NCBI GenBank assembly: GCA_035771165.1
Contig: JAWNZC010000349.1
Span: 2,408,501 to 2,472,500, forward strand
Direction: 5' to 3'
DNA from: Paragorgia papillata
Taxonomy: Eukaryota; Cnidaria; Anthozoa; Scleralcyonacea; Coralliidae
Length of the DNA: 64,000 nucleotides
The notes under the pieces were generated by a model. That model was not told the DNA's origin. It saw only the letters and a list, made by a program, of their open reading frames with translations, and made no database searches. Below, piece by piece: positions 1 to 64,000 of the stretch (positions within the stretch are counted from its first letter, which is position 1; each line of letters begins with the position of its first letter). Position numbers and translations under genes: made by a program.

Positions 1-33
1 CTTCTCGCCTAATAGACTTCCACTGAATGGTAA

Positions 34-34
<1 letters not shown>

Positions 35-99
<65 letters not shown>
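35..99. repeat. (TA)n microsatellite
   Basis: About 65 bp of uninterrupted TA dinucleotides. Confidence 0.95.
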
Positions 100-102
<3 letters not shown>

Positions 103-199
103 GAACAATTATTATGGGACAATGAACTCGGGTGGAGAATAATGATATTAGGTGTTACTCCGAGTGACGAACCATACCGGGACAAGTAGAGAAAACTCT

Positions 200-278
200 A
201 CTTGGCCCGGCTGGGATTCGAACCCGCGACCTTCGGTTTACTAGTCCGACGTTCTACCGACTGAGCTACAGGTCATGG
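200..278 (-). mobile_element. tRNA-derived SINE head (tRNA-Thr-like)
   Basis: On the minus strand the segment reads tgtagctcagtcggtaga (A box) and gggttcgaatcc (B box), a full tRNA-like fold with loop CTAGTAA, so the anticodon position would be AGT (Thr). A mismatch at the bottom of the anticodon stem and the non-tRNA sequence on both sides suggest a SINE head rather than a working tRNA gene. The acceptor stem is poor. Confidence 0.6.
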
Positions 279-380
279 TATCTGTTTCGAAAAAATATGA
301 AATAACCCAGTAGTACTGGGTAATTTCATATTTCGTGTAGTCATTTTTCTAAAAAAACTTTGTCTAAGTCGAGAAAATCA

Positions 381-565
381 AAGCTAAAGTTTATGTAAAT
401 CAAGAGGAATCTGTATCACATACACAGACACAGACACTCATTAAACATGGATATATAGTCTTTGTGTTTTCCTCATACAGAGGTGTGTTCTGTATCTGTA
501 AATTAAGCTAAAGTTCATGTAAATCAAGAGGAATCTATAACACGGTATACAGACACTGATTAAAC
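381..565. repeat. Imperfect direct repeat
   Basis: Two copies, about 381-446 and 504-565, share aagctaaag, then atgtaaatcaagaggaatct and cagacact..attaaac. The spacing is about 123 bp. Confidence 0.7.
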
Positions 566-773
566 CTTAATTTCTTTTGAATTTTCCTCGTGCATTATTA
601 ACGAGTTTTAGAAATATTATATATATATATTTCTTAACACATTTGTTTAGGTCTGTCTTATTATAACGTCGCACAGATATAGACGATTTATATCTTATTG
701 ATTTCCATTTCGGTCGCATTTAGCACCATAAAATACTAACATATATAATACTAACTAATTTTTTGTAATTTAG

Positions 774-1016
774 AAAATGCCTCTTCAAGCACTGAATCTC
801 GCAAAAAATGCTTCAGACTTTATACCGTCTCTTCCAAACAGACCGATTACAATGCTGAGCGATATTGATTTTGAAAATTCCTCGCCGATAGTGGCAATTG
901 GGTTTAGCGACACCGAAAGTGAAGTCAGTTCTAATATGTCAACGTTACATTTGTTAAGCTTAGCATACACTAGTCGAGAAAGTTACGGAAACAAATTTCG
1001 GAAACATGGTTTCTGA
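774..1016 (+). CDS. Possible terminal coding exon of an upstream gene
   Basis: A branch-point-like ctaac and a T-rich acceptor (ttttttgtaatttag) precede an open frame of about 80 residues (LPNRPITMLSDIDFENSSPI, then an acidic Ser-rich stretch) ending in TGA. The polar composition would fit a cytoplasmic tail, possibly of a preceding family member left of the window, but there is no sequence match to gene A's tail. The other frames also stay open for a while, so this may be chance. Confidence 0.25.
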   Translation, partial: KMPLQALNLAKNASDFIPSLPNRPITMLSDIDFENSSPIVAIGFSDTESEVSSNMSTLHLLSLAYTSRESYGNKFRKHGF

Positions 1017-1019
1017 AAA

Positions 1020-3320
1020 AAGAGTTTCTGGTGTAAGTTGAAAAGTTTCCAAAACTTTGTTCCCTCCCTGATTTCAAAGAACACTGTTCTAATTTTTGAA
1101 ACAAAATAGTAAATCGGAAACTTTTTTCAATGTATGCTGGGCTTTAGCATTACCACATTAAATACTCGATCGCATATATGGATTGATATACTATGTTACC
1201 TGAACGGCAGGGAATGCTGTGTTCTAATTCTCAGGGCCTCTATAACATAAATTTATTGCAATTTAGATGAGATCAAAACTGCCTTGTCAAGTAGCTTGTC
1301 TCACTGAAAACACACCGTCCTATACCCGCGCAAAAAAATGCAATGCATCAGAGAAAAGTTCAGGTAACTTTTTTCTTCCAATTTCTATTTTGATTAACGT
1401 AACCTTAGTTTATTGCGAAGCGCACGGATGACGTCGTGAGTCAATAATATATTCTTGCATTTCTAACAATAAAAAATTCCATTTGAGATTTAATTTTATT
1501 TTGTTTGTCAGAGTTTCGGTCTATAAATAGTGGTTGTGCGCTTCGCTATTCTTGTGAATAACTTTATAGTAAAATACGTATGAGTCGATAATGTTAAATT
1601 GGGAGTTGGGCCTCCCGCATCGGTTTCCTCATAAGATTTCCTACCGTAAATTATCTAAATTTCTGATCAAGCCCATTTCGTTCTGGTCTGGTTACATTGC
1701 TGTGCAAACAAAATAACACCACTTTTAAAGGAGCCACACATCACCGAAAAAGCAAAGATTTGAGTATAAAAATAGCCAATTTACTTGTTTCCTGTGGCAA
1801 TGCAGGACAACAGTATCGAGTATGAGCTTTAATAAGTCTGGCGTGTGCATGCATAAATTATGTTATGACATCAAACGCGGATAAACACTGAACGCTCCGC
1901 TTTTTGCTTTGTTTTGATTTTGAAAGCTTCTTGGGGGAAAACCGTAGAAATAGCAAGTTTTCGCTAATTTTTTTTTATCTAACCAGCTATAAATGTGTAA
2001 AACATATCAAAATTAATGCAGTTGATATGAAATATTAAATATATTTTGCTCGTAAATGTTGAAAATATACGACTAAACGACAAAACACAATACGATAATT
2101 TACGACAACAAAAACTTGCTTCCCTGCTTTGTTGTGGGTTTTCTATCTTGATTTACACATTTTCAAAAGTATTTTCCTTGGTTTGTTAAAATTTAACAGT
2201 TAAATAATCGTGGGTGTATGTGTTGTGCTGTTCTGCAAGTCGTCGGGAAATTGTGTCAGTTTGAGTTCATTTATTCCCATTCTTTGACTGGTTGCATCCA
2301 TAAATTTCTATTGTGTATTTTAATAGTTAACAGTTCAAGATATCCCAGGATCTGAAATTGATAACATTGAAAAGGCTTCCAAAGCACAACTAAAGTTTTG
2401 GTTAAGGTGTATAGGGATCTGAAATTCAAAAGTTTTGACACGACGACAGAACTCTTATCAAGGTAAGATCTTTGTGCAAAATGTATTTATTTGTGAACTG
2501 GTAAGAAATATTAAAACACCAGCTGTTTGAAAAGAATTAATAATTTGTAAAATTATCATAAAAAAATATTACAATACACACAGTATATATACACTTGTGC
2601 TGCATAGGTTTTCCTTTTAACAATAGACTAAAGCAGGTCTTTAACATTGCTTTTTTAGAGTAAGAAACAACTTAACACATATAGCCTTGACCTGGTTGAT
2701 CCTGACCCTGGAAAATGTTTTACAAAACAGATGAACTCCCAGTGCTTGGTATGTTGCCAATAATTATATAACAAAGATAACTCAGACAATGTTGAGAACA
2801 CTCAAGAAGTATGGACAACATCCACAAATATTATACCAAACCAGAACATAGAAACACATAGAAACACACCAGGAAAAGTGCAAACGATAAAAAAACAATT
2901 ATGATTGAAAACCTTTGAAAAAAGGCTATAAATTATTCTTTGAAAACTATGTGTTTGATGTAGTTGGTAAATTGGACATCAATAACTCTACTACCATCAT
3001 CAAAGGCAAAAACAATTGGTCGAAAAAAAGGCTCCACACAACATTAGTGTGAATCTCTCTAGTGATGGAAACATTGCTAGAGCTAAATGCTCTTGTGTGG
3101 CTGGTGCAAGTGGTTTTTGTCAGCTATGGATTCCCAAAAATTTCTTTTTTTCATACTTTGGCTGTATAACATTGTAGCCCATAATAGGTTCAGCCTTAAT
3201 GCCTTTTCCTTCACCAAAATTATATAGTTTATCCAGTTTAACCGAGTGAAATGCCAAATATTCTTGTAATATACCCACTTCTATTCCATATAATACATAT
3301 ACATATATATATATACATAT
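1020..3320. other. Intergenic, nothing recognised
   Basis: AT-rich sequence with no long ORF, no clear splice-bounded exon and no strong repeat. A 16-base match to the start of 18S rRNA at about 2687 is discussed under rejected items. Confidence 0.5.
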
Positions 3321-3326
3321 ATATAT

Positions 3327-3385
3327 TTAACAGTTATACCATGAGCTCGTATACGACGAGAGCGAATGGTATAACTGTTTTATTA
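3327..3385. repeat. Short inverted repeat with central cgag motif
   Basis: aacagttataccat and atggtataactgtt are perfect inverted arms around gagctcgtatacgacgagagc. It resembles other hairpins in the window with a central CTCG/CGAG core. Confidence 0.6.
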
Positions 3386-4095
3386 TATAGCAAGCACTGT
3401 ACAAGAAAAAAAATTACAGCAAAATGTTTGAAACGACAAACTTCCGGCATAGGAAACAGGCATGTAACTAATACTTCCGCCATGCGTAATGATACATTCA
3501 CACAGAGTTTCTCGCTGAGCTGTTCGGCAAACAGCTTCAGTGAAATGTTGCATAAATGTTGCTCGAGAGGCAAAAAATGTGTTGAGCAGATCAACAAAAA
3601 AGATTAAAAGGTACCTTTATGAAGTCAAAAGGTGGGTTAGTTGTTTATATTAGCGTTGCTGTCGTGAAAAAGGTTTTGATTTCATGCAAAAATGAAACTG
3701 AAACACCTTCGGCAGGTGATCTCCTACGAAATGTGTGTTAGCTTGATTTTAACCGTGAGTTTCTTTGTTTGGCAACAAATTAATATCAACCCGCTAATTT
3801 AGTCGTGTTTCTGAAGTAAAAAGACGTAATTTACAGGTGAATTTTACCATTTGACATGCTAAATTGTGTATTTTTTAATGTATTTTTACACAATGTTGTT
3901 TTTTTATACATTGGTTTGAGGGTGTTGATGTTTTTCTGTATAAAATCCGTCAAATTCAACTCTTTTCGGCAGTTTAAAAAAAACATGCCGCCATCTTGTT
4001 TTTCCTCTACTAGTAGGATATGAGCTGATAGCCTAGTAGTAGGGAACCAATCAGATTACGCAAAAGCTCATATCCGATACCATGCTATATAATAA

Positions 4096-4107
4096 TCTCT
4101 CTCTCTT

Positions 4108-4148
<41 letters not shown>

Positions 4149-4240
4149 GTCTCTCTCTCTGTCTCTCTCTCTGTCTCTCTCTCTGTCTCTCTCTCTGTCT
4201 CTCTCTCTGTCTCTCTCTCTGTCTCTCTCTCTCTCTCTCA
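4096..4240. repeat. (CT)n / (CTGTCTCT)n microsatellite
   Basis: Pure pyrimidine-type repeat with a higher-order period of about 10 bp (ctctctctgt). The ORFs in it are artefacts. Confidence 0.9.
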
Positions 4241-4416
4241 ACCGCATGTGGGACAGCATCGGTGAAACACATTCAGATAGCGTGAAGTGCGCATGGGCCC
4301 AGAGTGCTCAAACTTCCACAAGGGTAGTGAGCGTTGCATTATCGCTATATGTATATATATATATATATGTGGGACAGCATCGGTGAAGTACATTCAGATA
4401 GCGTGAAGTGCGCATA
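4241..4416 (-). repeat. Partial copies of the 275-bp repeat found at 9460-10218
   Basis: 4241-4348 is the reverse complement of the first part of the 9.46-kb repeat (gtgggacagcatcggtgaaa, cagagtgctcaaacttccac). A second short copy follows at 4369-4415. Both are flanked by TA tracts, as at the other site. Confidence 0.8.
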
Positions 4417-4429
4417 TATATATATATTA

Positions 4430-5155
4430 TAAGTGGTATTGGGCATTTCACTCGATTACATAGCATGTTCTAAGGATTTTGGGTGAAGGAAAATTCGAGT
4501 GTAGAATATATACATTTTAAGACCAAACCGGGACCAGTTGCGAAAAATGCAACTACACAGGCCTTCCGGCAGGAATTGAACCCACGGCCTTGCTATTCTA
4601 GTGCAATGCTCTGAGCCACGGAGGGCGTTGCCGAGAGCTTGATCGGGAGTTCTGTATATATAATAAGATGGTAATGCCAGGAGAGAATTGAGTATATTAT
4701 AAGTGATATTGGGCATTTCACTCGATTACATAGCATGTTCTAAGGATTTTGGGTGAAGGAAAATTCGAGTGTAGAATATATACATTTTAAGACCAAACCG
4801 GGACCAGTTGCGAAAAATGCAACTACGCTGTACAGGCCTTCCGGCAGGAATTGAACCCGCGACCTTGCTATTCCGGTTTGGTCTTAAAATGTATATATTC
4901 TACACTCGAATTTTCCTTCACCCAAAATCCTTAGAACATGCTATGTAATCGAGTGAAATGCCCAATATCACTTATAATATACTCAATTCTCTCCTGGCAT
5001 TACCACCTTATTATATATACAGAACTCCCGATCAAGCTCTCGGCAACGCCCTCCGTGGCTCAGTGGTCAGAGCATTGCACTAGAATAGCAAGGTCGTGGG
5101 TTCAATTCCTGCCGGAAGGCCTGTGTAGTTGCATTTTTCGCGGCCAGGCTCTTGG
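4430..5155. mobile_element. Palindromic cluster of tRNA-derived SINE copies
   Basis: Copy 1 (4430-4700, minus) and truncated copy 2 (4700-4875, minus) share attgggcatttcactcgatt and the following 100 bases. Copy 3 (4875-5150, plus) is the reverse complement of copy 1. The tRNA-like parts are at 4562-4630 (minus) and 5047-5120 (plus): tggctcagtggtcagagc (A box) and gggttcaattcc (B box). Confidence 0.75.
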
Positions 5156-5310
5156 CAATGGCTTCCGTAGTTCAGTGGTCACGCAGAGCACTGCACTAGC
5201 ATCGCAGGGTCGCGGGTTATATTCCTAGTCGGAAGGCCTTGATGTTGCATTTTTCGCAACTGGTCCTGGTTTGGTCTTATATAATGTATATATTCTACAC
5301 TCGAAATTTT
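5156..5310 (+). mobile_element. Diverged second SINE copy
   Basis: tagttcagtggtcacgcaga and gtcgcgggttatattcct are a diverged A/B box pair, followed by the shared ggaaggccttgatgttgcat and tttggtctta tail of the cluster. It lies directly after copy 3 in the same orientation. Confidence 0.6.
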
Positions 5311-5364
5311 CCTTCACCAAAATTATCTATAGTATATCCAGTTTAATCGAGTGAAATGCCAAAT

Positions 5365-5495
5365 ATAACTAGGAAGGTGGCTAGTAGATAGGTATATAAG
5401 TAGGTATAGGTAGGTAAGTAGGTAGGTGGGTGGGCAGGTAGGTAGGTAGGTAGGTAGGTGGGTTGGTTGGTTGATTGATTGATTGGTTGGTTTAA
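5365..5495. repeat. (GGTA)n / (GGTT)n degenerate microsatellite
   Basis: Runs of taggtaggtaggt grade into ggttggttgattgatt. Confidence 0.85.
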
Positions 5496-6469
5496 TATTC
5501 AACTGGAAAAAGTGAAACGCAAATGAACGCAAGTTAACTTACTCACCGATATTTTAGCTAAAATTCCAGAAGATATATTAAATTAGCATTTGGGAAAGTT
5601 TCAACTAATATATTTTTGTCGAAAAAACCTTTGAATCATACTATCTTAGGCTTGTGACGGCTGAATTGATGCAATGTCTAGTATAATGTTTAACTTATAT
5701 AAGAAAAACATTGAAATGTCCGTTTATTTTAAAACAAGAAAGTGCAATATTCGGCCAATATACATTAAAAAAATCACTAAAAACAGCGCATATGCATAAA
5801 ATGTCCAATACGCAAAAAATAACTTTGGCATCACATACTCTAAATTTCTTCCCGTCTACGTAGGGCCAACAGAAGTATTAAGGTGGCCTGATTGTCTAAA
5901 TCACACATAATTTCATTTTTTCTACAAAGAAAGGTTTTGCAGATGTGAGCTTCATTTTGGTCTTTATTATTGAAAAGTTTTATATATCTTGCGCCTATAC
6001 CTTGTCTCCAAACCTCTTTGCCGAGCTATTTAGAGTCAACAAAGATCTCGATTTGTGAAAATTTCGTCGAGATGTTTGGATTTTCACGATTTATGACGTT
6101 TTGTGACGTAGGCGTTTTACTGCCAATGAAAGGCTGCGGTCAGCGGTGAGCGTGTCACCCTACCGCCAATACGCCACTTGATGCGAACCGCGAACGGGTT
6201 AATTATTTGATATAATGCCGAAACAACCCCCGCGTAAGCGGGGAAAACGGCCGGAAAACGATTGTTGTTTGTTTGTTGTAATGCCGAAACAGAAAACGTA
6301 GGAGTCTCTATCGAAATATAGTATAAGGTTAGATATACTGCCGAAACAGAGAACGTAGGAGTCTAACGTTTCGAGCGAAGGCCTTTCGTCAGAGAGAAAC
6401 GTGGAGTCTCTATGTCAACTTTAACTTCTGAACTGGCAACCTCTTACCGTGGAAAAATTCGAATGGACT

Positions 6470-6880
6470 GTGAAAACTCGGGTGGAGTAGGCAAACTTAA
6501 GTGGAGTGAGCAACCTTGGGTGGAGTGGGCAAACTTGGGTGGAGTGGCAAACTTGGGTGAAGCGGACAAATTTTGGTGGAGTAGGTAGAGTGGGCAAAAC
6601 TCGGGTGGAGTGGGCAAATTCGGGTAAATTGGGCAAACTCGGGAGGAGTAGGCAAACTCGGGTGGAGTAGGCAAACTCGGGTGGAGAGGGCAAACCCGGG
6701 TAGAGTGGGCAAACTCGGGTGGAGTGGGCAAACGTGGGTGGAGTGGGCAAACGTGGGTGGATTGGGCAAACTCGGGTGGAGTGGGCAAACTCGGGTGGAG
6801 TGGGCAAACTCGGGTGGAGTGAACAAACTTGGGTGGAGTTGGCAAACTCGAGTGGAGTTGGCAAACTTGGGTAAAGTGGG
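6470..6880. repeat. 19-bp minisatellite
   Basis: About twenty head-to-tail copies of gggtggagtgggcaaactc with point changes and a few length variants. All three minus frames stay open and give false Pro-rich proteins; the ORFs are by-products of a stop-free repeat. Confidence 0.9.
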
Positions 6881-7105
6881 CAAGGGGGGTGTCACATTGG
6901 CCACGGACTGCACAGAGTTGCTTGCGGAGTAGGCTAAAGGTTTTGTCCCATTCGAGGCAGCACTTCACTTGCGATAATAACTTCTAGTTTTCTCTCAAAC
7001 TTTACCTAAGTGAAGAAGAACTGTTTCCAATAAATCCCGGGGAAATCCAATTTCCATAAAATCTGCCGCTCGCCGTGGATAAAGTGCTTATAAAGCAAAA
7101 AGAGT

Positions 7106-7415
7106 TTGTCTTACTTGAAAGAACATTAAAATGACAAAGTAACATCTTTTAAGATATATCAGTTTGTTTGATATGCAAATTAAACATCTTGACGTCAAAT
7201 GTGCATGACTTATCGGAGAAGGTTATTTATTCTTTGCTATTAGCAAACCAAATTAATTCATATACGAAGCATGTTGGTGTGTTTTTCCTACAACGCCGAA
7301 CATGTAGTGAACCTTAATTATATTTGATAATGGCAAAGATATAAATAACCTTCTCCAATAAGTCAATATGCACATGTTTAATTTGCATAGTAAACAAACT
7401 GAAATATCACATGCA
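7106..7415. mobile_element. MITE-like inverted-repeat element
   Basis: atatcagtttgtttgatatg with gagaaggttatt on the left pairs with aataaccttctccaataagt and gtaaacaaactgaaatatc on the right. A related copy of the left part is at 36033-36340. Confidence 0.7.
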
Positions 7416-7553
7416 TCAACGAAGAAAGGAAACGAACAACTAGGTACAACAATGTCACTTTTTCATTTTAAGTGTCTTTTTAATTAGAAGACACTATAAA
7501 CACGATTTTTCTAGATATGTGTTTGTGCTACAAGTATAAAACTTTTCAATAAT

Positions 7554-8008
7554 ACATGGGGATCGCGAATCTCGCAAAATGAGCGTATTTGGTGCATTAT
7601 GGGATACTTGAAGTGAGTAAAATTCTCGGCCAGCGCTCTTAGGTACCAAGAAGGTCGAGAAAGGAATGCCGGTGCAAACTCATAATCTTTGAAAATTAAG
7701 TCCCTCTAAATGTTACTGACTTATTAAATGAAGTCAGTTGGACGAAAAGCCAACGGAATCCCAAATAACTGATTTGACCACACTGATTTGACAAAAAGCA
7801 CAGTTTACATTGTTTAAATTTGGTTCCAACGTTTCTATGGTTGTAACAAGAAACAACTAACTTGTATACACATAAACCGTTGAAAACAACAAAAAATTAT
7901 CCATTTTTAAAACGACAATGTATTAGCGAGAATACACGAGTTTTACTCACCCCGGTATCCCACAATACAAAGCACGCATATATTTATTGAGATTCGCGAT
8001 CCGTGTAT
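7554..8008. mobile_element. Nonautonomous DNA element with ggatcgcgaatctc termini
   Basis: The outer ends ggatcgcgaatctc and gagattcgcgatcc are inverted, and further in gtgagtaaaattctcg pairs loosely with gagttttactcacc. It has no transposase. Confidence 0.65.
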
Positions 8009-8580
8009 ATCAAGTCCACCACCATGCAGAGCTATGTAGCGAATTAGAATAAAAGAATGAAGCTCATGAGACCTGTGAAAATCTGTTTTATATGGAATAA
8101 ATACGCAATTTATCATGATTTAGACTGTCGAGACTATAGAATCGCAACACTGGAGAACTCAGACCACTTCTCCAACACACGGAACTACGGAGAGTTTTGC
8201 CTAGAGCTTGGACACGAGATGTGTGCATGTATGGTGGAGATGATGTCAGTAAAGTATATGGTTGTTTTACAATGAGTATTTAGCATTATACACTTCCTTC
8301 TATTACATGTCAAGTTAACATCAAGGTTTAGTAAAATTAATTTGAGAGTTAAATAATTTATATTTTGAAGCCAAAAGTCTCTTTGGGGCACTCAGAGACA
8401 GCATATCTCCCAGAGCGAGTTATGGCGAGGTGTTAAAAAGACGACGCGGCATACGGCAGCCATGTTGGAGGAAAACATACTCCAAATACAATAGCTGCTA
8501 ATGAGATTATTTTGTTAAAGTTCCTCCAACATGGCCGCCATGACGTCAAATGCAAACCAAGAATATTTTTTATATATATA

Positions 8581-8778
8581 CACTGCAAAACCTCCAATTC
8601 TTGTCAAGATAATTTTTCTTCTTTTGAGATTTTATTTCTTGTTTTAAGATATTTAATCTTGTTTTAAGACAAAATATCTTGTCAAGAAACCGCAGTAAGA
8701 TTATTATCTTGCAAACGGGACATGAAAATCTTAAAACAAGTATTTTTTTTTAAAACAAGTTTTTGGGAATTTGCAGTG
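8581..8778. mobile_element. 198-bp MITE, copy 1
   Basis: Begins cactgcaaaacctccaattc and ends gggaatttgcagtg, with the body rich in cttgttttaaga. It is flanked by tata on both sides. A nearly identical inverted copy is at 50634-50832. Confidence 0.85.
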
Positions 8779-8785
8779 TATATAG

Positions 8786-8872
8786 AATACAAATATAAAA
8801 GGGTGCGGTTGTATCAAGAATATTTTATATATATATATATATAGAATACAAATATAGAAGGGTGCGGTTGTA
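8786..8872. repeat. Direct duplication gaatacaaatata..agggtgcggttgtatca
   Basis: Two copies of a 34-bp unit are separated by aagaatattttatatatat. Confidence 0.75.
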
Positions 8873-8939
8873 TCAGCCAACGACGAACTTCCAGAAAGAA
8901 GGATCCAACAACGGGATTCACAGTCTGCTCTCAAAAATG

Positions 8940-10217
<1,278 letters not shown>

Positions 10218-10296
<79 letters not shown>
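10218..10296. repeat. (TA)n microsatellite
   Basis: TA tract closing the 275-bp array. Confidence 0.95.
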
Positions 10297-10302
<6 letters not shown>

Positions 10303-10303
<1 letters not shown>

Positions 10304-10378
10304 TAAAACATGAGCAGCATTGTTTTATCAGATTTAAAACACGAGGCGATAGCCGAGCGCGAATGTTTTATATAATAA
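10303..10378. repeat. Dispersed repeat with acgaggcg..gccgagcg core, copy 1
   Basis: ttttatcagatttaaaacac followed by gaggcgatagccgagcgcg matches 47480-47545. Confidence 0.65.
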
Positions 10379-11159
10379 AAATATATATATATATACTGTA
10401 CATGCTGTACAATGGTCAAAATTGGGCAAAAGAAGTTGCTGCGATCGTTGGAAATCTACATATAAAAAAATGTAAATGTACGAGCCGTGTAAATTTCCTG
10501 CTTTCCTATATTCATGCAGCAGAACTGTAATGGTAAATTTGTTCACTTATTGTGGTAAATTTGTTCACTTATTGTGTTATTTGAAAATTCTTCAAAGTTG
10601 GTTATTATTGTTACTTGCTGGCAAAAATCTATATACTTGGATGAAGGTTACTGCAGCATGTTGCAAACTGTAATGGACCGGTCCATTACGTATGGTAGTT
10701 AGTGGAGGGGGATGGTTTGGAAGCTCCATTGTCTTTCAAGATTATGCAATGGTCATGTTGATGAACACAATAGTTCATGTTCGAGGAAGGCAATTGGTTG
10801 AAGAAAGGAAATTCTATGGCCACGTGACGACGAAGGACTACGCTTTTTTCGACATATTAACAATTCACAAGTTCTGCTTGTTCATGTACAGTGTTCATAT
10901 TTAAAACAATGAGACTTTGTGTCTTACCATGCAGAACTGATAAATTACGCAATTAGCACAAGAAGCAAGTCAGCCCGGCTAGGCGAGGTAGCCCTTCTCA
11001 TGTAAACACAATAAAAATCATCTCGGCAAAGCGGGCTAGCTTGGGTACCCGGGCTGGCTCACCTCCATATTAACACCCCCTAATTAAACTTGAACGTTGG
11101 TGTTGGATGACACTGCTTAATTATACAGATATTACAATACGTTCAGTGACCTAGGCTCT

Positions 11160-11255
11160 CCTTTTGGGGTTGGGGCTTGGGGATTTTGTTTTTTTTTGGG
11201 GGGGGGGGGCTTGGGGATTTTTTTTGGGGGGGCTCCAGCCCCCCAATGGCAGTAA
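11160..11255 (+). other. G-rich tract, possible G-quadruplex
   Basis: Several runs of four or more G, one of eleven, separated by T runs; then ggggggctccagcccccc. Unusual in this AT-rich window. Confidence 0.6.
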
Positions 11256-12137
11256 ACCTGCTAGTGGGTCAGGTTAGGGTATATGCTAGGCGGATTGGCG
11301 GAACACAATAGGGTTTTTATGGGGGTTGTTTTGGCACGAACAGTGACCAAGAAAATCCCGCTCTGAGTTAATAAAAACGCTACTCGGTTGGATTAGCGTA
11401 TATATAAATAAGTTAAACTGCTAGTTGGTTCATTTAAATCAATCTTTAAAAAGTCGCAGTGTGTTCTATAATCGCTCCTATAATTCACAATCCATGCAGT
11501 ATTTTAGGAAAATCGTTTTTCCTTACTCATTCTGTCCCTGTATAACCCATGGTTCATCTTATCATTATTTCCCTTCGCGTGTAAGGAATTTTCTCACGAG
11601 AACATATTAGCATAGTGATACCAACAACTGTTCTTTTGTTGAAAGACAAAACACGAGTCAAGGTTCATTGGTGCTGACTGTAGGGGTGCCAAGGAAATAC
11701 AAAACGCAATTATCAAACGATAATGTTGTGAAATGCAAAGAACTTTATTAATAACTCCTCCCTAGCAGGACAGATCTACCAACCGGATAAAATATATTTT
11801 GAACGATACAGCAACGAACGATAAGCTACTTGAAGAAGTCTGATTCGTTTTACGATATTTAATTATACGACATTACTGATCAAAAATGGCCGTACGTGAG
11901 CAATAAATAATTCAACCAGCAAATGAATCAACGGAGTCAATGTAATGCTCTGAGATAAGTCACCTTATTTCAGTAGCCCAAAAGGTACGCAAAACCATGA
12001 GATATTTTATTATAGTACGTCTAAAATATGTATTATTACAGCTTAAACGCGCGAATTGTTAACGAGTATACATATACGTAAATCGTCTATAATCTAAATT
12101 AACATCGAATTGCTGGTAATTCTACATTATACGGAGA

Positions 12138-12340
12138 TTATGAGGGGCCATTTATATACACTAGTCAGTTGGATTGATCTGAAGTCGATCCAAGTTGAAA
12201 GCGATCTGAGTCTGAAGGCTCGAATACAAACAGGGATCGACCTGAGATCGGTCTAAACCAATGTGAACGCTTTCTTCAAGTAAACCTGGATTGATTGAAT
12301 TTGAATCGATTATACTGTAAGTGGCCTCATGTAACCCTTT
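12138..12340. mobile_element. MITE-like element (about 200 bp)
   Basis: The ends tgaggggccatttata and tgtaagtggcctcatg are imperfect inverted repeats; the interior is full of gatcgatcc-type repeats. Confidence 0.5.
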
Positions 12341-12913
12341 CCGTTCAAGAGATGCGACTTAAAAGTTGTTCTATACTGTTTGTTAGTTTGTTTTAAGTAA
12401 AAAATTAGTTTCCTTCTCATTACTTAAACACAAATATAACAATCTCAAGCTTAATCTCCCTAGTAACAATTAATTACCATCATCAACAACAAACGATATC
12501 GAAGTAGCGAACAAACTAGGCAATCAATGCAATCCTATATAGGCAATTCTACGACAGTATAGTTCTTTTACAGTATATGCACAAGTTTCACCATAATTAT
12601 ACGATATACTGAAACAAAATATTCCTTATGGTTTTTATTCTAATGTAATTTTACCATATTGGGATGTTTTTTGAATTTTGGTATAAGTTTCAACACACGA
12701 CCTTTTAAAAGAAAATACAAAACATGCCTTACCGCTATATTCAATTCAATTGAGTACTTATATAGAACTATATAGTCTATATTACATGATAAAGTAGAAG
12801 TATTATTAATTGTAAGAAGTGCCATGCAGTGATAGACCCGAAAGATTGCGCTATTCCAACCGCTCCACACTTCTAGTTTAGACCAAGTAACTTATAATCT
12901 TATTTATTTATAC

Positions 12914-13130
12914 TATACAGCTAAATCAATTAAGATTGTCCTGGCCAAAGCCAAGCGCGAAAAGTACGATGTGAATTACTATTTAAATAGCGAAGCACAC
13001 ATTTACTATATTTATAGGCCAAAATCATACAAATAAACCAAACTTGCCTCTCTGGGAATAATTAACGAGCATTTTCGCGCTTGGCTTTGACCTTTGGCCA
13101 GGACAACCTTAATTGATTTAGCTGTATACA
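12914..13130. mobile_element. MITE with long terminal inverted repeats
   Basis: agctaaatcaattaagattg with tcctggccaaagccaagcgc is mirrored by gcgcttggctttgacctttg and caattgatttagct-like right arm. TATAC-like sequence flanks both ends. Confidence 0.8.
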
Positions 13131-13217
13131 GAAACTATTGCTTTCATATGTGTCGCTAAAAAGAGTGTGAAATAGATTAGTATTGCAAAGTGACAGCCTA
13201 CATTAATGTAATACGGC

Positions 13218-13345
13218 TATGGCGTTAACCCCTCACTCCGTATCGTTCGTTTTGAACCGATGCGGACTATGGAATTTTACTAACGCCAGACGATTTTACT
13301 CGTCAAGGAAAGAACTGCTAATTAGGAAAGGGTTAAACCTGCAAC
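13218..13345. repeat. Dispersed gttaac..acgccagacgatttta repeat, copy 1
   Basis: It shares taacgccagacgatttta and a gggttaaa end with copies at 38683-38765 and 56457-56562. Confidence 0.6.
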
Positions 13346-14915
13346 TCTAATAATTGAGTTGTGAGAACGGCTAAAGTACTGTACGATTATATAATGGATT
13401 AATGGCAAAAATACTATACGATATATTTACTAGTAACAATGAGTCCACATATACATATTTTTTCATTCTGCTTGTACGATACCAGATATTACTTTTCGAT
13501 ATATTACTTTCAGATATTACTTTTGATTCACTTATATAATCAGCACCAGCTTCTGCAGTTAGTCCACAAACAGTTCAATCATTATTATTTATTATTATTA
13601 TTCAGTTATATTCGTCTAAAACAACTTAATTAAGGAAATCAAGGAAGAGTATATAAAAAATTCTGTTTTTTGTCTCATCTCTCTTCTATATATACATATA
13701 AAATCCCAATATATGACCACAACATTCATCGTTATTGGTCTGGCTATAATGGTAGATTTCCAAAGTGCAAACCTAAATGTGCCTTCAGTAATCTTGCATT
13801 TATCAACAAGATGCCAAATAACTCTTACGATAAATGTATGGATACATCAAGTTGATTTCTATTTTTTGAACTAATTTTAGCTTGTTCATCAAAAAAGAAA
13901 AATCACTTTATGTAAGAGTTATATATAGGCTTCGCCCTCACAACTACATTTTAATTTCAAAGAAACATGACATGTGAAGTCAATGAATGCATGACTTTGG
14001 CGTCAAACGCTGCGGGAGATATTACCATGGAAATTAATGAAGAAGTTCGGATAGTTCGGAGTATACAAGGATCAACGTTTAACGTTTTACTTGTGCCTTA
14101 GTATTTTTAGAAGAACAATTGAATGTTTTTGCTTGTTGTATAGAATTGTTTATCCAGCAATCGGGTATTTGAGCAGATTTAGGTTGCGCGCCGCGGGAAA
14201 AACGGAAGCACAATATTTGCGTTCGACATCGTTGTTATCGTAGTTGTGCGGTATATTTGTCGTTGTTTCTATTAGATAGTAAATTACAACTTTAGTTCTT
14301 CCGAAATATCGTCTTTTACCATCACAAATGCGAACTACTTACGCCCAAAACTAAAGTGAAATGGCAGACGTTGTAATCTAACTATGGGCCACAGTGTCCG
14401 AGTTTTTCACTATGGCAATATGACGTTAAACTACAGTAGTGTCATAGTGATATCTCCCATTCTATTGTTCTGGCCATGATATAAAATTACGCAGTGTGGT
14501 ATATCACACATCTACTACAGTCTCTAATTGTGATGAGTATATGGATACCACCTTTTGAATGTGCTGGTCAACCATCAGTTAGCTGATGTAATATCTGTGT
14601 AAGCCCCCTATAGATGAGCGCATTTTGCTGCTCTTGGGGTAAACATGGGGCTCAAATAAGATTAAATAAATTTTTTTTTATATATATATATATATATACA
14701 CACATATTAAATAAATTTTTTTTTATATATATATATATATACACACATATACATATGTGTGTGTGTGTTTCACATGCAACAGACATACATGTAATGTATT
14801 GTTACTATATATAGATGGCTATAGGTTTCCGACTAATTCTTTTCTTTAATACCTTTATAGAAATCATAGCAAGAAAAACAAGCTATTCGAAAGGTCTTCC
14901 AAGCAATAATTTATT

Positions 14916-15612
14916 ATGGAGATAACCATTTTTGTAGTGATCTTTGTGACTCTGGCTATTTCATTTAGTACCACGGCTTCAAATAACACACTTCAGTTAC
15001 CACTAACAATTAATCCGCTTTTGCAGCCGGCGGTGGGAAGAGGACAATTCACAAACTTTTTCTTAGTTGAGAACAAAGAATTTTTTTCTGAGATCACGTT
15101 CAGCGACATAATCAACAAACTCGGACATAAGCCAAAAGTCCAGGCCATAAAAAGTATTGAGGCACTCGTTATATTAGCAGCTGCAGCAAAAGAAGATGGT
15201 TTGAATCGTAGTGATTTTGAATTCTTACAAACAAGCAAGTGGTCAATTAATATTTCGGTGCAAGAACTTGCAGCTGTATCAAATATTACATTACCTATCG
15301 ATGATAAGGTGACAGTAATCTCAATTCAAGAAGCAATGTTTAGAGTTCTAGAAAAAAGATTTCAGTTTACAACGGAAGAAGTTGTGGAAAAGTTGAACAA
15401 GTCAAAAACGGTGATTTATTCAGATTTGGAACCTGGCTGGATAGATGTTGTGCGTTTCATCACGGAAAAGAATATTGAGGGTTTAGGAAAAAACTATACT
15501 ATTCCGCCTGTTTGCATCGCCGAATCACTCAACATGTCTCTAGCAAAACTTTACAACTCAACTTTACTACAGCTTGAAGATATTCTTAAGAATAAAATTG
15601 ACATCATGAAAG
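14916..15612 (+). CDS. Gene A exon 1: signal peptide plus N-terminal family domain
   Basis: The exon encodes 232 residues beginning MEITIFVVIFVTLAISF, a clear signal peptide. Several N-x-S/T sites fit secretion. It ends AAAG|gttggt. Joined to the exon at 17032 it reads EAVERLSECSAFA in frame, restoring a cysteine. If the intron is retained, translation stops two codons later (TAA at 15618-15620), giving a short secreted product. The local order of conserved motifs matches the first exon of genes B, C and D. Confidence 0.75.
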
Positions 15613-18600
15613 GTTGGTAAAAAGTTAGTTAGCCCAATAACAAAAACTGTCAAAATGACGATCATTCTTTGTTTCTCTGCCGTTTATAATACCAGCCGCA
15701 CGCCAACATGACGGACAAACGTTTCCATTAACCGCCTACATGCATTCACGCCTTTGAAGTAATAGTTCAAATACGAGACGGAGGACTTTACCGGGATTTC
15801 AAAGTCCGAGTGCCTATTGAAAATGCGAGCCGAAGGCGAGCATTTTTAATGCACGAGGGCTTTGAAATCCCGGTAAAGTCCGACGTCGAGTGTTTGAACT
15901 GACTTCTCAAACATAGTAATTTACATATTTTCAAAGTCCTAGGACTATATTTCAAAACGTCATCACGTGATCAGCTAGATGGATCTTCCTCCGGTTTCAA
16001 AACACTAATTAAACATTAATTTCTTTTGTTTTTGGTTCATGAATTATTAATGAGTTTGAGAAAATATTTTCCACTAAGGAAACCAACACGTCAGACAGAA
16101 ACAAAAATGTCTTGTGCAATAATCGAGCACATTAATAAGCCATTTGCACGATGACGTAAAATAGCGCTGGGTGACTACAACTACCAGAATGCTTAGCTAG
16201 CATCCTAGTCGGCTGATAAATGGGGCATACTGGCAAAGCATTCTGGTAGTTGTATAGTCACCCAACGCTGTTTTACGTCATCGTGCAAATGGTAATTATA
16301 TAACAATTAAAACATTTAAAATTCGTATCCGTGGGTTAAATGGAACCTCGTCTTATTTGGTAACAAAGCATATCTTTATTCAGAAAAATTGTTTTCTCTT
16401 AAACTAGGATCATTCCGGAAAATCATTATTTTAACAATGTCAGGCACTTTCCATGACTTTTGTGATCCTCCAAAACTTGTTTCATGTACTTTCAGTCTGA
16501 CATTTTTATTCCACAGATTAGCATATAGGACCTAATATTAAAATGCTTGATGATCCTACGGATCGTTTTCACTCACATGATCGGTGGCCCCATTGGGGTG
16601 GTGAAACAATACGAAGTGTTTGAACTAATAATAAAGTTAAATTCCCATAGGATAAAGATAGTGGACCAATTGATATGGCCGCCATTTCATTGTTTCGGTG
16701 CACCAATATGGCCGCTGTGCATCAGATGAAACCCAAAAATAGAGTAATGGTAATAATCGATCTAACTTGCATGAGTATATGATTAAACATGCATCAGTTC
16801 TAGACTTAAAAAGTTAAAGCGCAGATAGAAGCTTCGTAGTTTGTACGTGTGATTTAATTTGTTGTGTTCTTTTGTCAATATATCCTAAACCTTGCTCGAC
16901 CTAATCCTAAGCTTATCTTACAATAATCCTTTATTTTAGAAATAACAGTTATTGATATATCGTATCCTAGTTTAAAATTTTATATGGGAAGGCAACTAAT
17001 AATTTGATCTTTATTTCTATTTGAAATACAGAGGCAGTTGAACGGCTAAGCGAATGTTCTGCGTTTGCAGGTATGTACAAAAATGTGGTGTTGCCAAAAT
17101 AAATATGTCAGTATAACATTTATGAAAAATTCCATTCGTTTAGACGTACTCAAAACAGCACACTATATAAGTATACTAAAAGTACACTAGTGCGGGTTTT
17201 ATTGATTTAAAGATATCGAATAAAATAAATTTATTGCAAATTATGCATGACCATGAATTATTTTAAATATAGTAAAAATCACTACGCAGCTCACTGATTG
17301 GACGAGATGCTGATTGTTGACGTACAACCATATATTAATAGACTGCTGGTAATTTGTAAAATATTAAGTGCATTTGTGTCTGAAAGATATTTCTATGAGG
17401 TAAATATTTTTAATATCTTTGATCATTTATCAAGGGTTGTACGAACCGTATTAAAATCATATTATTAGGATAGACCCAGATCGATTATCGATAGACTCGA
17501 ATCGTTTTGAAACGAAATACTGACGTTTCGAGGGGAGTCCTTGCTTGAAATGTCAGCGTTTCAGCTGATTCGTTCCAAAAATTTCACCACCTTTTCCCTT
17601 TGCCACGGTTGTTAAACACTTTAGTATAGTGTGAAAGCAAATCGTCCTCTCATGGATAAGTCAATTAATTGAAAATTTGGTATCAAAGGACAACTTCCCA
17701 CGATTGAGAAAATATTATCTATAAAACAAACGATAAGGTTCGAAACACCATTCGCCTGCAATACACACAGCTTTTTGTACCGGCCTGTAGCTCTCGGGAT
17801 ACGATTATTTATATGACTGAAGTTCCTATGGCCAGGCAAAGTTAAAGTCTGAAAGACTCCGGCTCCTTCTTTTCAGTTCTTCCACTCGATATGTGAAAAT
17901 ATATAGAGATAGGAAAAAGTCAGACAGGACGTACCGAAGTGGCACGGCGGCTATACGGCATATCATTATCTTGTCATTTGTGGAGCAAGATGACTAGTAA
18001 TTTCAGAACTACGCATCGTTGAAATATATTGTGTACGTATGTTGTTATATGTTGAATGAGCTTTCATTTGATGTAGAGTTCAAGATTCTGCGTTTTATAA
18101 AACTTGTTATACTGTCCAAAATGTGCGAACCACTGTTCCAAATAATATTTCATTAGCGTATTAGTCTGGCGAGGAAGTAAAACCGTTTTCTTTGTTTACA
18201 TTGCGTGTCTGGTTTGTGATTGGTCGCTTTTGACAACCCGTTAGAAGGGGCGGCACTCAAATTTGATAGCTATGCGTGCAGGCTCTATATTTCACCTCCC
18301 GCCTTACCCAAGAGCCGGCTCGCAGGCTAAAAAATCACGAGCTCACCGAATAATAGAAACGCCATGTTATAAACGGACCGGACCGGAAGAGGGTCTGTTT
18401 TGAAGTGTTTGACTAGCTTAGTTCCGTGGTTTAACCCATTCCTGTCCAGAGTTAAAAAATCGTCTGTCATTCGCCAGAATCGAATACCAAGTAGCTATGG
18501 AGATTGGAGACAGGAAAGAGTTAGAGAGATTGTTCATAACTCATTCCTGTCCAGAGCTTTCCCCAGAGGTGAAATAGAATACTAAGTATACCTATTCGCA

Positions 18601-21600
18601 CAGAAAGAGTTAGGGTCCGTTTACAAGGAGGTAGGGTTACCCAAGCGCTCGGGTTTACAAGCAAAATTTCACAGGTGTAGGGTCACCCTGCTGCCCGGGT
18701 CAACTTTATTAGACGTGGTTACCAAGCACTAACAACAAGAAGGGAAGAGGCCTGGAGCTAGTAAAAAGTTGTCCCAGGTAGGCGAGTTATCCCTACCAAA
18801 CGCGTTTACAAGGACAAAACATAACCCGGCTGCTAGGGTTACCCCTTAGAGGCGTGATAGACTTACCATAGCACCCGAGTTACTCTAGCATCCTTGTAAA
18901 CACGACAAACAAAAAAAACAAGAGATGTTACCTCCTTGTAAACAGGCCCTGAATGCTTTGTTTCCTACTTGAATTATCTTGCATGCCCAAGACATCTGGT
19001 GTTAGCCAGAGTAAGATAATAAAAGTTCACTTTGGTGCTACTCGAGAAAGAAAGAGTTTATAATCATAAAATATCTTATCTAAAGTAGTGCTATACGTGT
19101 AAAAAATCATCTTACATAATGGTTTAAACTTTTTTTTAGGTTTCACAACAAGTCTATCTTTATCAACTGACCCGACGGTCTCGAGTACCTGGGTAATTAA
19201 TAGTAGTACATCTACGATCACCAATAAAACAAAACAAATGCTCGAACTATCACCCTCCACGCTAGTGATTATACAAACCAAAACAATATCCAAAACTCTC
19301 AGTTTAAGTGATTCAGCACCAAACACAACCGTCACACAAGTTATCTACCCGAAGAATAGCATGAAGAACACGGTTTTCACCACCAGTACAATTAACCCAG
19401 AGATGACTAAATTTACCACTCCGATCATTTCAACTATGGACGTCACTTTGTGGACGTCTGCAGCGGTACAGAATCAGTCAACAGATGCTCTTTTAACCCA
19501 ATCTACACCGATATCAACTCTAAAAGAAAAAATATTTTCAACTGATCATCATTTTTCGCCGTCAACAACCGCCAATCTAAGCGAACGTTATACAATTCCC
19601 ACATCTACCTCAAATTTCCTTCGCGCTACAAATACCGTGTTGGCAAATCAAGGTAATACATCAGTTCTAACAAGAATGAGCACACCAATTCAACACAAAA
19701 CCTCGTCTTATTCGGTAAACACAGAAAGCTTACGTAGAACGTTGTCTTATGTAAACACAGAAATACCACGCGAGACCTCATCTTCCTACGTAAAGAAAGA
19801 AAGCCTACACACGACCACGTCTTATTTTATAAACACAGAAATACCACGCAAGACCTCGTCTTCCTACGTAAACAAAGAAAGCCTACACACGACCACGTCT
19901 TATTTTATAAACACAGAAATACCACGCGGAACCTCGTCTAACTCCGTAAACACAGAAAGACTGGACAGGACCTCATCTTATTCCGTTAACACAGCAAGCT
20001 TGTATAGAACGTCGTCTTATTCCGTCAACACAGAAAGCCTACACAAGACTTCGTCTTTTTCAGTAAACACGGAAATTCAACAAAAGATGTCGTCTTTCTC
20101 TACAAACGAAAGACGTTCTTCTATAGCCATAAAAGAGACTCCTGTGGTTTCCAGTGAAACTCCAAAAGCAACATCGACAACATCAAGAAGCAGCAAAGTC
20201 TCGACTATGGCTTTCATGACCAGTCAGATACAAAATACCTCAAGCGCAATCACACCCACACAAATACAAGAAACAGAAATCAGACAATCGACGACGACGA
20301 TGAATTTTCTTAAATCCTCATTTGTTTTTGCAAGTTCCTCAAATGTCGCAACTAGCACTGTCTCTGCATCATGGAGGAGCACGACGACAAGTCTTTGGTC
20401 TTCAAAAATGTCATTAAAAGGCGAAAAGACTGAAAGCTTACAAAGTTCGACCGAAAGCTTGAAACTAGTTTCAAGAGGAATATCTGGTGTTTTATTTCCA
20501 AGTAGTTACCGAGCAACATCACCTTCCTCGGTGTTTACAGGTAAGTCTATAATAGTGGGAGGGACTTTACATATTTATACTAATTGGAACATTCTGAGAA
20601 GATTTGTAATATATCTTCTCAGGCGAAAATTTCATCTTCATGGATTTTTTTGCCGTTAAAGTTGACGGAAGTGACGTCAAAAGAGGAATCTGTAAAGTGG
20701 TTTTCATATAGACAAATTCCTCTTTCGACGTCACTTCCGTCAACTTTAACGGCAAAAAATCCATGAAGATGAAATTTTCGCCTGAGAAGATATATTACAA
20801 ATCTTCTCAGAATGTTTCAACAATGATTAGTATAAATATGTAAAGTCCCTGAGGGATGACACAGGGACTTTAATATTTTGGCAGCATAATCGCGCTAAGA
20901 TACATATAGCTGGTGTTATCGATGAGAGCAGTGCATATAATTTCTATTGCAGGTGCAACATGTATATTTAGATATTAATAGTATATATGAGATGAGAATG
21001 TATCGCACGACTAATCACAAATACATTATATTCAGTTTAAAATAAATGTTTGTACAACTTCTCTTTTGAATGAATCTCTAGATTTCATTGGCTGCAGGCT
21101 AACTCGGAAACCTAGCGATTATTTTAGCCTCTGGGCTCCAGCAATATTACTGTAATTAATAAATTACCATTAATTTATATATTTTCTGTGTGTACTGTAC
21201 ATATTATTTTCATTTGTTAGTAAGCAAATCAATAATTTTTCGCTTCTGTGCATTTTAAGACATTTTGCCCATTTTAAGTTTAACTTTGGGAACCTTAATA
21301 TCTCAAGTGTTTCTTCCACTGGAGTAGTTGTAATTTATAAGATCAAAGTGTATCAATCTATATATATACTTTTAAACGTTACTACATTTTGCCATCGTAT
21401 AAGAGTTTGGCTATGGTGCAGTTTACCAAATTCAGTTGTCCGCTGACCAACTGAGAAACAGTTTGAGATTAGAGTTTACGCTAGTAGTGAGCCTTAGCGC
21501 TGGTTACTAGTGTCCGCTAAACTGTACTTCACGATAATAGTGAGGTTCAGATCGCACTTCCACTACCGCTACCGTAAATGCACGTGGTTAAGCTGCATGT

Positions 21601-24505
21601 TGTAATGTTCTTTTTTTCGTCCTGTAGTCGTAGTTGGTTTTAACCCTAGTACCGTAAAACGCTTTCTTTTTGCACTAGGTTTGAGACCTGCGACCATTAC
21701 TGGACGTAAAAACAATATTTGGACAGGCTTAATTATATTTATGGTAGCGGTAGTGGTAGTGGTAGTGGAAGTGTGATCTGAACCTCGCTAATATATTCTA
21801 ACACAACCATTGCTTCGTTTTTAGGTGTAGTATCTAATACAAGAACTAAAGGTAGGTGTTTATATTTTACTTTAAAACATGTATTTAGCATATGTGATTG
21901 ATAATGCTGGAAGTTCAGAAAAAACCCTGTTTGAAACCTACAGCAGAGTAATGTTAGGGGAAAAAGTGGAGTTTAGAAACAAGAACAATGTACACAACTT
22001 ATCAAGTTCTACATCTGCTAACTAATAATCTAAATTGAACCTATATTTATAGCTGGTTAAAGTAACTTACATTATCTCCGTCATCTCCCTCGATAGGGCT
22101 AACATAAAATACCACAAGTGTTAATTTTTCAAGTTTTTTAATAACACTACATTGTGATGATTGAGGTCAAGTTTACACAAAAAGGTAGAACGACTTACCC
22201 TATGGGGGAAGGGTTAATTAACCTAGTCTATTGTCCTTGAGCGTTTCATTTACACGTGTCTTAGGGTGACCCCATAGGAGGGTTACCCTATCAGCTCGCC
22301 ATGGTATAGATGACGTATAAATACCATTTATGTATAAAAATTTCTAAGTATATATTAATAGTTTCACATATAAAATACTCGATTCACATGCAACTGAGCT
22401 ATATGTGGGACTTGGTGAGATTTTTGCGCAATATGAAATATTAAATCCTTCGACGCTGAACTTAAATGTCGCGTTTAGAAGACAATTGTCGCATAATGTG
22501 CGTGTTCTGAATAAGGATGAAGCGGTTAAAAAGATAACAAATGCATTAACAGAACAATAAATAAACAAGAATTCATATGCAGCAAACTAATTAAAACTAA
22601 TTAAATATAGACATCCCAAAAAGTTCTTGATAATTTTATTAACCATTGGTTTATACCCTCGTAATTTTAAAATATTAAAATTATTGGATTAACGCGCCTT
22701 GTTTGTAAGTGTTGAGCGAACGCTTGCTTTTTACGGCTCGCAAAGAACAAATATTTGTGGCTTATACATGCACTTCACATTTTTAGCTTATGCGTGATTA
22801 ATTTAAATAGAACAACCGTTATACTGATTACATAACGTAATCATACAACATGAAGACCGAAAGCTTACATGGTAAAACCCACCAAACATGAATAACTTTA
22901 ACACTGTATTTCCTCTGTTAAGCCCCCTCCCCATATTAAGCCTCAATTCTAATAACCATCACCCTATTATGAAAAAAGTAAAAATAAGCCTCTCTCTATT
23001 ATGCCCTCTCCCACGTAAAATATGTTGTATTTTCTGTCAAAAATAACTTCATTAATAGTAAATCAATTATAGTTAAATTAAATAAGCCCCACCGTCTTGA
23101 CCTAAAATTAATAAGCTTAGAGGAGGGTCTACGGTAAGTAAAAATTAAAATAGTACTTCAAAATCGTTTTACTCACGATTTCAACCATTATGATCCACAG
23201 ATGATTTTGATCCAGTGATGTTTGTTGTTGTGCCAGTCACAGCAGTTCTGGTTTTGGTTGCCCTTGTAATTGGTATCATTTTATGGTTAAGGAGCAGAAG
23301 AAATTCACAAAGGTACTTGTATATCAAAATTGTCAGTAAACCTAAAATAAACATTCCACAATCTATATATGTGCATTACAAACATTTTGTGAACGCCTAA
23401 TACTATCAAATAACGCTATATTAGCACATCACGTGATAATAATACGTAATATTTAAACAACAATCACGCAATTTGAGAATGACCGTTTCACACACGTAAA
23501 CACGCGCATGTCGTGACAAACCTCGGCAGATTTGTAACAATATCGTTAGAGCAAACAAAATCAAGATTGTTTTCGCATACCAGCTTGATAAAACACATCT
23601 ACTAGGGATTGATTGCGGGAACTCGTAGCAAGCTTGTCGTAGCTCTCGTAGTAGAATTCTAACTATATAATAAAGTATGCAAGCTTGTGTTGTTCACATG
23701 AAAAACTGTTACAGTCTTCAGAGAATTAACAACCTGCTACAGATCTAAAGAGTCTGTCACTATCTCAGCTATATTACAAATACCATATCATGGCTGCGTC
23801 ATACAAACATGATACCACAACAGAATGGTACTTAATAACTGCTTCACCAGGTCACGTCACATCATAATGTGGGCCCACAGTAATTGGTTTAACTTAACTA
23901 TTGTGGTCGCCCTGTCTACTTGCATATATTTATTGTTGATAAATTTTTTTTCTGTATGTCGTAGGCAAAGTTCAATAAAATAAAATAAAATTAAACATAA
24001 ATTAAACATAAATTAAACATAACACGTCATGTCACGTCACGTCACATCACAACACATCACCTCACGTTACCACAGAATAACGTTACCACACGTTACGTCA
24101 CATCACGTCACGCTACATCACATCACATATTACATAACGTCACGTCAAGCAACACTAAACTTTGTCACCACGACAAAATCGTTATTTTATTATCCAAACA
24201 GCGAAAAACAATATTCTTACCGTTAGCATCTCTCACAGAGATAACTTGGGTAAAATCTTCATCAATTGATATTATCATAACCTTTTTCTAGTGCCAGTAA
24301 GAAGGCTGAAACGGGCTCTGAATTATCCAGAAAAGGTTTAGTGGAGAGCTTGGAAAATCTGAATAACAGTAGAACAACAGATTTTGTAAATAAAGGAGCT
24401 GAAGATAGATCAAGTCGTTCTATGTCTAGAACAAGCAGTGTCAGCAACCTAGAAACTATTCACGAAGCAAACGAGCCAGATGAACCAGAGGTAAAATATT
24501 TATAA
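14916..24505 (+). CDS. Gene A: signal peptide, short conserved ectodomain, mucin-like stalk, TM helix and cytoplasmic tail
   Basis: Spliced model of six coding exons: 14916-15612, 17032-17070, 19140-20540, 21825-21851, 23201-23312 and 24292-24505, about 829 residues. All junctions are GT-AG and the frame stays open (phases 1,1,1,1,2). Residues 1-22 are a signal peptide. LPLTINPLLQ, SKWSINIS and GWIDVVRFIT match genes B-D, so residues 23-245 correspond to the N-terminal third of the family ectodomain; the rest of that domain is missing. Residues 246-721 are Ser/Thr-rich with tandem repeats, about 735-753 are one hydrophobic helix followed by LRSRR, and about 70 tail residues follow. The start is the first ATG after an acceptor at 14860, so the 5' UTR is also spliced. 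The function is unknown; the layout is that of a type I membrane mucin. The least certain points are the donor at 15613 (gttggt, chosen because the alternative at 15617 gives an immediate stop) and the final stop. Confidence 0.72.
15763..15908. mobile_element. Inverted-repeat element with cgagccgaaggcgag core
   Basis: gactttaccgggatttcaaa pairs with tttgaaatcccggtaaagtc around a core aatgcgagccgaaggcgagc. It lies in the first intron of gene A. Confidence 0.7.
16140..16292. mobile_element. MITE, about 150 bp palindrome
   Basis: catttgcacgatgacgtaaa and the adjoining gggtgactacaactaccaga are mirrored at the right end (tctggtagttgta..tttacgtcatcgtgcaaatg). It lies in the first intron of gene A. 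Confidence 0.85.
16553..16736. repeat. Dispersed 180-bp repeat, copy 1
   Basis: cgttttcactcacatgatcg and ggtggccccattggggtggt recur at 28745-28925, as does the internal pair of caccaatatggccgc motifs. Confidence 0.8.
17032..17070 (+). CDS. Gene A exon 2: 13-codon micro-exon
   Basis: The 39-bp segment lies between a good acceptor (tttgaaatacag) and a consensus donor (gtatgt). It stays open with the frame coming from exon 1 and encodes AVERLSECSAFA plus the first base of a Gly codon. It is too short to be seen as an ORF. Support is the paired splice sites and the phase 1-1 symmetry shared with the other linker exons of this family. Confidence 0.6.
18609..18952. mobile_element. MITE with agggtccgtttacaaggagg termini
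   Basis: The right end tacctccttgtaaacaggcc is the inverted partner of the left end. The interior is rich in ggttaccc-like sequence. It lies in the second intron of gene A. Confidence 0.8.
19140..20540 (+). CDS. Gene A exon 3: Ser/Thr-rich mucin-like stalk with tandem repeats
   Basis: The 1401-bp exon runs from a poly-T acceptor (tttttttag) to a consensus donor (gtaagt). The 467 encoded residues are dominated by Ser and Thr. Between about 19690 and 20110 there are about ten imperfect repeats of 13-14 residues of the type TSSYSVNTESLHR, alternating with TSSSYVNKESLHT and TSYFINTEIPRK variants. Such regions are normally heavily O-glycosylated and form an extended stalk. An ORF reading from an internal Met at 19238 misses the first 32 codons of the exon. 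Repeat number may vary between individuals. Confidence 0.75.
20561..20850. mobile_element. Near-perfect 290-bp foldback element
   Basis: The left arm 20561-20684 and right arm 20720-20850 are almost exact inverted copies (for example gccgttaaagttgacggaag and cttccgtcaactttaacggc). It starts 20 bases after the donor of the mucin exon of gene A. Transcribed, it would form a hairpin of over 120 bp. Confidence 0.9.
21537..21790. mobile_element. MITE with agtgaggttcagatcgcact ends
   Basis: The left end is mirrored by agtgtgatctgaacctcgct at the right; inner parts are cactaccgctacc and a (ggtagt)n run. It ends 34 bases before the micro-exon of gene A. Confidence 0.75.
21825..21851 (+). CDS. Gene A exon 4: 9-codon linker exon
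   Basis: Acceptor cttcgtttttag and donor gtaggt bound a 27-bp segment that adds VVSNTRTK in phase 1-1. The equivalent position of gene D has a 30-bp exon (63043-63072) and gene C a 69-bp exon (46266-46334), both also phase 1-1, which supports this small exon as real. It can be skipped without changing the frame. Confidence 0.55.
22160..22310. repeat. Degenerate MITE-like fragment
   Basis: aagtttacacaaaaaggtag and cttaccctatggggg on the left are loosely mirrored by cccataggagggttaccc on the right. The ends are not clear. Confidence 0.4.
23201..23312 (+). CDS. Gene A exon 5: transmembrane helix
   Basis: The exon follows a canonical acceptor (tatgatccacag). With the incoming G it reads DDFDPVMF and then about 20 hydrophobic residues rich in Val, Leu and Ile, followed by WLRSRRNSQR. 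The basic residues after the helix predict type I topology with the stalk outside. The donor is gtactt. An ORF starting at 23215 reads on into the intron and is not the real C-terminus. Confidence 0.75.
23866..24022 (+). mobile_element. 3' end of a non-LTR retrotransposon
   Basis: gggcccacagtaattggttt, a gtggtcgccctg block and the aataaaataaaataaa tail correspond to the 3' end of the LINE fragment at 49570-49705 (gggcccgcagtaattggcct, gcggtgaccctg, taataaaataaaataaa). It lies in the last intron of gene A. Confidence 0.7.
24022..24160. repeat. Degenerate (CACGTCACAT)n repeat
   Basis: Many acgtcacatcac units, grading from the LINE tail. Likely grown from the 3' end of the retrotransposon. Confidence 0.7.
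24292..24505 (+). CDS. Gene A last exon: Ser-rich cytoplasmic tail
   Basis: After the acceptor cctttttctag the frame encodes about 70 polar residues rich in Ser, Arg and Glu (for example SRSMSRTSSVSNLETIHEANE), a plausible phosphorylated tail. It ends VKYL and a TAA at 24503-24505. AATAAA follows at about 24592. A possible donor (gag|gtaaaa at 24491) four codons before the stop means another exon cannot be excluded. I see no ITIM, ITAM or clear PDZ-binding terminus. Confidence 0.6.
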
Positions 24506-24590
24506 TTACTGAGGGTAAAAAATGATAAGTTTAAGTAGTAAGGAATTGTGCAAATTAACTGTAGTTGACAGATAATTTTATAAATCTATA

Positions 24591-24597
24591 ATAAAGG
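24591..24597 (+). promoter_or_regulatory. Probable poly(A) signal of gene A
   Basis: AATAAA lies about 90 bases after the proposed stop codon of gene A. It supports, but does not prove, that 24505 is the end of the coding region. Confidence 0.4.
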
Positions 24598-24763
24598 TTT
24601 TAGTAACGATTCCGTCATGTTTTTGGTATATAATTAGAAGAGTGGATATTTCTGTAGCGAATAGACTTATATAAGTCATATTCTTTTGCCCACCCACCGC
24701 CTGGATAAATGATAGACACCGATATTTTTTACCATAAAAATAAAGCCTGAAATATTTGGCAGG

Positions 24764-25072
24764 CAGTGGGAGCACGGGTGGCGTGTGCTGTTAGGGCGCT
24801 GCCTCTCACCAATAGTTAAGCCCGGTTGGACGGGGTTAGTACTTGGATGGGTGACCGTTTGGGAACAACCCCGTTCTCGAGCTTGGACCATGTGAGTAGA
24901 GTTTAGTTGGTCTCTCCTGTGCTCCGAGGGTTTTTCACCGGGTTCTCCGGCTTTCCTCCCTCCGCAAAATCAACACCATCTGGGATAGGAGTGGCGCCCA
25001 CCCCTGCCTTACGGTAGCAGCTAAACGAAAGAGCGGCCTTCGGCTCCTCCGACTGCGGTCGACCTGTATGTA
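24764..25072 (+). mobile_element. 5S rRNA-derived SINE
   Basis: About 24800-24885 keeps the 3' half of 5S rRNA: agttaagccc, then ggttagtacttggatgggtg and accgtttgggaacaacccc. The 5' half is replaced by unrelated sequence, and a non-5S body follows with the ccgggttctccggctttcct block common in marine invertebrate SINEs. It ends near a tgtatgta repeat. Not a functional 5S gene. Confidence 0.75.
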
Positions 25073-25099
25073 TGTATAGATTGATTTAAGAAATCACGT

Positions 25100-26820
25100 C
25101 ATTAGGTTGTTCGACACAATTAGGAAATGTTCGAACCGCGTGTTTTTACCTATATATAACTGCCATAGCTTATGCTTAATTGCTTAAAACCACCATCTTT
25201 ATTAAGCAGTTAAATAATTAAATTCGTCATCAGCCATTGCCCCAGTGCTAGCCATAATTGCAGTGGTGCCTAGCCGCAATAGTTGGAATAGAGTCTAAAT
25301 AGAGTGGTAGTAAGTCTAATTTAGCTGGAGTAAGGTTGGTCACATAGTTGCTCGGGAAAATGTTGCATGGTGCTGTACGAAAGATGGTATATATTTGGTG
25401 GTGCTTTAATGGTGGAAAATTTTTCAATGACTGGCTGATTTTTGAAATTCATTATATAGAATGTAAAAACTATGATTTGATTATTTCTTCTTTTTTTATT
25501 CTATTTGTGATCCTAGATTTACGATCTTTGATGGAAGGACTCTTCTTTACACTGTAGGTTACTGTCCTGGGCAGAACACATAGAACATCAAAACACAGAT
25601 AGGATATATCTGTTGGAAACTTTAGTTCATCAATGTAAAATCAACTGTGTATCTTCACACACGAGTCAACTAAGTTACTACTACATTTTATTCTGTAGTA
25701 ATATTTAACGGTTGTGTTTGCATGTTTGAAGTATGTAATTATAAAGGATCGTTAATAACTTACGAAATAAGGTTAAAAAATGTAATTCTCACTATCATGC
25801 ACCTAAAAAGTCACCAAATTCTATAAAATATATACTCTTGATTTGCGCAATTTTAACCTGATTACTAGTCTGTTTTTGGTGATTGGTTGTCTTTGTCACT
25901 TGTCAGCATACCACTGACGCGGTCCACCATGTTCTTATATGCTTTTTATGTCACGCAATCAGTCTGACTTTAACAACAACAACGGCAACAACACACCTGT
26001 TGTGTGAAAGTCGAAAAAGAAAAATGAGTGTGCATGCGCTCTAACATGTAGCATGCTCCTTATACCTGAGATATACTAGAAAAAGACTGAAAAATATTGA
26101 AAAATACCAAGACTTAAAACAGCAATCAGGACAAGGTTTTGGAATTCTAAAAGTAAATCGTTTATCCCTGTAGAAACAGCCAAACAGGGCCATTTGGAAC
26201 AAAGATTAAAAACTTGAACATTTGGGTTACGAAAATAGGGATATAAAAGAAAGGCAAAGATTGTAAGAACATTACTATGTCTGTAGACACCAATTAATTA
26301 AAGCCACGAGGTGTAGTTTGCCGTTTCTACTCGTAAAGTTTCGGAGAACTCGAAATATAGTGTGGAAACACTCGCTCTGCGGGCTCGTGTCCCCGCTGTG
26401 ATTTTTTGTTCTCCAAAACATTCACTCGTATTCCTATAACTTTATGGAAATAGGGAAAATGTTTTCTATTTCTTACCTACTCATTGATTTTTAAAATATT
26501 AGTTTTTGTATTATCGGTTAACATTTTCGGATCGGTATAAATACTATATAAATACGCATGTTATCAATTTAAAAAAAACAAAAACACAAACACTAAAAGA
26601 TACAAATTAAACTTCAATGCGATAATACCACGTATTAATACAAGAAAACCTCTATGATATCATGATAATCTTAAAATTAAAGGAGCAAGTGTTTTTTTAG
26701 TGCCATGCAGTTGAATAGAGCGCCATGCTTGAGCGCCACGCAGTTGAATAGAGTCAAACCTCGCTAAATGATAGACCACCTTTGGCGCACGAAATTGTTA
26801 ATGAATAGAGTAAACCGAAG
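25100..26820. other. Intergenic, little recognised
   Basis: AT-rich with no supported exon. A short hairpin-like motif (acactcgctctgcgggctcg) at 26369 matches the cgag-core motif seen elsewhere. Confidence 0.4.
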
Positions 26821-28740
26821 TTACAACAACAACGTTTATCGGAACATGTAATTAAAAATCGATAAAGACTTGACATATAATAAGACACATTTTATAAGGA
26901 TGCAAGTCGGCATTATCGTTCGCACTGTCCTTCTCTCAGTAAAGGTTTCATCCTTGTGCACATGGTAACCAAGTACATACTGTTGGACAGAAAATCCATT
27001 AATTTTAATGAAGTAACGTACTATAAACCTAACGGGTGTATGTGATTCTAAAAGGACAGCATGCCAAGGTATGTATTCCGGTAGGCTCTTAGCTGAACGT
27101 CGATGTTTAGGCATTAACATTAGACGTTAAATAAGATTGGTATGCATGAGCCAAAAACCGTCAGCACGTATAACCCAACGTAAATATCTATGGATCTACA
27201 ATCCACATGCACGCAACGAATATTGGCAAATCGAATATGTCAAAAATAGGATGTATACTGAGTAAAAATGTGACAAAGGTTTATTAAAGAATTTTGTCGA
27301 AGTTTGTAGGACCAGGAAATCACAAATACCATGCCATATGTCATTCATGTCATGTTTTACACCCATTCGATTGGCCAGGACGACAATCGTAAGAAATGAT
27401 CGTAACGTTAAAAAGTGATAAAGGAAGGGCTCCGCTCTGTGCAAAGGGCTCCGCTCGAAACTTCAGTATTTCGTTATCAAAACTAATCTCGTTACCACCG
27501 TAATCAGTCATGGCCAGAAATCGAGGACAACATGGCGGCAAAGCATGCGCACTGAATCCCTTTTTAATTAATTCAATATGGCGTCCTTCAATAGATTTCT
27601 TAAGGAAATATAAAGAACAATCATTTTCGGTTATTTACTATTGTAAATTCCGACATGCGAACGTCCAAAACTTCACCAAATTGAACAATCGTTCAGCACT
27701 ACAATTTCTATTAAGTTTGGAGCGTCCTAAATAGGTTCCCGAGCCCCTCACAAACATATCTCTTATTCGCTGTTTAAAGTCTATTAATCTTCTATATCAC
27801 TTATTTTGGAGCTCCAATTTTGGCTGCTTCTGTGTTGTTTGTCCACGATGCGAACGTCTGAATTTGCTCAGGATGAACGTTACTTTGTTTTGCGGAGTTG
27901 TTCGTTCCACTTTTTCGTTGTTTAATAGGTTCCCAAAGACCTTAAAATGTACGATTTATTGCAGCCGAGTCGTTGTAATTTAATCCATCAAGCGCCGAGA
28001 TAAGTACTGAACTCGGCGTGAAGAAGCAATGCATTCCTCGATAATTTCGGGTTCTTGTCCGCCATTTCTTATGGAGCTGTTGCTAGGTTGCCAGGGTCTT
28101 AACCGCTGTTATTATTATTAAATGTGACTATGGATTCAGAAATAATAACCGAAATTTATGCGGCAATTTTTGTGAGTATGAGTGTACAGGCCTGTCTAGA
28201 CGATTAAACCTTTTGTAATTTGATATTTGGGTAAGAAATGGGTCAATAAGACATTTTAGCGAATAACTCTACTTTAATTTATTGCTATAGACTTCTGTTT
28301 ATAGCCGAAATGATCGATATTTAGCCATCAGAATTTTCAAATTAATATTTCCATCTAAATATGAGCCCACAGGCCACTGCCGCTGAGTGTCCTGGATTTC
28401 TAGCCATGTTACCACCTTTTCACTTTAGCCTTGTCGGAAACCAGGTTTACCGCCGACTAGCGGCTTACTACTGTAACAAAATCTTTTTGTGTGCAGTAAA
28501 TTCACAAGTGGTCAGGTTAGCTAGCCATAGCGTCTTCAGGCTAACGCATAAGTTAGGCCGTAAAACCGGTCAGTATACAATCATTAAATATTTGGTAGAA
28601 GTAAAGTGAGCAAGAAATGTCCCGTTTTGCTGTAAAGCACCAGCTTCGACTGGCCATTGTTGCCGTTTTGCTTCGGAACAATTTAGACAGCCATTGTTCT
28701 ACAAAATGGCGCAATGTCTAAGCCATGCATGTAAAGCTAT
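26820..28740. other. Intergenic, no supported gene
   Basis: Short ORFs at 27510-27734 and 28361-28609 have neither splice context nor recognisable domains. A partial gctccgctc..tcagtatttcgtta motif at about 27440-27480 matches the foldback family at 55.9 kb. Confidence 0.4.
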
Positions 28741-28742
28741 TA

Positions 28743-28928
28743 ATTATGGGTCGTTTTCACTCACGTGATCGGTGGCCCCGTTGGGGTGGTGAAACAATAC
28801 GAAATGTTTGAATAAGAATAGAGCTAAATTCCCATAGACTAAAGGTTGTGCACCAATATGACCGCCATTTCTTTGTTTCTGTGCACCAATATGGCCGCCG
28901 TGACGTCAGATGAAAACATGCAAGAATA
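28743..28928. repeat. Dispersed 180-bp repeat, copy 2
   Basis: Partner of 16553-16736; cgttttcactcacgtgatcg and ggtggccccgttggggtggt are shared, ending with caccaatatggccgccgtga. Confidence 0.8.
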
Positions 28929-28929
28929 G

Positions 28930-30468
28930 TGTGCAACTAATAGTGTGCAAACTAGATGGTAAACCATGTTTCTGACTAAGGGTTAAAGTTTTTATAAGGA
29001 TTAGGCGACCCATAAAATCTCCTGCCGTGATATGCCATGCTAATTTTTTTTGTTTTTCCACTTTTTTTACCGAAAGCAACATCGGTTAAATCGGTTTAAA
29101 AAACACATTATTTCTCCTTTTGGTTTATTGTATCATATAGACAGGCCGTAAGAAACAAACATTTTCGTGACAACTATATCTGGCAAGCCCTAGAAAGGGT
29201 TTTTCGGCCTCTTTATGATTTCAAAAGATCCTCTGTATTCTAAAGTTATTTTTAAAAGTAATGCATATTATGTATACACGCGCTACGTTTGCATGTTAGT
29301 AGTACTTCGTTTGCATAATCGTATGCTTCACGTAAAAACGGTCCTAATTCTGTTATATTTTTTAACAACATAGAAGAAAACTCTTTATTTGTATGTCATG
29401 AGCATGTAGACATCCCCTTCACGATTTTTATGGAGTTTCGCGTTCTGCCAAGGTGAAGATATATCTCTCGACAAAGTTTCAAACATTTGACGGCAAAGAA
29501 ACTTCGTAATTTAGCCACCTGCATACAAAAACAAAACAATGAATACATAGACGCACCACTTCACACACCCGCAAAAAGAAGTTTACGCCTGTCGGCGGTC
29601 CAGTGGTTAGCAACGCAAAAATAAAATTCGCCACCAAGCAAAACATCTTTCACATAGCAACAACTGCATTGGGTATTCCAATTTGAAACCCACGTAAATT
29701 CACGTTTACGCTATTTAAAGTCAAGTCTAGGATATTGAAGATATTAAACTCCTGTTTTCCACATTTTTGGCATTAATTGTTGAAAGCGTTTCAAGTTAAT
29801 CAACTAAAATAGAATCTACTATCGAGCAAATGCGATTCATTGAACGTGCACGCGGTAACTAACACATGCACATGCATGTCGTTATAACCATGCCAACTGT
29901 TCACGTGATGAAATTACTCTTTTATTCAGTAAAAAAATATTTTTGAAAATCGTATTGGGACCTTGTTTCTTTAAAGTGTGTCCAGTAAAACCTTTCCATT
30001 TTGTTGATTATCGTCCTGCATGCATGGGGAATGTTTTAATGTCGGACACTGATATCCGCTTACACTATTCGCTCTGGCAAGTGAACGAAGTTTGTCGGGA
30101 TGACAATCCTAAGGAATATCATGTCGATAAACGTGATTAACAGTAAATAAATTACTTTTACCGTATAATCCATTCATATATAATTTGATCATGCAAAACA
30201 TTTTGACAAAAACACTTTGAGTAATTCTTAATCCCGAATATAGATAAACGTATATATAAATTGATAGATATTTCAGGAAAAAGAAAACTATAGCTATTGC
30301 AAGAGTTATGCATGACTCATGAATCCTGTTGGTCTGCTGGACCTATTATAAACAAAACCGCAATAGGATACGAGACGTCAATCCGTGAGCTAACTTACAA
30401 TGCCAAGAAACTATGATTAACCGTGCCAGAGATTACCTGTACAATTTTTAAACAAATTCCTTGTTATG
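28930..30468. other. Intergenic, nothing recognised
   Basis: No supported exon or strong repeat; a 65-codon ORF at 29943 has no supporting context. Confidence 0.4.
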
Positions 30469-30469
30469 A

Positions 30470-30642
30470 AATAGACCTTATTCAAAAATGGCTGCCGAAT
30501 TAAGATTCTTTTATATATATATAAATTAGCCCTTATGAACTCGTTTTCATGTTTTTTACTTTAAAACGAGGTCATAAGGGCTAATTTATATGCACATAAA
30601 ATAATTATAATTCGGCGGCCATTTTTGAATAAGGTCTATAGT
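30470..30642. mobile_element. MITE, about 170-bp inverted repeat
   Basis: atagaccttattcaaaaatg and gcccttatga are mirrored by tcataagggc and catttttgaataaggtctat. Ends in tat. Confidence 0.85.
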
Positions 30643-31139
30643 CTTGTCTGCCCGAAAAAAAGTACAATTCTGCATGAATCATCGTTTATCGACCAGATCA
30701 GAACAAAATCCAACATCACAATATCTACATGGTATTGTTATTTCCACTCTTACTGCCATTCTCATTGTCACTTTTATTCTTATTCCTATTTCTATTCACG
30801 TTTTCTTTTTTCCTAATTTATTTTAAATATCTTTATTCTTATCTTTGTCCTATCTTTATAGTCTTTCTTGCCTTATACGACTATCCTCCTTCTTATTAAT
30901 ATGTTCTTATTCTGATTTTCTTAATATTCCTATTCTTGCAAAAAATCGCACTAATTTAATGCAACACCTGTTTTTTATATCTTAGCAACCAAGCGCTAAA
31001 GCAGCAATTCCAAGTGTTAAAAAAATTACTAATTCGAATGATTTAGCTTGATCTTTCCGCATACAGAATTTGCAATTACCGGTAACATACGCAATTATAG
31101 TCCAAACAAACTGCACCGAAAATTTGTAAGCTTATCACA

Positions 31140-32578
31140 CAGATTAAGATGCGCATTTTCCCACAGAAGCAAAATATTAAAATGTAAAGTATAAATGAAA
31201 GCTTCTGACGTCCAGTAAACGTACGACAATTGAGCTATATATAACAACCGAACGGTAATGCAAATAGGAGTAACAGAAAATTTAAAAAAAAACCATAGAA
31301 GTTGTGCATATATAACGATGTGTCACAATACACAACTTCCATCCAAACTACTTATTGAAAAGATATCTAATTTAGAAATAAACTGAAAGTTTAGGTAATG
31401 GCCAGTGAAGTTATGCCGATGAAGAAACACTCCGCTTAAGACCAAGGTAATTATTTCAACACGTATATACGCAGGTTAGAACGCCCATGCACAACGTCTG
31501 TTGCGGCTAACCGTAACCCGCTTGTTGGCGCTTCGTGTAAGAACTACTAAGTCTTTGATGCAGCGCCAAACTTTGCAGGGCTAAAACCTTGCCATACAGA
31601 AAAGATATACATTGTCAACGTGAAATATGACAACTTTAATAATGTTTTCGCAGTAAAATTAACCAGTTATTAAAACAACGCATGCAACCGCATACATGCA
31701 AATAAATAAAATAGTCAATGCGTCGGTTAATTTATATACGTTTAGCAAACACAATTTTAATAAAAAAAATATTGTAGCTATTACATGTTTTCTCTAATAA
31801 AACATCTAGAAGCATGTCGTTTAAATGCGCATGCAAATTTTATCTTTAAATGGTAACCGCTGAAATGTAAAAAACGTATGATGGTAAAAGTTACCATCAC
31901 GCAGATTAAGATGCGCATTTCCCCACAGAAGCAAAATATTAAAATGTAAAGTATAAATGAAAGCTTCTGACGTCCAGTAAACGTACGACAATTTAGCTAT
32001 ATATAACAACCGAACGGAAATGCAAATAGGAGTAACAGAAAATTTAAAAAAAACCCATAGAAGTTGTGCATATATAACGATGTGTCACAATACACAACTT
32101 CCATCCAAACTACTTATTGAAAAGATATCTAATTTAGAAATAAACTGAAAGTTTAGGTAATGGCCAGTGAAGTTATGCCGATGAAGAAACACTCCGCTTA
32201 AGACCACGGTAATTATTTCAACACGTATATACGCAGGTTAGAACGCCCATGCACAACGTCTGTTGCGGCTAACCGTAACCCGCTTGTTGGCGCTTCGTGT
32301 AAGAACTACTAAGTCTTTGATGCAGCGCCAAACTTTGCAGGGCTAAAACCTTGCCATACAGAAAAGATATACATTGTCAACGTGAAATATGACAAATTTA
32401 ATGTTTTCGCAGTAAAATTAACCAGTTATTAAAACAACGCATGCAACCGCATACAATTGTAGCTATTACATGTTTTCGCTAATAAAACATCTAGAAGCAT
32501 GTCGTTTAAATGCGCATGCAAATTTTATCTTTAAATGGTAACCGCTGAAATGTAAAAATCGCATGATGGTAAAAGTTA
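31140..32578. repeat. 0.7-kb direct tandem duplication upstream of gene B
   Basis: 31140-31892 and 31902-32578 are nearly identical (starts cagattaagatgcgcatttt, offset 762 bp). Copy 2 lacks about 75 bp present in copy 1 near 31696-31771. It has no ORF. The array ends about 500 bp before the gene B start. Confidence 0.9.
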
Positions 32579-33084
32579 GTGGCAGTATCTGCTTCGCTCA
32601 GTGCGGCTCGGATATACTTTTCCAACCTTAACAAAGCTTAAATCAATCATCAATAGTTACAGCAATCATTCAGTTAAACTTTCAAACAAATATTGCAACA
32701 AAAGTTGACAGGGTGATAACAATGAGGTTATACACAAACTGGTACTTCTCAGAAGATCGAAATTAACTGACGTACAAAACACAAATATTGAATTGCGGTT
32801 TCAAATTAAAGACACCGATTCTTAGTAACCAAGAAAACGCACACGTATATTAGCCCAGTGAATGAGTTTTTGCTCCACGTTGGAAGAACTGGACATTACA
32901 ACCTAACCTAAACATTGAAGGGTAAGTTTGTTTCCCGAATAACTATACTTTGTGATCCAGTTGTAGTTCAAAACAATTTCTATTGTAATTGTATTTCAAT
33001 TTAAAAACCAGGCTTTACATGTACCTAGTTCCAGCACTCATTTGTCTTTGCCTTATTCTTAGAGATCATATAGACGAATGTATC

Positions 33085-34830
33085 ATGTCGCCTTGTAAAC
33101 CAAAATACCTGAGGTATATCATTGGACTGTTCGTAGTAGCAATAAGCGCAGTCCATGCAAAGAAAGGTATGATTGGCATTCCTGTATCTATTAATCCAAT
33201 AGTTCAGGCGTCATGCATGGAGATGTCGAGCATGTCAAAATTTTTCTACCAAATGGATAAAGACTTTTACTCTCGAGTAACTGTGTCCGATGCGGCACGG
33301 CACGAAGACAAAAATATTGCCGAACTCATAAAAAAGAAGATTGGAGTCCTGTTCCTGATCACTGCATCTTCTCACGTATCGGGATCATTGACAATGAACA
33401 ACCTGAAATATGCGAAACGTAACAGCAAATGGTCTTACAAAATCCCTGTTCAGCAAATAATACAAGAATCTAATGGAACTTTCACAAAACTCTCAGACAA
33501 AATACCGATGTACAGAGTACAAAAACTAGCAATGAAGGCACTAGAACGAAGATATGGATTCAGCGTAGACGCTGTCCAAAATAAACTTCATCTGAAACCT
33601 ATGGAATTTTATGCAGTAGACGAAGAACAATGGATTGATGTTGTTGGTATTATCACAGAATATATCATCAAAAATAGATCTAAAATACTGAACTTAACTC
33701 CATGCTATTTGGCTGAGCTGGTCAATAAAACTCAGAAAGAAATGGCAGCATTCACGCTTGATGAAGTTGACACGTTTCTTTATAATACCAGCATGCTGAT
33801 GGAACAACTGCCATTATATAAACAATCTGTTGTATCTAATTTGTATAAAACGTTCGACATTACAGCAACACAACTGGCAAGTATGAGCAATACCAATATC
33901 ACTGTCATAAATACTATGGGAGTAAAGAATTTAATAGAACTTCTCACGACAACCATTCTGAAAAAGTTCCATCTCACTGACATTTCAGCCTCTTATCAGA
34001 AACCTGAAGCAGAAATTAAGATTCCTTGCCGATTAGAGTGGGATTCCTTTAGAATCGCCGTCATTCTGGAAGCTTTCAAGAACGAAGCAAAAGAAATGTT
34101 TATCACCAGCGAAACACTCGCATCTCTTATTCGTGTATCTCACAATGACCTGAAAACATTTTCGTTAAACAAAATGTTACAGCTGGTTGGAACAGTCATC
34201 AAGCCATTGAAACACGATAAAAAAGTGATTGAAAATCATACGTTGTTAATGTTGAGAAATATCCATGGATCAAAAAGGCTAAGAACTAACAAACACAATG
34301 TTCTTTATTTGTTGAAACGTTTCACAAACTTCTCCAAACGTCAGTTGAGGGTATTGTACGGTTGGACGTCACACGATTATCATTTTGCGAAACTATTTTC
34401 AGTCGATGATCTGGCAAGAGAATGTTCCCTTGATGTTTATAAACATAGCTTGCTCTCACTAGCAAGATTAAACGTGGGCGAAGTGAACAAAGAGTTAAAG
34501 TGCCAAACCTTTTCAGCATTAAGAATGGTTTGGGGTCAAGCAAGTCTTCGTGATTTGAAAGAAATATTCAGTGCATCGACACATGTTCCACTTGACAAGC
34601 CTATCGCAAATACAGTGAGTCTACTCACAAACTCGTCTACGACGATCATTTGCCGTGTGCTGAGTAACACACTGGAAATTCAATGGCTGTTGAAAAGAAT
34701 ATCTTTAAACAACATCTCAGCGTTGACGAACTACACGACAGATTACTTAAAAGAGCTTCCTATTCAACGCATTATGATAATCATGCATGAACTGCGCAAC
34801 GCTGGTTCGTTTGAAGCAGACAGAAATTTG
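33085..34830 (+). CDS. Gene B exon 1: signal peptide and full helical ectodomain
   Basis: Single 582-codon exon ending RNL|gtaagt, phase 0. It carries repeated helical units in which a hydrophobic position and an N-x-S/T are followed by [FL][ST]xxx[MVL]xxL, for example LAELVNKTQKEMAAFTLDEV and LIRVSHNDLKTFSLNKMLQL. Four cysteine positions are shared with C and D. The 3' end of a noncoding first exon may be at about 32920 (gggtaag), with an acceptor at 33011. Confidence 0.8.
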
Positions 34831-37800
34831 GTAAGTTCTTTTTTATAGTTGTGCATTATACTTATTATAAAATAACACGTATACTACGCGAGCCTTGATT
34901 GGTCAATTGCCGTGTTTGGAACACGGAAAATTCCCGCCAAAACGATTTTTGTCGGACAGTATATCATATTCACTTGTGATTATTTTATAAAAGAAATACC
35001 AAAATGGTTTTTTCCGTGTTTGGAGACTCTTATCCAAACACTTGGGAAATTGCTCGACTTTCGAAAAGCTAAAAACACTCGCCTACGGCTCGTGTTTTGT
35101 TACGCTTTTCTCAAGTCTCGCAATTTCCCGCGTGTTTGGATCAGAGTATCCAAACACGGAAAACCATTTGGTATTTCTTTAATACTATACGTATTTACAT
35201 TATTTTATATAAATACTATATTTTGTAGGATTATTTTCACATCTTTCTTAGTTTTATCAAACATCTTTAGAGTGTATCAAAAGAGTATGTTTTTTAAAAC
35301 TATGTTGATACAGAAAGTATTTATATCAATCAAGTGTTTCGGACGAAACGTTTCAGTAAAAATTAATGGAGCTGTGGTTTGAGAACGGCATAAATGACTC
35401 TTATATACTTATATACATGGTACCGTAACTTGCACGGTCACGTGTTAACACTTCTTTTGTCTTACACGGTTCAGAATTCGACCGCTGGAGTTGCGTCCTT
35501 TCTGCAATTTATAAATAAAATGCAGCAGATCTATCTGTTGTATTACATTAAAACTTTCGCTAAAATATTGCGCAGATACATTTTAGACAAAAATATATAA
35601 ACGTAAATGGCCATGTTATTTGATTATGGGACAGACAAGTTGTAAATTTTGATTGTCATAATGTACCCGCATCCTGTTCCCTTTAAGTGTTGACATTGTG
35701 CAAATTTGGTGTGCTATACAATCTTCAGCATTCATCACACGACTTTGTACAAACTTAACACGGACGTACAACATTGTATATATAGGAGGCACAGGAAAAC
35801 AGGAAACCCCACCTCATACTTGTTTACACAAAACCGTACAGTTCTGCAAATGTGCAAAACAAAACAACTGTATATAGTCGAGGAGGAGAAGCGAGAAAAA
35901 GTCGACCACGTAGCACCCCCACTACACAATAGTTTTGACTCCAGATTATAATAGGCTGATACCCATAGAACATTGCTAGGTCAGTCGTCATAGAGGGGGT
36001 GGGTGGTCCTTTAGTTGACAGACTTAAAGTGCACATGAAACGAAAATTAAGTTTGTCTTATTTGAAAGAACACTTAAAATGATAGAGTAACATCTTTTGC
36101 AGTTTTTCGTTTCCTTGCTTCGTTGTTGAGATATTTCAGTTTGTTTGAAATGGAAATTAAACAACTTGACGTCACATGTGCATAATGAGTTATCAGAGAA
36201 GGTTATATATCTTTGCTATTATCAAACATAATCACTTTTTGTTCTATGTTGCTTTATAAAATTCTACATGTTTGGCCATGTGCGAGAAACACACTCACAT
36301 ATACTTCCTTCGAATTAAGTTTGGTTTGATAATAGCAAGATAAGATTAAGATTAAGATTATCATATATATCCTACCACATCTGGAATACTGCGCAGCCCA
36401 GTTCTAATTGGTATTGGAAAAATGCAAAGTAACAAGCTTGAAGAAGCAAATTATTATAATTATGCTTAGAACACTGTTGAATTCAGCAAAGAGCAACACG
36501 TATGAACAGGTTCTCCGCCAAGTTGACATGAAGACTTTAACTCACCGAAAACGGTTTCATTCGTTGGTGTTACTTTATAAGTGTATTAAAGAGCAAGGAC
36601 CTATCTACATTCAAGAATTCTTTAAGACCAGAGTAGTACCATACAATATACGCGGATCCGCACAAAGCTCGAACAACCAATATTTAACTCTTCATGGTCC
36701 AAGAATTCTTTCAGCTGCATAATTAGTCGTCTATGGAATAACGTCCCAGATACAGCTCACAACGCAGATAATGTCGCGTATTTTAAGAAGATTTTAAACA
36801 ATATTGACCTTAATATTGATATTTATGTTGCATGATTGCAAGCACATAAATTTTAATTCTTATATTCATTTAACACCTTAATATATAACTGATTATATAC
36901 TTACATATTATTTATTCACATGTTTTAACTTTTGTACTATATTAACCTTACTTATTTAATGGCACGTCCATGTTTTAACGAATCTTGTACTCCTAAGTGT
37001 TAAGTGGATAAATAAAGTATGATGATGATGATGATGAATTCGACGTCATCTGTGCGCTTCGCTATTAATATTCAGCACTAACATATTGTTATTTGTTTAT
37101 ATTACATATAGGATATTACCACGATTAATTATTCATCCAAGACGGTATCAGAATTTAACGAAGAGTTCAAGAAACTTGGTAAACAGCACGTACGGCATGA
37201 AAGCCCCACAGCACTTCCACGTTCATTATCAACAAGAACGGCACCAGGTTTGTTTATAAGTAATATGACTTTAAAAAATATTACGATATGAGATTTATAC
37301 GTATTCACCAGTTTATAGATAACTGTTACTGCTTATCAGTTTTTATTCTACAACTTAGTTCATGAGCGATCTAACGCAGAATTCCCGTATCAAGGGCCGG
37401 ATTAGTAAAGAATTTGTAAATAAACTATTTTACAGACACCGTTTAAATTCAGTGTATTTTGAGCAGTTTGAATTAAAGTAGTCAAATATAGAACACAATG
37501 AAAAGAAATACCAGATAGACTTTACACCAGTCCCCTATAGAGTGAATCATAAAAAAGAAAAACCGGGAGAAATAAAGAAAACTAAGAAATATTGCATGCA
37601 TGTATAGTGATATGAAAGGCTCTTGATAAAATTAATATTACAGGCAAACAAAAATCCCTAAACAATCATCATTATAGCTATGGTAGCCAGAAACACGGAA
37701 TGAAATTCATTAGCCATGCACGAAAGCAAAGAACCTGAAAAAGTTACTTGGAGCCTGAACACAAAAACATGCATATAAACCAGTTGGTTTTACTGTTTTA

Positions 37801-38089
37801 GTATAAACCAACTTGTCAGACAAAATATTGGTTTAAAAAAGCAAACCGAATTACCTCCTTCTTTGCCATTGTTTTGCATTTGGAAATCGACTCCTTTCGC
37901 TACTAGTTATCTATATCGCCAATAGACAGTGAGTAGCTCAGCCAATCAGAATGCAAAATTATAATCCACTATAGGTTCGACTAAATTTTTAACTTATAAT
38001 TTCTGTCAATTTTCTCTTTCCTTGTAGGCAATGGATTATCAGCAGCTCTATGTGTTGCTGTTTTGATCGGATATGCAACAGGCTTCTGA
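33085..38089 (+). CDS. Gene B: secreted ectodomain protein with predicted GPI anchor
   Basis: Spliced model: 33085-34830, 37112-37247 and 38028-38089, 647 residues. The first exon holds a signal peptide (RYIIGLFVVAISAVHA), then IPVSINPIVQ, SKWSYKIP, DEEQWIDVVGIITE, CYLAELVNKT, CRLEWDSF, WTSHDYHFAKLF and a Cys pair, all shared with genes C and D. The second exon (DITTINYSSK...) is a polar linker. The third encodes NGLSAALCVAVLIGYATGF and a stop: small residues and a hydrophobic end with no cytoplasmic part, the layout of a GPI attachment signal. Splice sites are gtaagt, gtttgt and cttgtag. AATAAA lies at 38269. The start at 33085 was chosen by alignment with the paralogs; in-frame ATGs at 33019 and 32989 would add a second hydrophobic stretch. 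I do not recognise the family. Confidence 0.75.
34985..35195. mobile_element. Inverted-repeat element in gene B intron 1
   Basis: aaagaaataccaaaatggtt with ttccgtgtttgga on the left is mirrored by tccaaacacggaa and accatttggtatttcttt. The core reads acactcgcctacggctcgtg, the cgag motif again. Confidence 0.8.
36030..36345. mobile_element. MITE related to 7106-7415
   Basis: gtttgtcttatttgaaagaa and gatatttcagtttgtttgaa match the other copy; the right half is shorter. Confidence 0.65.
36361..37037 (+). pseudogene. 3' end of a LINE (reverse transcriptase C-terminus), broken
   Basis: The translated pieces read PHLEYCAAQF, then HRKRFHSLVLLYKCI, QGPIYIQEFF, and in another frame SFSCIISRLWNNVPD: the C-terminal signature of CR1/L2-type non-LTR reverse transcriptases. 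It has an in-frame stop after CAAQF and a frame change near 36710. It ends in (GATGAT)n, the usual 3' tail. A 5'-truncated dead copy in the first coding intron of gene B. Confidence 0.8.
37112..37247 (+). CDS. Gene B exon 2: polar linker
   Basis: The acceptor is attacatatag and the donor gtttgt. It enters in phase 0 and leaves in phase 1, exactly as the second exon of gene C does (45601-45781). It encodes about 45 polar residues (Lys, Ser, Thr, Glu). It is short compared with the stalks of A and D. Confidence 0.6.
38028..38089 (+). CDS. Gene B exon 3: GPI-type C-terminus
   Basis: The acceptor tttctctttccttgtag is strong. The exon encodes GNGLSAALCVAVLIGYATGF and TGA at 38087-38089. There are no charged residues after the hydrophobic stretch, so a GPI signal is more likely than a transmembrane helix with a tail. 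Confidence 0.65.
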
Positions 38090-38268
38090 CAAGAATGTAT
38101 ATTCAAGATGACAAGAAAACCAAGGAAAACATCGATACATATATTCAATATCTCCACGCCAGCGCCCATATATTTATATAACGCGCCCTGCATGTGTATA
38201 TATGTTAATTTCATAAACACCAACACCAACACTATAAATTGGGGCTAAATTTTACTGCACTCAAACAC

Positions 38269-38274
38269 AATAAA
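38269..38274 (+). promoter_or_regulatory. Probable poly(A) signal of gene B
   Basis: AATAAA (within caataaataag) lies 180 bases after the stop codon of gene B. Confidence 0.5.
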
Positions 38275-38534
38275 TAAGCACAATTTTCAATGTATCATTG
38301 AACTAATATCTTTAAATGTAAAGATATAAAAGCTTTTACACGTTTTTTTCTCAGTGACCAAAGACTATATGTAATATAAAATAGACAACCTGTAAGATGC
38401 CATGATTACTCATGCATTTCTAACATCCCTCATCAGAATGCATATTCCCCCTCAAAAGATGGAAAATTTGTAATTTTTCGTTCATTAACATGAATGATCA
38501 AACGTGAAAAGAGCATTGATTGACACCAGAAGCC

Positions 38535-38670
38535 AGTTGTATAAAACTCTTGACGCCAGTTTAACTACCCGCTGCGTAGTTAACTTATCAAACACTATAG
38601 TCTGGTTCTGAATGGCTAGAATTAAGCTCTAGTTACAGTTAATGATAACTACATTTTTATACAACAGACC
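38535..38670. mobile_element. MITE-like element (ccagttgtataaaa ends)
   Basis: gccagttgtataaaactctt on the left is mirrored by atttttatacaacagacc on the right; the interior has paired taactac/gtagtta motifs. Confidence 0.65.
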
Positions 38671-38682
38671 CCAGGCTTTTTT

Positions 38683-38765
38683 GAATTGGCCTTTAGTAAT
38701 TTATTGAACAACACCAGGCGATTTTATTCACATCTGGGGAAGCCCTCGGACAAAAGAACTGTAAA
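38683..38765. repeat. Dispersed gattttattcac..aagccctcgg repeat, copy 2
   Basis: caggcgattttattcacatc and ggggaagccctcggacaaaa match 56500-56555. Confidence 0.65.
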
Positions 38766-39039
38766 CTACAAACTTAACTTTGTCGGTAATCATGGCATTA
38801 CAAACTTACACAATGACATGTCGGGATATTGAGATTAAATTGGCCCTTCAAGCCATAGGAAGCTGTGTGGAAGTATCTCCTTTTCTGCATGTGGCCCTCG
38901 TGACTTCTTCACATCCTCCCTCGGTTTTCGGGGTCCTTTAATCTCTAATATCCCTCGTGTCGTGTTATTATTTATAATTATTATGTCACCAAAAGCACAA
39001 AAATGTATAATTAAAAAATATTGGTATTGCAAGTCTTGG

Positions 39040-39150
39040 GCCCCGTTTACACTAGAGCAAAAGTATCCAGATTCACATTGTTTTTCATCCTCATGGGAAT
39101 AAAAAAACAATGTGAATCTGGATACTTTTGCTCTAGTGTAAACGGGGTCT
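39040..39150. mobile_element. Almost perfect 110-bp palindromic MITE
   Basis: ccccgtttacactagagcaa with aagtatccagattcacattg is mirrored exactly by caatgtgaatctggatactt and ttgctctagtgtaaacgggg. The very high arm identity suggests recent insertion. Confidence 0.9.
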
Positions 39151-40151
39151 TAGAAGTCGACACGATTTTTATAAAATTTTAATAAAGGAAAATAACACAT
39201 AAGTCAAAAAGAATTCAGTTTTTAAAAGGATCCCTCTCAATTACCCCATCATTTATTTATGTTCTTGTATTTTAAAGTCAAAGTATGATTCACATTAATT
39301 GTGCAACCAGCATATAAGCAAGGCGCATAACGTTCAGGAACCCTGACGTTTCTTGGGAGGAACGCCCTTTTTAACCCCTGCCCTTTTTGTGAGACCTCTA
39401 ATACTAGGTTAAACAGATAATTAAACAGATAATTAATCTTCTGTTGTAGTACGCAATACAATTCTCCGCAAATCTTGCGAGACTCAGAGGCTTCTAGCAG
39501 TGGGCCTGGGCGTCAGCTAGGCTGAATATAATTATGATAAATTTTGAATAATGCGAGACCAAAACAAAAATTTCCGCAACCGAAAATACGAGAAAAGCGT
39601 CATCAAAATGCAGGAAATGCCGTTTCAGAGAAAATTCAAAAAAAATTCGGGGGGGGCATGCCCCCGGACTCCCCTAGAATCTCTGCTTCAAGCCACTAGC
39701 TTCTAGTCCCAAGTTGTTTAGAATACTGAACGACTTTGCCCTTTTTTTAGGTTCAACCCCTGCCCTCGAAATTTTCTAGTTGCGCCCCTGTGCATGCAGG
39801 TGTGTACGTATACATACGTAGAAATTAAGCAAGTTATTACAGCGTTGTTGTCTTAACAGTGCCGTAACAACATTACTAGACAATATTGTTCATCCATGTT
39901 TTAACAATTTTGTTCAGTAATAATGAAACAACAAGACTGTTCATAAATGTTGGAACAGGGAAAAGTTGTATCGATATAATAACTATGTTCCCTATTCGTG
40001 ACATGCATGTTCTAGCTTGTTAACAATTAAGTTTTTACAAAATTAACGGCTGGACAATGTTGTATATAACAGCTTGTTATTGTGACTAAGTAATATTACT
40101 CATGCTGGCCAGCACAACGTTGTTCGTGCGTTTTTACATGCGTGTAAGAGA

Positions 40152-40370
40152 TTAAAACCACTTATTCATGACGTTACATCGACCACAACGGGTCCTTGCA
40201 GTAAGGCAACCACATTCGAATCTGATGTCATCATCAGTTTTGACTTCGACGCTGAAGTAGTCAGGACAACAAGTTGTAGGCGTAAAGCATCGGGAAAGTT
40301 CTAGTGCACAAGTTCGGCAGCTATAACGATTAGTGATTACATCCAATTCTTCATTTTCAGGTTGAACTAA
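40152..40370 (-). CDS. Possible Cys-rich terminal exon on the minus strand
   Basis: On the minus strand an acceptor (ctgtgtcttgttag) is followed by about 70 codons ending in TAA. The product is dense in cysteine: CRTCALELSRC, then TCCPDYF, then FECGCLTARTRCGRC. Spaced Cys pairs of this sort are typical of small disulfide-rich secreted domains. I do not recognise the family. Upstream exons would lie at higher coordinates; I could not identify them. There is no nearby AATAAA on the minus strand that I can point to. Confidence 0.4.
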   Translation of the reverse strand, partial: LVQPENEELDVITNRYSCRTCALELSRCFTPTTCCPDYFSVEVKTDDDIRFECGCLTARTRCGRCNVMNKWF

Positions 40371-40596
40371 CAAGACACAGGTACGTTATAATTTACAAGT
40401 TTCATATGGCGTCAATACGGTAAAAATCACCACATGGCTACATAACTAACTTAGAATAAGATTACATGTATAGGAACCATACGCACACTCGTTTAATGAA
40501 GATCTGATTGTGAAAAATCTTTAAAATTAATTTGAAGAAACAGCCCATGTATGGTTAGCTTAAATTTATCTTTTACTGTTTTTGAAAAGACCTTTA

Positions 40597-40797
40597 AGGT
40601 GCTGATTACATGAACCGAGCTAGCCCGGTTAACTTGGGTCGCATAAACTAAATTTACAAAGAAGAATTGGTTTAGTTTAGATGTAAACAAATCTAAACGG
40701 TAATTCAAATTTCCTTTTGCGGCCGAGGAAAGAATTTCGTGACACGAGTTAGCCCGGTTATCCGGCTATCCTGGGCTCATGTAATCAGTCCCTAAGA
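40597..40797. mobile_element. MITE with gctgattacatgaaccgagc ends
   Basis: Left gtgctgattacatgaac and right gctcatgtaatcagtcc are inverted; inner gctagcccggtta pairs with gagttagcccggtta-type sequence. A relative is probably at 10970-11065. Confidence 0.7.
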
Positions 40798-41324
40798 GTC
40801 GGCTGGCAAAGGCAAGTTTGTATAATTATACTATAATATAGCTTAGCTTTAATGTCTGTAAAAACTTAAAAACGAAGCAAGAACTAAATATTTTGTAAAA
40901 TGAGACTATACGTAAAGAGTGAACACTCTTAAACCTAGAGATTCCAAAAATAAGATTTCAAAAATAACATCGGATTTCAAAAATAAGGTAGTATCTCTTC
41001 AGTCAAACAAACATGTCACGCAACCGTATTATATATGCAGCAGTGTAGGTTCCCTACCATTTTAAAGACACTTGACATACTGTTCCAAGAAACAGGTGGA
41101 CAGCTAGAAGGGAAGACAGTTACGTGTTTTCATACCCAAACCGTTGCAGGCTGCAGATTTAACTAAATTAATATCATATAACATACTAAAAGTATGAAAA
41201 TTATTATAGACATTATAAGATTGAGGTTTTTCACATCTTACCGCACGCCTCAAACTGCATAATTATTTTTTTAAATAAACGTGTTGCTGGCGTTTTTAAC
41301 ATCTTTATTCGTTTTTTTATGCCA

Positions 41325-41463
41325 ACAGTCCCATGTCCACACGTATGCGTTTTCATGGCGTTTTTATATTGTTCTCGGTCCTCAGGGGAGCAGAAAACAC
41401 TGGTCTCATTACATGAAACAACATGAAAACGCTAGGAAAACGTATACGTGTGGATGGGGTCTT
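41325..41463. mobile_element. MITE, about 135 bp
   Basis: gtcccatgtccacacgtatg with gttttcatggcgt is mirrored by acgctaggaaaac and gtatacgtgtggatggggtc. A 123-codon ORF here runs over this element and is not a gene. Confidence 0.75.
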
Positions 41464-42680
41464 ATTTACCGCATCCGAAAGAACGAGAAAGCTATTATAA
41501 AGTTTATTATAAATGAAAGCAAAGCCCGAGAGTATTTAGCATTGTATAATACTTTAATAGAGCCACCTGGCATACTAGCTATAGAAACGAATTACAAACA
41601 TTCTCGTCCCCCTCATTCCTCCCACTCCAGAAATAAAGACGAAGCACTTTAATCGAATATTCTACACTTACAACAATTTTTTTAATGAAAACAGTATTGG
41701 ATAGATAATAGAATCTTAATCTGGATTTCCATTAAGCGAAAATGTCGCGTCCTCGACTTTTTCTTTTGTCGTGTGAGTTTCCGTGTATAATGCTAGATTT
41801 CCGTGCTTTTTGTCGAGGCATCGGCTTTTTGCGATAATTTTCTTTGTCTCATGAGCCCTCTGCTAGAACGGATCCAGCCACGAAAGCCCATAAGACAAAT
41901 AAAAAGAATCGAAAAAATTCCATCGCGCGACGTTAAACAGTAAATGGAAACCCATCTGAAAATAATTTAATTCGTACAATAGAAAAGGCGCGCGCGCGAT
42001 ATTTTACAGAAATTTAGCGTTAATCAAGTAGAGGTTATATCCTGAACTGTAAAAGGCTGAGTTCACAGAAAAAAGGGTTTAACGATGTAATCGCGACGTT
42101 ACAATTTGAATAACATTATTGTATATATTAATATATATAATTTCTATATAATGTCCGGGTATACTAATTATATATTTTGTAGATGTTTTTTTTCCTATCC
42201 TTAACTACATTTCCTCTTAATCTCAAATTATCTCAAGGGTTAGTTTTATTCACTTGCAAAGAATGCAAACAAAATACCACAATCGCAGTGCTGATTTGAG
42301 TATAGAAGTCATATTACAACTACAGACACAAAATATTATGTTTCTTCCAAATACCTCGATCACGCAGGATGTTTGTCATTTGTGTAATGAGCGTTTAGTC
42401 AATATCAGACAACTAACCTTCAAACATTAGCAATCATCATGGGCGCTGAAACCTGGTGTAAATTAAGTGCCCCTTTTCTACGATATAACATATGTGCTTA
42501 GATTAAAATCTTTTTCAAACGGTGCCAACTTTTTTGTGCCCACGGAACTGGTAGTCATGCTGTTAGCTTTTTACAGCAATTTGCATATGTTGATCAAGGT
42601 GTATTACTGGAAAATTTTAGAAAGTCCCTTCAGTATACGACACCAATTTTTTTCACGTATTTCACAGGTCTACACAAAAA

Positions 42681-44411
42681 ATGGACACCACAATCGCCAA
42701 GATCATTATTCTGCTCCTCTTAGTGGCTGGTCGTGTGACTGCAACAAGATCCTACGTGATTCCACTATCCTTAAATCCTTTCATTCAAAGTCCAATACGC
42801 CTTACAGGTTTCGTAAAAACAATGTACAACGCTTATGTGAATTTTTACTCCAAGGTAACACTCACTGATGTATCAGACGACACTGAAAAAGATTTAAAAG
42901 ATCTCGTTGAAAAAAAACTTTCCGTTGTTTTCCTCACAACTCTCTCTTCATACGTCGCGGAAACATTGACTTTAAGCGATCTAAAATTTAGTGGTCCAAG
43001 CAAATGGTCTTACAATATCTCCATCGACGACATGATAATGGTATCAAATGGGAGCATCACCGAATTTAACCAAGATATGGAATTGTATAAGTTCCAAGAA
43101 ATGGCTATGAAAGTCTTAGAAAATCGTTACAGCTTTAACATGAGCAAAATCCAAAATGAGCTTGGCTACACTATGATGGAATTCCTAGGAGCAGACGAAA
43201 AGCAATGGATTGATATAGTTGGTATTATCACACAAAGCGTCATCGACAACCAGTGTGAAAAGTTAAAAATAACCTCATGCTACTTGGCTAAACTTATCAA
43301 TAAGACTCTCGATGAAATCAAAGCGTTTACCCTTAACGAAGTTGATAAGCACCTCTACAATACCACCATGCTCATGAACAAACTACCTGCGTTCCAAAAT
43401 ACCACCTTGGAAGACTTCTATAAAAAATTCGACCTTTCATCAGGAAAACTGGCAAACATGATCGGTGTGAACATCTCGGTAATACAGTCTTCGGGGTTAA
43501 AAGATCAGATACAACTTTTCACAGCAAGTATTCTGGAAAAATTCCGATTGTCCGTCACAGCCTTTTCCACGAAGTATAAGAAGTCGATGAAAGAAGTCTT
43601 AGTTCCTTGTCAGAACGAGTGGGATTCGTTTGAAATCATCGTTATTCGTGAAGCTTTCGAACAAGAGGCAAGAAACATGTCTATTACAAATAAAAAACTA
43701 TCATCTCTCATTCAAATACCTTATGACACTTTGAAAAATTTTTCTTTTGAAAGCATGCAAAAATTTCTTGCAACTGTGGTAAAGCCAGTCAAGGAAGCCA
43801 AGAAAAAGATTGAAGAAAAAAGTTTATTCGCATTGACAAGCATTCAGGATTCACAAATCCCAAAGATCACAAGTAACAACGCTGTGGCAGTTATTCAAGC
43901 TATTACAAATTTCACCAAAAGTCAGTTGTCTACGCTTTACCATTGGACACACGCTGATTATCAGTTTTCAGAAATGTTTTCAACTGCAGATCTGATCGAG
44001 TGCTGTTCGTCTAAGGTGTACAACTACAGCCTGCTTACACTGGCAAAGATTAATATTGGAAAAGTACTTAAAGGTTCCTCTTGTAAGACCTTTGACGCAC
44101 TACGAGCAATTTGGGACAGAGCAACAGTGAAAGACATACAGACCAATTTTACCACACAAGACAATCTTCCAAGCAATACGTCCATAGCAAACACGCTTCA
44201 TTCACTGACAAATGCATCATCAGAATTCATCTTCCGTGTTCTTAATATCGAATCTGACGTGCAAGAGTTATGTTCTAACGTAAGCTTACAGCAGATTTCT
44301 AATGTCACAACGCATTCCATTTCGCATCTCAAACACATGTCATTTCAAGATATCATCAATCTTGTGGTCAAACTGAAACAAAACGGCTCCCTTTATCATA
44401 CTCAAAAGATG
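42681..44411 (+). CDS. Gene C exon 1: signal peptide and full ectodomain
   Basis: Single 577-codon exon ending CAAAAGATG|gtgagt, phase 0, at the same place as the end of gene B exon 1. It aligns with B and D over its whole length by shared motifs and cysteines. Continuing through the donor adds only 13 residues before a stop, so intron retention would give a soluble form. Confidence 0.82.
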
Positions 44412-46478
44412 GTGAGTAAATATACAAGCCATGTATATTACAGACAAATATAGACTGGCGGAGAGACGAAAAAACAAACGGACAGACAGACAGACAGACA
44501 GACGTATGGACGAACGGAACGTTATTTAGAGAGTAGCAATGTACAGTATATAAAGGCTAAAAATAGTGCACTGCCTAAAGAGAGGAGGGAAGGAGGAAAG
44601 GAGGGAGGGAAAGAGGGAGAGAAGGAGGAAGGGAAAGAGGGAGGGAAGGAGGGAGGGAAAGAGGGAGGGAGGAAGGGAAGGAAGGAGGGAAGGAAGGAAG
44701 GAAGGAAGGAAGGAAGGAAGGAAGGAAGGAAGGAAGGAAGGAAGGAAGGAAGGGAAGGGAGGGAGGGAGGGAGGGAGGAAGGAAGGAAGGAAGGAAGGAG
44801 GGAAGGAAGGAAGGAAGGAAGGAAGGAAGGAAGGAAGGAAGGAAGGAAGGAAGGAAGGAAGGAAGGAAGGAAGGAAGGAAGGAAGGAAAGAAAGAAAGAA
44901 AGAAGGAAGGAAGGAAGGAAGGAAGGGAGTGAGGGAGGGAGGGAAGGGGAAATGGAAGGAATGGGTGGTTCGGTAGGTAGGTAAGCCGGAAAAGAGGCAG
45001 AAAAATAGGCAGGCATACGAATTGCCGTTTAATTTTGTTAATAATATCAAAGACCAGACAATTACTTGGAAAAAGCCCACAACATTGAAGAAATGGAAAA
45101 ATAAAAATATTTATTGAACTAACGTTTCGTCGCTACACGCAACATCTTTAGAGTGATTACATTATTACAAATACAAAGACTTTATTTACATAAGGTTACT
45201 AAGACAACCTTATCAGATTCCTATGTTTATCGTTTGTAAATTTAAATTTAATTTTCAAATTTTCTGATTTTTAACCGTTATTTTGTAATTTCAAATTTTA
45301 ACCGTTATTTTGTAATTTTATACTCGTTGTCTTAGTAGCCTTATGTATATAAAGTCTTTGTAATTGTAATAATTTAATCACTCTGAAGATGTTGCGTGTA
45401 GCCACGAAACATTAGTTCAATAAATATTTTCATTTTTCCATTTCTTCAATGTTATGGGCTTTTTCTGTGCTTTAATATTTTTAGCAAGATTACGTTTTCT
45501 GCCTGGAATCTCTGTCTCCTTAATCAGTGTCGTCTAAGTTGAATAAAACTCCTTGCCATACAATAATTTCTAATTCATGGAATTCCGTTTTTTCTTGCAG
45601 ACATATGAAACAAGCTCAATCAACCCTAACTCTTCGGCAAATATGACCTCGATGACGAACGAAAAAGAAAATAGTTTGAAAGCGTTCTCACCCAGCCACT
45701 CGTTTACCAAACCAATCCACGTAACAAAAACAGGAAGTATGACAGATCTCCAAATAATCTCTTCAACTTCTTCGGGAACAGGTATGATGGCTATACTGTA
45801 TTTACTATAGGTGATGATTGATTAAACACCGATCTAATACAAACAAAATAATAGGCACGCCCAGGCGTGCATGTATGTACTGCATTTAATGCCTATGCAT
45901 GTATCTACTGCATTTAATGCCTATAGCTACTATGGTAAAAAATGATAACAACATTGTATTGAGTGCTGAACAAGATTTTTGACAAGATTGTAGATGCTGG
46001 CCATGATATCGCTCCTTAAATATCTCGCCCCATGTTTGTCATAAGGTCATAGCATTGACTTATGAAATACTTGGTGTACAGTAGTTTTTTTTTGTTTCAG
46101 TGGTTTGTCGTCAGTTGTCCTTTCATCCTATATGTTTTGATTGGCTCCGAAGGCATTCTTTTGTTACTTGCTAACACGGATGATAGTATAGTATCTACTC
46201 GCGCATGCGCAGTAGATACAATAATATATCTTGACTTCATTCTTTTCCAAATATCTATATTGCAGGTGTTAATCGGGTCACAACAAGCACGAATACAAAG
46301 CTCGTTAATTCATCGGAGAGATCGTTTAACTCAAGTATGTTATCACCAGTTTTAATGTTGTATATATTTTGCCTAAAAAATACTTCAAATAACACCACAG
46401 AAATAACTCTTTTTTCCTTTTTTTTCTCTAGAAATGGGGATATTATTGTTGATGTTGATACCAGTAATTTACCAATAA
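42681..46478 (+). CDS. Gene C: second GPI-type paralog
   Basis: Spliced model: 42681-44411, 45601-45781, 46266-46334 and 46432-46478, 675 residues. Residues 1-22 are a signal peptide (IIILLLLVAGRVTA). The ectodomain has IPLSLNPFIQ, SKWSYNIS, DEKQWIDIVGIIT, CYLAKLINKT, CQNEWDSF, WTHADYQFSEMF and the third and fourth conserved cysteines. Exon 2 is a Ser/Thr-rich linker of 60 residues, exon 3 a 23-residue linker, and exon 4 encodes KMGILLLMLIPVIYQ and TAA, a hydrophobic end fitting a GPI signal. Junction phases are 0,1,1. The start follows a clean acceptor (tatttcacag at 42667). AATAAA overlaps the stop codon. The function is unknown. Confidence 0.75.
44574..44950. repeat. (GGAA)n / (GGGA)n purine microsatellite
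   Basis: About 375 bp of pure purine on the + strand, inside the first coding intron of gene C. ORFs reading poly-(EGRK) or poly-(LPSF) are artefacts. Confidence 0.95.
45071..45472. mobile_element. 400-bp foldback element in gene C intron 1
   Basis: aaaagcccacaacattgaag, aatatttattgaactaacgt and the atctttagagtgatt block are all mirrored on the right (cactctgaagatgttgcgtg, gttcaataaatatttt, cttcaatgttatgggctttt). It carries the acgtttcg..catcttcag signature. Confidence 0.85.
45601..45781 (+). CDS. Gene C exon 2: Ser/Thr linker
   Basis: The acceptor gttttttcttgcag and the donor gtatga bound 181 bp encoding TYETSSINPNSSANMTSM and further Ser/Thr-rich sequence with N-glycosylation sites. Phase 0 in, phase 1 out. 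A large inverted-repeat element (45071-45472) sits just upstream in the intron. Confidence 0.65.
46266..46334 (+). CDS. Gene C exon 3: 23-codon linker
   Basis: Acceptor tctatattgcag, donor gtatgt, phase 1-1. It encodes GVNRVTTSTNTKLVNSSERS and a few more residues. It can be skipped in frame, like the linker exons of A and D. Confidence 0.6.
46432..46478 (+). CDS. Gene C exon 4: GPI-type C-terminus
   Basis: The very T-rich acceptor (ttttttttctctag) leads into a frame reading KMGILLLMLIPVIYQ and TAA at 46476-46478. The hydrophobic end with no basic tail predicts removal and GPI attachment, with likely sites in the preceding FNS. Confidence 0.6.
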
Positions 46479-46479
46479 A

Positions 46480-47380
46480 CATAAAAAGATGTTACAAAAG
46501 CCACAGAATAATGGATTCAGACGGCTGCAAGAAAAACTAAATTATAATTAAGTCATATCTTTATCCTAATATTCTTCATTTCATCATCTTCATTTCATTT
46601 CATTTCACTGATTTATTTTGCCTTACTGCTCCTAGCACGACGCACAAAAGATTAAGAGACTCTGGAGAAAGACAATTCAAAAGTCCGAGATTTTAGAAGC
46701 CCCGCATTTAATAACAAGATTTTAGTTAAAAAGTACAACATCTGCCGGCCTTTTAAAAACTTTGCAAAATAGTGTAAGCATTTTTACGTTGAGTGAAACC
46801 CGAAGACCAATTTTATAGTTTCATATAAGACACCTTTACAATGTTTATAGCTTTATGTGTAAGATAGCTCGATAAAAAAGAGTTTTCCTTTCAAAGGTCT
46901 TCCAGTGTAGATTTGTGCTTCATTCTTGTTCGTTGAACAGCTCTAGTGGTACTCTTGAGAATTGAAAAGTATTAGACAGTCCACAGTGGAGAAATCTTTG
47001 TACTAAATACGCATATAAGCATGGTTTCCATTTAGTCATTTGGTTCGCATCATAATTATTATAAAATAGAAAGTGACTATATAATTTTTGATATATTTAA
47101 CAATAGGAGTGAAACGAGAACGTTACTTTTGTAATTAAATGAGTGACAAAAACATCATCACCAAAACAAAATTGCAATTGAATAAGTAATATTTATCAAA
47201 TTCATTAATAATTCATGAGGAAAACACAAAAGAAATCAATACCGTAGCAGAGGTTGTAAATCGGATACAGAATCGTCCTGATTTACATAAACTTTTTCCT
47301 CACTTTACTTAGCTAAAATCACTCCAACTTGAAAAATAGTTTGAAAACATGACTATTTAGATGCGTCCATTTGATAAGTA
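46480..47380. other. Intergenic after gene C, nothing recognised
   Basis: 3' flank of gene C; no exon or strong repeat seen. Confidence 0.4.
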
Positions 47381-47382
47381 CG

Positions 47383-47548
47383 ATAAAGCATTCGCAGCCG
47401 ATCTGTATCTGATTTACTACGGCTCGCCTTGTAAATCAGATACAGATCGGCTGCTCATGCTTTATCTATTACTTAAAACACGAGCAGGAGTGTTTTATCA
47501 GATTTAAAACCACGAGGGCGCAGCCCGAGTGTTTTATATCTGATAAGA
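47383..47548. repeat. Inverted repeat and dispersed cgag-core repeat, copy 2
   Basis: ataaagcattcgcagccgat with ctgtatctgattta pairs with taaatcagatacag and atcggctgctcatgctttat. Directly after it, ttttatcagatttaaaacca with gcgcagcccgagtg matches 10320-10370. Confidence 0.7.
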
Positions 47549-48894
47549 CACGTGATGCGAGTGTTTTGAATGGCTTCAAAAACGATTCGTTATTGGATGT
47601 TATGTTCATTAGTATTCTTTATATAAAATTGTATGTTCATTAGTATTCTTTATATAAAATTGCATGTTCATTAGTATTCTTTCTGACGTCAAGAAGTTTT
47701 ATCAGGTATTAAAACACGATCAAGTCGGTTTTCTTTGTTTTTTTGCGGGATTTATATCCCATAAATCCGGCATTATAAATTCATAGGGATTATATATATA
47801 CAGTTTTTACGACTGTTTTTCAAAGTCAGCAACACACAATCATAATATTTATACACGCAGTTGTCTTTTACCTTCACAAGAAAATCTTTTAACGCTGCAA
47901 TTCAGCTTGAATTTAATCAATGGTCAGCTTGTTCAGAAAATCCCCTGGCGGTGGTGGCGAGATTTGAACTGCTATTAAATTCAGATTATTTACTTTTGTA
48001 CAATCTTCCTGTTTGAATACGCTGTATGAGCGCCTGTACGCAGGCTAGGAATCATTCGCGATGCGATTGCGTAATAAACGAAAATCTTTCCGTGTGTACC
48101 AAGTACACTATACATAGCTCGGGAAATGGACTGGGCACGAGTAAAGACACAGCTAACCCAAGACGAACGTCATAGTAACCCAATAGTGTGCTGCCTCGCT
48201 CACGCTCGGCAGCAATAAGCAATAATACGACCAAAATTGGTCGCCTGCATCTCCACAGATTCGACCGTTTAAACAATCGTACAACCTCTGTTGTTCGGTA
48301 AGTAAGGATTCTAAGTAAAAAGACAGAGTGTCTTTATCAATGTCTACATTATGTTGTCTTATTTCATCCCAAATGATATCCATATATGAAGAAAGGCTAG
48401 TATACGTTTGTTGTCAGCGAGTACGATAATGTGTATAAATACATGAACGAAATATTATATAGTAAGGACAATGTTGTGGCATTTTGATAATGACGATCTT
48501 CGGGAATCAATCAGGAAGCTATTGGTTATGACGGGGGGTTAAGTAATAGCTAGGATTGGGGGGAGAAGTTATGGTTATATAAGGGCCCAAAGGAGCCTGA
48601 GAATGAATAAATAAAGAGTCTGCATGACGTAGTGAAAACCGGGGGGTTGAGTAACAGATAGACTTAGGGGGTTCAGGAAGATATGAATACTAATGAGGCT
48701 AGGTTAGGAGGTCTCAAAGGAGCCTGAGGAGGATATTGACAGAGCTCATTAAAAATTCAATTTACCTAATTAATTATGAATCGGCCAGAGTGGGGGGTAT
48801 TACTACTCAGAACGGACACGAATTCTGTAAATGACTTCTAAAACGTCTACTAAGTTAGCTAAAACTACATCATGTTAAGAGCTCATAAACCTTC

Positions 48895-49705
48895 GAGATA
48901 AGGTTTAAACCTTCGAGACGGACCATTTACCTTGCGTTGGTGCGCCCTCATCTGGGATACGCTACTCAAGTCTGGGCTCCCCATTCCAAAGACCTTATAA
49001 GGCAAATTGAAAGAATACAGAGACGGGCATCGAAATATATATTGAACTTTTTCTTGTGACCAATCCTATAAAGAACGACTTATTAACCTTAATCTTCTAC
49101 CATTATGTTATTGGCATGAATACTTGGACATGGTTTTTTTTCAAAGCAACCAAAGGCTTAATAAATCTGAATCCTACGCTGTTCAAAACCTACTCGATCA
49201 AATTCTAACTCTAACTCTGTCCACTTCGTCATTCGTAAATGCAGAACTACCACTTTCCAAAGATCGTACTTCAACAGAACTACAAGAATATGGAACACGC
49301 TCGTTAACGAACTTACCAATATTAATTTCAATGCACTAGAACTGGCAACATTTAGATCTCTGATGCTCAGCTACTACTTTATTGCTCTTGGGAATACCTA
49401 TAACCCTGACGATCCACATTCTTTCAAAACTATATGTCCAAATTGTAATAATTCTCGCAGTCTAACCCGCAGCATTACTTGCTGTTTTTAGTATTTATTT
49501 CTATATTGCATATATGTTGTATATTGTGTAAGTTTTGTTAGAATTTTTTACTTTAACTTTTATATTTTTGGGCCCGCAGTAATTGGCCTTCACGCTGTTG
49601 CGGTGACCCTGCCATAGGTTTAAATTTGTGTTTGAATGGTTCGTGTTGTGATACAATACATGTATTTAGTCAAGTCTATGGCGAAGCTAATAAAATAAAA
49701 TAAAT
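48895..49705 (+). pseudogene. 3' end of a second LINE (reverse transcriptase C-terminus), broken
   Basis: RRTIYLALVRPHLGYATQVW, then IERIQRRASKYIL is a clear non-LTR reverse transcriptase C-terminal motif. Several stops and frame changes follow. The 3' UTR (gggcccgcagtaattggcct) and (AATAA)n tail match 23866-24022. Confidence 0.8.
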
Positions 49706-49974
49706 AATAGGTTACGATTATTAAATTACTGATGTGAGCATGCGCTATGATTTAGTATTATTAGTCCCACATTTTATATTCTAAGTGACGCGCCAAAATA
49801 GCCGTTCTGATCATCTGATTATTTTCTGATTATTTGTTATTCAACAAATGTTTTATTTGTTATTCAACAAATGTTTTATTTGTTTCAACAAATGTCTGCA
49901 TATTCATCTTGTATGAGCGGACGCTACCAGCGTACCTCACTCAAGATAGTTGAATGCAATGTGTCTGTATACTT

Positions 49975-50092
49975 GCTACAGAACTGATATCAGTGCCTGT
50001 AAATGTGATACAGAACTGATGTTTTGTTAAACAGTTCTGTATCACATTTACAGACACTGATATCAGTTCTGTATCGGGGTAAACAGACATTT
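49975..50092. repeat. 118-bp inverted repeat
   Basis: acagaactgatatcagtgcc and tgtaaatgtgatacagaact are mirrored by agttctgtatcacatttaca and gacactgatatcagttctgt. The words resemble those at 381-565. Confidence 0.8.
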
Positions 50093-50633
50093 ATTAAATT
50101 TAATCGTATTTTAAATATAAATATAAGTGCCCAGCACAAAACACGAATAAAAGCCATGAACACAAGGACATAAAAACATAATATTTAATAATCTAACGTT
50201 TCTTTGTTTATGCTACAACATCTTCAGAGATATTGATTACAAGATATTAATTTACAGGATATATAATAAACAAAATTCTAATTACATACATATAGACCAA
50301 TCAAAATAAAGAACTAAAAATACATATTACAAGCTAATTATAGGTTAGGAGGTGAGGTAACACTGAAGGTGTCAGGAGGTAAGAGAAAGTTAAAATAAGT
50401 AAAGGAGTGCTGATCCAATATTGCCGTTGAAATGAGGTTTAAGTTTGTTAATGAAAAGACTTTTGCGTAAAAGAAGCTCAGATTCAAAAGAGCAGGAAGA
50501 AATAATACTAAAATCACTAAAAGAAATAGGATGCCCCGTCTCACGATGATGGGCAAGAATAATTACCACGGGGTGGACTAGCGAGTTTTTTTGCCAGTAA
50601 GGGCCGAAATTCCCATGTGTTTAGAAACGCGCG

Positions 50634-50832
50634 CACTGCAAATTCCTAAAAACTTGTTTTAAGAAAAAAATACTTGTTTTAAGATTTTCATGTCCCGTTT
50701 GCAAGATAATAATCTTACTGCGGTTTCTTGACAAGATATTTTGTCTTAAAACAAGATTAAATATCTTAAAACAAGAAATAAGATCTCAAAAGAAGAAAAA
50801 TTATCTTGACAAGAATTGGAGGTTTTGCAGTG
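50634..50832. mobile_element. 199-bp MITE, copy 2 (inverted relative to copy 1)
   Basis: Reverse complement of 8581-8778 over its whole length with only a few differences; termini cactgcaaattcc and ggaggttttgcagtg. Confidence 0.85.
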
Positions 50833-51424
50833 CGTGTGTGCAGATGTCGAGTGGTTTCATCCACATACAAAGCTCCGCAGCTTTGACACTTAAATTTACA
50901 CACGACATGCGATCTCAAAGAAAGAGGAATCCGGTTTTTGAACGAAAAGAAATGAAAAAGGCGAAGAGAAGGCCGAGCTACAAACCTAATGCTAATTTGA
51001 GGAGAAGCAGAATTGAGTAGCTTTTTTAATTACGTTCGAAACCTTAATTTCTTTTGAATTTTCCTCATGAATTATTAATGAGTTTTAGAAATATATATAT
51101 ATATATACGCCCCCTGTGATTGGTCAGTCATACTGTGCATATCAGGCCAACCGTGCCAACCCTATAACCTTAACGTAAAGTGTCATTTACTTTGCGCCTA
51201 TATATAATGCATTTTGTCACATTCTATTTATATATACAAACACGATGACGACGCCACGGCATATTTCTTACTCTTATTTCATAAAATAGATAGGAAATAT
51301 AAGCCATGTGCCATAATTACATGAGTTTAACAATCGGGATTTTATCTTTCTTTCTCAGCTTTTGTTTCGAGACAAACACTTTTATATGCAAAGTAGAATA
51401 TGCCAATATTTAAATAGCAAACTC

Positions 51425-52749
51425 AATCTCGTTCCCAGAGCCCACGTTCCCCACCCGGGAAACGAGAGACTCTGGGACAATCCGTTTCACATCGATATTT
51501 CATTGGCTGATGAACACAGTGAACTCTATAACTCTTCTTCCGGATAACAAGAATCCTGTGATGGCGTGAACCGGCAGGGGCGGCGCGGAGCGTAAATTGT
51601 TTGGTATTAGTTGTGGTATATAACGTAGGGGGGTCTGGGGGTATCCACCCCCAGAACCTGGAACCTTTTGAAATCTAGAGGCTCTGAAATGCAATTTCCA
51701 GCATTCTACAGAAGATATTTTTTGAAAAAATCAAGCGAGATGAAGATCTAAATGCTAAGCATTTTACGCGGTTCGATGACTTCACGACCAAATTAACGGA
51801 AACATCCATGGAATTATATCTGTCTGAGACTGTAATGTGACTAATAGTATTGTAGCAGTACTGATGCGCTGCACGTGTGAATACAGTAGCTTGCGTGATG
51901 TGCCGACAATACATATGATCAGCGCAACGTTTTGCGAACGCAGGCGGCCAAGGTATTAGAATCGCAAAACTAATACCTTGTAGGATTACGTTGTTAGATA
52001 TACAAATATTCGCATCGTTCTTACCTTTGAAGGAGGACTTATGCCTTTTTTTTGTTAAATATGGATTGAAGAAGGTTTTCCTTTCGTCAGATAAGTTCTA
52101 GTCACCATACCAAAGCTTCAAAATTGTTATAAATAATTGCTCTTTGTTTCCATATTATCGAAGTGTTGAACTCCAGTGTTGGGAGCTTTTCCTTGTGAAA
52201 AGGCGATACAGCCGATACTACATGGATGATTTATATATTGAGATGTTATATATTGTTAATGTAATGAAGTGAAAAGAATTGCAGACTTCTCGCTGCGAAA
52301 TAAAAGCAGTTTTAAATCGAAATAGTAAAGCGTCTGACTTTAAAATATAAATATTGTACCACCTGTGGTGAAATTTAACACCGAAAATCCGCGTTTCTTG
52401 TCAAGCCAAGGTATTAGTTTTGAGATTCTAATACCTTGAGGTCTAAGCCTTTCAAACACTTGTCGCTAAAGTCGCTAAAGTTGTTGCGCGCATCAGCGAG
52501 GACGGTACGGTACTGCGGAATTGAAATCAAACAATCAAAAACAAAGATGTTGTTTTCTTTCATCCGTCTCTGTTCTTGGAATAATTATATTATTTTACAA
52601 TTCATTTCAATCTGCAGAAAAAAAGGTATTAGACTAATACCTTTAATACCTTAGCGCGCCGCCCCTGCGGCGTGAACGGATTATCCCATGCAGAGACTCT
52701 CGTTTCCCACCCGCTGGGTAAGGGGAACGTGGGCTCTGGGAACGAGATT
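51425..52749. mobile_element. Outer inverted-repeat element interrupted by a hAT-like element
   Basis: aatctcgttcccagagccca with cgttccccaccc and gggaaacgagag on the left is mirrored by the right end (ggggaacgtgggctctggga, acgagatt). Taken without the insert it would be a short palindromic MITE. The two arms are over 1.1 kb apart because of the insert at 51575-52667. Confidence 0.8.
51575..52667. mobile_element. Nonautonomous hAT-like element, about 1.09 kb
   Basis: Termini caggggcggcgcgg and cgcgccgcccctg; CAGGGGCGG-type ends are known in hAT transposons. The subterminal regions carry repeated aaggtattag / ctaatacctt words. ggcgtgaac occurs just outside both ends and may be the target duplication, with two extra bases on the left. 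No transposase ORF. Confidence 0.7.
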
Positions 52750-54033
52750 GTAGGAAACTCAGAAAGTGTAAAAAACGCTAAATATACATGCACAATACGT
52801 CAAAATCTGCTTATCCAAAAATCACTTACAAGCACTTAATTTAATGATGGGACAAACGCTCTCTTCTTTTATTTTCAAAATACTGTCGTTTACTACCAAA
52901 TAATATTTCCCATTGCACAAAATTAAGATTCTATAAATTCAAAAGGCAACTTCCACAAATTAGAACGAGCACGTTTAAATTATGCGGGCAACAAACAACT
53001 GAAACAACGGTTCCGTTGTACAAATCGCATGATAAACAATTTTATTGAAACTAACTCACGTAGCTTTCAAAGTTCGTATCCAAATGTTTAGCATAATAAT
53101 TCATAAATAAAGAATATTTACAAAAAGCGGGCCATTTCACGACAGGTGCTTTCATATCTTCATTATTAATATTCAACCGACAAAGATATGCAGATACACA
53201 AGGGACGTCGTCAGGGCAATGGAATATTTCTGAGTCACAAAAAAATCTAAAGAAATCAGTCTGAGTTGTTCCAAGCGCTACCTTAACCTATATCAAATCA
53301 ATTCATGCTGAATATTTCTCTCGAATAGACTGCATGAGGTTTTTTACAAGAATACGACTGGAATGGACTGGTAAGCACATCACTTGGTTGACTGTGTACA
53401 AGTGATCTTCGACTTGAACTTCGAGGTACTTCTAAGTCTTTTTTAGTTTATTTTTTCTTACGTGTTTGGACAAAAGTGGAGAAACATTTACTTCTGAATA
53501 TTGCTGAGGGTGTTATAAATACGTTTTGTCCAAAAAAAAACACTCAAAATTTCATCAAAGCTATAATTCTGTGTATATATAAACTGTACAGTTCTTTGAC
53601 GCTGTTTCTCATTATGGAAAGGAAACGGGGTACATACAATAAAAAGTGCTTTAGCCTATACTCGGCTTTAGTCGATATTATCAGATTTGTCAAGAGCAAA
53701 TGTTTAGTCTAGACAACATCGCAAAGTACACATTTAAGTAAAAAGAGTAACGTATGGCGTTTTATCCAAGCAGTACTAAATATTACAGATACTATATATG
53801 CATTTGATCAAAGCTGCTCTTGTAACTGTTTAATCTACAGTATATCCTTCAATACAGTATATCATATGGATAGGATGCTTGCAATGAAACTTGCCCGCTT
53901 ATCCTTTAGCCAAGAGTATATTTGTGAATCGCAGACAGACAACCTGGCAAAGTACATTTTTTTTAAAATTAAACAGAGTAACGTATGTCATCTTCTCCCT
54001 GCAGTATAAAAATATTCATGCAATATTCTGACA

Positions 54034-54072
<39 letters not shown>

Positions 54073-54263
54073 CAGTATACAGTGTTTCTTTCCCATGTAG
54101 CATATATTATATTTGTCAAGCGCCGTAAATGTTAAATCTTGAAAACGTAAATATATAGCAATATATATATATATATACATACATAAACAGGACAAGCACA
54201 CAAACCAACAAATTTTTTATAATGCGAACAAAGTATGGAAACGTCATGCTGGACACTATGCTA

Positions 54264-54313
<50 letters not shown>

Positions 54314-55880
54314 ACCCAATAAAATTGTTTTCCAAGTTTTTTCAAAAGCGCGTGTAAATATTTAAAAGAAACCGGGCAAATATCTACATATACTGTACAA
54401 TCAGTTTTGGCAAGTATAGCTAAAGGCTATATTAAAGCCTTTGGCATTGTACAAACAACTAAAAATGTTAGTTCAACACTGCGTAAACTAAACTGACCAG
54501 ATACATGCAAAAGCGGTTAGAAACCCGCATTGTCCAATCGCATGAACGTGGACTTCGTTGATGCAAGCATAACGCAAAAACATCAGACGGATGCACGACT
54601 ATACCGCAAGTAAAAGGTACATAAGCGTATGTATATACGTTGGTAAACTTTACTTCTTCTTATAAACGTTTTGTGAAAAATTTGACACGATTAGCAAGTC
54701 ATTTTAATAACATACGCCTGTCGCAGCTGCCGTACGCTAAATATTTAAAAGATGCTATGACCTAAGATCGTAACTTGAAAAGCAAGTACTATAACCGTTG
54801 GCGGTTTGTGGTCTACCTAAATTTACGCCCACATGAGTAGTATGTTGCGTCCTACCAAGATGAACGTTAGTTGCTAACTATTTAGAATCAACGAGATAAA
54901 AATGGCTTGGTGATTCAAAACGAACCAATGGTTTCGTACCCAATTGGCCCTTTTATCGAGTTAAAAAGTAAAATTTGAAAGGGTTTCAAGATCACTCTAA
55001 TATAGCCAAGTTAAAGTAAACATGTACGCGTAGGTTGTTGCTTAAATTTCCATGCGGTTTCACCTGCTAATATACCTTAGAACCTCGTTCCTCAAAACAG
55101 TTTATATATAGTCTTTTGGCAATTATGAAATGTTCTTATCCAACTTTTATAAGACAAAACTTCGGCACAGGATTTATTTTAACGTCTGAATAAATATAGT
55201 ATAGTGTATACGTACTGTAAGCCTATCAAATTTAGCGTCACGTTTATTATTATTTAGTCTTTATAAGCAATTTTACACGGCGCCTCACACATCCGTTAAA
55301 ATAATGAAATATGTTTCCAGCATGTTAAATTAATTATTCTTCATTGTCAACTCCCAGTTAAAAATTAACAGAAGCGAATTGTTCGTAACGTTTCTTCCAA
55401 ACTAGATGCTATCAAAGACAGAGACGACCACCTTCGTTCTTTTATCGACAAACCATATAGAAGCACTTTGCTAAAATTAAAATATTTCATTTAACCAAGA
55501 AAATTTGGCTTAATCTCTGCAATTGGCAATATGCTTGTTTATATATTTATCGTCTTTAGACTATCATATTTAGAAAATGTCAAAGGGCTAGTATATATAA
55601 TTGCAGAAATAATGGTAAAAGAGGTATAAATTTCGAGCGAATTAAGCTCGATTCATGTTTCAAAAAAACGAAGAGCCTTCGCTAGACTGAGCTTTATACA
55701 TCCCGATTACGAGTATTTTGGGAGTGCATGCATGCACCAGTCTTTTAACATTTTGGATTTGAATTTCTCCACCATCTACGTAGCACACTAGTTTTATAGC
55801 TATATAAAGATCGTTTTAATTATTCTGGGTTGGTTGAAGTTTTTGAAAATCTTATAATATTCAAAAAAGGTTTAATATTG
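52750..55880. other. Intergenic with three TA tracts
   Basis: (TA)n at 54036-54071, 54156-54180 and 54266-54311; otherwise no supported exon. Confidence 0.5.
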
Positions 55881-55884
55881 GTAT

Positions 55885-56072
55885 GAGCAAAGTGAAAAGT
55901 GGTAATAAGCTACCGAGGTTTTTAGTAACGAAATACTGACGTTTCGAGCGGAGTTCTTCGTCAGAGTAAAAATGTGATTTTATTCCGACGAAGGGTTCCG
56001 CTCGAAACGTCAGTAGTATTTCGTTACCAAAAACCTTAGCAGTTTACCATCTTCTCACTTTGTTCTACCCAA
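55885..56072. mobile_element. Foldback element with gaaatactgacgtttcgagc arms
   Basis: gtaacgaaatactgacgttt with cgagcggag is mirrored by ctccgctcg-like tccgctcgaaacgtcag and tatttcgttac; outer arms aaagtgaaaagtgg and accatcttctcacttt also pair. Fragments of the family are at 6275-6400, 17500-17590 and 57085-57140. Confidence 0.8.
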
Positions 56073-56456
56073 AACACTGCCCACTTTTTTTCTTTTTGTA
56101 CGCCAGTTCAACGTGTGATGACAGGAGTAGACCACTGTATTAAAAATAGACGTGATGTGAACCTCGCGGTGAGCAGGTATATTTCACAGCTACAGTGTAT
56201 GCATAGAACACAACATACCGTTTGCAATCGCTGGCTGAAGAAGTTTGTATCAAAAATTAGTAAATGTTCTAGAGTCCTAGTTTGTAGAAGAAATATGACA
56301 GCCGCCAACTTCATAAAATAGGATAAAAAAATACTAAAGAAGATTTTTGACAGGGGGAGGTGGATTTCAAAGCGTTCTTCAAATAAACGGTAACGGGGTA
56401 TTGCTAATAATAGTATAACCTATAATGTCCAATAAATGAAAGCCCTTCATATATAA

Positions 56457-56562
56457 CGTTAACTCTTTCCTGTCCGAATTGGTCTTTAGTATTTTATTCT
56501 GGCTAACGCCAGACGATTTTATTCACCTCTGGAGAAGCCCTCGGACAGGAATGAGTTAAACA
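56457..56562. mobile_element. 106-bp MITE, gttaactctttcctgtccga ends
   Basis: The right end tcggacaggaatgagttaaac mirrors the left. The core acgccagacgattttattca links it to copies at 13218 and 38683; the 18420-18570 region shares attcctgtccagag. Confidence 0.75.
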
Positions 56563-56564
56563 AT

Positions 56565-57880
56565 TTAGCTTAAACATTGTCATTTTAATTGTTTCTACGA
56601 GCACAACTATAACACGCGCATATGCATGCATGTTTGTTCTTTCTGAAGTACCGTGTTAATTAAACACGTATAAATGTATTACATCCAAGGAAATGGCTTT
56701 TCAACACAGCCAGGCGAATAACAGGGATATAATTAACGGCTAAAACGTTTTGAACGCGTAACAGTTCATGACCTAATCACTGTAAAGTTTTAAGTTACAA
56801 AACCAAATAGATTTACGAAAATAGTGATAAGCGTTGACTGTGAAGAATTTAGCAAACGCCGCCGGCCAACCGAGACCAGCCGCCAAAGGTCATCACAGTT
56901 AGGATCGACCGAGCCTTAAGAGAAGCAATTTTTGGTTTGGAACAGTCGAACTCAAAATAATTACTCTCCAAAGCAATCCCAGTCATGTCGACTACTTAAA
57001 ATGTGGGAATATCAAACTTGTCTCTACTATCGGGAAATCAACTGAGCGACTGATACCTATACGAGAGTTAGAGCAAAGTGAAAATGTGGTATACTGCCGA
57101 GGTTTTGATGGGCTCCGCCCTTCATCAGAGTGAAATGTTAGTTAGTATATAGCCCTACACCCTGAGTAACTAAAACCCTTTGTCAAGTACAAAATATGCC
57201 TTTCCGCGCATGACGTCAAACGCAGCCTTTTGAATTCTATTGTAAAGGCGCTGTCAAGTCCGTTCTCCGCATGTAGGAAACTAATTTTACACCTTTATTT
57301 ACAAAAAATATATACTGATATACCTTTTTCAAGATTGCAAGCTTTTCTTGCTTCCTCTTCATTACTTGTACTCAAAACAAAGCATTTTCAAAAGAAGTAG
57401 AAGAAATCCGAAGAGATATCCCAGCCGAATCGCTTAATTTTTCGAACGGTTTACACTGAGCTGGTACTTCATGTAATTATCTACGAATTGTTTGAGGGTC
57501 CTCACAAACAAAGATGCGAATCATGTGCAGAACGGACTTGACATCACATTTAAAACAACTTGCGGTGTTTAATCATGTCATTAATGATCCTCGTCATCAT
57601 CATCATCGTTATCATGAACATCATCAACATCATCATCACCATCATATTATCATCATCATCACTATTTTCATACTTTTTAGTTAAATTCGTATAACAATGT
57701 TGTGATGAAATGTAATTTGTAAAATTGATAAAAAGAAAATTTTTATGGACTGTGAATTTTGTTATAAGCCTTTTTATATAGATAGTTTTTAACTAGGAGC
57801 AAATTTTATATAATTGTTTTGTAAATTATAGTGTTACTTGTCTTAATATGTATACTAATATATCTATACTTCAGATCCAT
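56565..57880. other. Intergenic, nothing recognised
   Basis: No supported exon; an ATC/CAT-rich run is at 57590-57665. Confidence 0.4.
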
Positions 57881-57894
57881 CCGAGATTATAGTT

Positions 57895-58305
57895 AATTAT
57901 TATTATTATTATTATTACTAGTACTATTATTATTATCATTACCATTACCATTACCATTACCATTACCATCACCATCACCATCACCATCACCATTACCATT
58001 ACTATTACTATTACTATTACTATTACTATTACTATTACTATTACTATTACTATTACTATTATTATTACTATTACTATTACTATTACTATTACTATTACTA
58101 TTACTATTACTATTACTATTACTATCACTATTACTATTATTATTACTATTATTATTACTATTACTATTACTATTACTATTACTATTACTATTACTATTAC
58201 TATTACTATTACTATTACTATTACTATTACTATTACTATTACTATTACTATTACTATTACTATTACTATTACTATCACTATTACTATTATTATTATTATT
58301 GTATC
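57895..58305. repeat. (ATTACT)n / (ATT)n microsatellite
   Basis: About 400 bp, dominated by ttacta hexamers, with accatt and accatc blocks on the left. It precedes the gene D start. Confidence 0.95.
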
Positions 58306-58469
58306 AATTTCACATTGATCATATCGTCAACGGTATTATAGTTCCTGAGGTTCGGTGTCAACAAGACTCCTCAAATTTGAAGAACTTTCCTGATTATTAT
58401 TATTACTATTATAATTATTATATGCTGATTAACAATTTTTTGTCTGTCTGTTTGTTTCTCTGTTTGTCT

Positions 58470-58479
58470 ATTATTATTA

Positions 58480-58560
<81 letters not shown>

Positions 58561-58563
58561 CAG
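58470..58563 (+). repeat. (TTA)n microsatellite ending in the gene D splice acceptor
   Basis: About 90 bp of TTA/ATT repeats pass straight into attattattccag. The exon follows with a 12-base leader and the ATG at 58576. Confidence 0.9.
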
Positions 58564-58575
58564 AACGTCACCAAG

Positions 58576-61500
58576 ATGGTTCTCAGTCGAGTCTTCTTTT
58601 ATGCTTTGGTGGTGCTGCTTCTTTCAAGCAATGCAAAATGTGAAGACACGTATGACATTCCAGTAACATTTAATCCTTTAATACAGAGTTCTGTTGAATT
58701 AGGTTCAACGACAAAATATTTCTACGTTCAGGACATACCCTTTTATTCAAATGTTACAGTTATCGATGCTGCAGCAGATTCAGAAACACGCGTCACAGAC
58801 ACAATAAAAAAAGCCATTACCGTTGTATTTTTAACGACAGTATCCTCGCATATATCGATATCCAAAAGTTTTGAGCTACACGATCTTCGATACATCAAGA
58901 AAAGCAAATGGTCATATACTCTAAACGTCCAAAGCATTGTGGACGCATCCAATGGCAATATTAACAAAATTACCGATAAAACGATTATCTACCGAATTCA
59001 GGAAAATGCTATAAAAGTCTTAGAAAAACGATATCAATTTAACGTTGACGAAATTTTAAGCGAACTGGGTCTCACAATAATGGGGTTTTATGGAGTTGAC
59101 GAACAACAGTGGATTAAAGTAGTTGGCATCATCACACGGAAAATTATCAACAACAGATTAACAGTGTTGAACCTAACGTCTTGCTACTTGGCTGAAATGG
59201 TAAATAAGACTGTGACAGAAATGCAAGCATTTACGCTTAACGAAGTTGACGAGTACCTCTATAACACCACCATGCTATTGGATAAATTGCCAGCCTTTCA
59301 GAAGACCGTCGTGTCCAGTTTATACCAAACCTTCAACACGTCAGCAGAACAATTGGCAACCATGAGCGACACTGACATCGCAGTTATAAACACTAAGAAT
59401 TTGAAAGATGTTTTACAACTATTTACAAAAAGTGTTTTAGATGAACTTCGCGTCACCGTGTCCCAAATTACTGAAAGCGACTCGTCGTTCGAAGAGGAAA
59501 TGTTGCTGTCCTGTACAGATAAATGGGAACCTTTCAGAAGCCTTGTGATCTCAATATCATTTAACAATACCGCGAAAAACATGTCTATCACAAGTCAAAA
59601 ACTTGCATCTCTCATTAACTTTTCGTATACAGATATTAAAAAGTTCACAATAAATCAAATGTTACATGTACTTTATAAACTTATTGAACCGCTGCAAAAA
59701 GACAAGAAATTGGTTGAAACTTCTGTACTGTCCGATGTCGTAAGCCTCCATGGTACACAAAAACTAAATATTAAAGAAGACAATGCTTTTGCAGCAATCG
59801 AAATATTTACTAATTACACCCAACGCCAATTGACATTGCTATATGGTTGGACACAACAAGATTATAAATTTGCCTCGATGTATCCATTGGATGACCTGAA
59901 CAATGTGTGCTCGATTAAATCCGACGACTACAATCTGTTAGAGTTAGCAACAATTAACATTGGTCAGGTGGGAAATAACTTTCAGTGCAAGTCATTCAAC
60001 GCGTTGCGAGATATTTGGGAAAAGAAAAGTGTTCGTACTTTAGAAGAGAAATTTGGAGAACTCATTTCACTTGACAAGTCAATTTCTACAACAGTCAGTT
60101 TGTTGACAAATGCAACATCACCAATCAACTACCGTGTGTTAAATATTACATCAAAGACACAAGAGTTTATCGAAGAAATAACATTCAACAACATCTCCTC
60201 AGTCACAACCTATTCAAATTCAGACTTGAAGACAATGTCGTTTCAAGATATCATTGTCCTTGCTGTGCACCTAAAACAAAATGGTTCGTTCGATCACACC
60301 GTGACAGTGGTTAGTGTTTCCATTATAACAGTTTTAACACCAACACTACTAATAGTTTCCACTAACATCATTTCCAATATCAGTAAACTTCACATAACAG
60401 AATCTGTACAATTCAATGCAACTTCCCCACTCAGAAATGCATCATCTTACTCGAAGTCAATATCAGCTTACCAAAACCTAACAACGCTACCCATAGACTA
60501 CTGGCCTTCCTCACGACTGCTATCACCAACACTTATTTCAACTTCCACTCAAACGTCATTAGTCTATGCGTCAAGTTTTAAAAATCAGCACATAAATACA
60601 GAAGTCGTGAATACTCAGTTAAGTAAAACCATAAACATATCTCAATATACTTCAGCTAGGGAAAATTTGACTTTCGTATCAATCTCCAGTTCCCCTTATT
60701 TGGATTTTAGTAATTTTACTGCGGCTTTGTCTAGTAATTTACCTGACAGCATAAGATCATCCTTTGAAGAAAAAGTATCTAATACTAAAATGGATCATAC
60801 TGTATCCAGTACACATCAAAGCACCCCTTTTCTTAAATCTACGACGATTTTGAATCCAAACATGCCGTTTTCCATAAGTGACTCTAACCAAAATATTTCC
60901 AGTTATACTAGAATGAACTCAATGAATATGAAAACCCCAACATTCGATAGCTCAAATTACGTTAGCAAGAACACAACAGCATCAAAAACACAATATCTGA
61001 CATCGACGTCTACTGATCAGTCAAACCAATCCCACACGTTCGTATACACTACCAATCTAAATGCATATCCATCAAAAACTATACTAGCGCAACCAATAAC
61101 AGATTCCTTAGAAAGCGTATCACTTCAAATATCATTGCCTTCAACCACATCAGTTATTTATAAGAACTTCAACACAACCAAAGCACAATCATTCACTGAT
61201 ACCCAACTAACAGTACCATCACCAACGGTAATGATGGAAAATTTGACTAAAACTATTCAATCACACGCCCTAACACCATCCCTAGTTTACTTGACAACTA
61301 CTAAAACTATTATATCCATCAGTAACAAACAATTAAACACCAACTCTGTTGCTAACTCGACCACTGTAACGGTCAACAGAGCGATAGAAAACTCCTCTCC
61401 AGCGGATGGCATAGCTGCATCTTCTAATGGAGAAAATGATATGTCAACGAGCGTATCACCAAGCAGCAGCTTACCAACTATGATTTCTCTTGTTATGCAG

Positions 61501-62236
61501 ACAACAGACGTAAAATCTATCATACATTCCAGTATTCGATCGAGCACATCCGTACTAAGTACTCTAACGCCCACCATGGCAACTACACAATCGTCCACGC
61601 CATTGTTCCTATCACCGTCCACACCATCGATTACTATCGTAACTGGAATTATAAAGATGTCTTCAGATAAACCCACATCCTCAGATTTCCCATCCGGTAT
61701 TTCGAGAACTGTCAGTAACCCATACCTGAAAACCTCAAGTGTACCAAACACCACCACTGTCCTAACCAGTATCTTACCAATGTTCTCTCCAACAGTCTTA
61801 CTGTCATCAAGATCAATAATGATCAATGTAACGGCATCAGTTCAACAAAACGCGAGTACACCAGTAACATCTTCCTCCACTATCTCCAACACAGGTAAAT
61901 ACCAAAATTCAAATGTCATATTGTGATGTATATGGTATTGTTATTAACATAATCATATATAAAGGTCTAAAATTCTAATTATCAAATAGAAACAGTGTTT
62001 TATTCGTAAATTACTTAACATTAATTGCACTTGTGTACCAAATGTTTTCATATTTCTAGCACTTCATATGGTAACATAAAAATCTCAAAAGCTTTTAAAA
62101 AGAAAAAATAATTGTTATTAATCGGTACCAAATGAACGGGTTTAAATAGCATAATCCTAGTTTTTAGCTAAATTTGTATCACACCATTTATTTTATTTTA
62201 TTATAATTATAATAATAATTATTATTATAATTATCA

Positions 62237-62297
<61 letters not shown>

Positions 62298-63072
62298 TAT
62301 TATTGTATTTTTTAAAGTCAAGATTTGTAACCTATTACGTCATAAACCATACTGCGCAAGGGAAAAAATTGTAGGGGGCTGAAAGCGACGTACATTAATT
62401 ATACAGATTGACTTCACTTTCATTCCTGGAGTTAGCGTTCTAGATGTATGAAGAATGAATTTTACTCCTCTGACTAATGACATTTTTCCAAGACGATTAA
62501 TGATTTTTTTACGGGTTAGTAAAAGCATGCATAGTCACTAGAATTGTCTGGAAACACGCAAAATCGAAGCGGTTAATTATAAAGTTATGTTGAGGATGTC
62601 CTCAACTGGCTCAACAGCACAAATATTTTGTTTTAAGTTCATACAACATGGTTGAACGATTGTGAGAAAGTGTGCAGTAAGTGTGAAAGTGCAACATTTG
62701 CATAAACTTGAACAAAAACACAGAACAAAGAATTTAGCCGCCGCGTTTCCATACAGACACTTTTATTCTAAAGACAATTGTAAATGGTCCGGCTTTTTTC
62801 AATCCGAATTACAAAGTTTAAACCTCTAAATTTTGAGTTTTGTACCACAAATCATATGAGAACATAACTATTTTAATATATCCCCAATACTTAAGTGGCC
62901 TTATCTTAAGTTGACTTTCAATCGCAATAGCCAATTTACGTACCGAATGCACGATAAAGCACAGTAGATATTAGCAGAAAGTATTCCTCTTTCTTAATCA
63001 GAATCATTTTTAATAAAAAAATGTCGACTCTCTTATTTGTAGCTAACAACTCAGCAAGATCAAGTAACAAAG
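58576..63072 (+). CDS. Gene D: largest paralog, ectodomain plus long mucin-like stalk (3' end outside window)
   Basis: Coding exons seen: 58576-61894 and 63043-63072; the rest lies beyond the right edge. Residues 1-22 are a signal peptide, followed by IPVTFNPLIQ, SKWSYTLN, DEQQWIKVVGIIT, CYLAEMVNKT, LSCTDKWEPF, WTQQDYKFASMY and the late Cys pair, matching B and C. Residues from about 580 to 1106 are Ser/Thr-rich with many N-x-S/T sites and no obvious period. The donor (acag|gtaaat) is phase 1, as in the other family members. Unlike B and C, no intron separates ectodomain and stalk; the junction residues form a hydrophobic run. The start follows an acceptor made by an ATT microsatellite. By comparison with gene A, a TM exon probably follows, but a GPI end is equally possible. 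Confidence 0.75.
62205..62310. repeat. (ATT)n microsatellite
   Basis: About 100 bp of ATT with minor interruptions, inside the gene D intron. Confidence 0.95.
63043..63072 (+). CDS. Gene D exon 2: 10-codon linker exon
   Basis: The acceptor ctcttatttgtag and donor gtaatc bound 30 bp encoding ANNSARSSNK in phase 1-1. It matches the position, size and phase of the micro-exon of gene A at 21825-21851. No further exon is visible up to 64000. Confidence 0.5.
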
Positions 63073-64000
63073 GTAATCACATTTACTTTATAAATGTATA
63101 AATTACTAAAAATACTTTAATAGTTTGTAATCGACGAAAACTAAACGTTGGTATATGGTCAAACTTCCGAAATTTAGTAAGAACTTCTTTTGTTTATACC
63201 ATGGATAATAAAAAGACCTTTTACAATCCATGTTTATACTAAGAATAGACTAAAAATATTGCCACGCAAATTGAAAAGCATGTTTTAAAAACATAGGTAC
63301 GCACTGCGTACATGCGCCTACATGTTTAAAGGTGCTGCGTGTTATATGAACACGGTGCAATTTTATCGCGAAACTGCAAAGGTTTGTGAACCAAAGGAAA
63401 CGAGTTTCACGAGGAGTATTACCCGGTGCAAATGCGTACGGTTCGTAAAATTTGTCACGCAACAGCGTTTAGTGTATGAGGCTGACATAATCTTAATTAT
63501 GCTTCTCGGTCGTCGCGCAAAACCCGCAAGGCCTTGAGGCCTGAGGACAAGTTTACTGCTCACTTGTCATACTGTACTACGCGTCTAGGCGACTGTAGCT
63601 TGACAAAACATAGTCAGGCGCATAATAGAAATATACAAGCTGCCGACAGAGCGCTATACATGGTTGCGTAAATGCTACCATTCATAGGGCCTGACTTATG
63701 GAGTTAGCGTTCCAGTTTACTTAGAGTTCAATGGTCTAGAGTCGTTGCTTCATAACGAGGCCAAAAAGGCTTATTTAGATGCATATAAAATATTTAAAGC
63801 GGTGGCCATTATGAAAGTGGTCTATACTCCCCGCTTTTTCACATTGTCAAATGTTTTTAAAAGCAACAATGGGTTTTGTCAGGAAAATTTCTACATACTG
63901 TGCATACCTATATAGCAAACGATCAGCATATACATGTATACGCGCCTGGCAAATGTTTAATAGCAGCATGTTATTTGACTGGACTAAATACCCTATAACC
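63073..64000. other. Presumed gene D intron, no exon seen
   Basis: I see no transmembrane or GPI exon before the window ends. The ORFs at 63250-63563 on both strands have no supporting features. Confidence 0.4.

Follow-up and report, generated by a model that had tools for sequence, protein, structure and literature searches.

The stretch of DNA analysed here (hereafter the window) comprises 64 000 nt of contig JAWNZC010000349.1 of Paragorgia papillata (C349:2408501-2472500, within a 617.9-Mb assembly) and carries four paralogous genes, termed A, B, C and D. Using A, B and C as tblastn queries, we found the first exons of the four genes to match one another with E-values of 9e-20 to 6e-155, whilst no further copy was detected in the window beyond them; the four same-strand paralogs of the original prediction were thus recovered. 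The N-termini of all four proteins are signal-peptide-like on inspection, and the motifs [IL]P[VL][ST]xNPxxQ, SKWS and QWI/GWI are present in each, as had also been proposed. All models use GT-AG splice sites with consistent phases and have zero internal stops, yielding predicted proteins of 816 aa in five exons (A), 647 aa in three (B), 675 aa in four (C) and at least 1116 aa in the two exons seen (D). The coordinates below are those of the window, and every exon of the four genes lies on the plus strand.

Gene A begins with an exon for the signal peptide and an N-terminal helical module of ∼230 aa (14916..15612, end phase 1), for which 31 homologs and an AlphaFold model are described below. 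This is followed by a Ser/Thr-rich stalk exon (19140..20540, phase 1-1; 40 % S/T) with 39/78-bp tandem repeats inside, a probable nine-codon linker exon placed by its splice sites and phase (21825..21851, phase 1-1), an exon encoding a transmembrane (TM) segment with stop-transfer (23201..23312), and a final exon encoding the cytoplasmic tail to the stop (24292..24505). The tail has 70 residues and a single Tyr; neither an ITAM nor an ITIM was seen in it by inspection. Just past the stalk exon (20560-20850) we observed an inverted repeat (self-complementarity 88.6 % across 298 columns) that may be left from a mobile element. Upstream of the gene, at 9458-10220, lies a 277-bp tandem repeat (2.8 copies, 99 % match) with TA repeats on its flanks.

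Gene B encodes its signal peptide and full ectodomain in exon 1 (33085..34830), a linker in exon 2 (37112..37247), and, by inspection, a GPI-type hydrophobic end (GNGLSAALCVAVLIGYATGF and stop) in exon 3 (38028..38089). Gene C is built similarly, with the signal peptide and full ectodomain in exon 1 (42681..44411), a Ser/Thr/Asn-rich linker in exon 2 (45601..45781), a further linker in exon 3 (46266..46334), which aligns to the homolog P0002, and a GPI-type hydrophobic end (KMGILLLMLIPVIYQ and stop; by inspection) in exon 4 (46432..46478) that resembles the end of the same homolog. P0002 (source label 'lgn') is a protein of 773 aa encoded in a single frame on a 2,679-base contig; its C terminus, ...NSSEKTYISKMGISLCIIMQTIYQWA, aligns with that predicted for C, ...NSSERSFNSKMGILLLMLIPVIYQ, and the linkers are similar too. 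The 3' exons of gene C are therefore supported by a protein that is encoded in one frame and has a comparable linker and tail at its end. Two short frames in this part of the window (36408-36719 and 48889-49056) resemble by eye the reverse transcriptase tails of non-LTR retrotransposons.

For gene D, the original prediction had the first exon ending together with the ectodomain, which did not prove correct: a single open exon (58576..61894) encodes the signal peptide and full ectodomain and continues, with no intervening intron, into a long stalk of 37 % Ser/Thr, a layout matched by the homolog P0046 (1047 aa). A probable second exon (63043..63072, phase 1-1), placed by splice sites and phase, would add a short linker. 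No membrane anchor or terminal exon was found for D in the window or up to 17 kb beyond its last exon, and scans for phase-1 exons of GPI or TM type returned candidates of which none was convincing. As such, the several anchors attributed to the cluster were recovered as a stalk, TM segment and tail in A and as GPI-type ends in B and C, whilst D retains its stalk without a located anchor.

Fold and homologs of the ectodomain

The four genes had been thought to share one ectodomain. This applies to B, C and D, where it is full length, but is not right throughout, since A has just the N-terminal ∼230 of ∼575 residues (26-30 % identical to its paralogs by tblastn), and relatives elsewhere in the genome are longer. 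Pfam searches gave no significant match for the exons of A–D and nothing below an E-value of 0.007 for 17 B/C/D-type members; a PDB sequence search with the ectodomain likewise gave no significant match, and comparison of the ectodomain models with known structures no confident fold match. These results agree with the earlier description of an undescribed family with no recognised domain. The structure prediction that had been suggested for C was run with AlphaFold and returned a superhelix that is entirely helical and built from units of three helices (mean pLDDT 83.5); the same architecture was obtained for A (mean pLDDT 81.4), with the same order of helices, from an alignment that does not overlap that of C. 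In the models, each unit would span roughly 38-55 residues and consist of one long and two short helices, a layout that appears helix-turn-helix (HTH)-like and with which ARM-type repeats are also compatible.

When Pfam matches with E-values up to 10 were considered for 32 A-type members, a range in which the negative results are bounded by HMMER filters that lose most matches above about 0.1, weak similarity was seen to Sigma70_r3 (18/32), PCI (16/32) and HTH_69 (15/32). An HTH or PCI identity of the A-type module was considered and rejected: in the ten members detailed, the sole hit over a curated cut-off was to PCI in P0016 (24.1 versus 22 bits), for which the single stretches all score below that cut-off. 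Unlike the HTH domains of HipB, Aca1 and sigma-70 region 3, the proteins described here bear signal peptides and consist of tandem units, and the HTH profile hits inspected fall under their curated cut-offs.

Outside the genome, we identified at least 14 homologs with E-values of 1.5e-215 to 8e-102 among the 7,999 candidates with the highest number of shared words, 31 via gene A (6e-88 to 3e-57), and one further homolog, P0046, via a profile among the same number of candidates selected in this way, giving a total of at least 46. The nearest are ∼60 % identical. The octocoral Paramuricea clavata is the organism given for two of the 31 found with gene A, both labelled 'Hypothetical predicted protein, partial', and four others are labelled simply 'hypothetical protein'. 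Comparison of profile with profile linked the A-type to the B/C/D-type (99.8 %, E-value 8e-30) and to the inverted longer relative described below (97.3 %, E-value 1.8e-11). In one A-type homolog, P0015, the C-terminal half of the module is by eye doubled in tandem.

The predicted fold invites comparison with mesothelin, which one study (PMC2628672) describes as GPI-anchored and as binding the mucin MUC16; the same study predicts for its superfamily a superhelix of ARM-type repeats, each packing one helix against another that is broken in two, and proposes that members act as lectins. By that account, our genes would resemble mesothelin, stereocilin and otoancorin in a predicted superhelical, helical ectodomain, putative GPI anchoring, a possible mucin partner and three-helix units that, as modelled, are compatible with an ARM-type layout. 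Given also that GPI-type helical forms adjoin mucin-stalk forms in the cluster, B and C might act as GPI-anchored superhelices that bind glycans on the mucin stalks of A and D, or on other mucins, much as in a mesothelin/MUC16 pair. We nevertheless consider such a pairing improbable: unlike those proteins, the family gave no sequence match or Pfam match here to mesothelin, with no mesothelin family in the 17 or 32 members at E-values up to 10, where the filters lose weak matches. Moreover, no mesothelin chain or ARM protein appears among the fold matches listed, an absence that excludes nothing.

Relatives upstream and elsewhere in the genome

The cluster of four genes stands as far as A–D are concerned, but it exceeds the window. 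Upstream of it, three extra A-type modules (U1, U2 and U3) form a tandem array of ∼3.2-kb units, where DNA identity to A is 92-97 % in the main matched blocks and 76-84 % in the others; judged by this DNA, the array is a product of recent tandem duplication. U1 encodes a signal peptide and contains a TAA in frame; some of the array may accordingly be defunct. U2 and U3 each form an uninterrupted 391-aa frame, with ∼160 residues from the start of the A stalk exon joined in frame to a module. These fusions occur twice in tandem, at L012:3107-4282 and 6275-7450 (within C349:2398501-2408500), and would provide a possible route to multi-module receptors. No TM segment or tail was found in the array by homology to the corresponding exons of A, nor did scanning for TM segments with a filter on pyrimidine tracts, which overlooks the TM acceptor of A as well, detect one. 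Farther upstream lies an inverted, longer relative with an exon of 733 aa (L015, minus strand, 4166-1965). Two of the exons that follow it (L015/L016, minus strand) match Calx-beta in Pfam, with E-values of 1.3e-8 and 6.4e-8, and approximately four additional ones are Calx-beta-like by eye. Within the window, no Calx-beta was found among ORFs of ≥ 40 aa using a home-made model, which in L016 recovered its training exons only; L015 was outside the loci scanned.

In the genome as a whole, at least 13 places match protein C, namely A, B, C, D, U1–U3, a copy on contig C354 and five longer relatives, three of them on C349 and two on C265. Searches with A and with a longer relative returned eight and six places, respectively, all within the 13; each of these counts is a lower bound. 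The A-type copy on C354 lacks introns, its signal peptide, module, Ser/Thr stalk, TM segment and basic tail lying in one stop-to-stop frame of 468 aa. As it is a single frame, it supports the module–stalk–TM layout of A independently of splice inference. Its single Pfam hit falls far below the cut-off.

One longer relative, at C265:3.61 Mb (minus strand; L028/L048, L040) and hence on a different contig from the cluster, was assembled into a 959-aa model with GT-AG sites and phase-1 junctions; over the part that matches, its identity to C is 27 %. The predicted order is ectodomain, two EGF domains (the first by Pfam, the second by pattern), TM segment and tail. The tail reads YAEL-x11-YQGL, YTQL-x10-YTSL and a final YEEL, and thus contains two motifs of the ITAM pattern YxxL/I-x(6-12)-YxxL/I behind a TM segment, a result that applies to this gene model only. 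When the tail was shuffled, two or more ITAM-like motifs arose in 6 of 50,000 shuffles and at least one in 1,115 of 50,000, the pattern having been chosen after the tail was inspected. For the other longer relatives, no TM exon was found in the downstream DNA, which was retrieved for three of the four. EGF patterns, assigned by strand and order only, number 16 in the 20 kb after the relative at C349:1.84 Mb and three in the 20 kb after that at C265:3.60 Mb. Repeated matches of YSIL type downstream of these relatives were discarded as low-complexity DNA. The L026 and L027 relatives (C349, ∼1.84 and 1.80 Mb) are 97.2 % identical in a DNA alignment of 2,290 bases, indicative of a recent duplication.

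Some of these features would be expected of a decaying cluster, in which the genes are pseudogenes or fragments: an in-frame TAA is present not only in U1 but also in one of the C265 relatives, A is shorter than B–D, and the anchor of D was not located. Set against this are the long, open frames of A–D with their splice sites and consistent phases, as well as the homologs that each type has in other datasets, and we regard decay as very improbable.

A variability hotspot in the A-type modules

Comparison of A, U1, U2 and U3 revealed 31 variable residues in 210 aligned (one being the U1 stop), 23 of which fall within residues 41-86, corresponding to the N-terminal cap helices in the AlphaFold model of A. 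In 20,000 permutations, none reached 23 variable sites in any 46-residue window. Of nine codons with synonymous variation only, two are inside this segment. For the four modules, which are near-identical, related and not independent, the ratio of nonsynonymous to synonymous-only codons is 23:2 in residues 41-86 versus 8:7 elsewhere (Fisher p 0.008), or 7:7 elsewhere when the stop site is excluded (p 0.005). Without U3 the ratios become 11:0 versus 7:6 (p 0.016, or 0.014 if the stop site is also excluded). Additionally, in 495 of the 496 pairs that 32 A-type proteins form, residues 41-86 are more divergent than residues 87-230 (mean 53 % versus 27 %); relaxed constraint would account for this cross-species excess no less well than selection.

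Synonymous divergence is also raised across residues 25-96 in pairs with U3 (dS 0.15-0.20 versus 0.01-0.05), and a mosaic origin or gene conversion may therefore account for some of the hotspot. In the remainder of the module, dN exceeds dS in one pair (U1–U3), on few changes, and in the B/C/D-type ectodomains no comparable hotspot is evident. Both the raised dS in U3 pairs and the lack of a hotspot in the B/C/D type would suit weak constraint on the capping segment combined with gene conversion elsewhere, in a family with a conserved housekeeping role. The codon ratios, with or without U3, point the other way, and we hold this explanation to be unlikely, albeit one of some weight.

Possible roles of the family

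At the level of sequence, A–D and their relatives form a family of surface type whose stalks, anchors and partner domains are exchangeable, with recent tandem duplication, a hotspot in its A-type modules and an ITAM-like pattern on one relative; expression, surface display, a ligand, signalling and a part in recognition are what we infer beyond this. The reading that we prefer, and consider about equally likely to be right or wrong, is that of an octocoral recognition or adhesion family of type-I surface glycoproteins in which signalling and non-signalling forms are mixed. A helical superhelix would be presented at differing heights and with differing output: A and the C354 copy would carry it on a mucin-like stalk joined to a TM segment and tail, B and C on a short linker ahead of a GPI-type end, and D on a long stalk, whilst in longer relatives it would be followed by EGF or Calx-beta exons, one of these relatives being modelled with a TM segment and two ITAM-like motifs. 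The N-terminal cap (A residues 41-86) would be the likely contact site for a partner, as it is the most variable part among A-type modules. The most likely mechanism would be recognition and adhesion, between cells or between cell and microbe, in which the role of ligand, co-receptor or decoy might fall to the GPI and stalk forms, and signalling through Src/Syk-type kinases to the ITAM-tailed form. Based on the varied anchors and the immune-type motifs on a relative, the family may help colonies to sense or stick to other cells. Indirect support for recognition comes from the hotspot in the A-type cap and from the receptor model of the same family with two ITAM-like motifs. Among the open-licence papers searched on octocoral recognition, mucin/GPI and ITAM, no description was found of an octocoral recognition gene family or of the present one. 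Combined with its stalk, GPI-type, EGF, Calx-beta and ITAM-tail partners, the signal-peptide-bearing superhelix offers concrete candidates for how octocoral colonies sense neighbours or microbes.

The Hydractinia Alr proteins are of Ig type. PMC12065747 describes Botryllus receptors as Ig/Sushi proteins, and reports ITIM/ITAM-type motifs on candidate allorecognition genes of both Hydractinia and Botryllus, whose receptors are described as unrelated. In common with the clustered surface genes of Hydractinia Alr and Botryllus fuhc, predicted surface genes are clustered here; ITAM-like motifs were seen on the C265 relative but not in the tail of A. Unlike in both systems, the ectodomain is predicted to be all-helical, and no Ig or Sushi family was among the Pfam matches of the A–D exons or of the 17 and 32 members. 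Receptors of the Alr and fuhc type are also marked by polymorphism that governs fusion or rejection, whilst the cluster is known here from one assembly. A bolder version of the preferred reading would make the cluster and its ITAM-tailed relative all or part of the missing octocoral histocompatibility/allorecognition system, with a non-Ig ectodomain of three-helix repeats, a polymorphic N-terminal cap as contact site, ITAM signalling convergent with that of Hydractinia, Botryllus and vertebrates, and stalk-module fusion leading to multi-module receptors. Such a system is a speculative proposal that we think will probably turn out to be wrong. With a role of the preferred kind, ITAM signalling would gain a further, independent family of receptors.

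Calx-beta and EGF are common matrix modules. Together with the mucin-like stalks and a low copy number (13 places, a lower bound), these partners would also be in keeping with structural adhesion or glycocalyx/matrix proteins of epithelium, mesoglea or skeleton that have no self/non-self role, the stalks spacing the superhelix and Calx-beta/EGF making calcium-dependent matrix contacts. According to PMC7853314, mucins and 18 proteins in which no domain was identified occur in the skeletal matrix of octocorals, a composition with which such a role would be compatible. In disagreement with this are the ITAM-like tail on a relative, the localised nature of the variability hotspot and the existence of both GPI-type and TM forms, and a purely structural function is in our view rather unlikely. 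The Calx-beta exons after the inverted L015 relative also recall the sponge aggregation factors, which are Calx-beta proteoglycans (PMC10815962); unlike in those, Calx-beta is here tied to the L015 relative only.
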